A stretch of DNA of 64,000 nt, from the NCBI RefSeq assembly GCF_016591715.1, contig NZ_AP024109.1, positions 5,022,001 to 5,086,000 on the forward strand, given 5' to 3'. Shown here piece by piece: positions 1 to 64,000 of the stretch. The number at the start of each line of letters is the position of its first letter. The stretch's first letter is position 1. The notes under the pieces were generated by a model. That model searched no databases. It was not told the origin of the DNA and saw only the letters and a program-made list of their open reading frames with translations. The position numbers and the translations under genes are program-made. Source of the stretch: Mesorhizobium sp. J8 (GTDB lineage Bacteria; Pseudomonadota; Alphaproteobacteria; Rhizobiales; Rhizobiaceae).

Positions 1-591
1 CTGTCGCTCGACCCGGAATTGAGCTCGACCGTCTACGGCATGTTGGAGGCATCTGCCGAGGTCGTCGGCGCCGCGTCGTTGACCTTGCTGGTCCTTGCTG
101 CAACCCAAGCCGTCGCGGCTTTGCCGGGCGGAGGCGAAAAGACCTCACTCGGCGAGGACGTGGCCAATATGCTGTTCGGCTTCATGCTCACCCTGGCCTA
201 CCTCGCCTATATGCAATGGCTGGTCATCTGGGCGGGTGACCTGCCAAACGAGATTCACTGGTACGTGCTGCGCACATCAGGCATCTGGCTGGTCGTGCTT
301 TGGCTGGTCATCCTGCTGCAGTTCATCCTACCGTTCGGCGGGTTTCTTGTGCGCGACGTCAAACGCATCCACCGGGGCCTGATGTCGTTGGCGGCGGCGA
401 TGCTTGCCGGGCACATATTCGAGACCCTGTGGCGCGTCCGCGCGCCGCTGGTCGCACCGAAACTGTCGTCAATCTGGATCGAATTGGGCGCCTTTGCCGG
501 TGCCGGCGGGCTGTGGCTCGCGGTGTTCCTGTTGCTGTTGCGAGAGCCTCAGCTTCAACTTTTCTGGCGCCGGGTGGGCATTCATGACTGA
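1..591 (+). CDS. C-terminal part of an ActF/NrfD-like quinol:cytochrome c oxidoreductase subunit (truncated by window edge)
   Basis: The reading frame is already open at base 1, so the true start lies upstream. The visible 196 residues begin with an 'LSLDPELSSTVYGM' stretch, a pattern I associate with quinone-binding subunit 2 (ActF) of alternative complex III, and contain about five hydrophobic segments. The next genes encode a SCO chaperone and a caa3 oxidase, which is the usual neighbourhood of alternative complex III; such a complex would pass electrons from quinol to the oxidase. A TTG at 19 could be misread as a start, but the motif continues upstream of it. The family call rests on a short motif plus context. 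Confidence 0.6.
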   Translation: MSLDPELSSTVYGMLEASAEVVGAASLTLLVLAATQAVAALPGGGEKTSLGEDVANMLFGFMLTLAYLAYMQWLVIWAGDLPNEIHWYVLRTSGIWLVVLWLVILLQFILPFGGFLVRDVKRIHRGLMSLAAAMLAGHIFETLWRVRAPLVAPKLSSIWIELGAFAGAGGLWLAVFLLLLREPQLQLFWRRVGIHD

Positions 592-1033
592 GAATTCGCG
601 CCCTCCCGAGACGCGAGACGTCTGGCCCGGAACCCTGCTTCTCTTCGCAGGAGGACTGGCCGTGTTCCTGCTTGTGGCGAGCGGCATGCTCTATGCGCTG
701 TTCGTCCTGCCTCCGCGGTGGCCGCCGCCAGGTGCGGCGTGGCGTTCAAACGATGCGACGCCGAAGCTCTCGACAGCCCCCGGACAGGAGCTCGCCTCGA
801 CCCGGAGTGCGGAAAATGCCGAGCTGAACAAGCTTGGTTGGGTCGACCGCACGGCAGGCATCGCTCGCATTCCGATCGACGACGCCATGAAGCTCGTCGT
901 TCGAAACGGCCTGCCGGTTTGGGACAAGACTGTGGCGGCGGAGGGAGAGTGCGCCCTGCTGAGCGCGGATGTGCCCCGCTCAAAGCAGGCGCAGCAATGC
1001 CGCGACACGACCACCAAAGGGACGGCCCAATGA
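584..1033 (+). CDS. Hypothetical membrane-anchored protein between ActF-like and SCO genes
   Basis: A 149-residue protein whose ATG overlaps the end of the preceding gene by 8 bases, so it is translationally coupled. It has one N-terminal membrane segment (about residues 18-42) followed by a soluble, presumably periplasmic part with a 'GWVDRTAGIARIPIDDAM' stretch near residue 85. Proteins with this type of motif commonly sit between quinol dehydrogenase and oxidase genes, but no biochemical function is established that I know of. The gene overlaps the SCO start by 4 bases (1030-1033). A role in oxidase assembly or as an accessory subunit is inferred from position only. Confidence 0.7.
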   Translation: MTENSRPPETRDVWPGTLLLFAGGLAVFLLVASGMLYALFVLPPRWPPPGAAWRSNDATPKLSTAPGQELASTRSAENAELNKLGWVDRTAGIARIPIDDAMKLVVRNGLPVWDKTVAAEGECALLSADVPRSKQAQQCRDTTTKGTAQ

Positions 1034-1785
1034 AGTCGCTGCTGTTGGCCGCATTGGTTTTGCTTGGAAGCGCCGTGACGGTGCGCGCTGTCGAGCGACC
1101 GTCCTTCGACCCCAAGATCGGAGCGCAGTTCGACCTCGGCCGCAAGCTTCGCGACTCCTCTGGAGCCGAACGATCCCTCGACGAGATTCTGTCCGGAAAG
1201 CCGGCACTCGTGGTGTTCGGCTATGACAAATGCCCGAACCTGTGCGGCCTCACGCAGCAGGCGGTCGCCTCCGACCTCCGGAAGACTGGTCTCGATCCCG
1301 CGGACTACCGCGCCCTGTTCATTTCGATCGACAGGACCGAGACGGCAGATGACGCAGCAAGTGCCAAAGAGGTTGTCGCGCAGTCAACGACGCCCGCCGG
1401 GCTGAAGGCGTGGCACTTTCTGACCGGCGCCGATGGCGCCGGCGCATCACTGGCGGCTGAGGCGGGCATCCATTTCGACACGCGACCACGCGTGAATCAA
1501 TTCGTCCATCCGATCGCCGTCCTGGCCGTGACACCCAGGGGGCGCATCTCTCGCGTTCTGCCGGCCCTGACCTTCGAGCCACGCGACCTGAGGCTGGCGC
1601 TCGTCGAGGCGTCCGCGAACAAGCTGGGCTCGATCGCGGATCATGTCTTTTTGCTGTGCGCGGGGTTCGACACGTCCAAGGGGCAGTATACCGCGCCTAT
1701 CTGGGCCGCGCTCAAGATCGGAGGTATCGCGACGCTGCTTGTGCTTGGCAGCGGCATCGCTCTGCTTGCGCGGAGGCGGGCATGA
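1030..1785 (+). CDS. SCO1/SenC-family copper chaperone
   Basis: A 251-residue periplasmic thioredoxin-fold protein that delivers copper to the CuA centre of cytochrome oxidase subunit II. It has a signal peptide at residues 1-20, the copper-binding CPNLC motif (CxxxC, about Cys68/Cys72), a distal His in 'QFVHP' (about residue 160), and a C-terminal membrane segment with an ARRRA tail. The start ATG overlaps the previous stop (ATGA). The coxB start likewise overlaps this stop, so it belongs to the caa3 operon, where it would load CuA of the adjacent subunit. Confidence 0.9.
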   Translation: MKSLLLAALVLLGSAVTVRAVERPSFDPKIGAQFDLGRKLRDSSGAERSLDEILSGKPALVVFGYDKCPNLCGLTQQAVASDLRKTGLDPADYRALFISIDRTETADDAASAKEVVAQSTTPAGLKAWHFLTGADGAGASLAAEAGIHFDTRPRVNQFVHPIAVLAVTPRGRISRVLPALTFEPRDLRLALVEASANKLGSIADHVFLLCAGFDTSKGQYTAPIWAALKIGGIATLLVLGSGIALLARRRA

Positions 1786-2741
1786 GCTTTGCAATCCATT
1801 TCGCGCCGCCGGAAGCCTCTTCGGTCGCAGGCAAGGTCGACGTCTTGTTTTATGGGGTGTTGGCATTCTCGACAGCTCTCACTCTGCTCCTGACAGGCCT
1901 TGTCGTGTACTATGCGGTGAAATACCGGGCAGGCACATCGGCGGATCGCACCGGCGCGCGCGGCCGTAGCCTGCCGCTGGAGATCGGCTGGACCGGCGCC
2001 AGTCTGGTCGTTGCGTTCATCATCTTCGCCTGGGGCGCTGAACTCTACGTTTACCGCGATCAGCCGCCTGCCGACGCTTTGGAAATAGCTGGGCTCGGCA
2101 AGCAGTGGATGTGGACGTTCCGCCATGCCGGCGGGCAGCGTGAAATCAACGAGCTGCACGTGCCGGCCGGCAAGGCGGTGGTCGTGTCGCTTGCCTCCCA
2201 AGACGTGATCCACTCGTTCTACGTTCCGGCATTCCGCTTGAAGCAGGACGCGGTGCCCGGCCGAACCACGCACCTGTGGTTCATTGCCGACAAGCCGGGG
2301 CGCTATCACTTGTTCTGTGCCGAATATTGCGGCACCCAGCATTCCGAAATGGGTGGCTGGGTGACCGTCATGCCGCCTGAACAATTCGCGCAGTGGCTCG
2401 CCGCGCAAGGCCAGGACGAATCCCTGGCCGAAGGTGGCGCGAGACTCTTTCGCGCCTTGGGCTGCTCGGGCTGCCACGGACCCTCGAGCAAGGTTCGCGC
2501 GCCCGACCTTGCCGGCGTCTACGGCAAGCCGGTCGCCTTGTCGGACAGGCAGACAGTGGTTGCCGACGAAGCCTATCTCAGGGACTCGATCCTGCAGCCC
2601 GCGAAACAGATCGCCGCCGGCTATGATCCGATCATGCCGAGTTTCGACGGCCTGATCGATGAATCGGAATTGCAGATGCTGGTGGCCTATTTGAAGTCGC
2701 TATCCGCCAGTTCACCCGGTCGCAGCGAGACGAGCCAATGA
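1782..2741 (+). CDS. coxB: Cytochrome c oxidase subunit II with fused cytochrome c domain (caa3 type)
   Basis: A 319-residue subunit that accepts electrons from cytochrome c. It has two N-terminal membrane helices (about 22-48 and 70-92), a cupredoxin domain with the full CuA ligand set ([12 protein letters not shown], about residue 179 on), and a C-terminal cytochrome c domain with CSGCH (about residue 228) and a distal Met in 'IMPSF'. The fused heme domain defines it as caa3-type. The start overlaps the SCO stop, and its stop overlaps the coxA start. Confidence 0.95.
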
Positions 2742-4381
2742 GCAGCCAGAGCGCGCATGTCGAGACCTATTTCGCGGAGGGCGCGGGCATACGGTCCTGG
2801 TTGCTGACCACCGACCACAAGCGCATCGCCTGGCTCTATCTCGTGTCGTTGACGGGCTTCTTCTTCCTGGGCGGGTTCTTCGCCGTTCTCATGCGCATCG
2901 AGCTTGCGACACCGGCGGGCGACCTCGTCTCCGACGCCGTCTACAATCGCCTTTTCTCCCTGCACGGCATCATCATGGTGTGGTTTTTCCTGGTGCCATC
3001 GATCCCGGCCAGTTTGGGGAATTTTCTGCTGCCGCTGATGATCGGCGCCCGCGATCTCGCCTTTCCGCGTGTCAATCTTGCGAGCTGGTACGTCTTCATC
3101 ATCGGCAGCGGGTTTGCGCTCGCTTCGGTCGTGGCCGGCGGTGTCGACACCGGTTGGACGTTCTACACCCCGCTTTCCAGCCTCTATTCCGACAGTTTCG
3201 TTTCCACAGCCGCGCTTGGCGTGTTCATCGTCGGCTTCTCCACCATCATGACCGGCATCAACTTCATCGTCACAGTTCACAAGCTCAGGGCTCCCGGCCT
3301 GACCTGGTTCCGGCTGCCGATCTTTGTGTGGACGTTGTATGCGACCAGCCTGGTGATGGTGCTGGCAACGCCGGTGCTTGCGGCTTCCCTGATACTGATC
3401 GTGCTGGAACGTGTCTTCGGGATCGGCATCTTCAATCCGGACCTCGGCGGCGATCCTCTGCTGTTCCAGCATCTGTTCTGGTTCTACTCGCATCCGGCCG
3501 TCTACATCATGATCCTGCCCGGAATGGGTGTCGTCTCGGAGGTGCTGCCCTGCTTCAGCCGGCGGCCGCTGTTCGGCTACACCTCGGTCGCGCTCGCCTC
3601 GATGGCCATAGCCGTTCTAGGCTTCCTGGTCTGGGGACATCACATGTTCGTCTCAGGACAGTCCACCTATGCAGGGGTGGTCTTTTCGTTCCTGTCGTTC
3701 TGTGTGGCCATTCCATCCGCCATCAAGGTCTTCAACTGGAGCCTGACGCTTCGCAAGGGCGAGATCACCTTCGAGGCGCCGATGCTTTATTCGCTGTTCT
3801 TCCTGGCGCTGTTCACATTCGGCGGACTGGCGGGTCTCGCGCTCGCCGCGCTGGGCTTCGACGTGCATGTGCACGACACCTATTTCGTTGTGGCGCATTT
3901 CCATTACATCATGGTCGGCGGCATGGTGATGGCGTTCATGGCCGGCATCCATTTCTGGTGGCCGAAGATGACTGGGCGACTCTATGCGGAGATGTGGGGG
4001 CGTGTCGCTGCGGTGACGTCCCTGGTGGGGTTCAATCTGACGTTCTTTCCGCAGTTCGTGCTGGGCTATCTCGGCATGCCGCGCCGCTACCACACCTATC
4101 CACCGGAGTTCCAGTTCTGGCATGTGCTCTCCTCGGCCGGAGCGGTGGTGCTCGCAATAGGCTACCTCATGCCGCTCTTCTATCTTGGCTGGTCGCTGTT
4201 TCGCGGGGCCACAGCCCCGGCCAACCCCTGGGGTGCGACCGGTCTCGAATGGCAGACGAGCTCGCCGCCGCCGCCGCACAATTTCGAAGTGACGCCGGTC
4301 GTCACGCGACCTGCCTATGACTATCCCATGAAGGGACTGCAGCACGAACGCTTCAGCCCGCATCGGCGGGAGGATGCATGA
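2738..4381 (+). CDS. coxA: Cytochrome c oxidase subunit I (A2-type, caa3)
   Basis: The 547-residue catalytic subunit reduces O2 at the heme a3-CuB centre and pumps protons. Visible landmarks are the low-spin heme His in '[10 protein letters not shown]' (about residue 75), the CuB/cross-linked Tyr helix '[10 protein letters not shown]' (about 248), the CuB histidines '[10 protein letters not shown]' (about 300) and '[13 protein letters not shown]' (about 378). 'YSHPAVY' in place of 'GHPEVY' marks an A2-type enzyme, which lacks the D-channel glutamate of A1 oxidases. It overlaps coxB and coxC by 4 bases each. Confidence 0.96.
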
Positions 4382-5016
4382 CCCGGGCACCCGAAAGTGT
4401 AGCCTTCGATACGGTGCGGCGCGAGGAAGCCGCCGATCGTTTCGGCATGTGGATTTTCTTGGGCTCTGAAGCGATGCTTTTCGGCGCCATCCTGCTGGTC
4501 TTCCTGGTGGCGCATATCCGCTATCTTCCCGCCTTCGCAGCTGCCTCAAAACATCTGTCCTTGCCGTTGGGCACTCTCAACACCGCAGTGCTCATCACGT
4601 CGAGCTTCACCATGGCGTTTGCGCATGAGAGCGCGTCGGCACGCCGTTGGAACACCGCGGCCTGGACGCTGGGCATAACCGCTTTTTTGGGCGTCGCTTT
4701 CCTTTGCATAAAGGGGACTGAATACGCCAAGGAGTTCCACGAAGGCATCGCGCCGGTTATGGGGGCGCCTTTCTCCTACCAGGGGCCGGATCCCGTTCAC
4801 GCGCAGTTCTTCTTCAGTCTCTATTTCGCGTTGACCGGCCTGCACGCAGTGCATCTGGCCAGCGGCATAGCGGTCGTTGCAGGCCTGCTTTTGTCATGGC
4901 GGCGGACCGACATCGACAGCCGTGTGCGCCGTACCCATGCGATCGGGCTTTACTGGCACTTCGTCGACATCGTGTGGATATTCCTGTTTCCCGTCCTCTA
5001 TTTGGTGCACGCGTAG
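4378..5016 (+). CDS. coxC: Cytochrome c oxidase subunit III
   Basis: A 212-residue integral membrane protein with the five-helix form of the subunit III family. Conserved '[15 protein letters not shown]' opens the helical part and '[14 protein letters not shown]' and '[16 protein letters not shown]' close it. The start overlaps the coxA stop (ATGA). It stabilises the catalytic subunit in the inner membrane. Confidence 0.95.
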
Positions 5017-5021
5017 GCGCC

Positions 5022-5273
5022 ATGGAACACATCCGTAAGCTCGCCTTCGCTTATGTCGCATTGCTGGTCCTTCTTGGGCTGACGGTCGGATCATCCTTCC
5101 TCGATCTTCATGGTGCCAACACTGCCGTGAACCTTTTGATCGCGGCGATGAAGGCAGCTGTCGTCGCGGTGGTGTTCATGAAGCTGACCGGAGAGGAAAC
5201 CCTGCCGCCGCTGGTTGCGGTGGCGGTCGCCTTGTGGCTGGCTATTCTCTTCGGGCTGACCCTGATCGGCTGA
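5022..5273 (+). CDS. Small cytochrome c oxidase subunit IV (prokaryotic type)
   Basis: An 83-residue protein with three predicted membrane helices filling almost its full length, matching prokaryotic subunit IV in size and in its position directly after subunit III. It starts 5 bases after the coxC stop. No catalytic residues are expected; the family is thought to support assembly. It is the last gene of the ActF-SCO-coxBAC operon, and the 255 bases after it contain no gene and probably hold the promoter of the dehydrogenase operon. Confidence 0.85.
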   Translation: MEHIRKLAFAYVALLVLLGLTVGSSFLDLHGANTAVNLLIAAMKAAVVAVVFMKLTGEETLPPLVAVAVALWLAILFGLTLIG

Positions 5274-5528
5274 AGAACCGAGCGCGGCTGACGCGCAGCC
5301 TTTCGGCGCTCATGCGCCAGCAAGACGATCTACCGAACCGCCCAAACCGTGTTGCTGGGATCGGGCCGACCACGACGGTGCAATTGGCCGCAGCCACTTT
5401 GGCGCTGCGGACGATCTGGCCTCCATATCAGCGTGGTCCGCGCATCGCTGAGGACCTGCCCGGTCTCACCTCCGCTCGGCGTTCAATCGCGCTCCGAAAA
5501 AGTGACCCGCGGAGGGAACATTTCCCCG

Positions 5529-6332
5529 ATGCCCCAGTTTGGCTCCACACGCACTCGCAATCATGGCCGCGTCGTGAAACCGAAAAAAGTCAGCCGCCGC
5601 CAATTCCTGGCGGTCAGTGCAACCGCCGCAGCGGCAGCCGGAGGCGTTGGCACGGCACCCGCCTTTTCACGTGATGTTCATGGTGGCGACAAAGATCCGT
5701 GGCTGCCGCATCAGGCCGACGCTCCGCATCCCCTCCAGGCCCCTGACTACAAGTTTTTTACACCCGAGGAGGCGGCTTTCATCGAAGCCGCTACCGAAAG
5801 GCTCGTTCCAGACGACGCCATCGGGCCCGGAGCCAAGGCATGCGGGGTTGCGCTGTTCATCGATCATCAATTGGCCGGTGCCTACGGTCGGGCACAGGGC
5901 TGGTACATGCAAGGCCCCTGGTCAAAGGGAGAGGAGACGCAGGGCTATCAATCGCGCCTGACCCCTTCTGCGCTCTATCGGGCAGCCATCAAGGCTATAG
6001 AGGACCACGTCGCGTCCTCGCATTCTGCCGCGCCTTTCGCCGGCCTGGCACCAGACCAACAGGACGCGATCATAAGCGATCTCGAGAAAGGCAAGCTCGA
6101 CCTTGGCGGGGTGGATGCCAAGACCTTTTTCAAGATGCTCTGGCTGAACACCAAGGAGGGCATGTTCAGCGATCCCATCTATGGCGGGAACAAGGATATG
6201 GCGGGATGGAAGATGCTTGGGTTTCCCGGCGCGCGGTACAATTATCTCGACTGGGTCGACCGGCACGGACAACGCTATGATCAACCGCCAGTCGGGATCC
6301 GCGGCCGTCCGGAATGGAACGGGGAAGGCTGA
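5529..6332 (+). CDS. Gluconate 2-dehydrogenase subunit 3 family protein (Tat-exported)
   Basis: A 267-residue small (gamma-like) subunit of a flavoprotein dehydrogenase complex. The N-terminus carries a twin-arginine motif (SRRQFLAVSA, about residues 22-31) followed by an alanine-rich hydrophobic segment, so it is expected to carry the partner flavoprotein through the Tat system. The ATG at 5529 has a GGAGGG about 12 bases upstream; in-frame codons further upstream have no comparable site. The GMC gene starts 3 bases after the stop. Confidence 0.88.
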   Translation: MPQFGSTRTRNHGRVVKPKKVSRRQFLAVSATAAAAAGGVGTAPAFSRDVHGGDKDPWLPHQADAPHPLQAPDYKFFTPEEAAFIEAATERLVPDDAIGPGAKACGVALFIDHQLAGAYGRAQGWYMQGPWSKGEETQGYQSRLTPSALYRAAIKAIEDHVASSHSAAPFAGLAPDQQDAIISDLEKGKLDLGGVDAKTFFKMLWLNTKEGMFSDPIYGGNKDMAGWKMLGFPGARYNYLDWVDRHGQRYDQPPVGIRGRPEWNGEG

Positions 6333-6335
6333 CGC

Positions 6336-8102
6336 ATGGTCAACAGGCTTCCGTCCGTCGACGTGGTCCTGGTTGGCTTCGGCTGGACCGGAGCAATCAT
6401 GGCGCAGGAGCTTACGGAAGACGGGCTCGAGGTGCTCGCGCTGGAGCGCGGCAGCTGGCGCGACACGGGAACCGACTTTGCGCCCAGCTTCATTCAGGAT
6501 GAGCTGCGCTACCGCTATCACGGGCATCTGTTCGAAGAGACCGCTCAGGAGACCTTGACCTTCCGCAATACCCCCGACCAGACGGCTCTTCCGATGCGGC
6601 GGCTCGGCTCGTTTCTGCCCGGCACCGGCGTCGGCGGATCCATCATCCATTGGAACGGCCAGGCCTGGCGCTTCCTGCCCTATGATTTCCAGATTCGCAG
6701 CCAGACCGTCGCGCGATACGGGAACGCCGCGGTTTCGCAGGACATGATGCTGCAGGACTGGGGCATCACCTATGACGAGCTAGAGCCCTACTACATGCGC
6801 TGGGAGGAACTGTGCGGCATCGCTGGCCAGGCCGGCAACGTCAAGGGACAGAAACAGGCGGGCGGCAATCCCTTCGAAGGGCCTCGCTCGAAGCCCTACC
6901 CCACGCCCCCGATGAAGCAGACCTACGGGCCGACGCTGTTCGGTCAAGCGGCAGCTTCCCTCGGGCTGCACCCGTTTCCATGCCCTTCGGGCAACATGTC
7001 GCAAGCCTATACCAATCCGCTCGGCGTCACGCTGGCGCCCTGCACCTATTGCGGCTTCTGCGAGAAATTCGGCTGCGGCAACTATTCCAAGGCCAGTGCC
7101 CAGACGACCATCCTGCCCGTCCTGATGCGGAAGAAGAATTTCACCGTTCGCACGGAAAGCGAGGTCACGCGGGTCAACGTGGACGCTTCCGGCAAGCACG
7201 CGACCGGCGTCACTTACGTCGACGCCCAGGGCAACGAATTCGAGCAGCCGGCGGATCTCGTCATTGTGTGCGCCTATGCCACGCACAACGTGCATCTGCT
7301 GATGAGCTCAGGCATCGGCAAGATCTACGATCCAGGTACTGGCCAGGGCACGCTCGGTAAGAACTACTGCTATCAGCTCACGCCTTCCGTCGACCTGTTC
7401 TTCGATGACAAGCTCCTCAATCCTTTCGTCGGGGCGGGCGCGTTGGGCGTCATCGTCGACGATTGGAACGGCGACAATTTCGACCACACCGGCCTCGGAT
7501 TCATCCATGGCGGGTATATCGCCGGCTACATGACGACGGGACGTCCAATCGAAACGGAGCTGTTGCCGGAAGGAACCCCGAAATGGGGCGCCAAGTGGAA
7601 GAAGGCCTTCGTCGAGAATTATCTCAAGTCGATGTCCGTGTCGCTCATGGGGGCGGTCATGCCGGACAAGTCTAACCATCTCGATCTCGATCCGTCCTAC
7701 CGCGATGTCTATGGCCGGCCGCTCATGCGCATGACCTACGACTTCAAGCAGAACGAACTGAAGATGCAGGATTTCGCCATGGGCAAGATGGTGGAGATCG
7801 CGCACGCCATGAAGCCTCGCGAGATCAAGAAGTCGGCGCGCGGACCGCACTATGACATTGAGCCTTATCAGTCGACGCACAACACCGGTGGCGCCATCAT
7901 GGGCGCCAGCCCGGCCGACAGCGTGATCAACAGATATCTCCAGCACTGGGACGTGCCCGATCTGTTCGTGGTTGGCGCCAGCGCCTTCCCCCACAATAGC
8001 GGCTACAACCCGACCGGAACGGTAAGCGCTCTTGCGCTGTGGGCAGCGGATGCGATCCGCCGCCAATACCTCAAGCATCCCGGCCCATTGGTGCACACAT
8101 GA
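6336..8102 (+). CDS. GMC-family FAD-dependent oxidoreductase (gluconate 2-dehydrogenase alpha-like)
   Basis: The 588-residue catalytic flavoprotein of a periplasmic sugar or sugar-acid dehydrogenase. An N-terminal dinucleotide fold 'VLVGFGWTGAIMAQEL' (residues 11-26) is followed by an acidic 'LALERG'. A cysteine-rich 'CTYCGFCEKFGCGNYSKA' (about residue 235) may carry an Fe-S cluster, as in related fructose/gluconate dehydrogenases. The C-terminus has the GMC signature 'STHNTGGAIMG' and 'HNSGYNPTGTVSALA'. The protein has no signal peptide, consistent with export together with the Tat-tagged subunit. The substrate cannot be told from sequence. Confidence 0.9.
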   Translation: MVNRLPSVDVVLVGFGWTGAIMAQELTEDGLEVLALERGSWRDTGTDFAPSFIQDELRYRYHGHLFEETAQETLTFRNTPDQTALPMRRLGSFLPGTGVGGSIIHWNGQAWRFLPYDFQIRSQTVARYGNAAVSQDMMLQDWGITYDELEPYYMRWEELCGIAGQAGNVKGQKQAGGNPFEGPRSKPYPTPPMKQTYGPTLFGQAAASLGLHPFPCPSGNMSQAYTNPLGVTLAPCTYCGFCEKFGCGNYSKASAQTTILPVLMRKKNFTVRTESEVTRVNVDASGKHATGVTYVDAQGNEFEQPADLVIVCAYATHNVHLLMSSGIGKIYDPGTGQGTLGKNYCYQLTPSVDLFFDDKLLNPFVGAGALGVIVDDWNGDNFDHTGLGFIHGGYIAGYMTTGRPIETELLPEGTPKWGAKWKKAFVENYLKSMSVSLMGAVMPDKSNHLDLDPSYRDVYGRPLMRMTYDFKQNELKMQDFAMGKMVEIAHAMKPREIKKSARGPHYDIEPYQSTHNTGGAIMGASPADSVINRYLQHWDVPDLFVVGASAFPHNSGYNPTGTVSALALWAADAIRRQYLKHPGPLVHT

Positions 8103-9348
8103 TCACGCGACGCGCAGTCGTTCTGGTGGCATTTGCCGCAGCGCTCGGCGCGGTGCTCGTGACGCTGGGTCCCTTCGCATATGCTCAGATCGGTGATTTC
8201 GGCAAGCAGGAGCGTGGACGGTATCTGGTGGCGGCGGGAGATTGTGAGGCTTGCCATACTGCCGATGACGGCAAGCCCTTCGCGGGCGACAGGCCAATCG
8301 AGACGCCCTTCGGCACGATCTACTCCGCCAACATAACGCCGGATCCCGAGACCGGCATCGGGGCATGGACGGAAGAGCAGTTCTACCGAGCCATGCATGA
8401 GGGGCTGGCCGCCGATGGCCGGCGCCTTTACCCGGCCTTCCCTTATCCCTGGTTCACCAAGGTGACGCGCGAGGACGTCGACGACATCCGCGCCTACCTG
8501 CGCACCCTGGCCCCGGTGCGGGCCAAACCGCGCGACAACGAATTTATCTGGCCACTCAATCACAGGTTTGCCATGGCGGCATGGAATGGCCTGTTCTTCA
8601 AGCCCGGCGAATTCCAGCCCGGCAAGGACCAGTCCGCCGAATGGAATCGCGGTGCCTACCTGGTTGAGGGGCTCGGCCATTGCGGCGCCTGCCACACGCC
8701 CAAGAATATTCTCGGCTCATCGAAGACGTCGGAAGCCTTTCAAGGCGCCGAGGTGCAGAACTGGTTCGCGCCCAACCTGACGGGCGACAAACGCACGGGC
8801 CTGGGCTCCTGGAGCGAAGAGGACATCGTGGCCTCAAAACCGGCCACAATGCGCGCACGACTGCCTATGGTCCGATGGGCGCAGTGGTCAAGGACTCGAC
8901 CTCGAAGCTGACGGACCAGGATCTGCAGGCAATCGCCACGTTCCTCAAATCCTTGCCTGCCTTCACCCCCAATTCTGCTGGCAGTGCCGATCAGAAGATG
9001 CTCAGCGCCGGAAAGGCAATTTATGGCGATGATTGCGCTGCATGCCACCAGCTCGGCGGCGAAGGTGTCGAGGGTGTGTTCCCTTCGCTGAGGGGCGACG
9101 CGGTCGTGCAATCGGACCAACCGCTGTCGATGCTTCGCCTCATTCTGAACGGCGGCCATGCCGCAGCGACGGCGCAGAACCCCAACGACAAGACGATGCC
9201 ATCGTTTGGCTGGAAATTGTCGGACGACCAGATCGCTGCGCTCGCCACCTATGTTCGTAACGCCTGGGGCAACCAGGCCGCTCCGGTAACTGCGGAAACG
9301 GTCCGGAAACTGCGCAGTTCCACCGATAGCGTCACGGGCTCTTACTGA
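8099..9348 (+). pseudogene. Triheme cytochrome c subunit of the GMC dehydrogenase, interrupted by a frameshift near 8833
   Basis: The first frame (ATG at 8099, overlapping the GMC stop) encodes a signal peptide and hemes CEACH (about residue 49) and CGACH (about 195), then loses homology after 'SEEDIVA' and stops at 8911. The downstream frame continues exactly as expected with 'LKTGHNARTTAYGPMG' and carries the third heme, CAACH, ending at 9348. Restoring 'AYLKTG' requires 4 bases that are absent between 8833 and 8834, equivalent to a net -1 shift. The intact protein would be about 417 residues, normal for a gluconate-dehydrogenase cytochrome subunit that hands electrons to quinone. A sequencing error cannot be excluded. 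Without repair the product has two hemes. Confidence 0.85.
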
Positions 9349-9670
9349 TCTGGCGCCCTGGCCTCGGACGTCCTCTCATTCGCGAGATAGCGTCGCCGAT
9401 GCCGTCGATCAGAGCGGCCATGCCCCGCGATCGGTTTACCCAGTGACGCGCTCAACCTCACCGCCATATCGCCATCGCAAGCGAGCTGTTCGTTCCAACG
9501 CCTGATGCCCGCGAAAGTAATGGAACAACCGCCTGCTGTGACAGTTGGGGCGTGTCTCCCGGAGTTGCAGGGTGTCGGCAGAAAGACCGCGTCAGCGCTC
9601 GGGAGACCTGATCCGAGATTTCCACGCGCCCCTTGATGGACGCTCTGTCTCAAACCCGTGACCAACCGTT
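9349..9670. other. Intergenic, no gene seen
   Basis: A 322-base stretch between the cytochrome subunit and cyoA. Short open frames on the minus strand have no recognisable domain or ribosome site. It presumably holds the cyo promoter, but I see no convincing consensus. Confidence 0.5.
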
Positions 9671-10618
9671 GTGCTTTTGCCCAGTAGATCTCAGTCACTG
9701 CGCCCGCTCTTCTGGTTGCCCGCAGTCTCGGCCCTGCCCGGCTGCGCGGGAGGCGTGCTCGATCCGCAGGGACCGATCGGGGTCGGCAACCGCACCATCC
9801 TTCTGAACTCGCTTGCCGTGATGCTGGTCATCGTCGTCCCGACCTTGATCGCGCTGCTGGCCTTTGCCTGGATGTTTCGCGCCACCAACCGCAATGCGCG
9901 CTACGACCCAAATTTCACCTATTCCGGCAAGATCGAGTTGATCATCTGGTCGATCCCGACGCTCACAATCCTCTTCCTTGGTGGGCTGATCTATTACGGA
10001 TCCCACCACCTCGATCCGCGCCGGCCGATCGCGTCCGGCCAGCGCCCCCTGGAAGTGCAGGTGGTGGCGCTCGACTGGAAATGGCTGTTCCTCTATCCGG
10101 ACCAGGGTGTCGGAACTGTCAATCAGCTGGTCATTCCCGCTGGCACGCCGGTGCATTTCAGGCTTACCTCGGCCAGCGTGATGAACACCTTCTTCGTGCC
10201 GCAGCTCGGCAGCATGGTCTATGTCATGAACGGCATGCAGACCGAGTTGCATCTGCAGGCCGACCGCGAAGACGATTATTTCGGCCTGTCGGCTCATTTC
10301 AGCGGCGACGGCTTTTCCGACATGAACTTCCGTGTACGGGCGGTCTCCGCGGACGCATTCGCCAGTTGGGCTTCATCGCTGCATGGCAAAGGCGTCTTGG
10401 ATGCCAACGCCTATCGCGCGCTTGCCCGCCAAAGCATCAACATGCCGCCTGCCGCCTTCGGCCAGGTCGAGCCTGGCCTGTTCGACGCAGTGCTGCGCCA
10501 GACCCTGCCGCCCGGACCGGGGCCAGCCGAAACCGCCGCCGGCGAGCCGCAGGTGAGCCCGAAGGCCGAGCCGAAGGCGGCGCCGGCCTTGACGCACCCG
10601 CCCAAAGAAGGAGGATGA
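9671..10618 (+). CDS. cyoA: Cytochrome bo3 quinol oxidase subunit II
   Basis: A 315-residue lipoprotein subunit. A lipobox-like 'ALPGCAG' lies near residue 24 and is followed by two membrane helices (about 38-60 and 85-105) and a cupredoxin fold. The CuA cysteines are missing ('[16 protein letters not shown]' in the place of the CuA loop), which makes this a quinol rather than cytochrome c oxidase. The C-terminus is Pro/Ala-rich. The likely start is GTG at 9671. Its stop sits within the ribosome site region of cyoB. Confidence 0.93.
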
Positions 10619-10620
10619 CG

Positions 10621-12624
10621 ATGCTCGGCAAACTCGACTGGTCGGCCATTCCCTTCGACCAGCCCATTCCACTCGGCGCAGCCCTGGTCGTCTTCCTGGC
10701 GGCCGCCGCGGTGCTGGTCTGGATCACGGTGAAAGGCTACTGGCCCTATCTGTGGCGAGAATGGATAACCTCGGTCGATCACAAGCGCATCGGCGTCATG
10801 TATATCGTGCTGGCGGCACTGATGCTTCTGCGCGGCTTCGTCGATGCCATCATGATGCGTACCCAGCAGGCGCTCGCCATCCATGCGCCGGGCTATCTGC
10901 CGCCGGAGCATTACGACCAGATCTTTTCCGCGCACGGCACCATCATGATCTTCTTCGCGGCGATGCCGTTCATGATCGGCCTGATGAATTTCGTCGTGCC
11001 GCTGCAGCTCGGCATCCGTGACGTCGCTTTCCCGACGCTGAATTCGGTGAGCTTCTGGCTGACCGCGACCGGCGCGCTGCTCGTCAACATTTCCCTCGTC
11101 GTCGGCGAGTTCGCGCGCACCGGCTGGCTGCCCTACGCGCCTCTTTCCGAGATGACCTATTCGCCGGGCGTCGGGGTCGACTACTATCTCTGGTCAATCC
11201 AGATCTCCGGCGTCGGCACGCTGCTCACCGGCGTCAACCTGGTGACCACCATCCTCAAGATGCGCGCGCCGGGCATGGGTTATCTGCGCATGCCGATGTT
11301 CTGCTGGACCTCGCTCGCTTCCAACCTGCTGATCGTCGCGGCCTTCCCCATCCTGACCGCCACGCTGGCGATGCTGACGCTCGACCGCTATCTCGGCTTC
11401 CATTTCTTCACCAACGAAGCCGGCGGCAACCAGATGATGTTCGTCAATCTCATCTGGGCCTGGGGCCATCCGGAAGTCTACATCCTGGTGTTGCCCGCCT
11501 TCGGCATCTATTCGGAGATCTTCTCCACCTTCTCGTCGAAGCCGCTTTTCGGATACCGCTCAATGGTGGCGGCGACGCTGTTCATCTGCATCGTCTCCTT
11601 CATGGTGTGGCTGCATCATTTCTTCACCATGGGCGCCGGCGCCGACGTCAACGCAGCCTTCGGCATCGCCACCTCGGTCATCGCCGTCGGCACGGGGGTC
11701 AAGATCTACAACTGGCTCTTCACCATGTATGGCGGACGCGTGCGCTTCGACACGCCGATGTTGTGGGCGCTGGGCTTTGTCACCACCTTCACGGTTGGCG
11801 GCATGACGGGTGTGCTGCTCGCCGTCCCGCCGGCCGACTTCATGCTTCACAATTCGCTCTTTCTCGTGGCGCATTTCCACAACGTCATCATCTCGGGCGT
11901 GCTGTTCGGCGCCTTTGCCGGTTTCACCTACTGGTTCCCGAAGGCCTTCGGCTTCCGCTTGCACGAAGGCTGGGGCAAGGCGGCATTCTGGACCACGCTT
12001 GCCGGCTATGTGCTGGTCTTCGTGCCGCTCTATATCGTCGGGCTGCTCGGGATGACCCGCCGGCTCCAGCACATCGATATGGACCTCTGGACGCCATGGC
12101 TGATGGTCGCGGCCTTCGGCATTGCGGTGATGATCGTCGGCGCAGCCTGCCAGATCACACAGTTGATCGTATCGATCAGGCAACGCGAGGCCTTGCGCGA
12201 CCAGACGGGCGATCCCTGGGACGGGCGCTCGCTGGAGTGGTCGACGCTCTCGCCGCCCCCCGTATTCAACTATGCGCGGCTGCCGCATGTCGAAAATGAA
12301 GAGCCTTATTGGACCATCAAGCAAAGGGCCGCCGACGAGCAGGCGCCGGAGAGCAAGCGCAACTACGAACCGATCGAGATGCCGCGCAACAGCCCGACAG
12401 GTTTCGTCACCGCCTTCTTCAGCACGCTGATCGGCTTCGCGCTCATCTGGCACATCTGGTGGTTGGCGATCGTCGGCTTCATCGGCGCCTATATCACTTT
12501 CGTCGTGTTCGCGTGGCGCGAGCATGGCGATTATGAGATTCCCGCCAGCGAGGTCGAACGCATCGATCGCGGCGGCCGGGCAGCGCAGCTTGCATGGATG
12601 CGCAGCCGGGAGCGTCCGGCATGA
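10621..12624 (+). CDS. cyoB: Cytochrome bo3 quinol oxidase subunit I
   Basis: The 667-residue catalytic subunit. It has the low-spin heme His in 'AHGTIMIFF' (about 106), the A1-type '[12 protein letters not shown]' with D-channel Glu and cross-linked Tyr (about 281), the CuB histidines 'WLHHFFTMG' (about 331), and 'HFHNVIISG' (about 418). It has extra N- and C-terminal helices typical of CyoB. An alternative in-frame ATG at 10615 overlaps the cyoA stop, but AAGGAGG at 10608-10614 is better spaced for 10621. It overlaps cyoC by 4 bases. Confidence 0.96.
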
Positions 12625-13289
12625 GCGACATCACGGCAGGCAGCGCACCGCGCGATCCCTATCGGCTGGGCCGCAGCCAGGCCCATGGCCTGTTCTCGGC
12701 GACCGGACGCGGCGAAGGCGGGCCGGCGTCGAAGTTCGTCACCGTAGCCTATGGATTCTGGATCTTCCTCCTGTCGGACATCATCATGTTCTCGGCTTTC
12801 TTTGCCGCATACGCTGTCCTGTCCAAGCAGACGGCCGACGGGCCGACAGGCAAGGACCTGTTCGAGCTCACGCGCGTGGCGGCGCAGACGGGTCTGCTGC
12901 TCACGTCGAGCTTTACCGGTGGCCTGGCAATGCTCGCGACGCGTCGCCGGTCGATGGCTGCCGCGCAATTCTGGCTGCTTGTCACCGGCTTGCTCGGCGC
13001 GGCCTTCGTGTTCCTGGAAGTGCAGGAATTCGCAACGATGGTGAACGAGCAGGCCGGCCCGTCGCGCAGCGCCTTCCTTTCGGCCTTCTTCGCCCTCGTC
13101 GGCTGCCACGGCACCCATGTCGGGCTGGGTCTGCTGTGGCTCGGCACAATGATGGCTCAGCTTTGGGTGAAGGGGTTCCGGCCCGAGATCTTGCGCCGGG
13201 TGCATTGCTTCAGCCTGTTCTGGCACGCGCTGGACATCATCTGGGTCGCCATTTTCACACTAGTCTACCTTCTTGGAGCATCATCATGA
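12621..13289 (+). CDS. cyoC: Cytochrome bo3 quinol oxidase subunit III
   Basis: A 222-residue five-helix membrane subunit. '[20 protein letters not shown]' (about residue 44) and '[14 protein letters not shown]' match the CyoC/CoxC family. It starts with the ATGA overlap on cyoB and overlaps cyoD by 4 bases, so all four cyo genes are translationally coupled. Confidence 0.95.
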
Positions 13290-13696
13290 GCGAAGCGGAC
13301 ACTCGCGACGACAAGGCGCTCGATCATCGCGACGCGGCACCGGGTGAAGAGCGCATCGAGGAACATGAGATCGCGGGCGGTCTTGCGGGCTACCTGCTTG
13401 GCTTCGGCCTGGCGATCCTGTTGACCGTCGCTTCCTTCCTCGCCGCGCAGACCGACGTGATCTACCAGCCGGCGGTGATCTCGGCCCTGACGGTGCTCGC
13501 CATCGCGCAGATGGGGGTGCACCTCGTCTTCTTCCTGCACATCACCACCGGGCCCGACAACACCAACAATGTCCTCGCGCTTGCCTTCGGCGTTCTGATC
13601 GTGGCGCTGGTGGTTTTGGGCTCAATCTGGATCATGGGTCACCTGAACCAGAACATGGCCGCCGTTACGGCCCATCAGGCAGCAACGATGCCTTAG
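13286..13696 (+). CDS. cyoD: Cytochrome bo3 quinol oxidase subunit IV
   Basis: A 136-residue protein with an acidic N-terminal tail (about 35 residues) and three membrane helices. 'AQMGVHLVFFLHI' is the conserved CyoD segment. It is the last gene of the cyo operon. No heme O synthase gene (cyoE) follows, so the farnesyltransferase must be supplied elsewhere. Confidence 0.93.
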   Translation: MSEADTRDDKALDHRDAAPGEERIEEHEIAGGLAGYLLGFGLAILLTVASFLAAQTDVIYQPAVISALTVLAIAQMGVHLVFFLHITTGPDNTNNVLALAFGVLIVALVVLGSIWIMGHLNQNMAAVTAHQAATMP

Positions 13697-13972
13697 CCTG
13701 GCCGAGGGTGATCGCAGGCTCGGTGAACAGCAGGCCCCGCAGCATTAGCGTCAACCCAAAGTTTGTCTCCACAGGCTCCCTGCCGCAGTGGCTCCGGCTT
13801 CGGGTGGAGGTCGGTCCGATGAGCGGCTGGTCAAATGGCGCCGAGAGCGCAGACCAAACAGTTCGATTCTACGGCTCTACATCGATTGCGGCCAACACAG
13901 CTATCGCGGTCCACGCAGGTAAATTCGGCCCCGGATCGGGCAACAGCGATTTAGTAGGGCATTTGCAGTTCA

Positions 13973-14191
13973 TCAGATTTTCTTGAACCGCCCCCACTCT
14001 ATTCGAAAGGCACCGCGACAGCCACCCTGCCTTTCGAAGGCATCCTGCAACTCCCCCCACGTTCCCAGATATTCTGCGCAGTCACTGCAGACGATCGGAG
14101 TGCCTGGGGACACGCCTCTTGGGATCCGCAGCCTGGTTGTCCGGCAGCGGGGGCACTCCAATTGTTGGTTGAGATATTGATCCGCAGACAT
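13973..14191 (-). CDS. Small zinc-ribbon protein, function unknown
   Basis: A 72-residue protein with two CxxC knuckles (CPRC and CSDC) separated by 18 residues, as in rubredoxin-like zinc ribbons. The ATG at 14191 has GGAG 10 bases upstream; the open frame extends far upstream of it without matching anything. The function is unknown. It resembles in design, but not clearly in sequence, the other small zinc-ribbon proteins of this window (33968, 40928, 48861). Confidence 0.55.
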   Translation of the reverse strand: MSADQYLNQQLECPRCRTTRLRIPRGVSPGTPIVCSDCAEYLGTWGELQDAFERQGGCRGAFRIEWGRFKKI

Positions 14192-14543
14192 GTTGCCAGC
14201 GCTCCATGCAGTTTTCGGGCTGTGCGGACGCGAATGTTCCCGTGTCACCCGATGGTCATTGCAGTAGGGACTCGTAGTCCCACTGCTCTGTCGGACAAAC
14301 CGGTACGCCGCCCCGGGGCGGGTATCCATTCGAGCGAAAGTGTCAAGGAACCACTGCGTCGCCCGGAATTTGATCGACGACCATACGGAAGTTAGGTCAT
14401 GCGATGCTGGCTTGAAACCCGCTAAACGCCGAACACGCAGAATTGACGGGCCGTGCCTCGCAGCGACGGCAGCGCCCATACATCTATCGGCCGACACATC
14501 GGCCTGACAGGAGGGCTGGCCATCGCGGTTTGCCGGCCCGCGA

Positions 14544-15257
14544 CTACATCTTTTCCTTGACGCCGGCCTTGAGCAGCCACCAGTTCACGGGATAGCTGGT
14601 CAAGAAACCGGCGATCATGGCGAATTGCATCATGAACCAGAACTCGACCGTTTCAGCTGTCAACGAGACACCGAGAACCGGTCGAAAAACCCCGAACTGG
14701 GCGAACGCCATGAAGCCGTACATCCCGACTTGCCATGCCGTCAGCGACAGCGTGTCAGCCTTCAGCGCCTCAATCAGGCCATCCTTCACCGAGAGGCCGC
14801 GCATCGGCCTGATGGTGAAATATTGAAAGGCGACGCCGAGGAGGAAGGCGAACAGGAAGTCCAAGGTCCAGACCGCGAACATCTTCTCGTCAAACAAACT
14901 GCGCCACCCGAACCAGAGTGCCACGCCGGGAAAAAACGTTGCGAGCGATTCCGCCACGATGTCACCCAAGGTGCAACCGGCTCCGCAATGCAGCGCACCT
15001 TTGCCGACCATCACGGGGAAGGGTGTGTCGGGCGTGCGCCGCCGAGACTTGGCCGCGCTGTCGCCAGCCGATCTTCCGAATTTCAGGTAGCCCCACAACA
15101 CCAGCACCGTTCCGAAAAGCGCGGCGACCGGCCAGACGACGTTCATGATCCACATCGGCTGCGGTCGGCGCGTCTCATCCCACCCAATCCAGCCTGCCAC
15201 CAGGAGGGCGCTGACCAGCGAAACCACACCAAGCACATGCAGCCAGAGGGGTACCAT
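14544..15257 (-). CDS. DUF4396 membrane protein
   Basis: A 237-residue protein with about six membrane segments. The conserved loop 'HCGAGCTLGDIVAE' (about residue 90), with its two cysteines and histidine, is the hallmark of DUF4396 proteins and could bind a metal. The ATG at 15257 is preferred over an in-frame TTG at 15278 because the hydrophobic segment starts right after it. The biochemical role is unknown. It is not in an operon with its neighbours. Confidence 0.8.
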   Translation of the reverse strand: MVPLWLHVLGVVSLVSALLVAGWIGWDETRRPQPMWIMNVVWPVAALFGTVLVLWGYLKFGRSAGDSAAKSRRRTPDTPFPVMVGKGALHCGAGCTLGDIVAESLATFFPGVALWFGWRSLFDEKMFAVWTLDFLFAFLLGVAFQYFTIRPMRGLSVKDGLIEALKADTLSLTAWQVGMYGFMAFAQFGVFRPVLGVSLTAETVEFWFMMQFAMIAGFLTSYPVNWWLLKAGVKEKM

Positions 15258-15657
15258 GTCGTTCCGGACCTTTCGCAAATCTAGTCCCGGTGGATCCCAA
15301 GCCGAATTCGGCTTGCGGTCGCGTCATCACCCCAGCCCTTGCATCGCGAATCAATCGCCCACCACGCCGAGGAATCTCGTCACAGTCGGGCGAACAGCAG
15401 ATGCATCGCAGCGGCCCGACCGTCCGTCGACGAATGCTCACGCGTTTGGGAGCCAAGCGCCTAAACGATTGAGGCCGGATTTGTTCCAGACGGTCACTCT
15501 CGAGCTGTCGTTTCCCTTGCGTCGAAAACCGGAACCGCAATGGCGCTGTTCAAATCGATCGCGGGCAAGCCTGGCGCGGATGTCGATGCTTAAGGGTGCA
15601 AGCGCTTCAGCATGATCGGGGCCAGAAAAGATCTCAAATAAACTTGAGCGCTCGAGC

Positions 15658-15682
15658 GGAACAAAGGCAGTGCTCTCTGGTT
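15658..15682 (+). promoter_or_regulatory. Candidate EcfG-type promoter upstream of the BA14K gene
   Basis: GGAAC at 15658-15662, a 16-base spacer, then GGTT at 15679-15682. The alphaproteobacterial general-stress sigma factor EcfG recognises GGAAC-N16/17-CGTT, so one -10 base deviates. The gene starts 31 bases downstream. The rest of 15258-15713 holds no gene I can support. Confidence 0.6.
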
Positions 15683-15713
15683 CGCCCTCTATAGAACGTA
15701 TCGGGAGGAACTC

Positions 15714-16133
15714 ATGTTAGCTCGTTCTACAATCATCAGCGGCCTTGTCGCGTGCCTGCTCCTGGCACAACCCGTCGGTTCAGCTGTCGCGGCGCCACCC
15801 GTTGTCTCAAGCGCACCGGTGCCTTCTTATGTGACGCAGGCGCGCTACCACCATGGCCATCGCTTCATACTGCGACGAAACCATGCATACTGGCATGGGC
15901 ACAGAGGCTACCGGCACTATCGGCCGGGTTATCGCCGATACAATGGATGGTGGTTTCCACCAGCCGCATTCGCCTTAGGTGCCATTATCGGCGGCGCCCT
16001 CAGCCAGCATGGCCCCGTATCCAGCCGCCACGTCCGATGGTGCTACGACCATTACCGGTCCTACCGGGCATCGGACAATACATTCCAGCCCTATCACGGT
16101 CCTCGCCGGCAGTGCCGGTCCCCTTATGAATAG
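15714..16133 (+). CDS. BA14K-family exported protein
   Basis: A 139-residue secreted or membrane-associated protein. A signal peptide (residues 1-26, ending AVAAP) is followed by a His/Tyr/Arg-rich region, a hydrophobic Gly-rich helix (about 82-98) and the C-terminal '[20 protein letters not shown]' typical of the Brucella 14-kDa lectin-like family. GGGAGG precedes the ATG. A stress promoter candidate lies just upstream. The true function of the family is not settled; it is an immunoreactive protein in Brucella. Confidence 0.88.
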
Positions 16134-16191
16134 GTTCTAGACCGCCACGATCAGGTGGACGACCTCAAGCCAAGCAGTGTGGAGCCGAGAC

Positions 16192-16326
16192 GTGACCCGC
16201 GGAATAGCAATTGCCCTGATTGTTGTCGTCGTCCTGTTCGCCGGCTTTGTCGTGCTTCGGGGCGCGGGGTCTTCCGCGGGCGGATCGGGCGGAGAGACCC
16301 CGCACGCCCTCGATACGCGCCCCTAA
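16192..16326 (+). CDS. Possible 44-residue single-pass membrane protein
   Basis: A GTG-started frame with GGAG 7 bases upstream. One hydrophobic helix (residues 5-24) is followed by a short Gly/Ser-rich tail, ending 90 bases before gcd. It is too short for homology-based support; the ribosome site, membrane helix and position make it plausible as a small protein co-transcribed with gcd. Confidence 0.4.
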   Translation: MTRGIAIALIVVVVLFAGFVVLRGAGSSAGGSGGETPHALDTRP

Positions 16327-16416
16327 TGGCAGGTTCGCCGGCTCGCCAGGCGCACATTGCCCTTCGCCCCGCCGCGGGAAGGGGCCGATAAACCATTTCC
16401 AACAGGAGGCTGCCCG

Positions 16417-18957
16417 ATGTATCGGCTTGCGCTTTCGGCAATCATCATATTGACAGGCGCTGTCCTTGTCCTCGGAGGCCTCTGGTTGGCTGCCCTGGGC
16501 GGCAGCTGGTTCTACGTCGTGCTGGGCGCGATGCTCGCTGCATCTGGCGCGCTGATCGCCATGCGCAGACCGGCTGGAGCTGGCCTCTACGCCGTTACGA
16601 TCCTCGTCACGCTATGTTGGGCCTTGTGGGAAGTCGGCTTGAACTGGTGGGCGCTGGCACCGCGGGGCGGGCTGTTGCTCGTTCTCGGTATTCTCGTGCT
16701 CCTGCCTGCCATCGTAAACGCGTTCAATCGGCGCTATCGGATCACGGCCGGGTTTGACGCCAACAATGCAGCGCTTGCCGCAGTCATCGTGTTGGCGGCG
16801 GCCGTCGGCATCTATTCGATGTTTCAGGATCCAGACGACATTTCCGGCACATTCAATCAGGAGCGTATGGCGGCAGTGGCGGCGGCAACGGACGGGGGAA
16901 TTCCTCCCGGGCAATGGGTTGCCTACGGCCGCACGTCGATGGGCCAGCGCTTCTCCCCGCTCAATCAAATCACGCCGGCGAACGCCGACAAGCTAAAGGT
17001 CGCGTGGACTTACAAGACCGGGCAGATCCGTGACCAGAACGATCCTCAGGAGACAACCTATGAGGTCACTCCGCTTATGGTCAACGGCACGGTGTATATT
17101 TGCACTCCTTTCAGCACGGTGATCGCGCTCGATCCCGAGACCGGCAAAGAGAAATGGCGGTTCGACCCCAAGCTCAAGCAGCCGCCTCGGGACACCACGC
17201 AGCATATGACCTGCCGAGGCGTGGCCTACCAGGAGGTCACACCGGCCGACGTGCCGCCGGAAGTCTCTCTCGCACCTGACTCGGCCGCGGCCGGCACCCA
17301 GGCTGCCGCCGATCTCCAGCAAAGCGTCGACGAAGTGACGACCCAGGCCGCTGGCGTACCGCAGAATGTGGTGACCGGGCACGCGCCGGCCGGAGCTCCC
17401 AATCCGGTGGTCGACCGCGAGCAGCCCCCGGCGCACGTGACCCTGAGCGCCGAATGCACCAAGCGACTTTTCGTCCCCACGTCGGATGGCCGGCTGATCT
17501 CGATCAGCGCCGACACCGGCAAGCTTTGTCCCGGATTCGGCGGTTCGGACGGCACGGTAAACCTATGGGCCAACATGCCCAACGTGACACCCGGCTCGTT
17601 CTATTCGACGTCTCCTCCAGTTGTCGCCGGGAACCTGATTGTCGTGGCTGGAGCAGTCAACGACAACGTTGCGACGACCTCGCCGTCAGGCGTGATCCGG
17701 GCCTTCAACGCCTATACCGGGGCACTGGTTTGGAATTTCGACAGCAAGAACCCGGATGCGACCGCTCCAATTCCCAACGGCCAGACCTATTCCCACAATG
17801 CTCCCAATTCGTGGAGTGTCGCCAGTTACGACCCCAAGCTCGGGTTGATCTATTTTCCAATGGGCAACGAATCGCCCGATCAGTTCGGCGCCAACCGCGG
17901 ACCGAACACCGAGCGGTTTTCATCCTCGATCCTGGCGCTGCATGCGGACACGGGACAGGTGGCGTGGGTCTTCCAGACGGTTCATCACGACCTGTGGGAC
18001 TACGACGTGCCAGCCCAGCCGAGCCTGGCTGATCTGACCATCAACGGGCAACAAGTTCCGGCCCTCGTGGCGCCCACGAAGCAGGGCGAGGTGTTCGTCT
18101 TGAATCGACTGACCGGCGAACCCGTTTTGCCGGTCAAGGAGGAGCCCGCGCCGCAAGGTGCTGTCGGCGGAGACCATACAGCGCCAACGCAGCCACACTC
18201 GGCGGTGTCGTTCAGGCCAAAACCACTGACCGGAGCCGACATGTGGGGCGCCACCCCCATAGACCAGCTTTACTGCCGCATTCGCTTCCATCAACTGCGT
18301 TACGACGGTGCGTTCACCCCGCCTTCCCTCGGCGGCAGCATTGTTTATCCGGGAAACTTCGGCATCTTCAACTGGGGAGCCATTGCCGTCGACCCACAGC
18401 GCGACATTGCCTTCGGCATGCCGGTCTATCTGGCTTTCACCTCGCAGCTGCTGCCCCGGCCGGACGACACAACCCGCGTCGTCAGCAAGAAAGGCGCGCC
18501 AGTGTTCAACGAAAACTTCGGCGCTCCGTTCGCCGCCAAGATGGGCCCGTTTTACTCATTTCTCAATCTGCCGTGCCAGCGGCCACCATGGGGGTATGTC
18601 GCTGGCGTGGATTTAAGAACGGGCAAGACGGTGTACCGCCATGTCAATGGCACCGTCCGCGACCTGTCTCCTGTCCCGCTGCCGTTCAAGATGGGAGTGC
18701 CAGGGATTGGCGGCCCCATTGTCACCGCGGGCGGCGTCGCCTTCTTGAGCGGCACGATGGACAACTACGTTCGAGGCTATGACCTTCGCACAGGTCGCGA
18801 GATTTGGCGCGATCGCCTGCCGGCGGGCGGGCAGGCCACGCCGTCCACGTATCAGGCTGCGGACGGCCGCCAGTATCTGGTCGTGGTGGCGGGGGGTCAT
18901 GGGTCGACTGGCACAAAGGCAGGCGATTCGATCATCGCCTACGCGCTGCCTCGTTGA
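16417..18957 (+). CDS. gcd: Membrane-bound PQQ-dependent glucose dehydrogenase
   Basis: An 846-residue quinoprotein that oxidises D-glucose to gluconolactone in the periplasm and reduces ubiquinone. Five N-terminal membrane helices (about 1-140) are followed by an eight-bladed propeller with tryptophan-docking repeats. 'HHDLWDYDVPAQP' carries the catalytic Asp and 'WGATPIDQL' and 'LPAGGQATP' match E. coli Gcd closely. Unusual is an Ala/Gln/Val-rich insertion of about 60 residues (about 278-343) before 'CTKRLFVP' that E. coli Gcd lacks. AGGAGG lies upstream of the ATG. It feeds quinol to the neighbouring bo3 oxidase in principle. No pqq biosynthesis genes are in the window. Confidence 0.94.
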   Translation: MYRLALSAIIILTGAVLVLGGLWLAALGGSWFYVVLGAMLAASGALIAMRRPAGAGLYAVTILVTLCWALWEVGLNWWALAPRGGLLLVLGILVLLPAIVNAFNRRYRITAGFDANNAALAAVIVLAAAVGIYSMFQDPDDISGTFNQERMAAVAAATDGGIPPGQWVAYGRTSMGQRFSPLNQITPANADKLKVAWTYKTGQIRDQNDPQETTYEVTPLMVNGTVYICTPFSTVIALDPETGKEKWRFDPKLKQPPRDTTQHMTCRGVAYQEVTPADVPPEVSLAPDSAAAGTQAAADLQQSVDEVTTQAAGVPQNVVTGHAPAGAPNPVVDREQPPAHVTLSAECTKRLFVPTSDGRLISISADTGKLCPGFGGSDGTVNLWANMPNVTPGSFYSTSPPVVAGNLIVVAGAVNDNVATTSPSGVIRAFNAYTGALVWNFDSKNPDATAPIPNGQTYSHNAPNSWSVASYDPKLGLIYFPMGNESPDQFGANRGPNTERFSSSILALHADTGQVAWVFQTVHHDLWDYDVPAQPSLADLTINGQQVPALVAPTKQGEVFVLNRLTGEPVLPVKEEPAPQGAVGGDHTAPTQPHSAVSFRPKPLTGADMWGATPIDQLYCRIRFHQLRYDGAFTPPSLGGSIVYPGNFGIFNWGAIAVDPQRDIAFGMPVYLAFTSQLLPRPDDTTRVVSKKGAPVFNENFGAPFAAKMGPFYSFLNLPCQRPPWGYVAGVDLRTGKTVYRHVNGTVRDLSPVPLPFKMGVPGIGGPIVTAGGVAFLSGTMDNYVRGYDLRTGREIWRDRLPAGGQATPSTYQAADGRQYLVVVAGGHGSTGTKAGDSIIAYALPR

Positions 18958-19037
18958 CTGCTGCCCTTTCCCGTGTAGAGCGCGCTCCGCGCGACGTCCA
19001 GGCTGCGCGGTCGCCTGGGCGTGTCCTCGGGCGCCGA

Positions 19038-19868
19038 CTAGCCGCCACCTGACGAGTTCGCGATTTGAGCATTGAACAAGGCTTCTCCGTCCGATCCACC
19101 GAGTGCCACTTCAACCTCTCGCTCGACAACCCCGCCCCAATAGGAAGAATAGGCCTCGCGGCTGGACGGGGTCCGCTCCGAACCGAGTTCAGGCGCGTAG
19201 GCGCGCACTTGTTCCAGCAGCGCCTGCCAAGGCAGCCAACCAACAATCCAAACCGGAATCTTGTGAGGGCGGCTCAAGCACAGGCAGGGAAACCGTCCCA
19301 CCCCGCGAAATCGTGCCTCACGCACATCGTCTTGAAGGGCCGCTTTGGCGTCGCGCCCGGCGAATTCCTTCACGAAGAGGGCATGATCGAACTGCTCGGG
19401 GCGAGCTTTGGCAAGCTCACAGGCAAGCTCAACCAGCACTTCGTCGCGCGCTACATTGCGCCCTTCGAGCATCAGTGCTTGCCGGACGTGGCGGAGATAA
19501 AGATCGCCGGCGGCGGGCGACTGCAGTCCTGCCGCCTTGACCGCGAGGCAGGCAGGCCATGACGAGGCGGGTGGGTCTTTCACCCAGATCGCCGGCTCGA
19601 GGGGCATTCCCGTCACAGCGCTGGCCTGGATCCATAGCGGGCCCATCTGGATCGGGCGATGGATGTCGTGCACCGGATCGCAGAACCTGTCCCAGCCGCC
19701 AATCATGCCGCCCATTCGCAGCCGCAGGGCGACCTTGCCCCGAAACCCGTAACGCAGTCGCCGCAGCTGGGGCTCAAGGCCCCAGCTCCAGCAACACAGC
19801 GGATCGGTGAAATAGGAGATTTCCAGGACCGGTTGCTGCCCAGGCGGCTCGGTTGGGCGATTGGCCAT
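19038..19868 (-). CDS. DsbA/FrnE-like thioredoxin-fold protein
   Basis: A 276-residue protein of the DSBA-like thioredoxin family. The active-site region reads 'FTDPLCCWSWG' near residue 20, so the classical CxxC is altered to adjacent cysteines, as in the FrnE-like/ClpXP-adaptor branch with 'D-P-x-C-x-W-S'. It has no signal peptide, so it is probably cytoplasmic. The ATG at 19868 lies 11 bases after the catalase stop, so the two form an operon and a redox-stress role is likely. The in-frame extension to 19943 lies inside the catalase gene and is not preferred. Confidence 0.75.
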   Translation of the reverse strand: MANRPTEPPGQQPVLEISYFTDPLCCWSWGLEPQLRRLRYGFRGKVALRLRMGGMIGGWDRFCDPVHDIHRPIQMGPLWIQASAVTGMPLEPAIWVKDPPASSWPACLAVKAAGLQSPAAGDLYLRHVRQALMLEGRNVARDEVLVELACELAKARPEQFDHALFVKEFAGRDAKAALQDDVREARFRGVGRFPCLCLSRPHKIPVWIVGWLPWQALLEQVRAYAPELGSERTPSSREAYSSYWGGVVEREVEVALGGSDGEALFNAQIANSSGGG

Positions 19869-19879
19869 GAGCTGTCGGC

Positions 19880-20860
19880 TTAGACCCGGGAAGTGTCGGG
19901 CTTCATGGGACTCTCCAGTTTGTCCTGCGGGTATGAGGACCATTGTGCCAGGGCGGAAGCCGTCTTGGACTTGACCTCCTCACTGCGCTTTTTCGACATC
20001 TCCTTGTTTTTTGCAGCGACTTGCTCCTGCGTCGTCTTCACCCCTTTGGGTTCATGATTGATCTCGCCATCGGTGTCGATGACGTGCTTGAGCGGCTCCT
20101 TGACGTACTCCCAGCTTTCGCCCTCGTCCCATGGACCCTGCCCTTCGTTCCAAGGCCCTCGCGCATCAGCACCGTTCGAAAGATTGAAGTAGGTGTGCGT
20201 GTGCCTCGGGTCGCCCTGAAGAACGCCCATTGGGAAGTTCGGTTGAATGGTGTCCAAGGCTGCCCCGAACATCTGAAAATGCGCAATTTCCCGTGTCATC
20301 AGAAAGCGCAAGCTGTCATGCACCAGCGGATCGTCAGTGAACTTCATCAGGTATTCGTAGGTTATCTTTGCGCGTGCCTCGGCGGCCATGTCCGAGCGCA
20401 GATCGACTGTCAAATCTCCATTGGCATCGATGTAGCTTCCTGAGAACGGGACGCCTTGGCTGTTGGTCAAAGTAGGCCCGCCGCCAGACTGTATAAGGAA
20501 CAGGGGGTTGGTAAGCGCCTCATGCAGCACCTCCTCCTTACCCGCCTTGCCTTTGGTCAGTTTGTTAAGAGGGCAAGCCTCGGCGGCGTTCTTCAACTCG
20601 CCGTTCACGCCATCCAGAAGCATGGTGATCGTGGCGCCGACGATCTCAAGATGGCTGAATTCCTCGGTCGCGATGTCCATGAGCATGTCATACTTATCAG
20701 GATAGGGTTTGCGCGTCGAAAAGGCCTGCGTGAAGTAACGCATGGCAGCGGCAAGCTCGCCATTCGCACCGCCAAACTGCTCAAGCAGAAGGGCGGCAAA
20801 CTTCGGGTCCGGTCCGGACACGCGTGCGTTAAATTGCAGTTCCTTGACGTGATAGAACAT
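19880..20860 (-). CDS. Manganese (non-heme) catalase
   Basis: A 326-residue di-manganese catalase that converts H2O2 to water and O2 in the cytoplasm. The dinuclear-site ligands are visible as a first-helix Glu ('GGANGELAAAM'), 'ATEEFSHLEIVG' (E..H, about residue 66) and 'MTREIAHFQMFG' (E..H, about 185). The C-terminal about 40 residues are lysine-rich and longer than in many homologues. The ATG at 20860 has GGAG upstream. It leads an operon with the DsbA-like gene. Confidence 0.94.
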   Translation of the reverse strand: MFYHVKELQFNARVSGPDPKFAALLLEQFGGANGELAAAMRYFTQAFSTRKPYPDKYDMLMDIATEEFSHLEIVGATITMLLDGVNGELKNAAEACPLNKLTKGKAGKEEVLHEALTNPLFLIQSGGGPTLTNSQGVPFSGSYIDANGDLTVDLRSDMAAEARAKITYEYLMKFTDDPLVHDSLRFLMTREIAHFQMFGAALDTIQPNFPMGVLQGDPRHTHTYFNLSNGADARGPWNEGQGPWDEGESWEYVKEPLKHVIDTDGEINHEPKGVKTTQEQVAAKNKEMSKKRSEEVKSKTASALAQWSSYPQDKLESPMKPDTSRV

Positions 20861-20957
20861 GATCGTCTCCGTGATTTTAGGGGATATGATCGCTCCAAGT
20901 GGGAGGACAGCGAACCCGACGCTGGAGCGGATAACCGAACCGAGCGACTGCAACCCG

Positions 20958-20982
20958 AACTTGAGCGGGCCCAGCTTGTTCC
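20958..20982 (-). promoter_or_regulatory. Candidate EcfG-type promoter of the Mn catalase
   Basis: On the minus strand GGAAC (20982-20978), a 16-base spacer and AGTT (20961-20958), about 100 bases upstream of the catalase ATG. The first -10 base differs from CGTT. The rest of 20861-21204 contains no gene I can support. Confidence 0.4.
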
Positions 20983-21204
20983 ACGGCCCGGGGGCACTTT
21001 GTTCACGTCGCAGGCCGCTTCCGCTCGCCGATCCTGTCGGTGTGCGGGTTTTGGTCAAAACCGATGTGCGTAGAACGATGTTCCCATCGTCGGAGCGACA
21101 GGTGCTGTGTTGCGCGTAGCGACAGGCCTCACGTAACCCGCCTCATATGGCCGGGTAGGCCTTTGCGATGAAGGGATGGGGGGGCCGCCCTCCAGGCCCG
21201 CGAA

Positions 21205-22095
21205 CTACTGTGGCGGCGAGCCTTTAGAGCCGCGCTGCTTGCCATTTCCGAGGGCCACGTCAAGCTCAGCGCCGACCAGTACCAGCGTTGTGGACAGCCA
21301 GAGCCATATCATGAAAGCGATGACGGTACTGAGGGATCCATAGGTGATCGACAGGCTCGCCACGTGAGCAAGCACGCGCGAGAACAGGGCGGAACAGGCG
21401 GTCAGAGCTGACGCCGCTGCGAACGAACCGAATGTCACCAGCGAGCCCTGCTCACCCTCGCGATTAGGAGCAAAGCGGTAGAGGATTCCAATGCCGACGG
21501 TGGAGAGCGCGACCAAGGCAGGCCATCTGCAATAGGTCAACAGCACCGGCCATTTCTGCGAAATCCCGCCAAGCGCAACCAAGGACGGGCCGATCACAAT
21601 CAGCGCGATGCCGATCACCGACAGAAAAAGAATGCCGCCAGTAAAAGCCATCGTGATCACTGTAAGGCGCAGGAAACCTCTGCTCTCCGTACGCTCAAAA
21701 ATCGTATTGAGCGCGACCAGCAATGCCTTGACGCCGCTGCTTGCGCTCCAGATGGCCAGAGCAAGGGCGAAAAATGGACCAAGGAAGCCCGAAGAAGCCC
21801 CTCCGTCCGCGCTCTGCGCAAGTTGGTTGTTCACGGCCATTCGGATGATTTCCTGCGTGCTCTGCGGCATCACCGTGGCAACGGTCATCACTGCAGCCTG
21901 CAGTTCGTCTGGGCTTATGAATTGGCTGCTTGCCCATACCAGCACGGCAATGCCGGGGAAGATCGCCAGGGTAGCGCAAAATGCTACACCCGACGCGATG
22001 CTGGAAAGCCCGTGCGTGTGGCATGCGATCGCGGCTTGACCGACGGCTTGCGCCCAAGACCGCAGCTTGGCTGAGGTGAACCATGGCTCCGGCAT
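21205..22095 (-). CDS. YihY/BrkB-family membrane protein
   Basis: A 296-residue inner-membrane protein with about six helices and the family's pattern of conserved segments ('SSIASGVAFCATLAIFPGIA', 'SITYGSLSTVIAFMIWLWLS'). The family was once called ribonuclease BN in error; its role is unknown, possibly in transport or envelope stress. The ATG at 22095 has GGAGG 5 bases upstream. An upstream in-frame ATG at 22119 overlaps the -10 of the candidate promoter and is unlikely. Confidence 0.85.
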   Translation of the reverse strand: MPEPWFTSAKLRSWAQAVGQAAIACHTHGLSSIASGVAFCATLAIFPGIAVLVWASSQFISPDELQAAVMTVATVMPQSTQEIIRMAVNNQLAQSADGGASSGFLGPFFALALAIWSASSGVKALLVALNTIFERTESRGFLRLTVITMAFTGGILFLSVIGIALIVIGPSLVALGGISQKWPVLLTYCRWPALVALSTVGIGILYRFAPNREGEQGSLVTFGSFAAASALTACSALFSRVLAHVASLSITYGSLSTVIAFMIWLWLSTTLVLVGAELDVALGNGKQRGSKGSPPQ

Positions 22096-22113
22096 GCTGC
22101 CTCCGACCCTGGG

Positions 22114-22138
22114 AACCATTCATGCAGCGCATCGTTCC
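22114..22138 (-). promoter_or_regulatory. Candidate EcfG-type promoter of the YihY gene
   Basis: Minus strand GGAAC (22138-22134), a 16-base spacer, GGTT (22117-22114), 19 bases before the preferred ATG. The transcript leader would be short but still include the GGAGG ribosome site. Confidence 0.5.
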
Positions 22139-22307
22139 ACGGCCATAAGGCGCCTCACCAAGCCTGATCGCTTCTTGGCCATGCCTTCGTCGGTTGTCTC
22201 CTGAAGTTTACGGTTTCGACTGCACGAAACAGCTTCTGGCGCCCCCGGGTGTGGCGTGACATGGACGACAATCCGCGCCGCGGTTGAACCGAAGAGATGG
22301 TGCACAC

Positions 22308-23429
22308 GTGCCAGCTGGCGATCATCCAAAAGCACTCATCCGCTATGGGGTCCTATACGCCGGCTTTGCCGGCGCGGTGCTCTTTCTCATTTGGCGCGTG
22401 AGTGAGGCGCTGCTGCTTCTCTTTGCCGGCGTCGTATTTGCGTCTTTTCTCGACGCCCTCACGTACCTGCTCGGGAAGCTCGTGCATTGGCCGCGCGGCG
22501 TCCGGCTGATGATCGTCTGTGTGGCCCTGTTCGCCTTTGTGTTGGCCTGCGTTGCATGGGGCGGAGCCGCGATCGGGGTGCAAGGCAGCGAACTGGCTGC
22601 CACCGTGCGCGAGCAGATCAACAACGGCTTGGCTTGGCTGCAGCAACACGGCTTCAAATTCCCTCGGAACGCCGCGGATGATTTGACGCAGCCGGACCTG
22701 CGCGAGGCGACCCCGACATTGAAGTCTATGCTCCCTAACGTCGGCGGGTTGTTTGGGCCGGCCTGGACCGCCGTTGCAACGTTGGTAGCCGGGCTGGGCG
22801 ACGGTATGATTATTGTTTTCCTCGGACTCTTCTTGGCCGCACAGCCTGTCGTCTATCGCGACGCTGTTCTCCTGGTTGCCCCGCCGGATCGCCAACACGG
22901 CTGGCGCGTGACGCTGGACGAATGCGGACAAGCCCTGCGGCACTGGATTGTCGGCCAACTGATCACGATGACCTTGATCGGGCTGATCGTCTGGGTTGGG
23001 TTGACATTCATTGGAGTCAGTCCGGCTGCTCTTCTCGGCCTGCAAGCGGCCCTGCTTGCCTTTGTACCCACGTTGGGGCCGCTGGTCGCTGGCGTTGTAG
23101 TCATCGTCGCCAGCTTGCCGTTCGGCATTTGGGCAGTGATCGGCGCAGCTGTGACATATCTTTGCGCGCAGACGCTGGAGAGCTACGTCTTGACCCCGAT
23201 GATCCAAAGGCGAGCCGTTTCCGTGCCTCCTGCATTGCTGTTTTCGGGCCAAATTGTGCTTGGGGTCATGTTTGGAATTTATGGCTTGGCCCTTGCGACA
23301 CCCTTGGCTGCGGTCATCCGAATTCTGATGTTGCGGCTATACGTGGCACCCGCGCGTCGCAGCGACGATGTCTCGGCGTTGGCGACTTCCGGTGGACAAG
23401 TGAAGCCTGGTGAAACGGGGGCTGGCTAG
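22308..23429 (+). CDS. AI-2E family transporter (PerM/YdgG-like)
   Basis: A 373-residue membrane protein with paired N-terminal helices, a central soluble stretch and a C-terminal block of helices, as in the AI-2E exporter superfamily. 'LIVWVGLTFIGVSPAALLGL' and the proline-rich 'AFVPTLGPLVAG' are conserved segments. The family includes Na+/H+ antiporters and autoinducer exporters, so the substrate is open. GTG at 22308 or TTG at 22284 could be the start; neither has a strong ribosome site. Confidence 0.82.
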   Translation: MPAGDHPKALIRYGVLYAGFAGAVLFLIWRVSEALLLLFAGVVFASFLDALTYLLGKLVHWPRGVRLMIVCVALFAFVLACVAWGGAAIGVQGSELAATVREQINNGLAWLQQHGFKFPRNAADDLTQPDLREATPTLKSMLPNVGGLFGPAWTAVATLVAGLGDGMIIVFLGLFLAAQPVVYRDAVLLVAPPDRQHGWRVTLDECGQALRHWIVGQLITMTLIGLIVWVGLTFIGVSPAALLGLQAALLAFVPTLGPLVAGVVVIVASLPFGIWAVIGAAVTYLCAQTLESYVLTPMIQRRAVSVPPALLFSGQIVLGVMFGIYGLALATPLAAVIRILMLRLYVAPARRSDDVSALATSGGQVKPGETGAG

Positions 23430-23970
23430 GACACTCCCGACCGGTCCTTCCGTCCATTCTTGGCCGTTCCGCTCGCCGCGCGCCGGCCGGCCCGATTGAC
23501 CTGGCAAACACTTCTGAGACTATCTCCGGCGGCCGAGGCTGAGATCGGTTGGTCGAGAAGATCGCAGGATCAAAAACAGCTCCCCCGCGCCAGGCAGGAA
23601 ATGCCTCCACATCATCTCGAAGTGCTCCAATGCGAGCCATGTCGGCGGCTCGCCCATCCGCGCCGGCCGACGGGTGCGCTTCGATGCCGTCCCCGGTCGA
23701 GAACCTGTCCCGGCGAATAGCCCGTTGCAACTTCGCGCAAAGCTCTTGGGAAAACATCGAGGCGAGCAGCTTCGACGAGAGAGGTGCCACGACACGTGAT
23801 GGACGCGAACAGTGCATGTGTTGCTGCGCAAAACCCATCGACGCCAGCAGCATCAGCCAGCCATCGACGAATTTGCCCCGATTGCCGCTCGGAGTTCTGG
23901 CCTGTGCGACAGGAGTCGCACAGCCACATGCAACAGCGGGAGCGCCGGATTGGCGCTGCCCGCCGGACGG
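23430..23970. other. Intergenic, no supported gene
   Basis: About 540 bases. Open frames on both strands overlap each other and give low-complexity or Arg-rich translations. One minus-strand fragment (about 23540-23700) encodes 'MGEPPTWLALEHFEMMWRHF', which reads like real protein but is not flanked by a complete gene, so decayed coding sequence is possible. Confidence 0.4.
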
Positions 23971-24270
23971 TCAGTCGAGCACTTTGACGATGCTGTGGGT
24001 TTCGGGGTCAACGACCACGGTCCGATTATCAATCACGGTGTATTCGTACTTTACGTTCGGCACTTTATGGAGTTCCACCTTTTCCGGCAGTGTGCTCCCG
24101 ACCTTCAGCTCCACCCCCGGCAACTTGATGGAAGCCAGCGGTTCTTTCTTCACGTATTCGCGGATGGTCGTTTCCTGTTCCGGGGCCAGAACCACCGTAT
24201 CCGCGATTGCGACGCTAACGCCCGACAAGAGCAACAGGCCGGCGACAGAGTTGCTGATCAACGTCTTCAT
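23971..24270 (-). CDS. DUF1236 exported protein
   Basis: A 99-residue protein. A signal peptide (residues 1-25, ending AIAD) is followed by one DUF1236 repeat with the typical 'LAPEQETTIREYVKKEP' and a C-terminal 'YEYTVIDNRTVVVDPETHSI'. It is common in Rhizobiales and of unknown function. The ATG at 24270 has AAGGAG upstream. The long open frame above it is not coding. Confidence 0.85.
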   Translation of the reverse strand: MKTLISNSVAGLLLLSGVSVAIADTVVLAPEQETTIREYVKKEPLASIKLPGVELKVGSTLPEKVELHKVPNVKYEYTVIDNRTVVVDPETHSIVKVLD

Positions 24271-24435
24271 TTTCGATTCTCCTTCCATGTGCCCCTTCTT
24301 TAACGCTGACCAATGCAGCGGAACCGCCGACGGGCCTCTCGGCAATTCATGAATCAACGAGCTTGTCGCACCCATGTTTCGGCACAAAAAAGTGAAGGGG
24401 CTAATGCGCTTGCGCGTCGGACTTAGGTCCAAGCC

Positions 24436-24981
24436 TTAAGAGCCGACCGCGGGCTCAAGACCGGCCGGACGGGCGCCACACTCGCGCACCGCGAGCCCTG
24501 CAACAAAAACAGCAAGAATCCCGTCGTTCCCCATCAGCCAAACGACGCCAAGCACCGTGAGCGACAAAGCCACGGCCATGGTGGCGAGCGAATGGCGCTC
24601 TGAGAAGGGCTGGCACCGAGCCCATACCAGAAGTTGGCCAGCCAGCCACCCCAACGCGAGCCCTGTTGAGACGCCTCCCACAACTTCCCAGATCCGAACG
24701 CGCATCAGCCATTCCGAAAGCGCCTCTACCGGAGCGCGGGCGAGAAAGAGAATTGGCAGCGTCACGAGAAGAAGTGCCAGGCCATCATTGGCACCGTTTT
24801 CGGCTGTCAGTGGACCGCGCATCCGGTTCGGAATCAGGCGCCACAACCGCTTCCGGACATAACCGCCGACCAGGCCAAGCGCCAGCACGGTGCCTGCACC
24901 GAGTGCCAGCGCTCCACTAAGACTGCTCATGAGTTTGCCTGGTGATCTTGCCGGGTGTGCCGCACTGATCCTGCCGGACAC
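24436..24981 (-). pseudogene. Remnant of a cation:proton antiporter (CPA1, NhaP-like)
   Basis: The frame begins with one hydrophobic helix and 'YVRKRLWRLIPNRMRGPLTA', then jumps to the internal 'ENGANDGLALLLVTLP', matching the conserved 'E-S-x-x-N-D-G' region of CPA1 exchangers, and ends after 'AVFVAGLAVRE' with an unrelated tail. Helices both before and after the conserved core are missing compared with about 400-residue antiporters such as the intact one at 43510. This suggests an internal deletion plus C-terminal truncation. It is likely nonfunctional. Confidence 0.6.
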
Positions 24982-25071
24982 AACGGATCGACAGCCGACG
25001 AAGAATGGAGCATACGGCGAGCAGCCCGCGGCGACTGTCCGGCAGATTCGAGCGCGTGCGGTGGGGCCGTT

Positions 25072-25617
25072 CTATCCCGCATACGGATCGAAGCCGGTCC
25101 ACCCCGCAGCCTCATATTCGCTGCGCCGTTCCGCCACATTGACTGACCTGGCCCGCAGAATCTGTTCAGCGTCTGGGATCGCTGGGTCCTTGACCCTTGC
25201 AACGACAAGAGTGCCGCCGCGGCGAATGCCTTCCGCGTAAACGCCGGCGTCCTCTTTAGCGAGGCCTGAACCGATCAACGCGCTGGTGATGCCGCCAGCT
25301 GCGCCAACTGCCGCCGCGCCAGTTAGGGCTCCCGCTGTGGTCGCGGCGAGCCACCCGGCCGCCGCCAGCGAGCCCAGGCCTGGAATCGCGATCACGCCAA
25401 GGCCTGCCAGAAGTCCTGCCGTACCACCGACCAGACCGCCGAGGCAGGCGCCGGCGACGGCGTCCTCTGCCGCCTGCGACCGATGGTGCGCGTACCAGCG
25501 GTTTGCCCCATGGGCAACAACGCTGATGTCGGACGGTGAAACGCCCGCCGCGCCCAATTCGCGAATCGCTTGGTCGGCATCGTCGTAGGTATCAAACAGC
25601 CCGATTACCACTTTCAT
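25072..25617 (-). CDS. General-stress-type protein with YflT-like N-terminus and glycine-rich core
   Basis: A 181-residue protein. The N-terminus 'KVVIGLFDTYDDADQAIREL' is the fold start of heat-induced stress protein YflT/DUF1269-like proteins; the middle (about 55-115) is a Gly/Ala-rich amphipathic or membrane region; the end contains 'RRGGTLVVARVKD'. The ATG at 25617 is chosen because the domain starts there. The function is unknown. A copy of the double-hairpin element lies upstream (25812-25877). Confidence 0.75.
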   Translation of the reverse strand: MKVVIGLFDTYDDADQAIRELGAAGVSPSDISVVAHGANRWYAHHRSQAAEDAVAGACLGGLVGGTAGLLAGLGVIAIPGLGSLAAAGWLAATTAGALTGAAAVGAAGGITSALIGSGLAKEDAGVYAEGIRRGGTLVVARVKDPAIPDAEQILRARSVNVAERRSEYEAAGWTGFDPYAG

Positions 25618-25811
25618 GTGGGGCTTCCTGTCCTGCACCGTGCGATTGGCGGCTCGAAGCATGGCACCTCTCGTCCAGGACCGCTCAACCATCTGCGGCC
25701 CCCCTGACCAGATTTAGGTGCATTGTTACGCAGCGATAGCGCCAAATGTCCTCCCGATGCCAAATGCCATGGAAACGCGCCTTCACCCGAATTCATAACA
25801 TCAAAATCGAC

Positions 25812-25877
25812 GGCCCAGCGGTCAGGGTAAGGACCGGGACAGCAACCGCTGGGCCGGACGGGAGCCTGCTCCTCCCG
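25812..25877. repeat. Double-hairpin element, copy A
   Basis: A 10-bp perfect stem GGCCCAGCGG/CCGCTGGGCC (25812-25821 and 25846-25855) is followed after 3 bases by CGGGAG/CTCCCG (25859-25864 and 25872-25877). Similarity to copy C continues to about 26005, ending in 'GGCCGGAACCTATTCC'. It lies 194 bases upstream of the stress gene at 25617. The rest of 25618-26182 holds no gene I can support. Confidence 0.7.
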
Positions 25878-26182
25878 ATGGCGAGATCTGAAAATTCCGC
25901 AGCTTCAGACCTCGCCGCCGCTCCCTGTCTACAGGGGGGGGTCTCGCCACGTTGTGTTCACCCTCGTTGCCACATTTACTGAGCCCGGCCGGAACCTATT
26001 CCAGACGGGACGATCAATTTCTTAGCGTTTGTCGGGCGGGTGCAGTGATGGCAAGTCATCACTGCTCAGCGCATGTCACCCGGCGTCGGGAGCCGCTAGG
26101 AATCGTTATGGCAGTTGAGCCACCCTGGATCCGCGCCCGGTTCGCTCAGGCCCTAGGTCGAAGCTCGCTGGCCAAACGAATA

Positions 26183-26749
26183 TCAAACCGAGCGCAAAAC
26201 GAAATCCAGCATTGCGGCAAGGGGTTCGGGGCTTTTCCTGAGGCGGCTGCGAAGCGCGGCCCCCTCCCAGCAATCCACCAGGAGATCCGCCATCCTTGCC
26301 GTGTCGACGTCGGCCGCGATGGCGCCCTCTTTCTTGGCCGCGTCGAGGCACAGTTGGAGCCTTTGGGCAATCGAGGAGAAGCACCATTCGATCTTCTCCC
26401 TGAAGACGTCACTGATGCCTGAGAGCTCCTGTCCGAGTCCGCCCATGAGACAGCCCAGATACCCTTCCTGTCGATAGCTCTCCTCCACCTGCCGGAAGAA
26501 GGAGCGAATGCGCTCCAGCGGCGGCACTGCAACATCGGCAATGCAAGCGTCAAGCGTTGCATGAACGCCGGCGATGTAGGTGTCGATTACCTGGAGGGCG
26601 AAATCCTCCTTGTCGGAGAAGTGGTGATAGAACGAACCTTTCGGCACCCCTGCCGAATCGAGCAGCGCCTGCAGGCCGAGATTGTTGTAGCCCTGCCTGA
26701 GCAGCATGGGCAGGCCTTCGCCAATGAGCCGTTGCTTCGTCGTGTGCAT
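26183..26749 (-). CDS. TetR/AcrR-family repressor
   Basis: A 188-residue regulator. The N-terminal helix-turn-helix (about 18-45) contains 'GVPKGSFYHHFSDKEDFALQ', the recognition helix shared by NemR/AcuR-type TetR proteins. The C-terminal ligand domain matches that branch, which often senses reactive electrophiles. It lies 82 bases downstream of the cupin gene on the same strand and probably represses both genes through the palindrome at 27231-27266. Confidence 0.9.
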   Translation of the reverse strand: MHTTKQRLIGEGLPMLLRQGYNNLGLQALLDSAGVPKGSFYHHFSDKEDFALQVIDTYIAGVHATLDACIADVAVPPLERIRSFFRQVEESYRQEGYLGCLMGGLGQELSGISDVFREKIEWCFSSIAQRLQLCLDAAKKEGAIAADVDTARMADLLVDCWEGAALRSRLRKSPEPLAAMLDFVLRSV

Positions 26750-26831
26750 CGCTTGTCAGAATGATCGCGCCGGGACGGCGCGACCATTACACCCAACGAG
26801 AACGGATTTCCAATTCCGGCGATCGCCCGCG

Positions 26832-27218
26832 CTACCGTTGGGTCTTTTTGACCATGTGATCGATCACATGGCTGTGCTCGTGCTGTGGGCTGAACATGAT
26901 AATGGCGGCATCCTCCTCGACGCGCACATTGTGTCCGGGAGGCCAGTAAAAGAGGTCGTCCTTTCGCACCGTCTCCTTCCGCCCCTGCGCATTCGTCGTG
27001 GTGATCTCGCCCTCGAGCACATAGCCCCAGTGCGGGCACTGGCAGCAGTCGTGGTCGAGGCCTTTGAACAGCGGCGTCGTGTCGACACCCTTGGAGAGAG
27101 AGAAATGTTCGGCGCTGATCTGATCGTAACCGGCGACGCTGCCAAAACCCAGGCGCTGCCTTATCACTGCTCCCGGAAGCTGAAGGCGTACGTCAACGTC
27201 ATCCTTTGCAACTTTCAT
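26832..27218 (-). CDS. Cupin-domain protein
   Basis: A 128-residue single-domain cupin. 'DHDCCQCPHWGYVLEGEITT' (about residue 55) and 'DDLFYWPPGHNVRV' form the two cupin motifs; the metal-binding His set is altered, with a CCQC cluster in motif 1 that is unusual. The C-terminus is histidine-rich ('QHEHSHVIDH'). The first gene after the perfect operator, it is probably induced when the TetR regulator binds its ligand. Its substrate is unknown. Confidence 0.8.
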   Translation of the reverse strand: MKVAKDDVDVRLQLPGAVIRQRLGFGSVAGYDQISAEHFSLSKGVDTTPLFKGLDHDCCQCPHWGYVLEGEITTTNAQGRKETVRKDDLFYWPPGHNVRVEEDAAIIMFSPQHEHSHVIDHMVKKTQR

Positions 27219-27230
27219 CGCGTTCCTCCA

Positions 27231-27266
27231 TATTAGACCACTCAGTCTAGACTGAGTGGTCTAATA
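27231..27266. promoter_or_regulatory. Perfect 36-bp palindromic operator
   Basis: All 36 bases are self-complementary around the centre between 27248 and 27249. Each half contains TAGACCACTCAGTCTA, itself an imperfect inverted repeat with TAGAC outer arms, the arm type seen in NemR-like TetR operators. It starts 12 bases upstream of the cupin ATG, overlapping its likely promoter. Two repressor dimers could bind side by side. Confidence 0.85.
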
Positions 27267-27460
27267 TGCGCGGTCGATTTAGTCAAACGAAAAAGCATCC
27301 CGAGGCGATCGCCCGCGCGGCGTGCAGGAGCGCCAAGAGCTGACGCGCCCCTATCCATCGCGGCGGAAGCGCCGCCGATCATGGGGCCGTTTGAGGGTTC
27401 ACGCCTGTATGAGTATGTGCAATGCTGCCAGATCGCGCTGAGTGCACAGCTTTCATGCGG

Positions 27461-28198
27461 CTAGTGGTGGCGTTCAAGCAGAGGGATCGGGGCAAGATTG
27501 ATCGGCTGGTACTGCGCCAGTCTTCCTAGTGCCTCGGAGTCGCTCAACACAATCAGCCGCGCGTTGCTGCTGATCAGCTGTTCGGCTCGCAGCTGCTGCA
27601 TGACGCGGTTCAGATGCGGCACGCTCAGCCCGAGGGCGTCTGCCATGACTTGCTGGGAAAAGGGCAGATCAAAACTCGTCTCCTGCGCCAGACCCACTTC
27701 GAAAAGGCGCGCATGAATTTCAAGCAAAAGGTGAGCCAGCCGCTCTATCGGTGTGCGCCTGCCGAGATTGACGATGTGCTCCGCATAGCTCGCCGCCTCC
27801 TGTGCTGCCAGCCAGCTGAGCACCAGGCCGAATTGCGGCTGGTCGTAGCAGAGACGGGTGTAGCGATCGATCCCACACACGGTGTACGTCAAATCCGTCA
27901 GCGCCTCGACGGCGTAGGTTGACCGATCGAAAAAGCTCACCGGAAATCCGATGACATCCCCGGGCAGGATGAGCTTGAGAATCTGGCGCTTGCCGCTGCG
28001 GAGCACCCTGTAACGTATGGCGTAGCCATCTTGGACAAAGCACAGGCTCCGAAACGGGGAACCTTGGATGATGAGTTCTTGCCGTTTCTTGATGCAAACG
28101 TCGCGTTCGAAAATCGCTTCAAGCGCTTCGACGTCGTCTGCGTTCAGTCTCATGACGCGGGTCAGTCTGGTCTTGATCGCGTGACCGTTCAACGGCAT
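27461..28198 (-). CDS. Crp/Fnr-family transcriptional regulator
   Basis: A 245-residue protein. An N-terminal cyclic-nucleotide-binding-like beta-roll (about 30-145) is followed by a long dimer helix and a C-terminal HTH_Crp with 'DLPFSQQVMADALGLSVPHL' (about 185-205). The N-terminal cysteine cluster that would hold an Fe-S centre is absent, so it is not an FNR-type oxygen sensor. It is transcribed divergently from the ABC importer and is a candidate regulator of it. Confidence 0.88.
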   Translation of the reverse strand: MPLNGHAIKTRLTRVMRLNADDVEALEAIFERDVCIKKRQELIIQGSPFRSLCFVQDGYAIRYRVLRSGKRQILKLILPGDVIGFPVSFFDRSTYAVEALTDLTYTVCGIDRYTRLCYDQPQFGLVLSWLAAQEAASYAEHIVNLGRRTPIERLAHLLLEIHARLFEVGLAQETSFDLPFSQQVMADALGLSVPHLNRVMQQLRAEQLISSNARLIVLSDSEALGRLAQYQPINLAPIPLLERHH

Positions 28199-28249
28199 GC
28201 GGCCTCCGATGCCCCGGGTCGTTGGGCCACCGCATCATGCGGCGACTTG

Positions 28250-28263
28250 TTAATCTAGATCAT
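28250..28263. promoter_or_regulatory. Possible Crp/Fnr-type binding site
   Basis: TTAATCTAGATCAT resembles the FNR/FixK box TTGAT-N4-ATCAA with two deviations. It lies in the divergent region between the Crp/Fnr gene (start 28198) and the importer (start 28414), where an operator of the local regulator would be expected. Confidence 0.4.
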
Positions 28264-28413
28264 TAATCGAAATCATCCAACGAAAGTTGCATTGACCAGA
28301 CCGCCAGCGCGGCTGCGAATGGCTTTCGGATCCGACCTGTTTCCTTGTCGGTTGGACGAAGCGGGGCTACGAGGAAAGCCCCAGAGGCTTTTTGGCCTAG
28401 GGAGGAAAATCCA

Positions 28414-29769
28414 ATGCCATTCAACGATGACAAACGAGCCGGCCTGTCTCGCCGCACTTTGCTGCACGCCGGTGCTGGCCTTGCGGGCAGCATGATGCTG
28501 CCTGTCTCGCTCATCAGCCCGGCCTCTGCATCCGGCGATCAGCCGGCGCTGGGCACATGGCCGGCAGGCTCGCAAGGCGATACGGTCTATATCGGTGCTA
28601 CTGTGCCGCGCACCGGCGCCTATGCCGTCCAGGGCGAGGACGAGCTCAAGGGCATGCAACTGGCCGTCGAGCACATCAACGAGGGGAACGACCTGCTCAA
28701 GCAGATAGCGCCGAAGATCGACAAGGGCGTTCTCGGCAAGAAGGTGGCCCTGGTCGTTGCCGATTCAGCCGCCAAGCCGAACAATGCGGTGCAGTCGCAG
28801 CAGACCTTCATCAACGACAACAAGATCATCGCCATGACGGGATCTACCTCTTCGGCAGTGGCGGTCGCACTCAACAAGTTCGCTCAGCGCGAGAAGATCC
28901 TCTATCTGGTGGCAATCTCCGGCTCCAACGATACCACCGGCAAGGACTGCGCGCGCTATTCGTTCCGCCAGTGCGTCTATGGAGAGACCTGCGCCAATGC
29001 GATCGGCCCGGTGCTGGTCAAGAATTTCGGCAAAGGCAAGAAGGCGGCCTTCATGACGCCTGACTATACCTACGGCCACACCGTCACCAAGTCGGTCAAT
29101 GACTATCTCACATCCCAGGGCGGTTGGGAGATGGTCACCAACCAGGTTTCGCCGCTCGGAACGCAGGACTTCAGCCAGTATCTCACCAACATCGCCAATT
29201 CCGGCGCTGAGTTCATCGTCAACGTCAACTGGGGCCGCGATGCCGTGCTCTCGGTGCAGCAGGCAAAGCAGTTCGGCCTGACGCCAACCATGAAGATGGT
29301 GATCCCCTACCAGATTCCGTTTCTGGCAAAGGAAGTCGGCCCGGACCTGACCGAGGGGGTCTTCGCCGCCACAGACTTCTGGTGGACGATGGAGGACAAA
29401 TATCCGCTTGCAAAGGCCTTCGTCGATGCCTTCCAGAAAAAATACGATTACCGCCCCGAATGGGGTGCGGAAAACGCCTACATGCAATTCGCCATCTGGG
29501 CGCGGATGGTCTCTGAAGCCGGCACTTTCTATCCGCCAGACGTCATCAAGCAGTATGAAAAGGGCGAGACCTTCCCCTCGATGGTCGGAGACGTCAAATT
29601 TCGGCCCGAGGACCACCAGCTCATCCGTCCCGTCGTCATCGTCCGCGGCAAGGCTGCCAAGGACATGAAGAACCCGGAAGACTTCTGGGAGGTCGTGGAG
29701 ATCGTGCCCGGCGAAGGCCTGATGCAGAAGCCCGATGCCTTTGGGTGCCAGCTTGGTGACTACACCTGA
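28414..29769 (+). CDS. ABC importer substrate-binding protein (LivK/urea-amide type, Tat-exported)
   Basis: A 451-residue periplasmic binding protein of the branched-chain amino acid type. The N-terminus has a Tat-like 'LSRRTLLHAGAGLAG' and a cleavage region around 'ASASG'. The mature part starts with 'VYIGATVPRTGAYAVQGEDE' and keeps the two-lobe Peripla_BP_6 fold. GGAGGAA lies 8 bases before the ATG at 28414. The ligand cannot be read from sequence; relatives take amino acids, urea or aromatic acids. The first gene of the importer operon. Confidence 0.9.
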   Translation: MPFNDDKRAGLSRRTLLHAGAGLAGSMMLPVSLISPASASGDQPALGTWPAGSQGDTVYIGATVPRTGAYAVQGEDELKGMQLAVEHINEGNDLLKQIAPKIDKGVLGKKVALVVADSAAKPNNAVQSQQTFINDNKIIAMTGSTSSAVAVALNKFAQREKILYLVAISGSNDTTGKDCARYSFRQCVYGETCANAIGPVLVKNFGKGKKAAFMTPDYTYGHTVTKSVNDYLTSQGGWEMVTNQVSPLGTQDFSQYLTNIANSGAEFIVNVNWGRDAVLSVQQAKQFGLTPTMKMVIPYQIPFLAKEVGPDLTEGVFAATDFWWTMEDKYPLAKAFVDAFQKKYDYRPEWGAENAYMQFAIWARMVSEAGTFYPPDVIKQYEKGETFPSMVGDVKFRPEDHQLIRPVVIVRGKAAKDMKNPEDFWEVVEIVPGEGLMQKPDAFGCQLGDYT

Positions 29770-29943
29770 CGCTCACGAAAATCCTCTTCGCATCGCCGGC
29801 GCCAACAAGGATCGTCGCTGCGTCACGGCCAGCTCAAAAGTGCGCCAAGCAATGTCTTCGCGCACTGAGCTCTGGCCGACCGGCAGTCGCGGGGCAGCCG
29901 GCGATGCGACAGCCAATTCGTCAACCTCAGTTCGGGCGACAGC

Positions 29944-30819
29944 GTGATCAATTGGGCCAACTTCCTATCGCAATGCTTCAACGGGCTGGTGCTTGGCGGG
30001 CTGCTGGCGCTGATTTCGTCCGGCCTGACAATCATCTACGGCACGCTTGGCGTCCTGAACCTGGCGCATGGCGCCATGTTCATGCTCGGCGGCTATGCCG
30101 GCTGGGTGGCCTATGATTACACAGGCTCTTTCCTCGTCGCGCTGATCGCCGGTTCACTCTTCGTCATGCTGGTCGGCGTGCTGATGGAGCGGCTGATCAT
30201 TCGCTATTTCTACTCGCGCCCGCAGGAGGATCAGATCCTGGTTACCTTCGGTCTGGGCATCGTCTTCGTCGAGACGGTACGCTTCTTCTTCGGCAGTCTG
30301 TCCAAGACGGTGCCGCCGCCGGCGCTGTTCCAGGGCATCACCAATCTGGGTTTCATGGTTTATCCGACCTATCGCCTCGCCTCGCTCGGCATTGTCACGG
30401 CGGCGCTGCTGGCCCTCTATCTGGTCCTCTACCGCACCCGCCTCGGCATGATCGTGCGTGCCGGCATAGAGGACTCCGTCATGGTCGGATCGCTGGGGAT
30501 CGACGTCTACAAGGTGTTCATGCTGGTGTTCGGCATCGGCGCCATGGCGGCTGGGTTCGCCGGCATCGTCAATGCGCCAGTGGTGTCGATCGCGCCGGAC
30601 GTCGGCGAGGCAATCCTGGTCCAGACCTTCGTCGTGGTCGTCATCGGCGGTGTCGGATCATTCCCGGGTGCGGTGCTGGGCGGCCTCATCGCCGGCGAGA
30701 TCATCTCCATCACCTCGATGTTCAACCCTGGCTATTCGTATGTCATGCTTTTCGTGGCGATGACCCTCGTGCTGGTATGGCGTCCCTACGGATTGCTTGG
30801 CACGGCAGGCCGCGAGTGA
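29944..30819 (+). CDS. Branched-chain amino acid-type ABC permease (LivH family)
   Basis: A 291-residue inner-membrane permease with about eight helices. 'GLVLGGLLALISSGLTIIYG' and 'LNLAHGAMFMLGGYAG' are the LivH hallmarks. It starts with GTG at 29944. The 174 bases between it and the binding-protein gene contain no other gene. It is followed 13 bases later by the fused permease-ATPase. Confidence 0.92.
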   Translation: MINWANFLSQCFNGLVLGGLLALISSGLTIIYGTLGVLNLAHGAMFMLGGYAGWVAYDYTGSFLVALIAGSLFVMLVGVLMERLIIRYFYSRPQEDQILVTFGLGIVFVETVRFFFGSLSKTVPPPALFQGITNLGFMVYPTYRLASLGIVTAALLALYLVLYRTRLGMIVRAGIEDSVMVGSLGIDVYKVFMLVFGIGAMAAGFAGIVNAPVVSIAPDVGEAILVQTFVVVVIGGVGSFPGAVLGGLIAGEIISITSMFNPGYSYVMLFVAMTLVLVWRPYGLLGTAGRE

Positions 30820-30832
30820 ACGCAATCCGCTC

Positions 30833-32671
30833 ATGAACCAGAAACATCCCTTTCTCGTCGAGGTGCTGACGGCGATCGCGTTGATCGCCGCACCGTTCAT
30901 CCTGCCGCACTTCGGCTTCGCACCGACCACCATCAACCGCATCCTGATCTGGGGGCTGTTCGGGCTCGGGTTCGACATCCTTTTCGGCTATACTGGCCTG
31001 CTTTCCTTCGGTCAGTCCGCCTTCTTCGGTACCGGCGGCATGTTCGCTGCCTACCTGTTGACCGAGCTGGACTTTCCCTACGTCATGGTGGCGATCATCG
31101 TCGGCGCCATCGTCGCCGGCCTTGTCGGCTACCTCGTTGGGCTGGTCGCGCTCAGACGGACCGGCATCTATTTCGCCATGATCACCGTAGCGATTTCGGA
31201 AGTCTTCTTTTTCGTCGAATTCAACCCGCTTTCTCACTACACCGGAGGCGAGAACGGCCTGCCGGGCGTGCCGACGCCGAGCGTATTCCTTGGGTTCACC
31301 ACGCTGACGTTCCATTCCGACAGGGCCATGTATGCTTTCCTGGCGTTCTGGTATTTCGTCGGCTTGGTCGCGGCGCTTCGCATCGTGCGCTCCCCGGTTG
31401 GGGCGATCCTTTCTGCCATCCGCGACAATCCGCAGCGCGCGGCGGCACTCGGGCACAATATCCACGCCTACAAGCACGCTGCCTTCGTGGCAGCCGCGAT
31501 CTACGCCGGTTTCGCCGGCGGCCTGCTTGGCGTCATGCAGGGATTCATGCCGCCGGACGCTTTCATGTTCGACACTTCCGGCCAACTCGTGATGCAAACC
31601 GCAATAGGCGGAGCCGGGTCGTTGTTCGGGCCGCTGATCGGCGCGACGGTGTGGCTTTTCCTCAGCGATTTTTTCCAGAACACACTCCATTTGGGTGCGA
31701 CATGGAAGCTGGTGCTCGGCATCGTTTTCGTGCTGCTGGTCGTCTTTCTGAGGCGCGGCATCGTCGGCGGAATTGCGGATCTCTACCGCATGGCTAAAGG
31801 CGCAAAGAAATCGGCGGAGCCGGCCGGGAACCCGGCGGCTGCCTCGGTGATCACGCCGGCCGCCACCGAGCCGATGCTGTCGCCAGCCCGTCCGACGCAC
31901 CGCGCTCCCGGCCCTATCCTTCGGGCTACAGGGTTGAGCAAGCGCTACGGTGGCCTGATGGCCAACAGCGATATTGATTTCACGATCAATCATGGGGAAA
32001 TCCGCGGTATCATCGGACCCAACGGCGCCGGTAAAAGCACATTCTTCAAAATGCTTACCTGCGAGGTCCCTCCAAGCTCGGGCAAGATCATGTTCGAGGA
32101 CCGTGACATTACCGGCATGAGCGTGACGGACGTCTGCCAACTCGGACTGACCAAAAGCTACCAGATCAACCAGCTCTTCGATCGGCTGACGGTCCGTCAA
32201 AATCTCACGATTGCTGCACTCGGCGAAATCCGAGGCAAATTCAGACTGGACCTCTTCCGCAATATCCTCAAAATCCCTGGCCTTGCCGAGCAGGTGGAGC
32301 GCACGCTGGCTCTGGTCAACCTGATGCACCGCGTAGACACGCCGGTTTCGGAACTTGCCTATGGCGAGAAGCGGCGGCTGGAGATCGGGCTAGCGCTTGC
32401 GACGTCGCCGAGCCTGCTGTTGCTGGACGAGCCGCTTGCCGGCATGAGTCCAAGCGAACGCATCGAGACGGTGGCGCTGTTGAGGTCGATCGCGCGCGGT
32501 CGCACGATGATCATCATCGATCACGACATAGATTCCCTGTTCGAACTGGTCGAAACGGTCACTGTCCTGCAAGAGGGCCGCGTGCTCGTTCATGGCACCC
32601 CAAAGGAGATCAAGTTCAATCCACGGGTTCAGGAAGCCTATCTCGGCGGCGTCCACGGAGAGATGGCATGA
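30833..32671 (+). CDS. Fused ABC permease-ATPase (LivM-LivG)
   Basis: A 612-residue fusion. Residues 1-320 are a LivM permease ('FGYTGLLSFGQSAFFGTGG'); a Pro/Ala-rich linker (about 322-362) leads to a LivG ATPase with Walker A 'GPNGAGKST' (about 396), signature 'LAYGEKRRLEIGLAL' (replacing LSGGQ) and Walker B 'LLLLDEP'. The usual arrangement is two genes, although such fusions occur elsewhere. The ATG at 30833 is preferred over earlier in-frame codons that overlap livH. It overlaps livF by 4 bases. Confidence 0.93.
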   Translation: MNQKHPFLVEVLTAIALIAAPFILPHFGFAPTTINRILIWGLFGLGFDILFGYTGLLSFGQSAFFGTGGMFAAYLLTELDFPYVMVAIIVGAIVAGLVGYLVGLVALRRTGIYFAMITVAISEVFFFVEFNPLSHYTGGENGLPGVPTPSVFLGFTTLTFHSDRAMYAFLAFWYFVGLVAALRIVRSPVGAILSAIRDNPQRAAALGHNIHAYKHAAFVAAAIYAGFAGGLLGVMQGFMPPDAFMFDTSGQLVMQTAIGGAGSLFGPLIGATVWLFLSDFFQNTLHLGATWKLVLGIVFVLLVVFLRRGIVGGIADLYRMAKGAKKSAEPAGNPAAASVITPAATEPMLSPARPTHRAPGPILRATGLSKRYGGLMANSDIDFTINHGEIRGIIGPNGAGKSTFFKMLTCEVPPSSGKIMFEDRDITGMSVTDVCQLGLTKSYQINQLFDRLTVRQNLTIAALGEIRGKFRLDLFRNILKIPGLAEQVERTLALVNLMHRVDTPVSELAYGEKRRLEIGLALATSPSLLLLDEPLAGMSPSERIETVALLRSIARGRTMIIIDHDIDSLFELVETVTVLQEGRVLVHGTPKEIKFNPRVQEAYLGGVHGEMA

Positions 32672-33366
32672 GCCTTCTCGAAGTCAAAGGACTGAATAGC
32701 TACTATGGGGACAGCCATATTCTGTTCGACGTGTCGCTACGCGTGGAGAAGAACGAGGTTGTCGCGCTTCTCGGCCGCAATGGCGCCGGCAAGTCCACGA
32801 CCCTCAAGAGCCTGATGGGTGTCGTCACGCCGCGCTCAGGCAGCGTCAGGCTGGGCGGCGAGGAACTGGCAGGCAAAACGGCGCATAGCATCGCCCGGCT
32901 CGGCATGCAGCTGGTGCACGAGGAGCGGCGTATTTTCGGCAGCCTGAATGTTGAGGAGAACCTGATCCTCGCCGGCCTGACAGCTGAGAACAGGTGGCCC
33001 CTCGACAGGATTTACGAGATGTTTCCGCGTCTGAAAGAGCGGCGCGCCAGCCGCGGAACCGACCTCTCCGGGGGCGAACAGCAGATGCTGGCGATCGCCC
33101 GCGCGCTCATACGTGACCCGAAGATCATACTGCTCGACGAGCCATTCGAAGGGCTTGCGCCGGTCATCGTCCAGGATCTCGTCAAAACCTGTCGCGAACT
33201 TGCGGATGCCGGGCGGACCATGGTCCTGGTGGAACAGAATCTTGCCGCGACGCTGACGCTTGCAGAGCGCGTTTATGTCATCAACAACGGGCACATCGCC
33301 CAGGAGTGGACGGTCGCCGAGATCAAGGCCGGGCCGGAACTCCTGCAACGCTATCTCGGCGTTTGA
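32668..33366 (+). CDS. Branched-chain amino acid-type ABC ATPase (LivF family)
   Basis: A 232-residue ATPase. It has Walker A 'GRNGAGKSTT' (about 37), signature 'LSGGEQQMLAIARAL' (about 132), Walker B 'IILLDEP' and a switch His replaced by 'VLVEQN' as usual for LivF. It overlaps the fused permease gene (ATGA). It completes the importer: one binding protein, two permeases and two ATPases encoded in four genes. Confidence 0.94.
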   Translation: MSLLEVKGLNSYYGDSHILFDVSLRVEKNEVVALLGRNGAGKSTTLKSLMGVVTPRSGSVRLGGEELAGKTAHSIARLGMQLVHEERRIFGSLNVEENLILAGLTAENRWPLDRIYEMFPRLKERRASRGTDLSGGEQQMLAIARALIRDPKIILLDEPFEGLAPVIVQDLVKTCRELADAGRTMVLVEQNLAATLTLAERVYVINNGHIAQEWTVAEIKAGPELLQRYLGV

Positions 33367-33573
33367 TGGGAGCTGTCCCAGCAAGTTGCGGAAAGCCAAT
33401 TCGCTCGCCCGTTGCGTAACGCGAGTTTCCCAACAAGCCGCAAAGGCCTGGCGCCCCAGGCGCAGGCCCTTGGCGTGGTCTTCTTTGGAAAGCAGGTCAG
33501 CTGTCTATTGTCTATCCAAACGCGTCGGCCAATCAGATGACAGCAGAAATTCTCCTTCCCGCTGCAATTCCAT

Positions 33574-33813
33574 TCAATAGTCCCGAACAGCGACGAGACG
33601 GCTGCCTCGGATAGTGGCCACCACGAGCCGGCCGTTCGGAGGGTATTTCGGCAATGCAGCCGCCTGATCCTCTATCGTTGCACCATCGATTTCGCACAAC
33701 GCGCCCCCGAGTAGCCAGTTCTGACCAGTCCTGTCGCCCACCACAGCTATGTAGTCGCCGTCGGCCGGGTAACCCATCAAACCTATCTGCTCATATTCTT
33801 CCAATTCGCGCAT
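33574..33813 (-). CDS. Small acidic protein, second gene of duplicated cassette (copy 1)
   Basis: A 79-residue protein of unknown function. 'GYPADGDYIAVVGD' and 'WLLGGALCEIDGATI' are shared almost unchanged with the protein at 40516-40809, showing common descent. GGAGGG lies upstream of the ATG. It is preceded on the minus strand by the double-hairpin element and a zinc-ribbon gene, the same order as at 40.5-41.2 kb. There is no signal peptide or membrane segment. The 33367-33573 gap holds nothing I can support. Confidence 0.7.
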   Translation of the reverse strand: MRELEEYEQIGLMGYPADGDYIAVVGDRTGQNWLLGGALCEIDGATIEDQAAALPKYPPNGRLVVATIRGSRLVAVRDY

Positions 33814-33884
33814 GTGCGTTTACATCCCTCCAAACGACATCGTTTCAAATCTATGGATGGCAAGATGCCGCGCCTGTCGTGCGC

Positions 33885-33946
33885 GGCCCGGCACCACCCC
33901 AACGGGTGCCGGGCCGCAAGGAAGTGCCCGCGCGGTCGCACTTCCT
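33885..33946. repeat. Double-hairpin element, copy D
   Basis: An 11-bp perfect stem GGCCCGGCACC/GGTGCCGGGCC (33885-33895 and 33905-33915) and a 9-bp perfect stem AGGAAGTGC/GCACTTCCT (33919-33927 and 33938-33946). It lies between the zinc-ribbon gene (22 bases after its stop on the minus strand) and the small acidic gene (71 bases before its start). Confidence 0.8.
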
Positions 33947-33967
33947 CGATACATGCCTGACGGATCA

Positions 33968-34258
33968 TCAAGAGCTGCTCGACCGAGGCATCGACGACTC
34001 GTTGGCGCAAGCCACGAGCGCAAGCTGTCGCGTGGCTGCGGCTTGTTGCCGGGCTTGAGACAGCCATAAGGCTCTATGCTCCTGAGCAAGACCTCTCATG
34101 GCCGAGCGCGCCGCGGGGGTGATCTCGTACGCGCCGCAAAAGGCGCATGGGAACTCTGCCTGCCGGTGCGCCAGATCGGCTTCCAGGGCGGCTCCCTCAC
34201 AAATCGGGCAAGTTGATGGATAGTATTTACGGCCTTTGTCAAACGGCAAAACGTTCAT
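33968..34258 (-). CDS. Zinc-ribbon protein, first gene of duplicated cassette (copy 1)
   Basis: A 96-residue protein with two zinc knuckles (CPIC and CAFC, 20 residues apart), a helical middle and a variable C-terminus. 'YYPSTCPICEGAALEADLA' aligns directly with the protein at 40928-41197. It probably binds one zinc; nucleic-acid or protein binding is possible but unproven. No strong ribosome site is visible. Copy B of the double-hairpin element lies 58 bases upstream on the minus strand. Confidence 0.7.
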   Translation of the reverse strand: MNVLPFDKGRKYYPSTCPICEGAALEADLAHRQAEFPCAFCGAYEITPAARSAMRGLAQEHRALWLSQARQQAAATRQLALVACANESSMPRSSSS

Positions 34259-34316
34259 TCGCGGGCACCGCTTTTTTCGGCATTAAGTTCTGTCATACAC
34301 TTGCGCACCCTCCGGA

Positions 34317-34372
34317 GGCCCAGCGGCTGCATGGAGATAACAACCGCTGGGCTTGACGGGAGCGTCGTTCCG
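34317..34372. repeat. Double-hairpin element, copy B
   Basis: A 9-bp perfect stem GCCCAGCGG/CCGCTGGGC (34318-34326 and 34344-34352) and a weaker second hairpin CGGGA/TTCCG (34357-34361 and 34368-34372, one G-U pair). Similarity to copies A and C resumes near 34492 with 'GCGAACTATTCC'. It lies between the divergent zinc-ribbon gene and the PRC-barrel gene. Confidence 0.65.
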
Positions 34373-34540
34373 AACGCAAGGCGCTCGCCGTAATGACTGC
34401 GTCCGTCACCTCCGATATCTCCGGCAGGCAGGCTGGGTTTGCCGGACAGGCCGAAGGTTCATCCCTACTTCTCGACTTACTGGGCAGGGGGGCGAACTAT
34501 TCCGAGCCAGAAGACATATTTTTTCATACGCAATTTGCTC

Positions 34541-34565
34541 GGAACCGGCCCGGATAGGTCTCGTT
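34541..34565 (+). promoter_or_regulatory. EcfG-consensus promoter of the PRC-barrel gene
   Basis: GGAAC at 34541-34545, exactly 16 bases, CGTT at 34562-34565. This is the full consensus for the Rhizobiales general-stress sigma factor, 66 bases upstream of the ATG. Confidence 0.75.
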
Positions 34566-34631
34566 GTGCCCGTAGTCCATCAGCCGCCTGCGAGGGCGAA
34601 ATGGGCTTCATTGTCAACAGGAGATTCCCTC

Positions 34632-35477
34632 ATGATCCGTACCATTTTAGCGACGACGGCATTGGCCACATTCGTTTCCTTGTCCAACTTCGCATATGCG
34701 GCGCAGCCGGCCACAACCCAGCAGGCCCAAGCCGTGCCTGGCCGCTTGGCCTCAAATATCATCGGCGACAAGGTCTATAACGGCACCGGCGACAAGGCTG
34801 ACAATGTCGGCTCCGTCGATGACCTTTTGATAGGCGAGAACGGCGCCGTGGATTCGGTTATCGTCAGCGTTGGAGGATTTCTCGGAGTGGGGGAAAAGGA
34901 CGTGGCCATCCCCTTCAGCGCCGTCAAATGGGCAGACAATGACGGCGGGCGACGGCTCGTGATCAATGCGACGGCCGACGACCTAAAGGCGAAACCGAAC
35001 TTCGACCGCAAATCCTATGACACGGCCAGCGCAAACAGCGCCGCGACCACCGAGACGAGGACCGACAGCATGGCAGCGGCGCCGGCGACCACCTCGACCG
35101 AGCCGGCCACGACCGCCGCGATCGGCTCGAAAGACAAGGCTTCGATGACCCCTGTCGATCCTGGAAAAATCCGCGCCGAGGAACTTGTCGGCACGACCGT
35201 ATATGGCGCCAACGACGCTAAGGTAGGCGAGATCGGCGATATGGTCCTCACAAAGGACGGCAAGGTTGACGCGGTCATCGTCGATGTCGGTGGTTTCCTC
35301 GGCATCGGTGAAAAGGAAGTGGCCGTAGGCATGGACAAGCTTTCATTCATGCAAGATCGCAGCGGCAGCAAATACCTCTATACTAATTTCACCAAGGATC
35401 AGTTGGAGGCCCAGCCCGCGTACGACAAAAGCACATGGGCCGAAAACCGCAACAGCCAGCGCATGATTGTGCAATAG
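34632..35477 (+). CDS. Exported protein with two PRC-barrel domains
   Basis: A 281-residue protein. A signal peptide (residues 1-23, ending AYAA) is followed by a PRC-barrel (about 37-115), a Thr/Ala-rich linker (about 125-170), and a second PRC-barrel (about 178-265). Both barrels share 'GGFLG(V/I)GEK(D/E)VA', indicating an internal duplication. It is a periplasmic protein widespread in Rhizobiales and linked with stress by its consensus EcfG promoter; the molecular role is unknown. AGGAG precedes the ATG, and a terminator follows the stop. Confidence 0.88.
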   Translation: MIRTILATTALATFVSLSNFAYAAQPATTQQAQAVPGRLASNIIGDKVYNGTGDKADNVGSVDDLLIGENGAVDSVIVSVGGFLGVGEKDVAIPFSAVKWADNDGGRRLVINATADDLKAKPNFDRKSYDTASANSAATTETRTDSMAAAPATTSTEPATTAAIGSKDKASMTPVDPGKIRAEELVGTTVYGANDAKVGEIGDMVLTKDGKVDAVIVDVGGFLGIGEKEVAVGMDKLSFMQDRSGSKYLYTNFTKDQLEAQPAYDKSTWAENRNSQRMIVQ

Positions 35478-35483
35478 TCATTC

Positions 35484-35512
35484 GAGGGCCGCTCCGATCC
35501 CGAGCGGCCCTC
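35484..35512 (+). terminator. Terminator-like hairpin after the PRC-barrel gene
   Basis: An 11-bp perfect stem GAGGGCCGCTC/GAGCGGCCCTC (35484-35494 and 35502-35512) with a 7-base loop, 7 bases after the stop. No T-run follows, so it may act as a 3' stabiliser rather than a classical terminator. Confidence 0.6.
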
Positions 35513-36280
35513 GCCACTGGTCGACTTTCCGACGGCACACGTTTGAGCACGCTGCCGACGGGAGCCGTGTCCGTGATGCGGGCTGATGCTGGCGTCTCTC
35601 GGGAAGCCTGGGGTAAAGCGCAAACCCAATCTTGCCTCACCGCATCCGACGCCGTCCCTTGATTCACGAGATGCCGGCCAGTGCGCCAGGTTGAGCCGAA
35701 TGCCCACGGCGCGCATGAAGCTCGGGAATGGCAGATTTTATCGCGCGCAGCCAATGAACTCACTTGCTGCCGATCGGATTTCGTCCGCGGCCGTCACGTT
35801 CCGGCCAGCCACCTGGCCGGCGCAGGTTGCCGCTCGGTCGCCGTCCGTGTGGTCTCCTGACTTGCCCCCCAGTTGCACAGAGCTTTCGCGACAAGGCCTG
35901 AGGCCCCACGGAAGCGACCGAGCCCGCCGCCCACACATATTTGCGACTGTCGTGGAATAGTTTCTGCTCGGGATCGGTAGATGCAGCAACGAGGTGAAGT
36001 TTGTCCGTGCTCGCCACTTTGAACAATTTTCGGATGCTCATGCCGAGCGTTTCTGGCGCCGCAATATGGGAGACGAGCGCTCGAGGATCTGCACCGAAGC
36101 TCTGGAGGCCGAAACTTCTGCCTCTCGGACCCGGCATCCCCCTACCCCGCATCTTGATCTGGATCGCCCCCGCCGAGAAAACCCCATCATCTCGGTCGAT
36201 CGACCGATCGCCACACGACCAGCATCCACGAGGGCGCTGGAAAGCAACCTGAGACACAGGCGTCTCAAAGGGAGGAAACT
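35513..36280. other. Intergenic, no supported gene
   Basis: About 770 bases. Open frames on both strands (for example minus 35760-36257) are Arg/Ser-rich, lack ribosome sites and match nothing I know. GGGAGG at the right end serves the next gene. No EcfG consensus was seen. Confidence 0.45.
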
Positions 36281-36700
36281 ATGGAACAAACATTTTCGCA
36301 ACGCTTCGACGCTTACCAACCGTCAAAGACGCTGTGGTTCTGGACGGTGGTATGTGCCGTTGTGCTGACGATGATCGTCGGCTTCACGGCCGGAGGCTGG
36401 ACGACGGCTGGAACGGCGGCGGAGATGGCCAAGACATCGGCCATCAAGGCAAAGGCCGAGCTGGCAGCCAATCTCTGCGTCCAAAAATTTATTACAGCGT
36501 CGAATGCCAGCGACAACCTCGCCAAGCTGAAGGAAACCTCTTCTTATCAGCGAGACAGCTTCATCAGCGATGGCGGATGGGTGAAGCTGGCCGGGATAAA
36601 CAAGGATGTGCCGGGTGCGGCGGATCTGTGTGCCGACAAATTGTCAGCGATGGACACGATCCCGACGAACAGCGTGGCTCAGGAGAACACCAAAAGCTGA
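36281..36700 (+). CDS. Single-pass membrane protein, function unknown
   Basis: A 139-residue protein with a short cytoplasmic N-terminus, one membrane helix (about 20-42, 'VCAVVLTMIVGFTAGGW') and a soluble helical periplasmic part with two cysteines (about 67 and 119) that could pair. GGGAGGAAAC precedes the ATG. It resembles a Rhizobiales-conserved hypothetical family. It begins a row of four same-strand genes with short gaps, possibly co-transcribed. Confidence 0.75.
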   Translation: MEQTFSQRFDAYQPSKTLWFWTVVCAVVLTMIVGFTAGGWTTAGTAAEMAKTSAIKAKAELAANLCVQKFITASNASDNLAKLKETSSYQRDSFISDGGWVKLAGINKDVPGAADLCADKLSAMDTIPTNSVAQENTKS

Positions 36701-36756
36701 TGACTCGCCCGGCGGACGGTGTGTCGCCGGGCGCTACTCGCGACGGAGGCGCAGCC

Positions 36757-37002
36757 ATGGACGAAGCGTGGTTTTCAAGGCCGGTGCCAGTGGCTAACGG
36801 CATATCAGGGGAGATCAACAACGTCCTCAATGCCAACCAGGCGATCGACCTGCTTACCAAGCACTGGCGCGGCGCGGGAAGCCAGAAGCACAAGACGGCG
36901 CTGCGAGCCTGCCGGCAAGCTATGAACGGCGGTATCGCGGCCGACCTTGCCAGGGACGCTTTGATCGACGCGGCTCGAGAGGCGCACATGCTCGTCGAGT
37001 AA
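36757..37002 (+). CDS. DUF982 protein
   Basis: An 81-residue protein with the DUF982 layout: 'W-F-x-x-P-V-x-V' start, a mid 'A-I-D-L-L-x-x-x-W' helix and a C-terminal 'A-R-D-A-L-I-D-A-A-R-E-A'. The family is nearly confined to Rhizobiales and has no known activity. ATG 36757 has GGAGG upstream; an in-frame ATG at 36700 overlapping the preceding stop is the alternative. Confidence 0.82.
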   Translation: MDEAWFSRPVPVANGISGEINNVLNANQAIDLLTKHWRGAGSQKHKTALRACRQAMNGGIAADLARDALIDAAREAHMLVE

Positions 37003-37015
37003 GCAGCTCGTCGTC

Positions 37016-37582
37016 ATGGCAAAACGCGGAGCTCCGTTCGGTTTCCTGCCGGCCAGACGGCAAACTGGACCTCGCGGGCGGCTTGCCTTCGTCCGTGTCG
37101 TCCTTGCAATTCTGTTGCTCGCGGCGTCGGCCAACACCACGGGCGCCCTGCGAGCGGACGCTGGCTCGTTTCCCCTGCCTCGTTTCGTCTCGCTAAAGGC
37201 TTCGTCCGCCAATCTGCGGGTTGGGCCAGGTGTCGGCTATACTATCGAATGGGTCTTCAAACGACGTGGCATCCCCCTGGAGATCTATCAGGAGTACGGC
37301 AATTGGCGACGGGTGAGAGATTGGGACGGAAGCTCCGGCTGGATCCATCACTCGCTCCTGTCAGGGCGCAGAACCGGCGTCGTCGCTCCCTGGTCTAGGC
37401 AGCCGCTTGCCTTGTACGCGAAGCCGGCGGCGGACAGCGCCATCCTTGCGTGGCTCGAGCCTCGCGTGGAAGTCGAGCTGACCCGATGCGACGGACAATG
37501 GTGCGCGATCGCATCGGGTGCCTCAAGGGGTTTCATGAAACAAACCGGGCTATGGGGCGTCTACCCGGGCGAAGTGCTCTAA
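37016..37582 (+). CDS. Exported SH3-like domain protein
   Basis: A 188-residue protein with a basic N-terminus, a signal-like hydrophobic segment (about 26-42) and two bacterial SH3-type repeats: 'SANLRVGPGVGYTIEWVF' (about 63) and 'PLALYAKPAADSAILAWLEP' (about 125). Such domains bind peptidoglycan or other cell-wall ligands. It lies 13 bases after the DUF982 gene and 14 before the FAD monooxygenase gene, so it is probably in the same transcript. Confidence 0.85.
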   Translation: MAKRGAPFGFLPARRQTGPRGRLAFVRVVLAILLLAASANTTGALRADAGSFPLPRFVSLKASSANLRVGPGVGYTIEWVFKRRGIPLEIYQEYGNWRRVRDWDGSSGWIHHSLLSGRRTGVVAPWSRQPLALYAKPAADSAILAWLEPRVEVELTRCDGQWCAIASGASRGFMKQTGLWGVYPGEVL

Positions 37583-37596
37583 CCTGGTGACTCTGG

Positions 37597-38787
37597 ATGG
37601 CCGAGCGAACGGTGTTGATTTCAGGCGGAGGAATTGCCGGACCGGCACTGGCTTTTTGGCTTGCAGCCGCCGGATTCCGGCCGACGCTGATCGAACGGGC
37701 GCCCCAATTGCGCACTGGGGGCTATGTCATTGATTTTTGGGGCCTTGGCTATGACATCGCCTCGTGGATGGGCCTTGAGGCAGATATCAATCGCGTAGGA
37801 TATCACGTGCGCGAAATGCGCATCGTGGGTGAGAACGGCAAGCGTGTCGGAGGCTTTGGCACGGACGTCTTCGGCGAACTGACAAACGGCCGCTACGTGA
37901 CCCTCGCACGCAGCGATCTCTCGCGACTGCTCTTCGAAAAGATCAAAGACACCACCGAAGTCATTTTCGACAATGAGATCGTCGGGCTCGAAGAAAACTC
38001 GCATGGTGTACGGGTGCAACTGGAACGTGGAGGCGAACGCGACTACTCGCTGGTAGTCGGCGCCGATGGCTTGCATTCAGGCGTTCGGCGGCTCGCGTTC
38101 GGACCGCAGCATCAGTTTGAGAAGAAGCTCGGCTACGCCGTCGCGGCATTCGAGGCCGAGGGCTACCGGCCACGCGATGAAGACGTGTATTTGATGTACG
38201 GCCTGCCGGGGCGGATGCTCGGCCGTTTCACGTTGCATGGCAACCGCACCCTTTTCCTGTTCGTCTTCACCGTTGGTGAGAGTCCGTTGCCAACGGCGCT
38301 GGACCTGCAAAAGGAAATGCTGCGCAACAAGTATGCCGATGGCGGATGGGAATGCCCTCGTATCTTGGAGGAACTGGGTCATACGGATGAGCTCTACTTT
38401 GACAGCGTCAGCCAGATCGCGATGAACAGATGGGCCAAAGGTCGCGTAGTGTTGATCGGCGATGCCGCCTTTTGCGTTTCCCTGCTAGCTGGGCAGGGCT
38501 CGGCGCTGGCCATGATTTCCGCCTATGTTCTGGCAGGGGAGCTCTTAAAGGCTGATGGTCGAGATGAAGAGGCGTTCGGCAGCTACGAAGCGGTTTTGCG
38601 GAACTACATACGAACCAAGCAGCAGGGAGCGGCGCGATTCGCCAGCGCCTTGGCACCCAGGACGCGGCTCGGACTTTTGTTCCGCAATCTGGTGACAAAG
38701 GCTTTCTTAATACCCGGCCTGGCGCGTCTGGTGATCGGAAAAGAAATTACTGACGCACTGGACCTCCCCGATTATCCCTGGCGTTAG
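37597..38787 (+). CDS. FAD-dependent aromatic-hydroxylase-type monooxygenase
   Basis: A 396-residue group A flavoprotein monooxygenase. The Rossmann motif 'VLISGGGIAGPALAFWLAA' (residues 6-24), the DG motif 'VVGADGLHSGVRRL' (about 152) and the second FAD motif 'GRVVLIGDAAFCVSLLAGQG' (about 280) are intact. The overall pattern resembles TetX/FAD-binding_3 family members. It uses NAD(P)H and O2 to hydroxylate an unknown substrate. Confidence 0.88.
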   Translation: MAERTVLISGGGIAGPALAFWLAAAGFRPTLIERAPQLRTGGYVIDFWGLGYDIASWMGLEADINRVGYHVREMRIVGENGKRVGGFGTDVFGELTNGRYVTLARSDLSRLLFEKIKDTTEVIFDNEIVGLEENSHGVRVQLERGGERDYSLVVGADGLHSGVRRLAFGPQHQFEKKLGYAVAAFEAEGYRPRDEDVYLMYGLPGRMLGRFTLHGNRTLFLFVFTVGESPLPTALDLQKEMLRNKYADGGWECPRILEELGHTDELYFDSVSQIAMNRWAKGRVVLIGDAAFCVSLLAGQGSALAMISAYVLAGELLKADGRDEEAFGSYEAVLRNYIRTKQQGAARFASALAPRTRLGLLFRNLVTKAFLIPGLARLVIGKEITDALDLPDYPWR

Positions 38788-39494
38788 CCGGTCCCGGCTG
38801 CAGCACTACACCTCTCTCTTCGGAAAGCGATTCCCGAACCCGTTGCCTGGCGGACGATAGGCTGCAAGCCTCCACTTCCTGGAAGACGAGTTGCCGCTGC
38901 TCTGGTCGGTCCCCTCCCCGGGTCATGCGGATGAATGCCAAGGCCAGCTGCGGACACTGCCGGTTGATCCTCATTTTCACTTCTTTGCCGCGCGCTTGGC
39001 TGGGCGGATCCAGCGCCGTGACTGTGTTAGGGTAGGCTTTTCCTCAAGGACAGGCATGGCAGGCATCTCGCGGAAATACCCCATGCTGCGGCGCTCGCGG
39101 GCAGGACTTCGCGTCGCATCCGGCAACCGCGCGTTGTCTTCTGAGCTGGAGCCATATCGACCGGATTGATCAGCGTGCCGTTCGCGGCTCTCGGATGTGT
39201 GCGGCGATGTTGGGCTACGGCACGGCTGGCCTCGTTTCGCGCGAGCCTCTTTATCACGCGCTATCGCGCGTGTTCGTGGCCGAGGCGATCCGGGGGCGCA
39301 GGGTGGATGGCGCTGACGATGCAGCAAAAGCTTAGTCAGGACAGCAAAATATTTGCGCACGACCGATCAGAAATGGCAGCACCAACCCGGGCTTTGAGGA
39401 ATGGCGCCGAAGGCTGTTGGGGAGCGCCCATCAACAGTGTGATTTTCTACTAGCCAGCGCCCCGCGTCCGGAGTTCCATCGAAGACGTGAGGCC
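38788..39494. other. Intergenic, no supported gene
   Basis: About 700 bases between convergent genes. Overlapping open frames on both strands are short, Arg-rich and lack ribosome sites. No repeat element or terminator with a T-run was seen. Confidence 0.45.
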
Positions 39495-40259
39495 TCACAG
39501 CACCCAGCGGAACGCCCGCCTCAACTCAGCAGTCCCGTCTTTGTCATACCATCGGCCATGCGAGATGATGACACGCTCCGGATGCCAGGCCAGCATCTCC
39601 TGCACAGCCATGCGCAGCGCTCTGCGGCGTCGGAAGAAGCTCAGCCGCATGTCGATTGGTGCCTTGCCGTCGGGGTCGGCGGCACCTGCGAATCTTACGA
39701 GCAGTTTCAAGAACCAGCTGTGTATCCGCTTTGGCTCGAAGTTCTCGATCAGGTCGGTGAGGATCAGCGTTCGCGTGGCGCGGTGGAACAACACAGCTTC
39801 GGTCAGCACATCGCCTCGAACGACCAAAAGGTCGACTTCGCCAGGCCATGGTGAGTGCCGCCCCACCAGAAGCCGGTCCACGGCAATCGGACGCTTGGCC
39901 CGCTTCTGCAAACCGCGCACGGCCAGAACTTCGGCATTGGGAATGGCGGCCTTCCAGTCCGGTACCCACCAGTAGTGCAGCGAGTTCGGAGCAATCAAAA
40001 ATCGGACCGGGCCGAGCACATCGACCGCCGATCGCAGCGCCGGGGTCAGAGCTACCGGCGAGTGGAGCGCCAGATCGCCGTTGCGGAGCCGCAGAACCGT
40101 CATGCGGGTACTGAAGGGAAATTTCATCAGGCCGAGGTCAAAGTCTATCGGCGGTCCATCCACGATCCACACGTCCGGTGCGACCGGCTTGAGAACATTG
40201 ATCGGCTCGTACAGGTTCAACGCGGACTGGCCGTTCAAAGATTCCTCAGGGCTCGGCAT
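39495..40259 (-). CDS. DUF4336 protein (metallo-beta-lactamase-fold-like)
   Basis: A 254-residue soluble protein. 'VWIVDGPPIDFDLGLMKFPF' near residue 30 and 'FLIAPNSLHYWWVPDWKAA' near 86 are DUF4336 segments; the domain resembles degenerate metallo-beta-lactamase folds with incomplete metal ligands. The C-terminal 'HPERVIISHGRWYDKDG' keeps a histidine. Its function is unknown. It ends the minus-strand group that starts with the zinc-ribbon gene at 41197. Confidence 0.82.
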   Translation of the reverse strand: MPSPEESLNGQSALNLYEPINVLKPVAPDVWIVDGPPIDFDLGLMKFPFSTRMTVLRLRNGDLALHSPVALTPALRSAVDVLGPVRFLIAPNSLHYWWVPDWKAAIPNAEVLAVRGLQKRAKRPIAVDRLLVGRHSPWPGEVDLLVVRGDVLTEAVLFHRATRTLILTDLIENFEPKRIHSWFLKLLVRFAGAADPDGKAPIDMRLSFFRRRRALRMAVQEMLAWHPERVIISHGRWYDKDGTAELRRAFRWVL

Positions 40260-40330
40260 CAGCTCTCAATCCTTCGGAGTGGCTCGGCGTGGGTCAGCAA
40301 CCACTTCCGCGCTGGCGCGCCGTCAGCCAT

Positions 40331-40519
40331 TCACGAACAGCCAAGGCGGACGACTTGCGATCTTGCGACCCTCATTTCGGCGGCGGCTGCGACCAGCGCC
40401 GCTTCGATGTCGGCGTCGAACGACATCGACCCGGATTCTCGCAGCATTGCCGCGGCGCGGATTTCGGCAGGCGCGTCATCAAGGGCGAGCGCGTCTCGGG
40501 CGTCTGATCCGCTCGTCAT
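40331..40519 (-). CDS. Small alanine-rich hypothetical protein
   Basis: A 62-residue protein, ATG overlapping the stop of the preceding cassette gene (ATGA), so translational coupling is possible. It is Ala/Asp-rich and helical, with no motif recognised. The overlap is the main evidence that it is real. Confidence 0.4.
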   Translation of the reverse strand: MTSGSDARDALALDDAPAEIRAAAMLRESGSMSFDADIEAALVAAAAEMRVARSQVVRLGCS

Positions 40520-40809
40520 GACGGCAACTCCGGCCGCTCGTTGGCCTGAGTGTCATCGTAGCTCCGGATGGCGACAACCCAGTCCTTCCTGATCGTGGCG
40601 AGCACGAGACGGCAACCTCGCGGATAATAGCGCGGCAGCGCCGCAGCCTGTTCAGCAATAATGGCACCGTTGAAGCCGCACAGCTCGCCTCCGAGCAGCC
40701 AATCTTCATGGTCGCCAACCACCGCGATGTAGTCTCCATCGCAGGGATAGCCGATCAGCCCAACTTCCTCGTAGTCTTCAAGCTTGCGGATCGCGTTTGC
40801 TGCACTCAA
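40516..40809 (-). CDS. Small acidic protein, second gene of duplicated cassette (copy 2)
   Basis: A 97-residue protein. 'EEVGLIGYPCDGDYIAVVGD' and 'DWLLGGELCGFNGAII' align with the protein at 33574-33813; this copy has a longer C-terminal tail. TTG at 40809 has GAGAGG 8 bases upstream and is preferred; an ATG at 40848 lacks a ribosome site and sits next to the hairpins. Its function is unknown. Confidence 0.65.
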   Translation of the reverse strand: MSAANAIRKLEDYEEVGLIGYPCDGDYIAVVGDHEDWLLGGELCGFNGAIIAEQAAALPRYYPRGCRLVLATIRKDWVVAIRSYDDTQANERPELPS

Positions 40810-40855
40810 GCCGGACACCTCTCGGTACAAGATCGGACACAAACACATCTGGAAC

Positions 40856-40909
40856 GGCCCGGCACCACTCGCCGGGCCGCAAGGAAGTATCCGCGCGGGC
40901 GCACTTCCT
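40856..40909. repeat. Double-hairpin element, copy E
   Basis: An 8-bp stem GGCCCGGC/GCCGGGCC (40856-40863 and 40871-40878) and a 7-bp stem AGGAAGT/ACTTCCT (40882-40888 and 40903-40909), with the linker GCA identical to copy D. It lies 19 bases after the zinc-ribbon stop and 46 bases before the next start on the minus strand. Confidence 0.75.
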
Positions 40910-40927
40910 GACTGCCATGACGCACAT

Positions 40928-41197
40928 TCACGATCCGCCCCGCGACAGCGTCTCGTTTGCACAGGCAACAAACGGGACAGTCGAATTCTGTTGCCTAGCC
41001 TGCGACAGCCACATCCTTCGGTTCTCCCCGGAGAGCCCCTTCATTGCGACGCGCGCTGCCGAAGTGATTTCAAAGGGGCCGCAACAAGCGCATTGGAACT
41101 CGACCTTGCGCAGCGCGATATCAGCCTCCAAGGCGGCGCCAGCACAGATCGGACATTTTGAGGGATAATATCGTCTCTCAAACGACAAAATGTTCAT
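40928..41197 (-). CDS. Zinc-ribbon protein, first gene of duplicated cassette (copy 2)
   Basis: An 89-residue protein with CPIC and CACC knuckles 20 residues apart. 'YYPSKCPICAGAALEADIA' pairs it with the protein at 33968-34258; 'LWLSQARQQ' is also shared. ATG 41197 follows an in-frame GTG at 41200; AAGAAGG lies upstream. It is the first gene of a minus-strand group running to DUF4336. No hairpin element lies upstream of it, unlike copy 1. Confidence 0.7.
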   Translation of the reverse strand: MNILSFERRYYPSKCPICAGAALEADIALRKVEFQCACCGPFEITSAARVAMKGLSGENRRMWLSQARQQNSTVPFVACANETLSRGGS

Positions 41198-41301
41198 CAC
41201 ACGAGCCTTCTTCGGGCCTTAAAGAGAGCGACGCACCGAGGCCGAGGCAGCTGCGGCGCCGATGGGGGAGGATGGGAACGCGCGTCAACGTTAGGCGACG
41301 A

Positions 41302-42087
41302 TCAACCTCGAGTCTTGGGAGCAACATTCCTGCGCGTGGCGACTTCAATCTGCTTTGCTTCCACCTCGAGCCGGTCTGGCGCGGCGGATCCCATCAAGGC
41401 ATAGGCGGTGCCTCCAGACTGCCAGTAGACCGTTGGCACGCGTCCGTCCGTCGCCGGGGTGGGAGGCACTGCGTCCTCGCCATTCATGGGGGCTGCCACC
41501 AGCGTGATACGACCAACGCTTGGCGTATCGGCCGTGACGACGAGGCTTTGTTTCCCGTTCCACGGCTGCACCTGGACGTCCTTCACCACCCACACCGACG
41601 GCAGGGTCGGCATGCTGACGTTGACGGCACCGACCAGTCGTTCGATCTTGTCCTGCTTCGGCTCGACGCCTCTTTCCGGGCCCGCATTCAGTTGCGCGAC
41701 CCGCAACGCGTCTCGCGCGGCCAAGATGAAAGTCTCATCAGCCGTCTTGCCGCCTTGGCGGAGCGGCACAGTCAACGAGTTCGCGCCCCAGCCGATCGCA
41801 ACCAGCACGACGGCGGCGACCTGGAGCCTCAGTATTGCCAACATCTTTCCGCGGCGAAAGGCACTCTCCAGTCGCTTCGCCTTCTCCATGCTCGCGGCAG
41901 GCGGAAACAGCCGCTGTGGCTGTGAGGCGCGCAACGCCTCCATACGTTGTGCATGAGCAAAGACCTCCGCCGCCAGCTCCGGCTCACGTGCGAGGCGGGC
42001 TTGCAGGTCCGATCTCTGCGACGCTGAAAGCTCACCGTCCAGAAGGCGACCGATATCCTCTTCGGAAATCCCATCAGTAGGCCGCAT
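41302..42087 (-). CDS. Anti-sigma factor (membrane-anchored, RskA-like)
   Basis: A 261-residue protein. The N-terminal cytoplasmic part contains 'ISEEDIGRLLDGELSASQRS', the helical start of zinc-free anti-sigma domains; one membrane helix (about 83-104) is followed by a periplasmic domain with 'VWVVKDVQVQPWNGKQSLVV'. The start overlaps the sigma gene by 14 bases. It would hold the sigma factor inactive until an envelope signal. Confidence 0.85.
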   Translation of the reverse strand: MRPTDGISEEDIGRLLDGELSASQRSDLQARLAREPELAAEVFAHAQRMEALRASQPQRLFPPAASMEKAKRLESAFRRGKMLAILRLQVAAVVLVAIGWGANSLTVPLRQGGKTADETFILAARDALRVAQLNAGPERGVEPKQDKIERLVGAVNVSMPTLPSVWVVKDVQVQPWNGKQSLVVTADTPSVGRITLVAAPMNGEDAVPPTPATDGRVPTVYWQSGGTAYALMGSAAPDRLEVEAKQIEVATRRNVAPKTRG

Positions 42088-42604
42088 CGCGCCCTCCCAC
42101 GATCTTGAGACGGGAAGACCCGTCCTCTTTGTCTTCCAGGTTTTGCTTCAACGCCGCTCGGGCGCGGCTGAGGCGCGACATCACGGTCCCTGCCGGCACA
42201 CCCAGAAGATTGGCGGTCTCTGAATATGTGAACCCCAGCACCGCAACCAGATGCAGTATCTCCGCTTGCTCGGCCGGCATTCGCGTCAGCGCCCTTTGTA
42301 CCTTCGCGAGTTCAGCCGAATGCTCCTGCGAGGGCGGCAAGGCCGATTCTGCTAGTTCCGCAAATGATGCCATGCGCTGCCGGGTGGCAACGGCCCGGCT
42401 GGCGTTCGTGAGGAATGTGTTGCGGACGATGGTGATGAGCCAGGGCAGCAAGGGACGTGAGGTGTCGTAGCTGGCGGCCATCGTCAGTGCGCGGGCAAGC
42501 GCCTCCTGGACCAAGTCGTCCGCATCAGAATCGTTGCCGGTGAGGACGCGACCGTAACGCCAAAGATCCTCGAGGTGCGGTATGACGTCCAACCTGGTTT
42601 TCAT
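42074..42604 (-). CDS. ECF-type RNA polymerase sigma factor
   Basis: A 176-residue sigma-70 family factor of the ECF class. Region 2 has 'DADDLVQEALARAL' (about 26-39) and region 4 'YSETANLLGVPAGTVMSRLS' (about 130-150). It is co-transcribed with its anti-sigma partner. Its region 2 does not let me assign it as EcfG, and no NepR/PhyR genes are nearby, so the GGAAC promoters of this window need not be its targets. Copy C of the double-hairpin element lies 66 bases upstream of its ATG. Confidence 0.93.
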   Translation of the reverse strand: MKTRLDVIPHLEDLWRYGRVLTGNDSDADDLVQEALARALTMAASYDTSRPLLPWLITIVRNTFLTNASRAVATRQRMASFAELAESALPPSQEHSAELAKVQRALTRMPAEQAEILHLVAVLGFTYSETANLLGVPAGTVMSRLSRARAALKQNLEDKEDGSSRLKIVGGRDAAY

Positions 42605-42670
42605 ATCACCAAGATATACTCTTTTGCGTCACTTCAGGATCTCCATTTTGAATCTGGCTGACAGGTAGAC

Positions 42671-42725
42671 GGCCCAGCGGGCAGGGACAGCTTCCGCTGG
42701 GCCGACTGGGAGCGTGCTCCTCCCG
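42671..42725. repeat. Double-hairpin element, copy C
   Basis: A 10-bp perfect stem GGCCCAGCGG/CCGCTGGGCC (42671-42680 and 42694-42703) followed by GGGAG/CTCCC (42708-42712 and 42720-42724). Similarity with copy A extends to about 42855 ('GGCCGGAAACTATTCC'). It is the main content of the 42605-42991 gap between the divergent sigma gene and the small gene at 42992. Confidence 0.7.
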
Positions 42726-42991
42726 GTTCCAAGATCTGGGGTGCCATGTATCCTCAGATGCTTGCGCCGCTCCCGTGTCCGATACTGGCTTCGACAGCTC
42801 TTGTGCTCACCCTCCTTGCACCATTTACCAAGGCCGGCCGGAAACTATTCCAAGCAGCAGAGAAAATATTCCGGAGTGCGAGCCGACCCTCATCACTCTA
42901 GCAAGCCGGAATAGAATCCGCTGCTCGACGGTATCAACGAGAGCCGGCTCGTCGACAACGCGGGCCGGAGCAAGAATGAGGACGGGTCGCG

Positions 42992-43225
42992 ATGCGGCTG
43001 GGCGAGATCATTGCAAATACGTTCACTGCTGTGTTGCTGGTAGGCGGCCTCGCCGTGGTTTTCCTGATTGCCGGCAGACCGCTCTTTCCGAGGCGCCAAG
43101 CACGAATGGTCGTCCTCCTGCCAGCCGATCCGGACAAGACGGCTTCGATCCGCGACAAGCGCCAGCAACTGCCAGCCTATTTCAATCTTGCGCTTGCACC
43201 AAGAAAACCAACGGCATTGCGATAG
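42992..43225 (+). CDS. Small single-pass membrane protein
   Basis: A 77-residue protein with one hydrophobic helix (about 8-28, 'AVLLVGGLAVVFLIAG') and a basic tail rich in Arg and Gln. No family was recognised. The hydrophobic start and the position opposite the sigma gene support it weakly. The following 284 bases are empty. Confidence 0.4.
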   Translation: MRLGEIIANTFTAVLLVGGLAVVFLIAGRPLFPRRQARMVVLLPADPDKTASIRDKRQQLPAYFNLALAPRKPTALR

Positions 43226-43509
43226 ACCGTCTCCCGCGTCCAGGCGACCGTTTTGGCGCTCCACCTCCGCTGCGTGCGCAGGCAACCGGCGGCGGCACTT
43301 ACCTCTTGGAGGCGCCATGCGTGCGCGGGCACCGGTACCCGGCGGGTTTGACCGGTGTCGATCTCGCGTCATCAGACGGCATGTTGATCCGTCCGTGAAG
43401 GGGCCGAGACCTTCCTTGCCTGTCAAGAGTAGCCGCCGTCCATGACCGCGCTTGTTGGTGGCAACGGCTTTCGCTTGCCGAATCCATTCCCAGCTAGCCA
43501 TAATCCGGA

Positions 43510-44703
43510 ATGGACGAACTCTCCATTCCCACGCTCGGGCTTATACTCCTGACGGCCTCGCTCGTCGCGATGATCTCGAGGCGGCTGCACCTTCCCTACA
43601 GCGTCGGGCTGGTAGCTGCCGGCATAGCGCTGGGCTTTGTCCCGGGTGCTACCGAACTGCCACTCAGCCGGGACTTGATCTTCACGGTATTTCTGCCTCC
43701 GCTGATTTTCCAGGCGGCCCTTGAAATCGAATGGCGTCATTTCCGCGTCAACCTGCCGGTGACTGCTTTGCTTGCCTTTCCGGGGGTGGCGATCGCTGCG
43801 GCTGTTGTAGCACTCGGGATGCATTGGCTGCTCGGATGGAGCTGGACTGGCGCAAGCCTCTTCGGCGTGCTGATCGCGGCGACGGATCCGGTTTCCGTGT
43901 TGGCTGCCTTCAAGGAGATGAAGGTGCAGCCGCGGCTTGGGCTTCTGGTCGAATCCGAAAGCCTGCTCAACGACGGCGCGGCGGCCGTCGGCTTCGCCAT
44001 CCTGGTCGCGGTGGCATCAGGCGCAAGCGCCACGCCACTGGCCATCGCCTCTTCCTTCGTCTGGATTGTCGCCGGCGGCATCGCGATCGGCGCGGCCGTC
44101 GCAGCGGTGCTTCTTCTCATCGCGGGGCGGACGGAGGACCATCTGGTGGAAATCACGCTGACGACGATCGCAGCCTACGGGTCATTTCTAATCGCCGAGA
44201 AATTCGGCATGTCAGGCGTTCTTGCGACGCTCACCTCCGGCCTTCTGGTTGGCAATGTGGGCTGGAAAGGCGCGATATCCGCCAACGCGCGAAGCCACGT
44301 GCTGGCATTCTGGGCCTATGCCGCCTTCCTCGCCAACTCGATCGTGTTCATCCTGATCGGCGGCCATGAGGCGCACCAGCCGCTCGGGATTTTTGCGGGT
44401 AGCTCGGCGGTCGCCGTAGCACTCGTACTGCTCGGCCGGGTACTGGCCATCTATCCGCTCTGCGCCCTGCTCAAGCCGACTTCGCTGAAGGTGGATCTCA
44501 ACTACCAGCACGTCCTCGTTTGGGGCGGCCTGCGCGGCTCACTCGCGCTTGCGCTGTCCCTTGCCCTGCCGCAGGACATAGCTGAGCGTGGCGCGATCAT
44601 CGTCACGGCGTTTGCCGCGGTGGCGTTCTCGATCTTTGTCCAGGGCCTGACAATGCCATGGTTTATCAAGAAGCTGGGACTGACGGCCGAGCAAAAAGCG
44701 TAA
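43510..44703 (+). CDS. CPA1-type Na+/H+ antiporter
   Basis: A 397-residue inner-membrane exchanger with about twelve helices. 'GVLIAATDPVSVLAAFKEM' (about 117) and 'ESESLLNDGAAAVGFAILVA' (about 153) hold the conserved Asp and Asn-Asp residues of the ion site; 'LVWGGLRGSLALALSLALP' (about 337) is the late conserved helix. Its length and motifs are complete, in contrast to the antiporter remnant at 24436-24981. It is monocistronic. Confidence 0.92.
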   Translation: MDELSIPTLGLILLTASLVAMISRRLHLPYSVGLVAAGIALGFVPGATELPLSRDLIFTVFLPPLIFQAALEIEWRHFRVNLPVTALLAFPGVAIAAAVVALGMHWLLGWSWTGASLFGVLIAATDPVSVLAAFKEMKVQPRLGLLVESESLLNDGAAAVGFAILVAVASGASATPLAIASSFVWIVAGGIAIGAAVAAVLLLIAGRTEDHLVEITLTTIAAYGSFLIAEKFGMSGVLATLTSGLLVGNVGWKGAISANARSHVLAFWAYAAFLANSIVFILIGGHEAHQPLGIFAGSSAVAVALVLLGRVLAIYPLCALLKPTSLKVDLNYQHVLVWGGLRGSLALALSLALPQDIAERGAIIVTAFAAVAFSIFVQGLTMPWFIKKLGLTAEQKA

Positions 44704-45454
44704 GGGCGCGCCGGCTGCCGTGAAGGGGGACTTCGCGCTTCGGCAGCCGGCACTGCACGGGCCATGCGGGACGGCCATCCCTCCCGTGGCCGAGAGGATG
44801 GGCCTGAATTCCTTTTTCATCAAGAGCGGCTTGCCTCTTTGAGATGATGACAACGTGCCCGAACAAAGCAGCGGTCCAGGAAGTGCGATTTGCTAGGATC
44901 AGCGACCGAGAGGCGTGCGAGAAAGCTTGGTCAATTCAGCTTTGTCCACTATGTCGGTGTCGGTCTGATCGTAGGCCAACGCGGGCACCCGTTGGCTCCC
45001 GCTCGTCAGTCATTCCCGGCAAGTTCGTCTGCCCGCCGAAGGCTCTACCAAGCGGCGCCAACTCTCTCGAGGAAAATGCGCTTCTCCCTGGGGGCATCAT
45101 CGCCTCCGCAGTGCTTTTCCCCTGGCCTGATCATAGCTGCTTTGCTCGTGGCGTCGAACCGTTGCGACCTACTGAAGAATCGGTCGAGCTCAGACCGGTT
45201 CCTACAGGCGCGGGAGCGCTGCACAAGCATGATGGATCCGCTTAAACCAAAGTATTACTGCGCCGCCATGGGCGATCTAACATGACGCGCTGTTGGAGGC
45301 GGTGAAGGAAATCACCGGGAAGGATGTTCATCCGCTGGTTTGGGGCGGTCCGCTCTAAGCAAGCCCGCCCGAGCAAACCCGGGCGGGCGGTCAGGTCATC
45401 CCCAACGGCGGCACGTTAGCTAGTGTTCCAGTCCTACGAAATGCGCCGCGTTCC
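44704..45454. other. Intergenic with traces of decayed coding sequence
   Basis: About 750 bases. On the plus strand 45180-45285 encodes 'RCTSMMDPLKPKYYCAAMGD', and 45287-45358, in another frame, encodes 'DALLEAVKEITGKDVHPLVW' and then stops. The two read as neighbouring parts of one small protein split by a one-base shift; I do not recognise the family. A GC-rich hairpin at 45362-45388 (GCCCGCCC/GGGCGGGC) lacks a clear T-run. Confidence 0.4.
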
Positions 45455-45674
45455 CTAACGGGCGCGGTTTGGCAAGGTTCCAATCTGGGTCTGATCGCCA
45501 TCCACCGTGATTTGCATCAGCCGTTTGCCGTTCGCGTCGCGGACAGTGCAGGCGATGTTGCTGACGATCTCAAAGGCCCTGTCCTTGGCCTTTTTTAACG
45601 TTAGGCAAGGCAGTTCCTATGGCGTCGTGATAGACGTCGCCACCATAGGCGAGATCGAAGTGAAACCGGAGCAT
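45455..45674 (-). pseudogene. DUF6894-family small gene with a frameshift in a homopolymer
   Basis: From the ATG at 45674 the frame reads 'MLRFHFDLAYGGDVYHDAIG', the start of a DUF6894 protein, then at a run of six A/T bases (about 45592-45597) it slips; the next frame continues 'AKDRAFEIVSNIACTVRDAN' and ends at 45455. One base too many breaks the 72-residue gene. The family is common in Rhizobiales, often near stress genes, and of unknown function. A homopolymer sequencing error is possible. Confidence 0.65.
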
Positions 45675-45734
45675 CTGCCGAGTAAACGCCTATCGCCGCG
45701 AAAAGGGTCCCTCATCGTTTTGCCTTATGTTGGT

Positions 45735-45929
45735 CTACCTGGCATACGACGTAAAAAAACAATAGCTTACGCCGGAACCGGTGTCATTTGTTAATCGCGG
45801 CTGGATCAGCATAGGGGTAACGCGACGCCGGCCGAGTAAGCGGATAAGCTCCGTCGCCTGGGTTTCGCTTATGCCGGTTTCTCGGACAAGCCCTTTGAAC
45901 AACCCGATCTTGCAGCGGCCTCTCACCAT
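45735..45929 (-). CDS. Small hypothetical protein related to the 47747-47917 product
   Basis: A 64-residue frame with 'LVRETGISETQATELIRLLG', which matches 'LVEETGISDDQARELIEMIG' of the protein at 47747-47917. Beyond that point this copy diverges and gains an unrelated tail, so it may be a decayed paralogue. The start is uncertain (ATG at 45929 or further upstream). Confidence 0.35.
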   Translation of the reverse strand: MVRGRCKIGLFKGLVRETGISETQATELIRLLGRRRVTPMLIQPRLTNDTGSGVSYCFFTSYAR

Positions 45930-46113
45930 CCCCCGACGTCTTCCCTCCTTCGAGAAGCGAAGGTCCTTTTGGGAAAGAACTAGGCCCATATGCCGATAGA
46001 TCGTTCGATGGTCTGTGGAAATAAAGAGGCGCCGATGTTCACGGAGAACCAATAAGGAACAAAAAGGCATTCCGTTAGCAACCTGTTGACGAGCTCGGTT
46101 GTAGAGTGAACCG

Positions 46114-46389
46114 CTATTGTTCTTTGCGCTGTCGGCGAAAAGGCGCCTTCGGAATGGAAGTGAATTCCGTCCCCTCCTTCGCTCCGAAGTGCGGAAAGTC
46201 GAACGTCATTGACGCGAGCCCGATTGCATCGCCGCCTCCCCGCATGATTGGCGCCGGATCGTTGATGCGAATGTCGTCGGCTTGGGGAAGATCGAGTTCA
46301 GTCTGATGGGCTGGAATTTTCAACGCCAGCGAAGCCATCATTCGGCAATATTCTGCCTAGGCGATATGCTGCTCATGATCATTGCACAT
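46114..46389 (-). pseudogene. SRAP/YedK-family (HMCES-like) gene, broken by a stop codon and truncation
   Basis: The frame starts 'MCNDHEQHIA' at 46389, then has TAG where the family has Trp, and continues 'AEYCRMMASLALKIPAHQTE' and 'LDLPQADDIRINDPAPIMR'. After 'MTFDFP' homology is lost through frame changes. Intact SRAP proteins are about 220 residues and form a thiazolidine link to abasic sites in single-stranded DNA through Cys2, which is present here. The gene overlaps the end of the Ku gene, so the pair was once a DNA-repair operon. Confidence 0.7.
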
Positions 46390-47268
46390 GCTGCCCCGGG
46401 CCAAGAATCATGGGCGGTTCCGCCCGGTGTGAGAGATGCGGCCGCTGCGCTGACTTTCGTGCCGGCTTTGCCTTTGGCCGATCCTTTATGCCTTCCTTGG
46501 CCAGGCTCTTCTTCAGCACGGCAGCCAGATCCACAACGTTCTCCTTGGGTTTCGGCGCCGGCTTGGGCGGTTTCTTGCCCTTGCGCTTGGCATCGATCAT
46601 GGCAATCAGCGCATCCTCATATGTGTCCTCGAACTTCGACGGGTCGAACTTCGTGACCTTCTTGTCGATCAGCAGCCCGGCGATTTCGAGCAAATCCTTG
46701 TCGAACTTCGGAGATGTGAATTCGCCGAAGGCGCTCTTTTCCGAAACCATCTCGTTGTGGGTGCGCAACTCCGTCAGGAGCATTCCTTTGCCGAAGGGCT
46801 GGATGATGACTTCCCGGCCGCGCTGGTAGAGCACCACACAAGACCGGGCGGCGACCCTCTTCTTGGCCATGGCTTCGCGCAGCACATTGAATGCCTCGGT
46901 TGCGGCGCCATCGGCGGGAATGACGTAGTAGGGCTTTTCCAGATAGCGCGTGTCGATCTCGTCGATTGCGACGAAGCCATCGACCTCCAGCGTATGCTGC
47001 GACGTCAGCTTGAGCTTCTTGATCTCGTCCGGCTCGATCTCGAGGAACTCGCCCTTCTCCGCCTCGTAGCCTTTGATCTGGTCTTCGGCGGGAACCACCT
47101 CGCCGGTCCCTTCGTCGACATAGGCGCTCTTGACGGGAAGTCCGTCCTTGCGGTTCAGGATTTTGAATGAACCTTCCCGGCTTCGGTGGTCGCTCCAACC
47201 AGCTTCACGCCGCAAGTGACCGAACCAACTTTCAGGAAGCCCTTCCAGACCGCGCGCGGCGCCGCCAT
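46379..47268 (-). pseudogene. ku: Ku-type non-homologous end-joining protein, frameshifted
   Basis: From ATG 47268 the frame reads 'MAAPRAVWKGFLKVGSVTCG', the normal Ku start, up to 'EAGKVH' and then stops after a one-base loss near 47165 (expected Phe codon TTC is TC). The other frame resumes at 'FKILNRKDGLPVKSAYVDEG' and runs to 46379 with the complete Ku barrel ('GREVIIQPFGKGMLLTELR') and a basic C-terminus. The repaired protein would be about 296 residues. Ku bridges DNA ends and recruits ligase LigD; no ligD is in the window. A sequencing error is possible. Confidence 0.85.
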
Positions 47269-47299
47269 GTCCGTACCTCGCCAACCAAGTCACAAGGGG

Positions 47300-47324
47300 A
47301 ACAACTAGCGCCCGGCATGGTTCC
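47300..47324 (-). promoter_or_regulatory. Candidate EcfG-type promoter of the ku gene
   Basis: Minus strand GGAAC (47324-47320), a 16-base spacer, TGTT (47303-47300), 31 bases before the ku ATG. One -10 base deviates from CGTT. Stationary-phase or stress control of Ku is known in other bacteria, so the placement makes sense. Confidence 0.5.
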
Positions 47325-47402
47325 CCCGCCGACCATTGGCGAAGAGGGGCTTGACCGCTGCTGCGGGTCTTACACTCTCTCAACTCTTGCTATGACACAG
47401 GC

Positions 47403-47612
47403 ATGAAGACGATAGCGACTTACGATTCGGCTGCCGGCTCCTTCACGCTGGAGAAGGGCGTCTGGCGAGGAACGTTCCCGATTGCGGACCTGCCGAAGCG
47501 GCTGAATTTCTATCGCCAGCAGGCGGGACGATATCCTGCACAAGCCGCATCCTACGCAGAGGACGTGAAAGCCCTTGAAGCGCTCTTGACGCGATTGAGT
47601 ATGCGGCAATGA
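47403..47612 (+). CDS. Small hypothetical protein
   Basis: A 69-residue soluble protein, 'MKTIATYDSAAGSFTLEKGV' at the start, with a helical, Ala/Leu-rich second half. It is divergent from ku. No family was recognised. Its composition and codon use look like genuine coding sequence, unlike the surrounding spurious frames. Confidence 0.5.
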   Translation: MKTIATYDSAAGSFTLEKGVWRGTFPIADLPKRLNFYRQQAGRYPAQAASYAEDVKALEALLTRLSMRQ

Positions 47613-47644
47613 AAAAGCCCGCACCGGGGGGGAACGATGCGGGC
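47612..47644 (-). terminator. Intrinsic terminator (minus strand)
   Basis: GCCCGCA (47617-47623) pairs with TGCGGGC (47638-47644), followed on the minus strand by five T (47616-47612). It lies about 100 bases after the stop of the 47747-47917 gene. Confidence 0.65.
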
Positions 47645-47746
47645 TCGTGTCGGGGACATAACCAAACCCGACGCGACGCCGTGAAACACAGGGAGGGCAT
47701 GCGTCGCGGCTACCCAACATCGGCGTGATGAGAATGTTCCGTAGGC

Positions 47747-47917
47747 TCAATGCCTTCGCTTCAGGAAGCGCGCTTCACGCAGGAGCGATGCCCAGTCAGT
47801 GCCGATCATCTCGATAAGCTCACGGGCTTGGTCATCGGAAATCCCCGTCTCCTCAACCAACCGCCGAACCAACAGATCAACCAGACCTTTCTTGTCGTCG
47901 CCTGCTTCGCCACACAT
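47747..47917 (-). CDS. 56-residue protein with a UBA-like helical core
   Basis: Starts 'MCGEAGDDKKGLVDLLVRRL' and contains 'VEETGISDDQARELIEMIG' and 'DWASLLREARFLKRRH'. The pattern of short helices resembles small Rhizobiales proteins seen near stress genes; the fold similarity to UBA helices is only suggestive. It lies in a row of minus-strand units each closed by an intrinsic terminator. A weaker paralogue lies at 45735-45929. Confidence 0.6.
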   Translation of the reverse strand: MCGEAGDDKKGLVDLLVRRLVEETGISDDQARELIEMIGTDWASLLREARFLKRRH

Positions 47918-47993
47918 CGGAAAACTCCATGCATCGCGCCGAACTGGTTGTGAGCGGAAAGGTTTCGGACGCGGATCAGGCGTAGCAGAAACG

Positions 47994-48024
47994 AAAAATG
48001 CCCGCCGACCGAAGCCGGCGGGCC
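47994..48024 (-). terminator. Intrinsic terminator (minus strand)
   Basis: GCCCGCCG (48000-48007) pairs with CGGCGGGC (48016-48023), followed on the minus strand by A then TTTTT (47998-47994). No gene ends just upstream on that strand, so it terminates an unannotated transcript coming from about 48100 or is a stray element. Confidence 0.6.
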
Positions 48025-48280
48025 ATCTTCCCTCAAACTGCTTTTGCTACCCTTCCCGGATGGTCCGCCCGGACCCAGGAACCCCACACAAGTCATAATG
48101 CAGTTTTGACTAATGAGCTGTAGCTCGGAAGCAACAAGTGGGATTTCCCGGGTTGGCCAGCCAGAGGCGGCCTTGGGATTTCACAAAGCCCAGCTCGCGA
48201 ATGACAGAGGACGACGCGCACTAAGCCTGGCGGACGATCCACCGCGCGCACCTGTCAGGCTACAGCGTAAGGAGTAATAC

Positions 48281-48490
48281 CTAGCGGCCGAGCGGCAGTT
48301 TTGACACCGAGAGCAGTTCAGACTCGTCCCTGATCCCGGCCAAGTAATTGGCAAGGAGGCGAGATGCGAGGGCTTCGCGTCGCTCAGGCGACTGACTTTC
48401 ATTCTTCAATTTGTCGAACACGCGACCGAGCAGCGCAACTTCCGACGAACTGAAGATGCCTGCTTCTCTGGCTCTTGCAATAATTGGCAT
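48281..48490 (-). CDS. Small hypothetical protein (paralogue of 50759-50998 product)
   Basis: A 69-residue helical protein; 'GIFSSSEVALLGRVFDKL' matches 'GIFTPAELTLLQTVFDTL' of the protein at 50759-50998, so it is a small conserved family. No known domain. GAGGGG lies just upstream of the ATG. The candidate sRNA unit (48563-48637) lies immediately upstream on the same strand and might also be its leader. Confidence 0.6.
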   Translation of the reverse strand: MPIIARAREAGIFSSSEVALLGRVFDKLKNESQSPERREALASRLLANYLAGIRDESELLSVSKLPLGR

Positions 48491-48562
48491 GAGGCCCCTC
48501 CCCTAAACAGGTCGATCCCTCAAACGCCGCGAATCTGGCCTTCAACAAAGTTGGTTGTCAAC

Positions 48563-48637
48563 AAAAAAGCCCGCCGGCAGAGGCCGACGGGCTGGAGTAG
48601 CCTGGTGCGCAGGGTGGTAAAGTACGCGGCAGGCCGA
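48563..48637 (-). ncRNA. Candidate stress-induced small RNA
   Basis: An EcfG-type promoter (48668-48644) is followed within about 75 bases by a strong intrinsic terminator: GCCGACGGGC... stem (48583-48592 with 48569-48578, one mismatch) and six T (48568-48563, minus strand). No open frame of useful length lies between. The predicted RNA of about 75 nt has an unpaired C-rich part ('ACCACCCTG', 'CTACTCCAG') that could pair with ribosome sites. It would parallel EcfG-dependent sRNAs such as GsrN of Caulobacter in logic, not in sequence. Confidence 0.5.
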
Positions 48638-48643
48638 GCACCG

Positions 48644-48668
48644 AACAACAAAGCGCACGCGTTGTTCC
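48644..48668 (-). promoter_or_regulatory. Candidate EcfG-type promoter of the small RNA
   Basis: Minus strand GGAAC (48668-48664), a 16-base spacer, TGTT (48647-48644). The -10 deviates by one base, exactly as at ku. The region 48669-48860 holds no gene. Confidence 0.5.
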
Positions 48669-48860
48669 CCGAAAATCTAAATCCACATCCTCAGTCGCAT
48701 TACTCCCGAGACAAAGGTCTTGCCCGGCAACTCATAGGTCTGGACCGAGCAACATCTTCCTGTTCATTTGCTTATGGTTGCGAGCATAGTCCCTTCGTCG
48801 TCAGTGCGCGGATGCCCACCGTCACCTGCGGGGGCATTCGCATTAGTCTGTGGGTGCTCG

Positions 48861-49082
48861 ATGCCGATCCCTGAATGCCTCAATGACGAATCCCTCAGTT
48901 ATGACTGTCCAAAATGCCGGCACCGGATTATCCGGAAGGGCTCCTGGTTTAAGGTGATCTCCGCTTTCGCATGCCCGAACTGCAAGGCGGCGCTTCGGCT
49001 TGGCTATCCTGAAAAGTTAAGCCTTTTCGCTGCTCACAGGGGTACAGGCGGCAGGGGACGAACCGACCGAACTAGTCGGTGA
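48861..49082 (+). CDS. Small double-CxxC zinc-ribbon protein
   Basis: A 73-residue protein. 'YDCPKCRHRIIRKGSWF' and 'FACPNCKAALRLGYPEKL' give two CxxC knuckles 20 residues apart, a complete zinc ribbon. ATG 48861 starts the conserved part 'MPIPECLNDESLSYDC'. Its function is unknown. It is the last well-preserved gene before the degraded 49-51.9 kb region. Confidence 0.65.
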   Translation: MPIPECLNDESLSYDCPKCRHRIIRKGSWFKVISAFACPNCKAALRLGYPEKLSLFAAHRGTGGRGRTDRTSR

Positions 49083-50758
49083 CGCCGACGGCGCCGATGA
49101 CTGCGATCAGTCATCCGGGCTGTCCTCGTCCCGGCTAGCTCAGTTCGGGCGACGAGCGGCGCTTGCCTTGGTGTGCCGGTCGCATTCGGCCGGCGTAGCG
49201 AGACTTATTGCGCAGCCTGTCGCCATCGTCCTGTCGACCCTGTACGTCCGCCAGGCTATCACCGAAGGCCGGACGCGGGGCTGGAACACCGTTGACGCCG
49301 GAAGTCGCACACGCCCCTGCGCCGATGCCTGCCCGATTTCCCCGCGCCGTGGAAAGACATAGTCGACGCTGGCCGGCAATTGATCGCCTTCACGGTGTCC
49401 CGGGCCTGGCGGTGGCAGGTTTCGAAGAGCTCGTCGCTCGAAGTGCCCCCTCACCGAAGGCGTCGCCTGGCCCTTGCCCTTCCGATAGGCGTCATACCAG
49501 CTGCGTCGCTCCTTCACGGTGATAGCGCCCGGATCGGTCGGAACATGCTGTAGCGGCCCTCATGCGCGAGCAAGCGGGCGAGCGATTCCTGCTCGCGATA
49601 TGCGGTCACCGAATTTTCCGTTCGATCGGGAACTTTCCGGCTCGTCGGCGGTTGATGGCCGCGGCGCGGGATTTCAGATTTGGATTGCTTCAGCAAGCTG
49701 GAAGGGTTGATCGACGGCGGCGACACCAACCTGGTCGCGGAGTCGCGCGCGCTGCTTGCTCAAATCAAAGGCAAGTCGCACGAACTGGCTCAAGCCGTGG
49801 ATGAATTCCTGCTTGACGTGATGACCCTTGAATTCCTGCTCGAATCCGAACGGGAGGCATTCCACAGTTCGGCCCGAAGACTGGCACGCATGCGCCTGAC
49901 GATGGTGAAACTGCTCTCGAACTAGCGGTTCCCCCCGGCCGAGCCTTGCGGGTTGCCCAGCGAGATCTGCGCGGTCGCTGCCTCGGTCGAGCGTGTCGAT
50001 GATCGGGGCGATGGTATAACTGCCGCCAACGCATCAGCGGAGGCCGATCGCCTCCGTTCCTTCGGACCCGGCGATCGGCGCGCCTCCGATGGTGACCGAG
50101 CCGGAGCCCCTGCTGCGCCCCGTCGACACGATCGGAATCGGCGCGGGTCTCCGCCGCCGTCTCGTCCGCCTCCATCAAGCGCAGCACGTCTTCCGGCTCG
50201 ACATCGCCCGTCTCGACCTCCTCGATAACCTGCTTGGTCCTATGCAAGTCGCACCGGCGGGCCCAGTCGGTCACAGGCGTCAGGCCGCTCGCCGAAATCA
50301 CCATGCCGCGGGTGACACGAACCGTTGGCAACGGCTGTCCCGAGACAGAAACGCCGGCGTTGCGCGGCACGGAACCCGCCTGCCGGTCCTTGATGGCGAA
50401 GGCCGCGCCATGCCCGCGCGCCAGCCGGTCGGCGAAGGCGAACAAGGAGCTGTCCGTCGTGAGAGAGGTCCCGGTTGAGGGCATAGGTCTTGGCGACCAT
50501 GCCGACATGGACCTTGCGAAACTGTCGCGCCGGAAAGCCGGGGACATTGTCATGCCTTCCGGCTCGACGGTGACAGTTTCCGGCTCGTACTAATTTTTGT
50601 AATGGCGCGTGGTTTTCTAACTTCCCTCTTCGACTACGAACGGGTCGCAACGCTTCGTCCTGGGGTATACGTTGACAAAGTCGTCCGCACCCAGCCGAGG
50701 CACACGGACGCTTGGGAGAGTAGATCACGCTTCCGCCCGTATGAGGGAGGGAAGCTGC
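49083..50758. other. Degraded region, no confident gene
   Basis: About 1.7 kb. Fragments of protein-like sequence appear in changing frames, for example minus-strand 'VTAYREQESLARLLAHEGRY' (about 49600) and 'HRTKQVIEEVETGDVEPEDV' (about 50200). A plus-strand TTG frame at 49680-49925 (81 residues, helical) is the best single candidate but lacks a ribosome site. The pattern fits decayed mobile or plasmid DNA next to the trb cluster. No integrase, transposase or direct repeat was identified. Confidence 0.5.
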
Positions 50759-50998
50759 GTGGTTTTCACACGATACAGCGGCATTTTCACGCCAGCCGAA
50801 CTGACGCTTCTCCAAACCGTCTTTGATACGCTCTGCAAAGAGCGGCGTCTGGCCCTTAAAGACAAAGATCAGAGAGACGATCTCGCACGCGAGGTCATCC
50901 AAAGGTTCGAGAGCGGCTACTCCAACGAAGACGACCTGTTGCAATCGCTCTCAAAGCGTCGAAGAACCAATGTGCAAAGCAGCGCCGCAAACCCTTGA
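50759..50998 (+). CDS. Small hypothetical protein (paralogue of 48281-48490 product)
   Basis: A 79-residue protein; 'GIFTPAELTLLQTVFDTL' and 'EDDLLQSLSKRR' align with 'GIFSSSEVALLGRVFDKL' and 'ESELLSVSKLP' of the protein at 48281-48490. The GTG at 50759 has GGAGGG 7 bases upstream; an ATG at 50741 is the alternative. Helical, soluble, no known domain. It stands alone in the degraded region. Confidence 0.6.
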   Translation: MVFTRYSGIFTPAELTLLQTVFDTLCKERRLALKDKDQRDDLAREVIQRFESGYSNEDDLLQSLSKRRRTNVQSSAANP

Positions 50999-51077
50999 GC
51001 CTGGCGTCACGCGAGCAGCAAGAACAGCGAGGTGAAAATCGCTGAGTGTCTGATGGCCAAGCACGTCAATGACACAC

Positions 51078-51333
51078 CTAAGCCCGGGGCTCCTCGCAAT
51101 CCTTAATCCATTCCCGCCAGTGGGTGGGCCGGATATTGACGGGGATGCCGGTGATTGCGTCTTTCCAGCCGGTTACGGTCCGCAGGCAAGGGAAGACGAG
51201 AGGGGTGCTCGCCTTCTTCGTCGATAACGGCCAGCTGCAGCACACGAGAGAATGGCACGGTAAGGATCGTCTCCCACACGAGCGCACAATGCCATCGTCG
51301 TCCGAAACCGGCTTTGATTTTGGTCAGTTTCAC
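51078..51333 (-). pseudogene. Small hypothetical gene with a one-base insertion
   Basis: From ATG 51333 the frame reads 'CALVWETILTVPFSRVLQLA' and 'VIDEEGEHP'; one extra base near 51200 then shifts it, and the other frame continues 'LVFPCLRTVTGWKDAITGIP' and 'VNIRPTHWREWIKDCEE' to a stop at 51078. The two halves join into a coherent protein of about 85 residues of a hypothetical family. Probably inactive, or affected by a sequencing error. Confidence 0.6.
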
Positions 51334-51879
51334 AGAAAAGCAAGAGCGTTTCCAACAATCGGACTATCCGAGCAGCGAATACGCCAAGGCGAAAAAGCCT
51401 GATGCCGCCGGCGCATGGGTTCTGCATCTCGACCGTGATGCCGACGACCTGACCGACGCCGTTGCAATCGAGGAACGTGTGCTCGTCCTTGACTGACTGC
51501 TCCACGCAGAAGCCGGACAGGCTACACTTCGCCGGGCACAGTCATGGGTGGTCTTGCGCGCATGCGTGTCGATCAGGAGAGGTCGCACGTGACCAGACCG
51601 ACCTCCATGAGCATGCGCGGCCCTGCGACGTCGATCGCCGCCCCGCGCGCGTCGGCCTGCACCTGCTTGCCGGTCGTCCTGCCACCGTGCGAGCCGACGG
51701 GGCGCATCAGGTCGACCTTGGCGGAATAGAGGAACCCGCTGACGCCGGCGATGAAGGCCGCCGCGACGCCTTTGCCGAACGATGATCCGGCCCGTGCGAC
51801 GCCAGAAGCGAATGTCGGGGCGGCGTTCAGTGAGGAATTTCTCCAAGCCTTCAAGGCCGTTGAGCAGGACGGCCCGAGG
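51334..51879. other. Degraded region, no confident gene
   Basis: About 550 bases. A minus-strand fragment near 51700-51800 encodes 'FGKGVAAAFIAGVSGFLYSA' then 'KVDLMRPVGSHGGRTTGKQV', which looks like remnant coding sequence, but no intact frame or family can be assigned. Confidence 0.4.
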
Positions 51880-52824
51880 TCAGGATTCGGCCTGCGTCCC
51901 AAGCTTTTGCGGACGAACGCGGATGATCGTCTTGCCGGTGTGCCGCTCCCTTGCGTTGAAGGTTGCAACGGCCTCCTCCAGGGCCGAAACCTTGCCGATA
52001 TTCGTCCGCAGACGTCCGCCCCGCACTCGCTGGACGATCTCATCCAGCTGGACACGATCGGCCTCGACGACGAAGTCGATCGTCAGGCCGTCGGCGGGTC
52101 GAACGTCCGTCGGTCCGACGACTGTCACCAGCGTTCCTCCGGCCCGGATCAGCGCCGCGGACCGCTTCTGAATGTCGCCGCCGATGACATCGAATACCAG
52201 GTCGACGCAGCCGATATCCTCCAGAGTGTCGTTCCCGAGGTCGACGAATTCATTCGCACCGAAGTCGAGCGCCTTCTGGCGGTCGGCGGCGCGTCCGGTG
52301 CCGATGACATAGGCACCGGCTTCCCGCGCAAGCTGCGTCACCACCGAGCCGACGGCGCCCGCTGCGCCATGCGCGAGCACGGACTGTCCTGCCTGAAGGC
52401 GGCCATGCTGGAATAGGCCCTGCCATGCGGTGAGGCCCGAGATCGGCAGGCTCGCGCCCACGGCGAAGTCGACATCGCCCGGCAATGGCGCGAGATTGCG
52501 GGCTTCCATGGCGACGTACTCGGCAAGCGTGCCGTCGCGATGCCAGTCCGACAGGCCGAACACCCGCTGACCGATCGACAGCCCCGTGGTGCCGTAGCCC
52601 AGCGCGGTGACCACGCCTGCCAGTTCATGGCCAAGGATCGATGGCGTCCGGTCGCGAAAGGCCCGATCCGCCCAAGTCGAAGGCCATTCCAGTTCGGTGT
52701 TGACGAATCCCGCCGCATGAACCTGAACGACGACGTCGTTTATCGCTGCCCGTGGTTCGGGCCGCTCCAAAAGCTTCATTCCGGCCGTTCCCGCAGTCTG
52801 GTCCGTTACAACGATTGCTTTCAT
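51880..52824 (-). CDS. NADP-dependent quinone-oxidoreductase-like MDR protein
   Basis: A 314-residue medium-chain dehydrogenase/reductase without zinc ligands. The N-terminal GroES-like part has 'GHELAGVVTALGYGTTGLSI' and 'GQRVFGL'; the Rossmann part has 'VLAHGAAGAVGSVVTQLARE' (about 150) for NADPH. It closely follows the family that reduces quinones or enones. Intact and with normal composition between two degraded stretches, it could be a cargo gene of the mobile region. Confidence 0.88.
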   Translation of the reverse strand: MKAIVVTDQTAGTAGMKLLERPEPRAAINDVVVQVHAAGFVNTELEWPSTWADRAFRDRTPSILGHELAGVVTALGYGTTGLSIGQRVFGLSDWHRDGTLAEYVAMEARNLAPLPGDVDFAVGASLPISGLTAWQGLFQHGRLQAGQSVLAHGAAGAVGSVVTQLAREAGAYVIGTGRAADRQKALDFGANEFVDLGNDTLEDIGCVDLVFDVIGGDIQKRSAALIRAGGTLVTVVGPTDVRPADGLTIDFVVEADRVQLDEIVQRVRGGRLRTNIGKVSALEEAVATFNARERHTGKTIIRVRPQKLGTQAES

Positions 52825-53299
52825 GGGATTTGTCTCCTCGGATATTTGTGGGTCCAGCTGAATAGCGGGCGTGCTTTTTCGGTTTTCAGGCAGTGGCTGT
52901 AGCCTCGGCGCCTTCCGCTCTGGGCTTCACGTCGAATGTCCGCTCGACGGCGGCGGGCGCTCCATCGTCAGACTCTTTCATGCAGCTCACCTGTCGGTGA
53001 GACGGCAACCGACAGCCATGTCCTAGCTTCATCGCAGAGCTTGACCTGCTGCGGGCGCCGAATATAGCGCCACTTCTCCAACTTCTCTGGTTCCACCCAC
53101 ACAGCCGAAAACCGCCGGCGTTCCCCCTGCCGACCGGCCTCGGTTTATCGTGCGACCACGCGCAGGATCTCATCGATCCGGGCCTTGAGCACCGAGGGAA
53201 CGAGCCGTTCGAGCCCCGTTTTGGGCCGTAGCCATCGACAAGAGAGCATCCTGTCGAAGTTTCGGCCAAAGGCGCTCGACGGCCATAGGAAAGCTAGGT
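52825..53299. other. Intergenic, possible coding remnants
   Basis: About 475 bases between the MDR gene and the trb operon end. A minus-strand fragment (about 53150-53290) reads 'LVPSVLKARIDEILRVVAR' before a stop, resembling the end of a soluble protein, but no complete gene is present. Confidence 0.4.
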
Positions 53300-53521
53300 T
53301 CAAGCCTGCTCCTTCTTTGCTTTCGCGAAGCCGCGGTCGGTTGCGATGAACCGTTCAAGCATCGGTGCGATCAAGCGCGATGGATCGGCAGAAGGCCGCC
53401 CGGTCTCGCGCCCGAGGATCTCTGCGTATTTCACCAGATCGCGATGCAGGGGCGCCGGCAGTTCCACCGTAATCTTCACTGGCTTGTCGTCGGCAATCGT
53501 TGCGAGCTTCAACTTGGCCAT
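53300..53521 (-). CDS. DUF2274 protein, last gene of the trb operon
   Basis: A 73-residue protein with a ribbon-helix-helix-like pattern: 'DKPVKITVELPAPLHRDLVK' followed by 'RLIAPMLERFIATDRGFAKA'. DUF2274 proteins characteristically follow trbI in Tn4371-like elements and Rhizobiales conjugation clusters; a regulatory DNA-binding role is plausible. The ATG at 53521 follows the trbI stop directly. Confidence 0.88.
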   Translation of the reverse strand: MAKLKLATIADDKPVKITVELPAPLHRDLVKYAEILGRETGRPSADPSRLIAPMLERFIATDRGFAKAKKEQA

Positions 53522-53522
53522 G

Positions 53523-54659
53523 TCAACCTCCGTATGGTTCAAGGGCAAGGTCGCGGGTGACGAGGACGCGAACGGGAAACCCGGGCCGGATCGTGAGCGT
53601 CGGCGCGACAGCGAGTTGGCGCTGAACGACCTGTTGGCCTACCTGGCTGACGCTATCGGAGGCACCGCCTCGCAGGGCACGCACGATATCGCTGTCCCGA
53701 TCGGAAGAACCGGCCTGCGCGCCAACGCTCAGAACGGTCGACAACGCCGCGGCCTTGAAGAGCTCGCCCCAGTGATAGTCGACGGCATCCTCCAGGCCGG
53801 CATAGCCCTGAGGGTCCGCGCCAGGCTGCCGCTCCAGCACGATGGAGCGTCCGTCGGGAAAGATCAGCCTGTTCCAGACAAGCAGCACGCGGCGCTGCCC
53901 GGAACCAATCCCGCTATCGTATTGCCCAACAATGCGAGTGCCTTGCGGGATGAGCAGCGAGCGGCCGGTGGGACTGTCATAGACATTTTCGGTCACCTGA
54001 GCGCTGATCTGCCCGGGAAGGTCCGACCGGATGCCCGTAATGAGCGCGGCTGGGATCACGGCACCGGCTTGCAGCACATAGGGCGACACAGGAGGCGTGA
54101 CGTGATCCGGGGCCACCGTCCGCCGGTCAGCGGCGGCGGACAGGAAGGAAAGCTGGCGATCCTGCGCATTTGGCGCAGCGTTCTGACTGGCGAGATCGGC
54201 AATAGCAGGGGCGGACGCTTCGGCGGTCCTGGGATCTCGTGGCGCTGTCTGGAAGAAGACACGCGAGGTTCTGGCCGCTTCCTCTTCGGCTCGCCGGCGC
54301 TGCTCGGCTTCGTCAATCGAGGGGCTTGGGATTGAGGGGGGCACGATGGCCTGCCCCTTGTTTTGAGCATCGAGGATCGGCCTGCCGAGATCGCCGGGCA
54401 GCGGCGGCCCAAGGATCGGGCCGGCGTAGTCGCGCGGCAGTCTTGCCAGTCCGTCGGCCGGCGGCCGATTGGAGGTGGGGTAGAGCTCCTCGCCCTGCTT
54501 GAACGTGTTGGCGTCCTGCAGAGCGTAAATCAGCGCGCCGCCTATACCGAGCGAGGCGACGAAGCCTATACCCGCGAGCATTTTGCGCGACAGACGCGTC
54601 ACACGCGGCGGTTCGGGGCGAAGCCGCATGCGTTCGACGGCCATATTCCTCTCGTTCAT
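53523..54659 (-). CDS. trbI: Conjugal transfer protein TrbI (VirB10-like)
   Basis: A 378-residue protein with a short cytoplasmic N-terminus, one membrane helix (about 28-47), a Pro/Ala-rich periplasmic spacer (about 60-180), and a C-terminal beta-barrel with 'VTENVYDSPTGRSLLIPQGT' and 'GAGLEDAVDYHWGELFKAA'-like segments typical of TrbI/VirB10. It spans the envelope and links the inner-membrane ATPases with the outer-membrane pore. The start overlaps the trbG stop. Confidence 0.94.
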   Translation of the reverse strand: MNERNMAVERMRLRPEPPRVTRLSRKMLAGIGFVASLGIGGALIYALQDANTFKQGEELYPTSNRPPADGLARLPRDYAGPILGPPLPGDLGRPILDAQNKGQAIVPPSIPSPSIDEAEQRRRAEEEAARTSRVFFQTAPRDPRTAEASAPAIADLASQNAAPNAQDRQLSFLSAAADRRTVAPDHVTPPVSPYVLQAGAVIPAALITGIRSDLPGQISAQVTENVYDSPTGRSLLIPQGTRIVGQYDSGIGSGQRRVLLVWNRLIFPDGRSIVLERQPGADPQGYAGLEDAVDYHWGELFKAAALSTVLSVGAQAGSSDRDSDIVRALRGGASDSVSQVGQQVVQRQLAVAPTLTIRPGFPVRVLVTRDLALEPYGG

Positions 54660-55714
54660 GGCTGCGGCACTCCCCTGCGTATTGCGTTCGGCAGCGTCGA
54701 CGCGGCGCGATCGCTTGGGCCTCGCCCCACCCCATCGGTTCTTCTGTCGATGCGCACGATCCTGACCGTCTGCTGCCGCTTGCCGGCGCCAAGACGCAGT
54801 TCGGCCGCGCCAAAAAGACGGTCGACGATGAGGATATTTTGATGGACGCGGCTGTTGGTGATTTCAGCCTCGCCGTCCGGGCCGATGACGAAAATCGGTG
54901 GCATCTCGCCTTGCACGATGCCGCGCGGAAACTCGACGTAAACCCGGCGGCCATCGTCGTAGGCGCTCACCGGCTTCCAGGGAGGGCTGTCGCCGGCGAT
55001 GCCGTAGCGATAGTTTCGCGCCGTAAGCTGCGGTATGACCGGCATCGTGGCGATCGTCTGCAGCAGGCCCGATTTCGGAGCTGGATAGGACCAGGCAACG
55101 GCGGGCATGTAGGGCTTCGCGCCTGAGCGTAGCTCAAGCATATAGCTGCGCCGGTCGGTGGCGATGATGAGGTTCGTCGTGATGTCCGAACGCGAGGGTT
55201 TCACCAGGACGTGGACGCGTCGGGCGATGCCGGACCCGCTTTCGGTGTCGCCTATGATCCAGCGCGCGGTGTCACCGGCCGCGATCGGGCCGGCTCCGGT
55301 CAGGCTCTCGCCAGGCTCTAGCGCGATGTCCGTAATCTGGCCAGGTGAGGCGTAGACCTGATAGAGCGCTCCCTCGCTCCACGGGTAGATCTGAATCGCG
55401 TTGTAGTAGCCTTCGCGGCGCGGTTCGACCCGCGCCGCGGCGTTTGCGTTCTCGATACGGGCTGCCGGCGTTTGCCCGACGGCGCCGCCCTGCGCGGGCG
55501 CCCAGCCTGGTGGCACGCGAAGAGGCTTCGGCCTTTGCTCGGTCGAGGCGGCCGGAGCCGGCGGCAAGGGGGGAACATAGGTATCGTAGCTGATCGTCGG
55601 CGGCTTCATCGCGGGCGTGGCGCAACCCGCAAGCAGCGTCGTCGCCGAGACCAGCACCGACAGCAGATATCTCGACAAATTCGTGCCGGCAACAAGACGC
55701 GATGTCGGGCTCAT
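54656..55714 (-). CDS. trbG: Conjugal transfer protein TrbG (VirB9-like)
   Basis: A 352-residue outer-membrane-associated lipoprotein: lipobox 'LLAGC' (about 27-31), a proline-rich stretch (about 45-75) and the VirB9/CagX domain with 'IIATDRRSYMLELRSG' (about 183) and 'NYRYGIAGDSPPWKPVSAYD'. It forms the outer-membrane core complex with TrbI. It overlaps trbF and trbI by 4 bases each. Confidence 0.93.
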   Translation of the reverse strand: MSPTSRLVAGTNLSRYLLSVLVSATTLLAGCATPAMKPPTISYDTYVPPLPPAPAASTEQRPKPLRVPPGWAPAQGGAVGQTPAARIENANAAARVEPRREGYYNAIQIYPWSEGALYQVYASPGQITDIALEPGESLTGAGPIAAGDTARWIIGDTESGSGIARRVHVLVKPSRSDITTNLIIATDRRSYMLELRSGAKPYMPAVAWSYPAPKSGLLQTIATMPVIPQLTARNYRYGIAGDSPPWKPVSAYDDGRRVYVEFPRGIVQGEMPPIFVIGPDGEAEITNSRVHQNILIVDRLFGAAELRLGAGKRQQTVRIVRIDRRTDGVGRGPSDRAASTLPNAIRRGVPQP

Positions 55715-56400
55715 TGGCTCATCTCCCGCGACCAGTTGATGGCGTTGACGTAGATGCCAAGCGGATTGGCGCGAAGCCGTTCGGCGTCGCTTGGCATCTG
55801 CGTCACGATCGTCAGGATCGCGGTCCAGCGCTCGGTGCCTGAAAGCTGACCGTTTTCATAGTGGTGCTCGATCCAGGCGACACGAAAGGAGCCCGGCGAG
55901 GCTCTGATGACCGACGAAATGTCGACCGCGACCTGCTGCTTGCCGACCTTGGAGAAAGGATTCGCAGCGCGCGCATAGTCGTTGAGCGCCGCAGCACCCT
56001 GGTCGGTGGTCCAATCATAGGCGCGCAGCCAGTCCTGGCGCAGGATGATCGGATCGGCGGGGATCGAGCGTACCTGCTCGACAAAGCGGGCAAGATGCCA
56101 CGCGATCTGTGGATCGGTCGGCTTATAGTCGGCGGTTGCGGGCGCGATCGCTTGAGCCTGGCCTAGCTTGTCGACCTGCACGACCCAGGGGACGACCGTG
56201 CCGCGGCCCGACTGCCAGACCAGCGAAGTGGCGAGCCCCGCCGACAGGATGAGCGACCCGAACGCCATGGCGCGCCAGTTGCGTGCCTGCACGCGTGCGG
56301 AGCCGATGCGTTCATCCCAGATCTGCTGCGCCTTCTGATAGGGGGTTTCCGGTCGAGGGCTCTTGCCATAGTGGACGGCGGGGCGTCTGAAGATGTTCAT
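55711..56400 (-). CDS. trbF: Conjugal transfer protein TrbF (VirB8-like)
   Basis: A 229-residue bitopic membrane protein. 'YGKSPRPETPYQKAQQIWDE' opens the cytoplasmic part; one helix (about 38-60) is followed by the periplasmic VirB8 domain with 'PFSKVGKQQVAVDISSVIRA' and 'SFRVAWIEHHYENG'. ATG 56400 is preferred because the conserved start follows it; the upstream frame to 56454 lies over the trbL end. Confidence 0.93.
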   Translation of the reverse strand: MNIFRRPAVHYGKSPRPETPYQKAQQIWDERIGSARVQARNWRAMAFGSLILSAGLATSLVWQSGRGTVVPWVVQVDKLGQAQAIAPATADYKPTDPQIAWHLARFVEQVRSIPADPIILRQDWLRAYDWTTDQGAAALNDYARAANPFSKVGKQQVAVDISSVIRASPGSFRVAWIEHHYENGQLSGTERWTAILTIVTQMPSDAERLRANPLGIYVNAINWSREMSQ

Positions 56401-56404
56401 TTCG

Positions 56405-57772
56405 TCATTTGCCTTCAGAAAGAGAAATCGATGCTCCCCCGCCATGGCTGTCACCGGCGCGCACGGCGTGGGCGGCGGTCTGGGCAGCGTGGGCGAGGCG
56501 TTGGGAGCGATGCAGCCGTCTGGCCCATTCGGGCTGTCCCTGAGCGCTGGATGGCTTGCCCGCGCTGGATGCGTCCGCCGTTGACGCCGTGACGCCGCCT
56601 AGCGTTCCCATGGTCGACGAACCGCCAGTGATTTCAGCGGCCGAACGGGCGCCGGTGGCGAAGCTCGAGCCAAGCGATCGGGCGGTGCTTGCGGCGGCGC
56701 GCCTGAGCGGGGAGGCTGCCGCCGAAGCGCCAGCGCGCGCAATGCCGCCGAGGCCGGAGGCGACGCCTGCCGCCCCAGATTGACCGGCGGCGCCAAGCCT
56801 GTAAGCGGCCGAACCGCCACCGACGAGTGATGTCGCGCCACGCGCGGCGGACGTCGCCCCCGCGAATGCGGCTGTCCCGCCTCGCGTCGCGAGGTTGGCT
56901 GCTCCGTAGCCTGCAACTGCGATGCCGCCCGCGGCAAGGCCGGTCCCCACCGCCGCACCGGCGCCGAGCTGCGGTCCACCCGCGACGAGCCCGTTGGCGA
57001 TGCCGGGACCGAAGATGCCGAGGCCAAGCAGCGACAGCGCCGCCAGCACGATGGCCATGGCCTGGTCGATGGTGGGGTTCTCGCCGCCGAAGCCTTGGGT
57101 GAATTCCCCGAAGAGCGTCGATCCGATGCCGATGACCACGGCAAGCACCAGAACCTTGATGCCGGACGAGATGACGTTGCCGAGCACACGTTCGGCCATG
57201 AAGGCCGTCTTGCCGAACAGGCCGAAGGGGATCAGCACGAAGCCTGCCAGCGTCGCCAGCTTGAACTCGATCAGCGTCACAAAGAGCTGCACCGCCAGGA
57301 TGAAGAAGGCGAGCAGGACGAGCGCCCAGGCAAAGAGCAGGCAGGCGATCTGGATGAAGTTTTCAAAGAAGGAGATGTAGCCCATCAAGCCGGAGATCGC
57401 CTCGAGCAATGGTCGTCCGGCGTCGAGACCGGTTTGCGCCACCTTGCCAGGGTGCAAGAGGTCCTGTGCCGAAAATCCGGTTCCACTCGCCTTGAGGCCA
57501 AGACCGGAGAAACTCTCGAAGACGATCCGGGCGAGACCGTTCCAGTTGGAAATCAGATAGGCGAAGACACCGACGAAGAGCGTCTTCTTGATGAGCCGCG
57601 CAAGGATGTCGTCATCGGCGCCCCAGCTCCAGAAAAGCGCGGCAAGCGTCACGTCGATGACAATCAGCGTGGTGGCGACGAAGGCGACCTCGCCGCCGAG
57701 CAGGCCGAAGCCGCTGTCGATATAGCGGGTGAAGGTGGCCAGGAACTGGTCGATGACGCCGGTATTGCCCAT
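56405..57772 (-). CDS. trbL: Conjugal transfer protein TrbL (VirB6-like)
   Basis: A 455-residue inner-membrane channel component. About six helices in the first 290 residues ('FENFIQIACLLFAWALVLLA' among them) are followed by a long Gly/Ala/Ser-rich C-terminal tail (about 290-455), a normal TrbL feature. 'TLAGFVLIPFGLFGKTAFMA' is a conserved family stretch. It starts 2 bases after the trbK stop. Confidence 0.93.
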   Translation of the reverse strand: MGNTGVIDQFLATFTRYIDSGFGLLGGEVAFVATTLIVIDVTLAALFWSWGADDDILARLIKKTLFVGVFAYLISNWNGLARIVFESFSGLGLKASGTGFSAQDLLHPGKVAQTGLDAGRPLLEAISGLMGYISFFENFIQIACLLFAWALVLLAFFILAVQLFVTLIEFKLATLAGFVLIPFGLFGKTAFMAERVLGNVISSGIKVLVLAVVIGIGSTLFGEFTQGFGGENPTIDQAMAIVLAALSLLGLGIFGPGIANGLVAGGPQLGAGAAVGTGLAAGGIAVAGYGAANLATRGGTAAFAGATSAARGATSLVGGGSAAYRLGAAGQSGAAGVASGLGGIARAGASAAASPLRRAAASTARSLGSSFATGARSAAEITGGSSTMGTLGGVTASTADASSAGKPSSAQGQPEWARRLHRSQRLAHAAQTAAHAVRAGDSHGGGASISLSEGK

Positions 57773-57774
57773 GT

Positions 57775-58101
57775 CTAGCGGACCTCGTGCAACGCTGGAT
57801 CTGGCGAGCGCGAAGCGGCGGGCTCGATTGTCGAATCCCGCGGGGGCTTTTCGAGACCGAGGAAGCGCTCACGCTGTTCGGCCCACAGCCGCGTGCATCC
57901 TTCCTCACGCAGGGCAGCCTCGCCGAGGATCTGGCAACGGTGCAGGCCATCGCGGAGCGGATTAGGCACGGAGGGCGTCCCTGTGAGCGATCCCTCTCCC
58001 ACCGTCCTGTGGTCCTTTCGGCTCATCTCGAGCGCCGTCGCCGTCACGGCGGCGGCTACGAAGACGACGGCCAGGATGCGAACGAGGTTTTTGCCGTCCA
58101 T
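57775..58101 (-). CDS. trbK: TrbK-alt-type putative entry exclusion protein
   Basis: A 108-residue protein with one N-terminal helix (about 8-25) and 'HRCQILGEAALREEGCTRLWAE' (two cysteines), the pattern of the TrbK-alt family. It lies between trbJ and trbL, the standard position. TrbK of IncP plasmids blocks entry of related plasmids; the alternative family is assigned by position and motif. Confidence 0.85.
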   Translation of the reverse strand: MDGKNLVRILAVVFVAAAVTATALEMSRKDHRTVGEGSLTGTPSVPNPLRDGLHRCQILGEAALREEGCTRLWAEQRERFLGLEKPPRDSTIEPAASRSPDPALHEVR

Positions 58102-58112
58102 GGCGACCGACC

Positions 58113-58865
58113 TCAGCGGTTGAACATCTGGACAGAGCCTGCCTGGTAGCCGGAGCCAGGCGCCAGGAAGCGCCGCCGTTGCTCGCGTCCCTGGTCGGCC
58201 GCCGCGGCACGTTCGGCGTCAGTCAGTGCCTGGGCACGACCGTTGGCGGCCACCAGGGCGGTCAGGTCCGCAAGCTGCTGGCCCTGAAGCGCAAGCAGCT
58301 GGTTGCCGGCCTGCGTCGCCTGCAGCGCGCCGATCGCCGACTGGCTGGCGCCGACCAATGCCGACATCTGCGCGCGACCGGTGTCGATGTTTGCGACCAC
58401 GCCCGCCTGGACGCGCATTGCGTCCTGGAGGCCGCCGACCGTGTTTTGCCAGCGCGAGCGCGCATCCATGACGAGTTGCTGGTCGGAAGCAGAGAGCGAG
58501 ACGCTGCTGTATTGCTGCTGAAATGCCTTGTCGACCTGCTGCACGTCGAAGGCGATGTTTTGTGCTTCGTCGAGAAGCTGTTGCGTGCGCTGCACCGACT
58601 GTTGCAGCTGCTGCAGCGAAGACAATGGCAGGCTCGCCAGGTTGCGCGTCTGATTGATCAGCATCTGAGCCTGGTTCTGAAGCGAGGTGATCTGGTTCGT
58701 GATCTGCTGCAGCGAGCGCGCGGCCGTCAGTACATTCTGTGAATAGTTCGATGGATCAAACACGATCAGGGCATGGGCTGGCGCAGTCATCATTGGCGCG
58801 ATCGGCGTGGCGAGCGTCGCCGCGACCACAAGAAGGACGCGCCGGCGGCTTTGACGAACAGTCAT
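58113..58865 (-). CDS. trbJ: Conjugal transfer protein TrbJ (VirB5-like)
   Basis: A 250-residue periplasmic protein: signal peptide (about 1-32), then 'FDPSNYSQNVLTAARSLQQI' and 'QITSLQNQAQMLINQTRNLA', the diagnostic TrbJ/VirB5 start, followed by long Gln-rich coiled-coil helices. A minor pilus component. It overlaps the trbE stop by 4 bases. Confidence 0.93.
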   Translation of the reverse strand: MTVRQSRRRVLLVVAATLATPIAPMMTAPAHALIVFDPSNYSQNVLTAARSLQQITNQITSLQNQAQMLINQTRNLASLPLSSLQQLQQSVQRTQQLLDEAQNIAFDVQQVDKAFQQQYSSVSLSASDQQLVMDARSRWQNTVGGLQDAMRVQAGVVANIDTGRAQMSALVGASQSAIGALQATQAGNQLLALQGQQLADLTALVAANGRAQALTDAERAAAADQGREQRRRFLAPGSGYQAGSVQMFNR

Positions 58866-61312
58866 GGTTTGGAATCCTTTTCAGGTTCGGGAACGGTGAG
58901 GTTGGGAACGAGGTCGGCGGCCCAGCCGAGGTCGCGGGCACGCAGCCAGGCCGACAGGAACCCGTCGCGGCCATGCTCGGCGATGATGCTGCCGATCAGG
59001 GCCTGATCGCTCTTCGAGGACGCGGCGCAAAGCGCAAGCCCGACCTCTGACAGGCCGAGCTCGAAGAGACGGTTGCCGCGACGGGACTGGCAGTAATAGT
59101 CGCGCTTGGGTGTGGCTCGCGCCAGGATCTCGATCTGGCGGTCGTTCAGGCCGAAGCGGCGATAGATGGCGGTGATTTGCGGCTCGATCGCGCGTTCATT
59201 GGGCAGCAGCAGCCGGGTTGGACAGCTTTCGATGATCGCCGGCGCGATCGCCGACTTGTCGATGTCGGAGAGGGACTGGGTGGCGAACACGACGCTGGCG
59301 TTCTTCTTGCGGAGCGTCTTCAGCCATTCGCGCAACTGCCCGGCGAACGCATCATCGTCGAGAGCAAGCCAGCCTTCGTCGATGATGAGCAGGGTCGGAC
59401 GACCATCAAGGCGGTCGCCGATGCGATGAAACAGATAGGAAAGGACGGCCGGGGCGGCCTGCGTGCCCACCAGACCTTCGATTTCGAACGCCTGCACGGA
59501 CGCCTGACCGAGCTGTTCGGCCTCTGCGTCGAGCAGCCGCCCATTCGGGCCACCAACACAGTAAGGACGAAGCGCCTGTTTCAGGTCGCTGGCCTGCAGA
59601 AGCACGCTTAGCCCGGTCATGGTGCGTTCCTCGACCGGGGCCGAGGCAAGCGAGGTCAGCGCCGCCCAGATATGCTCCTTTGCCTCCGGCGTGATCTGAA
59701 TGCCCTCGCGCGTCAGGATCGCGACGATCCAGTCAGCCGCCCAGGCGCGCTCGTACGTGTCGTGAATGCGGGCGAGCGGCTGCATCGAAACGGACGCGTC
59801 CACGCCCTCGGTGAGATGACCGCCGAGATCGTGCCAGTCGCCGCCCATGGCGAGCGTCGCCGCGCGGATCGAACCGCCGAAGTCAAAGGCGAAGATCTGC
59901 GCGTTGCGGTAGCGGCAGAATTGCAGCGCCATCAACGCCAGCAGCACCGATTTGCCGACGCCGGTCGGGCCGACGACTAGCGTGTGACCGACATCGCCCA
60001 CATGAAGGACCAACCGGAACGGGGTCGAGCCTTCGGTCTTGCCGTAAAGCAAGGGAGGACCGACCAGATGCTCGTCCCGTTCCGGCCCCGCCCACACGGC
60101 AGAAAGGGGGATCATGTGGGCGAGATTGAGCGTCGAGATAGGCGGCTGGCGGACATTGGCATAGGCGTGTCCGGGCAACGACCCGAGCCAGGCATCGACG
60201 GCGTTGACGGTCTCGACAATGGCCGTGAAGTCGCGGCCCTGGATGACCTTCTCGACGAGCCGCAATTTCTCGTCGGCCACGCGCGGGTCGCTATCCCATA
60301 TGGCGACGGTCGCGGTGACATAGGCCATGCCCGCTATGTCGGCGCCGAGCTCCTGCAACGCCGTGTCGGCGTCGGCCGCCTTGTTTGTGGCATCGGTGTC
60401 GAGGAGTGCCGATGCCTCGTTGGTCATCACCTCCTTCAGGATCGTGGCGATGCTCTTGCGCTTGGCGAACCATTGCCGCCGTATCCGGCTCAGAAGGCGG
60501 ACCGCGTCGACCTTGTCGAGCAGGATTGCGCGGGTCGACCAGCGGTACGGGAAGGCCAGCCTGTTGAGGTCGTCAAGCAGGCCAGGTGTCGTCGCGGTCG
60601 GGAAGCCGAGGATGGTGAGCACGCGAAGATGCTTGCCGCCAAGCCGCGGTTCGAGCCCGCCGGCGAGCGGCTCGTCCGCCAGCAGCGCATCGAGGTAGAT
60701 CGGGGTCTCGGGGACGCGCACCGAGTGACGCTTGGTCGAGATGGTGGAATGTAGGTAGGTCAGCGTTTGGCCGTCGTCGAGCCAGTGGCATTCAGGCATG
60801 AACCCATCGAGCAGGGACAGCACACGCTCGGTCCGGTCGACAAAGGCGCGGACCATCTCGCCCGGATCCGCGCGCGACTGGTCGCGGCCCTCATAGAGCC
60901 AGCCTTCGGCGCGCGTGGCGTCCTCGGGCGGCGGCAGGAACAGGAATGTGAGAAAGTAGCTCGATACGAAATGAACCCCCTCCTCGTCGAAGTCGGCTTT
61001 GCGCTCGGCATCGAGCAGGCCGGAGGCCGCATTGGGAAACTGGCTTTCGGGATAGGAAGCCGCTTCGTGGCGCTGCGCTTCAACGAAGATGCTCCAGCCC
61101 GAGCCGAGACGACGAAGGGCATTGTTGATGCGCGATGCCACTGCGACAAGTTCCGCCGCTACGGCGGAGTCGAGATCGGGTCCGCGAAAGCTGGCGGTTC
61201 GCTGAAAGCTGCCGTCCTTGTTGAGCACGACCCCGGGGGCGACGAGTGCCGCCCAAGGCAGGAAGTCGGCAAGGCGGGCAGCAGTCCGGCGGTATTCGGC
61301 AAGGCTCATCAT
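58862..61312 (-). CDS. trbE: Conjugal transfer ATPase TrbE (VirB4-like)
   Basis: An 816-residue ATPase that drives pilus assembly. The N-terminal CagE/TrbE domain (about 1-390) is followed by Walker A 'VVGPTGVGKSVLLALMAL' (about 435) and Walker B 'LLIIDEGWLAL' (about 620), with 'FATQSLSDIDKSAIAPAIIE' after it. ATG 61312 (or the adjacent ATG 61309) is preferred over the long Cys-rich upstream extension, which covers trbD. The length is normal for the family. Confidence 0.95.
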   Translation of the reverse strand: MMSLAEYRRTAARLADFLPWAALVAPGVVLNKDGSFQRTASFRGPDLDSAVAAELVAVASRINNALRRLGSGWSIFVEAQRHEAASYPESQFPNAASGLLDAERKADFDEEGVHFVSSYFLTFLFLPPPEDATRAEGWLYEGRDQSRADPGEMVRAFVDRTERVLSLLDGFMPECHWLDDGQTLTYLHSTISTKRHSVRVPETPIYLDALLADEPLAGGLEPRLGGKHLRVLTILGFPTATTPGLLDDLNRLAFPYRWSTRAILLDKVDAVRLLSRIRRQWFAKRKSIATILKEVMTNEASALLDTDATNKAADADTALQELGADIAGMAYVTATVAIWDSDPRVADEKLRLVEKVIQGRDFTAIVETVNAVDAWLGSLPGHAYANVRQPPISTLNLAHMIPLSAVWAGPERDEHLVGPPLLYGKTEGSTPFRLVLHVGDVGHTLVVGPTGVGKSVLLALMALQFCRYRNAQIFAFDFGGSIRAATLAMGGDWHDLGGHLTEGVDASVSMQPLARIHDTYERAWAADWIVAILTREGIQITPEAKEHIWAALTSLASAPVEERTMTGLSVLLQASDLKQALRPYCVGGPNGRLLDAEAEQLGQASVQAFEIEGLVGTQAAPAVLSYLFHRIGDRLDGRPTLLIIDEGWLALDDDAFAGQLREWLKTLRKKNASVVFATQSLSDIDKSAIAPAIIESCPTRLLLPNERAIEPQITAIYRRFGLNDRQIEILARATPKRDYYCQSRRGNRLFELGLSEVGLALCAASSKSDQALIGSIIAEHGRDGFLSAWLRARDLGWAADLVPNLTVPEPEKDSKP

Positions 61313-61322
61313 GGCGGCGCCC

Positions 61323-61604
61323 TCAAACCGACAGATGCCCAGGCAGCCGCAGGTGCCGGCGGCCGACTTCGAAAAAAAGCGGATCACGCCTGGCAGCCCA
61401 CACCGCAGTAAAATGTCCGATCGCCCACATGAGAAGACCGACCAGCCAGAGCCGCAGCCCAAGACCGACAGCGCCGGCCAGCGTGCCATTCAGGATCGCG
61501 ATTGCACGCGGCGCGCCCCCGAGCAGGATCTGCTCGGTCAACGCCCGGTGCACGGGCACCGTCCACCCCGGCACAGCGCCGAGCTGTTCGAAAGCGGTTG
61601 TCAT
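61323..61604 (-). CDS. trbD: Conjugal transfer protein TrbD (VirB3-like)
   Basis: A 93-residue inner-membrane protein. 'VPVHRALTEQILLGGAPRAI' is the hallmark TrbD/VirB3 start, followed by two helices. ATG 61604 touches the trbC stop (1-base overlap); earlier in-frame codons lie inside trbC. Confidence 0.92.
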   Translation of the reverse strand: MTTAFEQLGAVPGWTVPVHRALTEQILLGGAPRAIAILNGTLAGAVGLGLRLWLVGLLMWAIGHFTAVWAARRDPLFFEVGRRHLRLPGHLSV

Positions 61605-61936
61605 CAGATCAACGCTCCGCCGCCGAACGAGAAGAACGAAAGGAAAAAGCTCGACGCAGCGAAGGCGATCGAAAGGCCGAAAACGATCTGGATCAGCCGC
61701 CTGAAACCTCCCGAACTGTCGCCGAAGGCCAGCGTCAGGCCGGTTACGATGATGATGATGACCGCGATGATCTTGGAGACCGGTCCTTCGACCGACTGCA
61801 GGATCTTCTCGAGCGGCTGTTCCCACGGCATCGAGGAGCCCGACGCAAAGGCTGCCGGCGTGAGCATGAAGTTGAAGGCGACGGCGGCGCTGGCCACGGC
61901 AAGGCTGGCCTGGCAGCGCGAAGAGAGGCGAGTCAT
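61604..61936 (-). CDS. trbC: Conjugal transfer pilin TrbC (VirB2-like)
   Basis: A 110-residue propilin: signal peptide (about 1-32, ending AFASG), then two hydrophobic helices with a short loop ('LAFGDSSGGFRRLIQIVFGL'). After cleavage it would form the conjugative pilus. It overlaps the trbB stop by 4 bases. Confidence 0.92.
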   Translation of the reverse strand: MTRLSSRCQASLAVASAAVAFNFMLTPAAFASGSSMPWEQPLEKILQSVEGPVSKIIAVIIIIVTGLTLAFGDSSGGFRRLIQIVFGLSIAFAASSFFLSFFSFGGGALI

Positions 61937-62916
61937 GAAATTTCTCCTGTGTTGATCGGTGTGGCTTCGGCGATGCGATAGTCGCCATCGGGCCCCAGAC
62001 CCTCGACCCTGACCAGCTCGACAAGCCGTCGCGCGGCGCCGCGACCGGCGAGCACGGCGACCAGACCGATCGTGTCGGCGATCAGCGCACGCGGCACAGT
62101 GACGACGGCCTCCTGGATCAGTTGCTCAAGCCGGCGTAGAGCGCCGATGCCGGAGCCGGCATGAAGGGTGCCGATGCCGCCGGGATGCCCGGTGCCCCAT
62201 GCCTTCAAGAGGTCCAGCGCCTCGGCGCCGCGCACCTCGCCGATCGGAATGCGGTCGGGCCGCAGGCGCAGCGAGGAACGGACGAGGTCTGAAAGCGTGG
62301 CGACGCCATCCTTGGTGCGCATCGCGACGAGGTTCGGGGCAGCGCATTGCAGTTCGCGGGTGTCCTCGATCACGACGACCCGGTCCGTCCCTTTCGCCAC
62401 TTCGGCGAGCAGCGCGTTGGTCAAGGTCGTCTTGCCGGTCGACGTGCCGCCGGCAACGAGGATGTTTGCGCGGCCGGCAACGGCGGCGCGCAACACGGCG
62501 GCCTGGCAAGACGTCATGATGCCTGCCGCGACATAGTCATCGAGCGTGAAGACGGCGACCGCGGGCTTGCGGATCGCGAAGGCCGGCGCGGCGACCACGG
62601 GCGGCAGCAGGCCTTCGAAACGCTCACCGGTTTGCGGCAACTCGGCCGAGACGCGCGGGGAACGGGAATGGACCTCGGCGCCGACATGATGGGCAACCAG
62701 CCGCACGATCCGCTCGCCAGCGGCAGGCGCAAGCATTTCGCCCGTATCGGCCAAACCTTCCGAAAGCCGATCGACCCAGATCCGGCCATCCGGGTTCAGC
62801 ATGACCTCGATGATGGCGGGGTCGTCCAGGAACCGGGCGATGGCGGGCCCGAGCGCGGTGCGCAGCATACGAGAGCTGCGCGCGCGTCCTTCGGTATCGT
62901 TGTGCAAGACAGCCAT
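61933..62916 (-). CDS. trbB: Conjugal transfer ATPase TrbB (VirB11-like)
   Basis: A 327-residue hexameric ATPase of the type II/IV secretion family. It has Walker A '[17 protein letters not shown]' (about 157), an Asp box '[13 protein letters not shown]', Walker B-like '[17 protein letters not shown]' and a His box '[11 protein letters not shown]'. It is the first gene of the preserved operon. The usual upstream traG coupling-protein and CopG-type genes are not present. Confidence 0.95.
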
Positions 62917-63335
62917 CGGGCCCCCGTTTGGCCCGGGAACTCGTCGAGCAGTTCCCGGTCGCAGACAAGCAAGAGCGGCCTGGAGCAGCCCGATTCAACA
63001 GCTTTCGATCGCCGTCGTAGCGCAGCGAACAAAGACCGGCGAACGGCGGGGCCGACCTCACGAAGCGTCATGGCGGCCGATCGCTGCCATCCAGCGACGG
63101 CAGAATGTAAACTATCGCAATATTATGTACATGTTTATTGACACATGACTCCCGCCGGGTTTATGAAACGCCTGGCAGTGGCGGCGATCGCCCTTTCCAC
63201 GGCGCGGAGGATTGTCATGCGGTTCGGTCCCGAGGGCACGGTTTCGCGGCGCCAGATAGCCGTTTCCAAATGCGTTCGAAGCGCCCCGCCAGCCGCTACG
63301 CCGCGCCCGTTGCCGGCAAAGGGCGGCGAAGCCGC
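62917..63335. other. Boundary between the trb cluster and the ABC permease genes
   Basis: The 62917-63080 part contains short frames only ('LLLVCDRELLDEFPGQ' on the minus strand looks like a coding remnant). 63110-63145 is AT-rich with the palindrome ATGTACAT (63124-63131) and could hold the permease operon promoter or operator. A plus-strand frame 63145-63339 is not supported. This is the likely edge of the inserted conjugation module. Confidence 0.45.
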
Positions 63336-63995
63336 ATGAGCATGCTCGACATCTGGCTTGGGATCCTGCAAGGGCTGCGTGTAACGGCAGAGGTCACAGC
63401 CTATGGCCTTGTCTTCGCGGTGCCCTTCGCGCTTGTTTTCGGCGTCGCGCAGTTTCTGACCACCGGATTGACGCGCTTTCTGGTCACGGCAGTCATCGAA
63501 TTCTGGCGCAGTTCGGCGGTCGTCGTCCTGCTCTTTGTCTTTTACTACGTTCTGCCGGTCACGGGGGTCACCCTCTCGGCGATGACCGTCAGTGCATTGG
63601 TGCTCGGCCTCAATAGCGGCGGCTATGCCAGCCAGGCGGTGCGGGCCGGGCTCCAATCTCTTCCGGCCGGCCAGCGCGAGGCTGGCATGGCGCTCGGCCT
63701 CTCGCGCCCGGCGATCCTGCTTCTGATCGAGCTGCCCCAGGCGTTGGTCGCCATGAGCCCCACATTCGTCAACAACCTCATTCAGCTGGTCAAGGCGACT
63801 TCCCTTGTCTCCCTGGTCACGCTGACGGACATGACCTTCCGCGCCAAGGAAATCTCCCAGACCGAATACGACCCGGTCGCGATCTATTCGGCGTTGCTGC
63901 TAGCCTTCTTCGTCGTCTGCTATCCGATCGCGCTCGCCGGCCGCTGGCTCGAAGCGCGGGTCAATCCCGAAAGAGGAGTGGCTCGTGGGATTTGA
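63336..63995 (+). CDS. Polar amino acid/ectoine-type ABC permease (possibly EhuC)
   Basis: A 219-residue permease of the HisM/EhuC family with five helices. 'VIEFWRSSAVVVLLFVFYYV' and 'SLVSLVTLTDMTFRAKEISQ' are family stretches, and the EAA loop reads 'EAGMALGLSRPAILLLIELP' (about 113). The relation to ectoine permease EhuC is my best guess from overall pattern. ATG 63336 starts the first helix. It overlaps the next permease gene. Confidence 0.8.
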   Translation: MSMLDIWLGILQGLRVTAEVTAYGLVFAVPFALVFGVAQFLTTGLTRFLVTAVIEFWRSSAVVVLLFVFYYVLPVTGVTLSAMTVSALVLGLNSGGYASQAVRAGLQSLPAGQREAGMALGLSRPAILLLIELPQALVAMSPTFVNNLIQLVKATSLVSLVTLTDMTFRAKEISQTEYDPVAIYSALLLAFFVVCYPIALAGRWLEARVNPERGVARGI

Positions 63996-64000
63996 CCTCG
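63985..64000 (+). CDS. Start of the next gene, probably the partner permease (truncated by window edge)
   Basis: GTG at 63985 begins 'VGFDL' overlapping the end of the preceding permease by 11 bases, with AGAGGAG upstream. Paired permease genes are usual for this importer type. Only five codons are visible. Confidence 0.45.

Follow-up and report, generated by a model that had tools for sequence, protein, structure and literature searches.

Three hairpin elements in a 64,000-nucleotide stretch of the Mesorhizobium sp. J8 genome (contig NZ_AP024109.1, positions 5,022,001 to 5,086,000; hereafter the window), designated A, B and C, were found to lie at the 3′ end of minus-strand units that are homologous to one another, each made of an ECF26-type promoter (GGAATA-N17-GTA) followed by approximately 155 predicted nucleotides ending in a hairpin, P3. 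On the basis of their sequences we propose, with a probability of about one half, that A, B and C represent one and the same unit behind this promoter, the RNA of which would act as a small regulatory RNA via the C-rich loop of P3 and would also serve as a 5′ leader.

Genes and hairpin classes in the window

The structured core of C, comprising helices P1, P2 and P3 (42670..42782, minus strand, with P3 at approximately 42671–42704; 99.4 bits with covariance model R1), lies 5′ of a sigma operon on the same strand. This includes an ECF sigma factor gene (42074..42604; PF04542/PF08281 and TIGR02937) and the gene of a putative anti-sigma factor (41302..42087), assigned from a weak NCBIfam match (29.5 bits, below cut-off) and a hydropathy profile with one predicted membrane span at residues ~80–100. 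Also on the minus strand are the genes for the zinc-ribbon protein ZR2 (40928..41200; an ORF with homologues and only sub-threshold Pfam matches) and for small acidic protein 2 (40516..40809, with a TTG start at 40809 and homologues in relatives). Copy B (34316..34422, minus strand; R1 59.6 bits) has a diverged core with P3 intact and P1 and P2 weak, these two helices being largely lost in B-type copies. It precedes the ORF of zinc-ribbon protein ZR1 (33968..34258, minus strand) and small acidic protein gene 1 (33574..33813, minus strand). Copy A (25811..25934, minus strand; R1 107.4 bits) is an orphan, downstream of which a YflT-domain gene is now found (25072..25617, minus strand; PF11181).

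The window had initially been annotated as carrying five copies, A to E, of a single double-hairpin element. All five hairpin pairs were confirmed at their positions, as were their minus-strand distances to a start codon (C 66 nt, B 58, D 71, E 46 and A 194), but they fall into two classes, A/B/C and D/E, and D and E are not further copies. Copies A, B and C could be mutually aligned over ~190 nt, promoter included, and the covariance model, built partly from these three, retrieved only A, B and C from the 6.69-Mb genome (E ≤ 8.8e-10), the next match having an E value of 4.0. When D was used as a genome-wide blastn query, the sole match with an E value below 0.1 was element E (4e-11). The A/B/C model matched four D/E-type elements weakly (22.8–26.0 bits, E 0.001–0.007), which was no better than the opposite-strand matches of the same search (22.1–26.6 bits). 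In relatives, the D/E-type double hairpin is likewise located between the zinc-ribbon and acidic genes, and its hairpins covary within their own class. D (33884..33946, minus strand), with a GGGGU loop, and E (40855..40909, minus strand), which lacks the GGGG loop tract, represent a separate intercistronic element, likely terminator- or processing-like, inside the same operons. The A-T versus G-C difference that had been read as compensation in the first stem compares A/B/C with D/E and is therefore not covariation.

Promoter and structure of the predicted RNA

A CTATTCC segment already reported as common to A, B and C proved to be the −35 box of the ECF26-type promoter read on the opposite strand. 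The promoters of C (GGAATAGTTTCCGGCCGGCCTTGGTAAAT, 42823..42851, minus strand) and A (GGAATAGGTTCCGGCCGGGCTCAGTAAAT, 25974..26002, minus strand) match the pattern, for which the consensus GGAATA/GT was taken from PMC6180224; that of B (GGAATAGTTCGCCCCCCTGCCCAGTAAGT, 34475..34503, minus strand), also ECF26-type, was missed by the stricter whole-genome patterns. Two such patterns gave four matches each in this genome, three of the four being in this locus. The same promoter type occurs without an RNA core on the plus strand at 35954..35982, upstream of gene 36281–36700, and a divergent GGAATA-N17-GTA sequence was seen on the plus strand at 42908..42933, directed toward a small ORF (match at 42992–43138). 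With at most one mismatch, GGAATA-N17-GTA was present 173–221 nt (median 193) upstream of the end of P3 in 30/30 distinct copies, 24 of which had originally been gathered with a promoter criterion and the remaining six by the model alone; it was found in all six of the latter. The pattern occurred in 0/30 copies in a downstream control window, and on the opposite strand in 6/30, where it corresponds to the divergent promoter. Assignment of the sigma factor to ECF26 is putative, and follows from the promoter and from the resemblance of the anti-sigma factor.

P3 consists of GGCCCAGCGG, a C-rich loop and CCGCTGGGCC, and closes the predicted ~155-nt RNA. Before pairs were counted, the weakest 8 of 41 model-search rows (opposite-strand, D/E-type and locus L163) were removed by a threshold of E ≤ 1e-6; L163 was in addition not used as a source, and duplicate loci were counted once in copy, promoter, covariation and spacing counts. 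Helix P2 covaries: a structure-fitted alignment of 30 distinct sequences contained 20 double-change cells against 5.9 in shuffles, with 0/500 shuffles as high. An unfitted MAFFT alignment gave 14 against 4.1 (0/500 as high), while two weaker measures were equalled in 20/500 and 10/500 shuffles. P3 is almost invariant, and P1 likewise varies very little; an unbroken C-rich tract is present in 29/30 P3 loops, compared with a mean of 13 and a maximum of 21 in shuffles. Overall, covariation was located in P2, a helix that had escaped the first reading, and within D/E, and was absent from the local GGGAG/CTCCC hairpin across the 30 sequences. This second stem had been described for A to C, and B retains only three of its five pairs. 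The sequence would allow P1 and the local hairpin to alternate in a two-state switch, an idea that was set aside since the latter shows no covariation.

By eye, a pseudoknot between the 5′ arm of P1 and the P3 loop was seen, as was a 5′ hairpin, P0, which appears in many, not all, single-sequence folds and was omitted from the model. Rfam at its gathering score gave no matches in the window, and a permissive Rfam search of positions 25000–44000 gave three sub-threshold matches, none at A to E. Pairing of the P3 loop with sigma start regions was no better than that of shuffles (mean z −0.03, n = 18), and the same was true of the start regions of other local genes. For kissing between the C-rich P3 loop and the G-rich D/E loop, the mean energy over 18 pairs matched that of shuffled loops (−7.62 versus −7.65; E, which lacks GGGG, was not among the pairs).

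Distribution and separation from the sigma gene

Strong matches to the element were found in 22/146 Mesorhizobium genomes, which are exactly the 22 that carry this sigma factor (66–100% identity). These genomes are related and the 22/22 agreement therefore does not represent 22 independent events. The 124 sigma-lacking genomes of the genus gave no strong match; eight of them contained weak matches (best 29.3–36.8 bits) to another Mesorhizobium element, which were excluded from the 22-genome count. In a 397-genome sample of the order the element was present in its own genome only. A copy precedes the sigma gene in sense in 17/22 genomes, other copies precede zinc-ribbon or acidic genes, and most copies precede genes; the sigma, zinc-ribbon and acidic genes downstream are on the same strand as the element. 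The spacing to the start codon is 30–171 nt before sigma, 58–128 nt before the zinc-ribbon gene and 116–227 nt before the acidic gene.

Several copies have parted from these genes. Comparison of A with its sister-genome counterpart showed 26/29 identical positions in the promoter and 118/124 (95%) in the core, falling to 64/100 in the next 100 nt and 72/188 beyond, and the two loci are unrelated further out from the core. The YflT-domain gene was not found in the 4.3 kb downstream of the counterpart of A in genome G161. Following A, a 62-bp alignment to the sigma start of L044 (25727..25788, minus strand) marks what is left of the start of a sigma gene that has since been lost; this match exceeded all 500 shuffles for four of the seven sigma starts tried and failed against the other three, that of the window itself among them. 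The core was better conserved than the spacer between P3 and the ATG in 4/4 comparisons with C (for instance core 110/112 and spacer 51/64 against L040, or 91/112 and 26/57 against L025), whereas for B against L039 the core (56/64, 39/42) was not more conserved than the spacer (53/57). The copies in G009, G169 and G021 cease to resemble their sister loci no more than 6 nt from the end of P3, and the stretches retrieved for them contained no acidic gene. Some same-strand ORF is still present 195–404 nt downstream of A, of its counterpart and of the G021 copy. The sigma gene has almost no leader in five genomes, where its promoter lies 34 nt before the ATG and the element is elsewhere, not directly upstream; two sigma homologues of greater distance were compared, and one of them likewise has its promoter 34 nt before the ATG. 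Reduced forms were also observed: L163 has a promoter but nothing more than a hairpin resembling P3, in which base changes are paired and the loop is C-rich, and G009 carries a reduced P3 unit upstream of the sigma gene's own promoter.

Possible function and relation to known systems

The initial annotation had suggested a structured 5′ leader RNA. For A, B and C this is supported by the promoter in 30/30 copies, the P2 covariation and the same-strand genes, yet it does not account for everything, since several copies have been kept in the absence of their downstream gene. A fixed distance to the start codon had been named as the mark of a leader, and since this distance varies (30–171 nt before sigma) that mark is lacking. 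The same variation, together with the retention of orphan copies after gene loss, the nearly leaderless sigma gene of five genomes and the absence of covariation in the local hairpin, weighs against a purely cis-acting structured leader of sigma-driven operons, which would control translation, stability or read-through of the genes behind it, for example by exchange of P1 with the local GGGAG/CTCCC hairpin. We consider such a leader possible, at odds short of even, as the element stands in sense before sigma in 17/22 genomes and before zinc-ribbon or acidic genes elsewhere, and as P1 and the local hairpin share a 3′ arm, all five local pairs being possible in 25/30 copies.

Were the core mainly a transcription attenuator, P3 would be an intrinsic or Rho-assisted terminator setting the sigma operon mRNA, and the short RNA a by-product. 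T and pyrimidines are indeed enriched immediately after P3 (a mean of 3.2 T in 10 nt versus 1.9 in background); L027 and L048, for example, carry the run CTTTTTC, and homology blocks stop near P3. However, at least four T in these 10 nt were found in only 10/30 copies (versus 9.6% of background windows), most copies, C included (GTCTACCTG), have no U-run, the conservation of the P3 loop and stem exceeds what termination needs, and orphan copies lack an operon of this kind on which attenuation could act, so that we regard attenuation as improbable. The lack of a consistent U-run therefore also counts against a demonstrated discrete 3′ end. RIME and REP repeats are GC-rich intergenic palindromes, a likeness that the element shares, and the other reading initially offered was a recruited repeat of the RIME type. 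As a dispersed repeat, the element would have landed by chance behind these promoters. A similar P3 hairpin does occur in a second Mesorhizobium element, in several copies in some genomes. The element differs from such repeats in having three copies only in 6.69 Mb, each behind a promoter and with internal covarying structure, in its constrained strand and promoter spacing, and in giving strong matches only in sigma-bearing genomes and none in the 124 sigma-lacking ones; a repeat was rejected as very improbable.

It is likely, judging from these sequences, that the element functions by itself as a small regulatory RNA, beyond its part as a gene leader. In the mechanism that we propose, the sigma factor would transcribe the element, and the 3′ end of the RNA would arise at P3, or by processing close to it, while read-through would carry transcription on into the operon. 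Through its C-rich loop the RNA may pair with other mRNAs where these are G-rich, in the manner of GsrN, and in the sigma and zinc-ribbon operons it would serve as 5′ leader as well. A further proposal, which we hold to be doubtful, is that of an ECF sigma factor with its own trans-acting RNA as a detachable leader: a single promoter-RNA module would be both the leader of the sigma operon and a free small RNA, would outlive the genes and would silence or activate G-rich targets via the C-rich loop, possibly including the D/E loops.

Enterobacterial sigma-E switches genes off through its sRNAs. If our proposal is true, a sigma-driven RNA would let a gene-activating sigma factor also switch genes off or tune translation. 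The evolutionary parting of the element from the sigma gene can be observed in Mesorhizobium, a root-symbiont genus, and the choice between leader and sRNA is therefore directly testable with orphan A alone.

The ECF26 regulons of Sinorhizobium meliloti (RpoE1/E3/E4/E6), as described in the available part of PMC6180224, have the promoter consensus −35 GGAATA / −10 GT and a sigma gene followed by that of a one-span anti-sigma factor, and most are autoregulated. The promoter consensus and gene order are alike here, and autoregulation is predicted. The same part of that paper reports no structured leader and no sRNA with an ECF26 promoter for this group, and SMa_sRNA_10, the one sRNA correlated with RpoE6, lacks an ECF-type promoter. 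Other comparable systems are the AbcR-type rhizobial sRNAs, which carry anti-Shine-Dalgarno motifs according to the available text of PMC7143759, and NfeR1 (PMC10746234). Like AbcR (PMC7143759), the element would be an RNA of several hairpins with CU-rich motifs where it is unpaired; it differs from these systems in its promoters and in matching no Rfam family.

The likeliest reading is that of a candidate sigma-driven regulatory RNA which would resemble GsrN in design and double as a leader. In the accessible part of PMC5869019, this Caulobacter sRNA is described as sigma-T/EcfG-dependent, its exposed C-rich loop as its most conserved part, and its homologues as typically near sigma genes; through it, sigma-T tunes translation. 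By this description, the two have in common a conserved C-rich loop and their connection, which here is predicted, with an ECF-type sigma factor encoded in the respective genome. They differ in that the promoter of our element is ECF26-type (GGAATA/GTA) and that of GsrN EcfG-type, in that the element lies in front of the sigma operon and exists in several copies, and in the position of the C-rich loop, which belongs to the 3′ hairpin of the element and to the 5′ loop of GsrN.

Promoter and structured core of the A, B and C units

Each of the three minus-strand copies of the hairpin element, A, B and C, was found to be the 3' end of a unit beginning with GGAATA-N17-GTA, and sequence matches to this promoter placed the unit starts at 26002, 34503 and 42851 (minus strand), respectively. 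The units are closed by hairpin P3 (GGCCCAGCGG / CCGCTGGGCC), 182-192 nt from the unit start. The 'CTATTCC' segment reported in the initial annotation is indeed shared by A, B and C, but is the -35 box read backwards. By sequence, the promoter matches the ECF26 consensus of Sinorhizobium meliloti (-35 GGAATA, -10 GT) given in PMC6180224. It was present in 30/30 distinct copies, of which 24 had been collected with a promoter criterion and six by the covariance model alone. Promoters of the same type lacking the RNA core lie on the plus strand at 35954-35982, ahead of a gene at 36281-36700, and at 42908-42933, ahead of a small membrane-protein-like ORF (match 42992-43138); both probably belong, with the units, to a compact sigma regulon at this locus.

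A covariance model of the A/B/C core, built from 24 sequences, recovered A, B and C from their own genome (one contig, 6.69 Mb) with E-values of 1.9e-20, 8.8e-10 and 1.2e-18, with noise below. When the 30 distinct copies were realigned to this model, 94.0% of paired cells were kept (shuffles 91.1) and 20 double-change cells were counted against 5.9 in shuffles, none of 500 being as high; two weaker measures of covariation were equalled in 20/500 and 10/500 shuffles. With the structure drawn onto a single row of a MAFFT alignment that had not been fitted to it, 14 such cells were counted against 4.1 (0/500). The double changes fall mainly in helix P2; helices P1 and P3 hardly vary, so that covariation says little on either. 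P3 is conserved at the sequence level, and an unbroken UCCC/CUCC/CCCC tract occupies 29 of its 30 loops, compared with a mean of 13 and a maximum of 21 in shuffled loops. The local second stem proposed from the sequence showed no covariation, and B-type copies have it in degraded form. A variable 5' hairpin of the type GACGUGGC...GCCACGUC was seen by eye within the first 60 nt past the promoter when many copies (e.g. L025, L031, L049 and L074) were folded singly, although not in C.

D and E as a separate class

The zinc-ribbon and acidic-protein cassettes at 33574-34258 and 40516-41200 are paralogous, and each has one of the two further double hairpins, D and E, in the gap that separates its zinc-ribbon gene from its acidic gene. 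D and E match one another, with no other match in the genome below E 0.1, and in relatives the corresponding gap holds this double hairpin too. The A/B/C model scored four D/E-type elements at 22.8-26.0 bits, not above its opposite-strand matches. The compensating change once read between A-C and D-E thus sets two different classes against each other. The helices covary across 16 D/E sequences, in which 10 double-change cells were counted against 3.0 in shuffles (0/500 as high), while the number of pair types was not above shuffles. GGGG occupies the second loop in 15 of the 16 aligned sequences, the exception being E. The second stem is followed by a TTTT run in L043, L046 and L164 and by TTTCG in L047 and L048, which is terminator-like.

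Gene context and distribution

Downstream of C come the genes for an ECF sigma factor, a putative anti-sigma factor with one span, a zinc-ribbon protein and a small acidic protein; behind B lies a second zinc-ribbon/acidic pair and behind A, 194 nt off, a YflT-domain gene. The 13 named relatives of the sigma gene comprised 11 from Mesorhizobium and two from metagenome bins. All of the 34 zinc-ribbon homologues found that have an organism in the source are from Mesorhizobium, the remainder carrying none; some are named predicted RNA-binding Zn-ribbon proteins (DUF1610) by one source.

Strong element matches (best score in the genome of at least 80 bits) were obtained in 22 of 146 Mesorhizobium genomes, which are related and do not represent 22 independent events. 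The sigma protein, at 66-100% identity, occurred in exactly these 22. One more genome had a 45% sigma homologue and no element match, and in eight more the only matches were weak (29.3-36.8 bits) and are those of another element. Under stricter filters, an order sample of 397 genomes in 141 genera matched only in the own genome; 54-55% sigma homologues in two other genera of this sample had no P3 within 400 nt upstream.

The bare hairpin pattern matched 49/146 Mesorhizobium genomes (reversed control, 4). Outside the window, other Mesorhizobium genomes hold a second double-hairpin element (L080-L087, L101-L110, L112, L113, L115-L117, L122 and L124-L127, some overlapping), with three pattern matches apiece in four genomes. 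It shares the 3' hairpin, with a mostly C-rich loop, but differs from A/B/C in its first hairpin and, in many loci, in its conserved 5' box (TTCGTTCGCATG...). In the eight loci tested no Rfam match fell on this element, which is possibly another small RNA family.

Leader or independent RNA

We propose, with a probability of about one half, that A, B and C represent a regulatory RNA that doubles as a leader. Transcription by the sigma factor would cover both its own operon and the orphan copies; partial termination or processing would let an RNA accumulate that is roughly 155 nt long and has P3 at its 3' end, and the C-rich P3 loop would pair with G-rich mRNA sites. Pairing of this loop with local start regions, or with the D/E loops, was no better than in shuffles.

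A pure cis leader, which we regard as possible if doubtful, would agree with the position of the element in 17/22 genomes (19 loci), in sense 30-171 nt ahead of the sigma start. In the remaining five (G027, G183, G021, G169 and G009) the sigma promoter lies 34 nt before the ATG, so that the sigma mRNA would be nearly leaderless; the same spacing was seen in one of two more distant sigma homologues, no such promoter being found in the other. The element stands before the acidic gene in G027 and G183, while none of the sigma, zinc-ribbon and acidic genes lies downstream of it in the stretches fetched from G021, G169 and G009. Homology between sister loci ends no more than 6 nt from the end of P3, and in G009 picks up again past the acidic-gene position of G027 and G183. 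In L163 (G009), upstream of the sigma gene's own promoter, all that is seen of the unit is a promoter plus a P3-like hairpin, in which base changes are paired and the loop is C-rich.

A 62-bp stretch after A can be aligned to a sigma start: no shuffle in 500 scored as high with four of the seven starts tried, and 5, 13 and 49 did with the remaining three, the window's own included. For the counterpart of A in G161 the alignment extends over 115 bp, with 0/500 for five of the seven starts and 1/500 and 82/500 for the remaining two. The YflT gene was not found in the 4.3 kb fetched downstream of this counterpart. Between the two copies, conservation holds through the promoter (26/29) and core (118/124 identical) and falls over the following 100 nt (64/100); the outer flanks are unrelated (72/188 downstream, 54/136 upstream). 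The core of C was more conserved than its P3-to-ATG spacer in 4/4 comparisons, that of B was not. Taken together, these observations identify the promoter-to-P3 unit as the conserved part, and its retention argues for a function apart from any single downstream gene. The T excess after P3 is mild (3.2 against 1.9 per 10 nt), which counts against an RNA ending there. That the element is an attenuator seems improbable to us, and that it is a repeat very improbable.

No Rfam family fits the A/B/C element, and an ECF26-driven structured RNA or sRNA was not found in listings of the open-access literature or in passages of PMC6180224, PMC5869019, PMC7143759 and PMC5596092. A sigma-linked RNA with a C-rich loop is a known kind, of which the variant here is predicted to be embedded as a leader. 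GsrN uses a C-rich loop to base-pair with the leader of katG (PMC5869019); the RNA proposed here would follow the same design, with its C-rich loop predicted to pair with G-rich mRNA sites.
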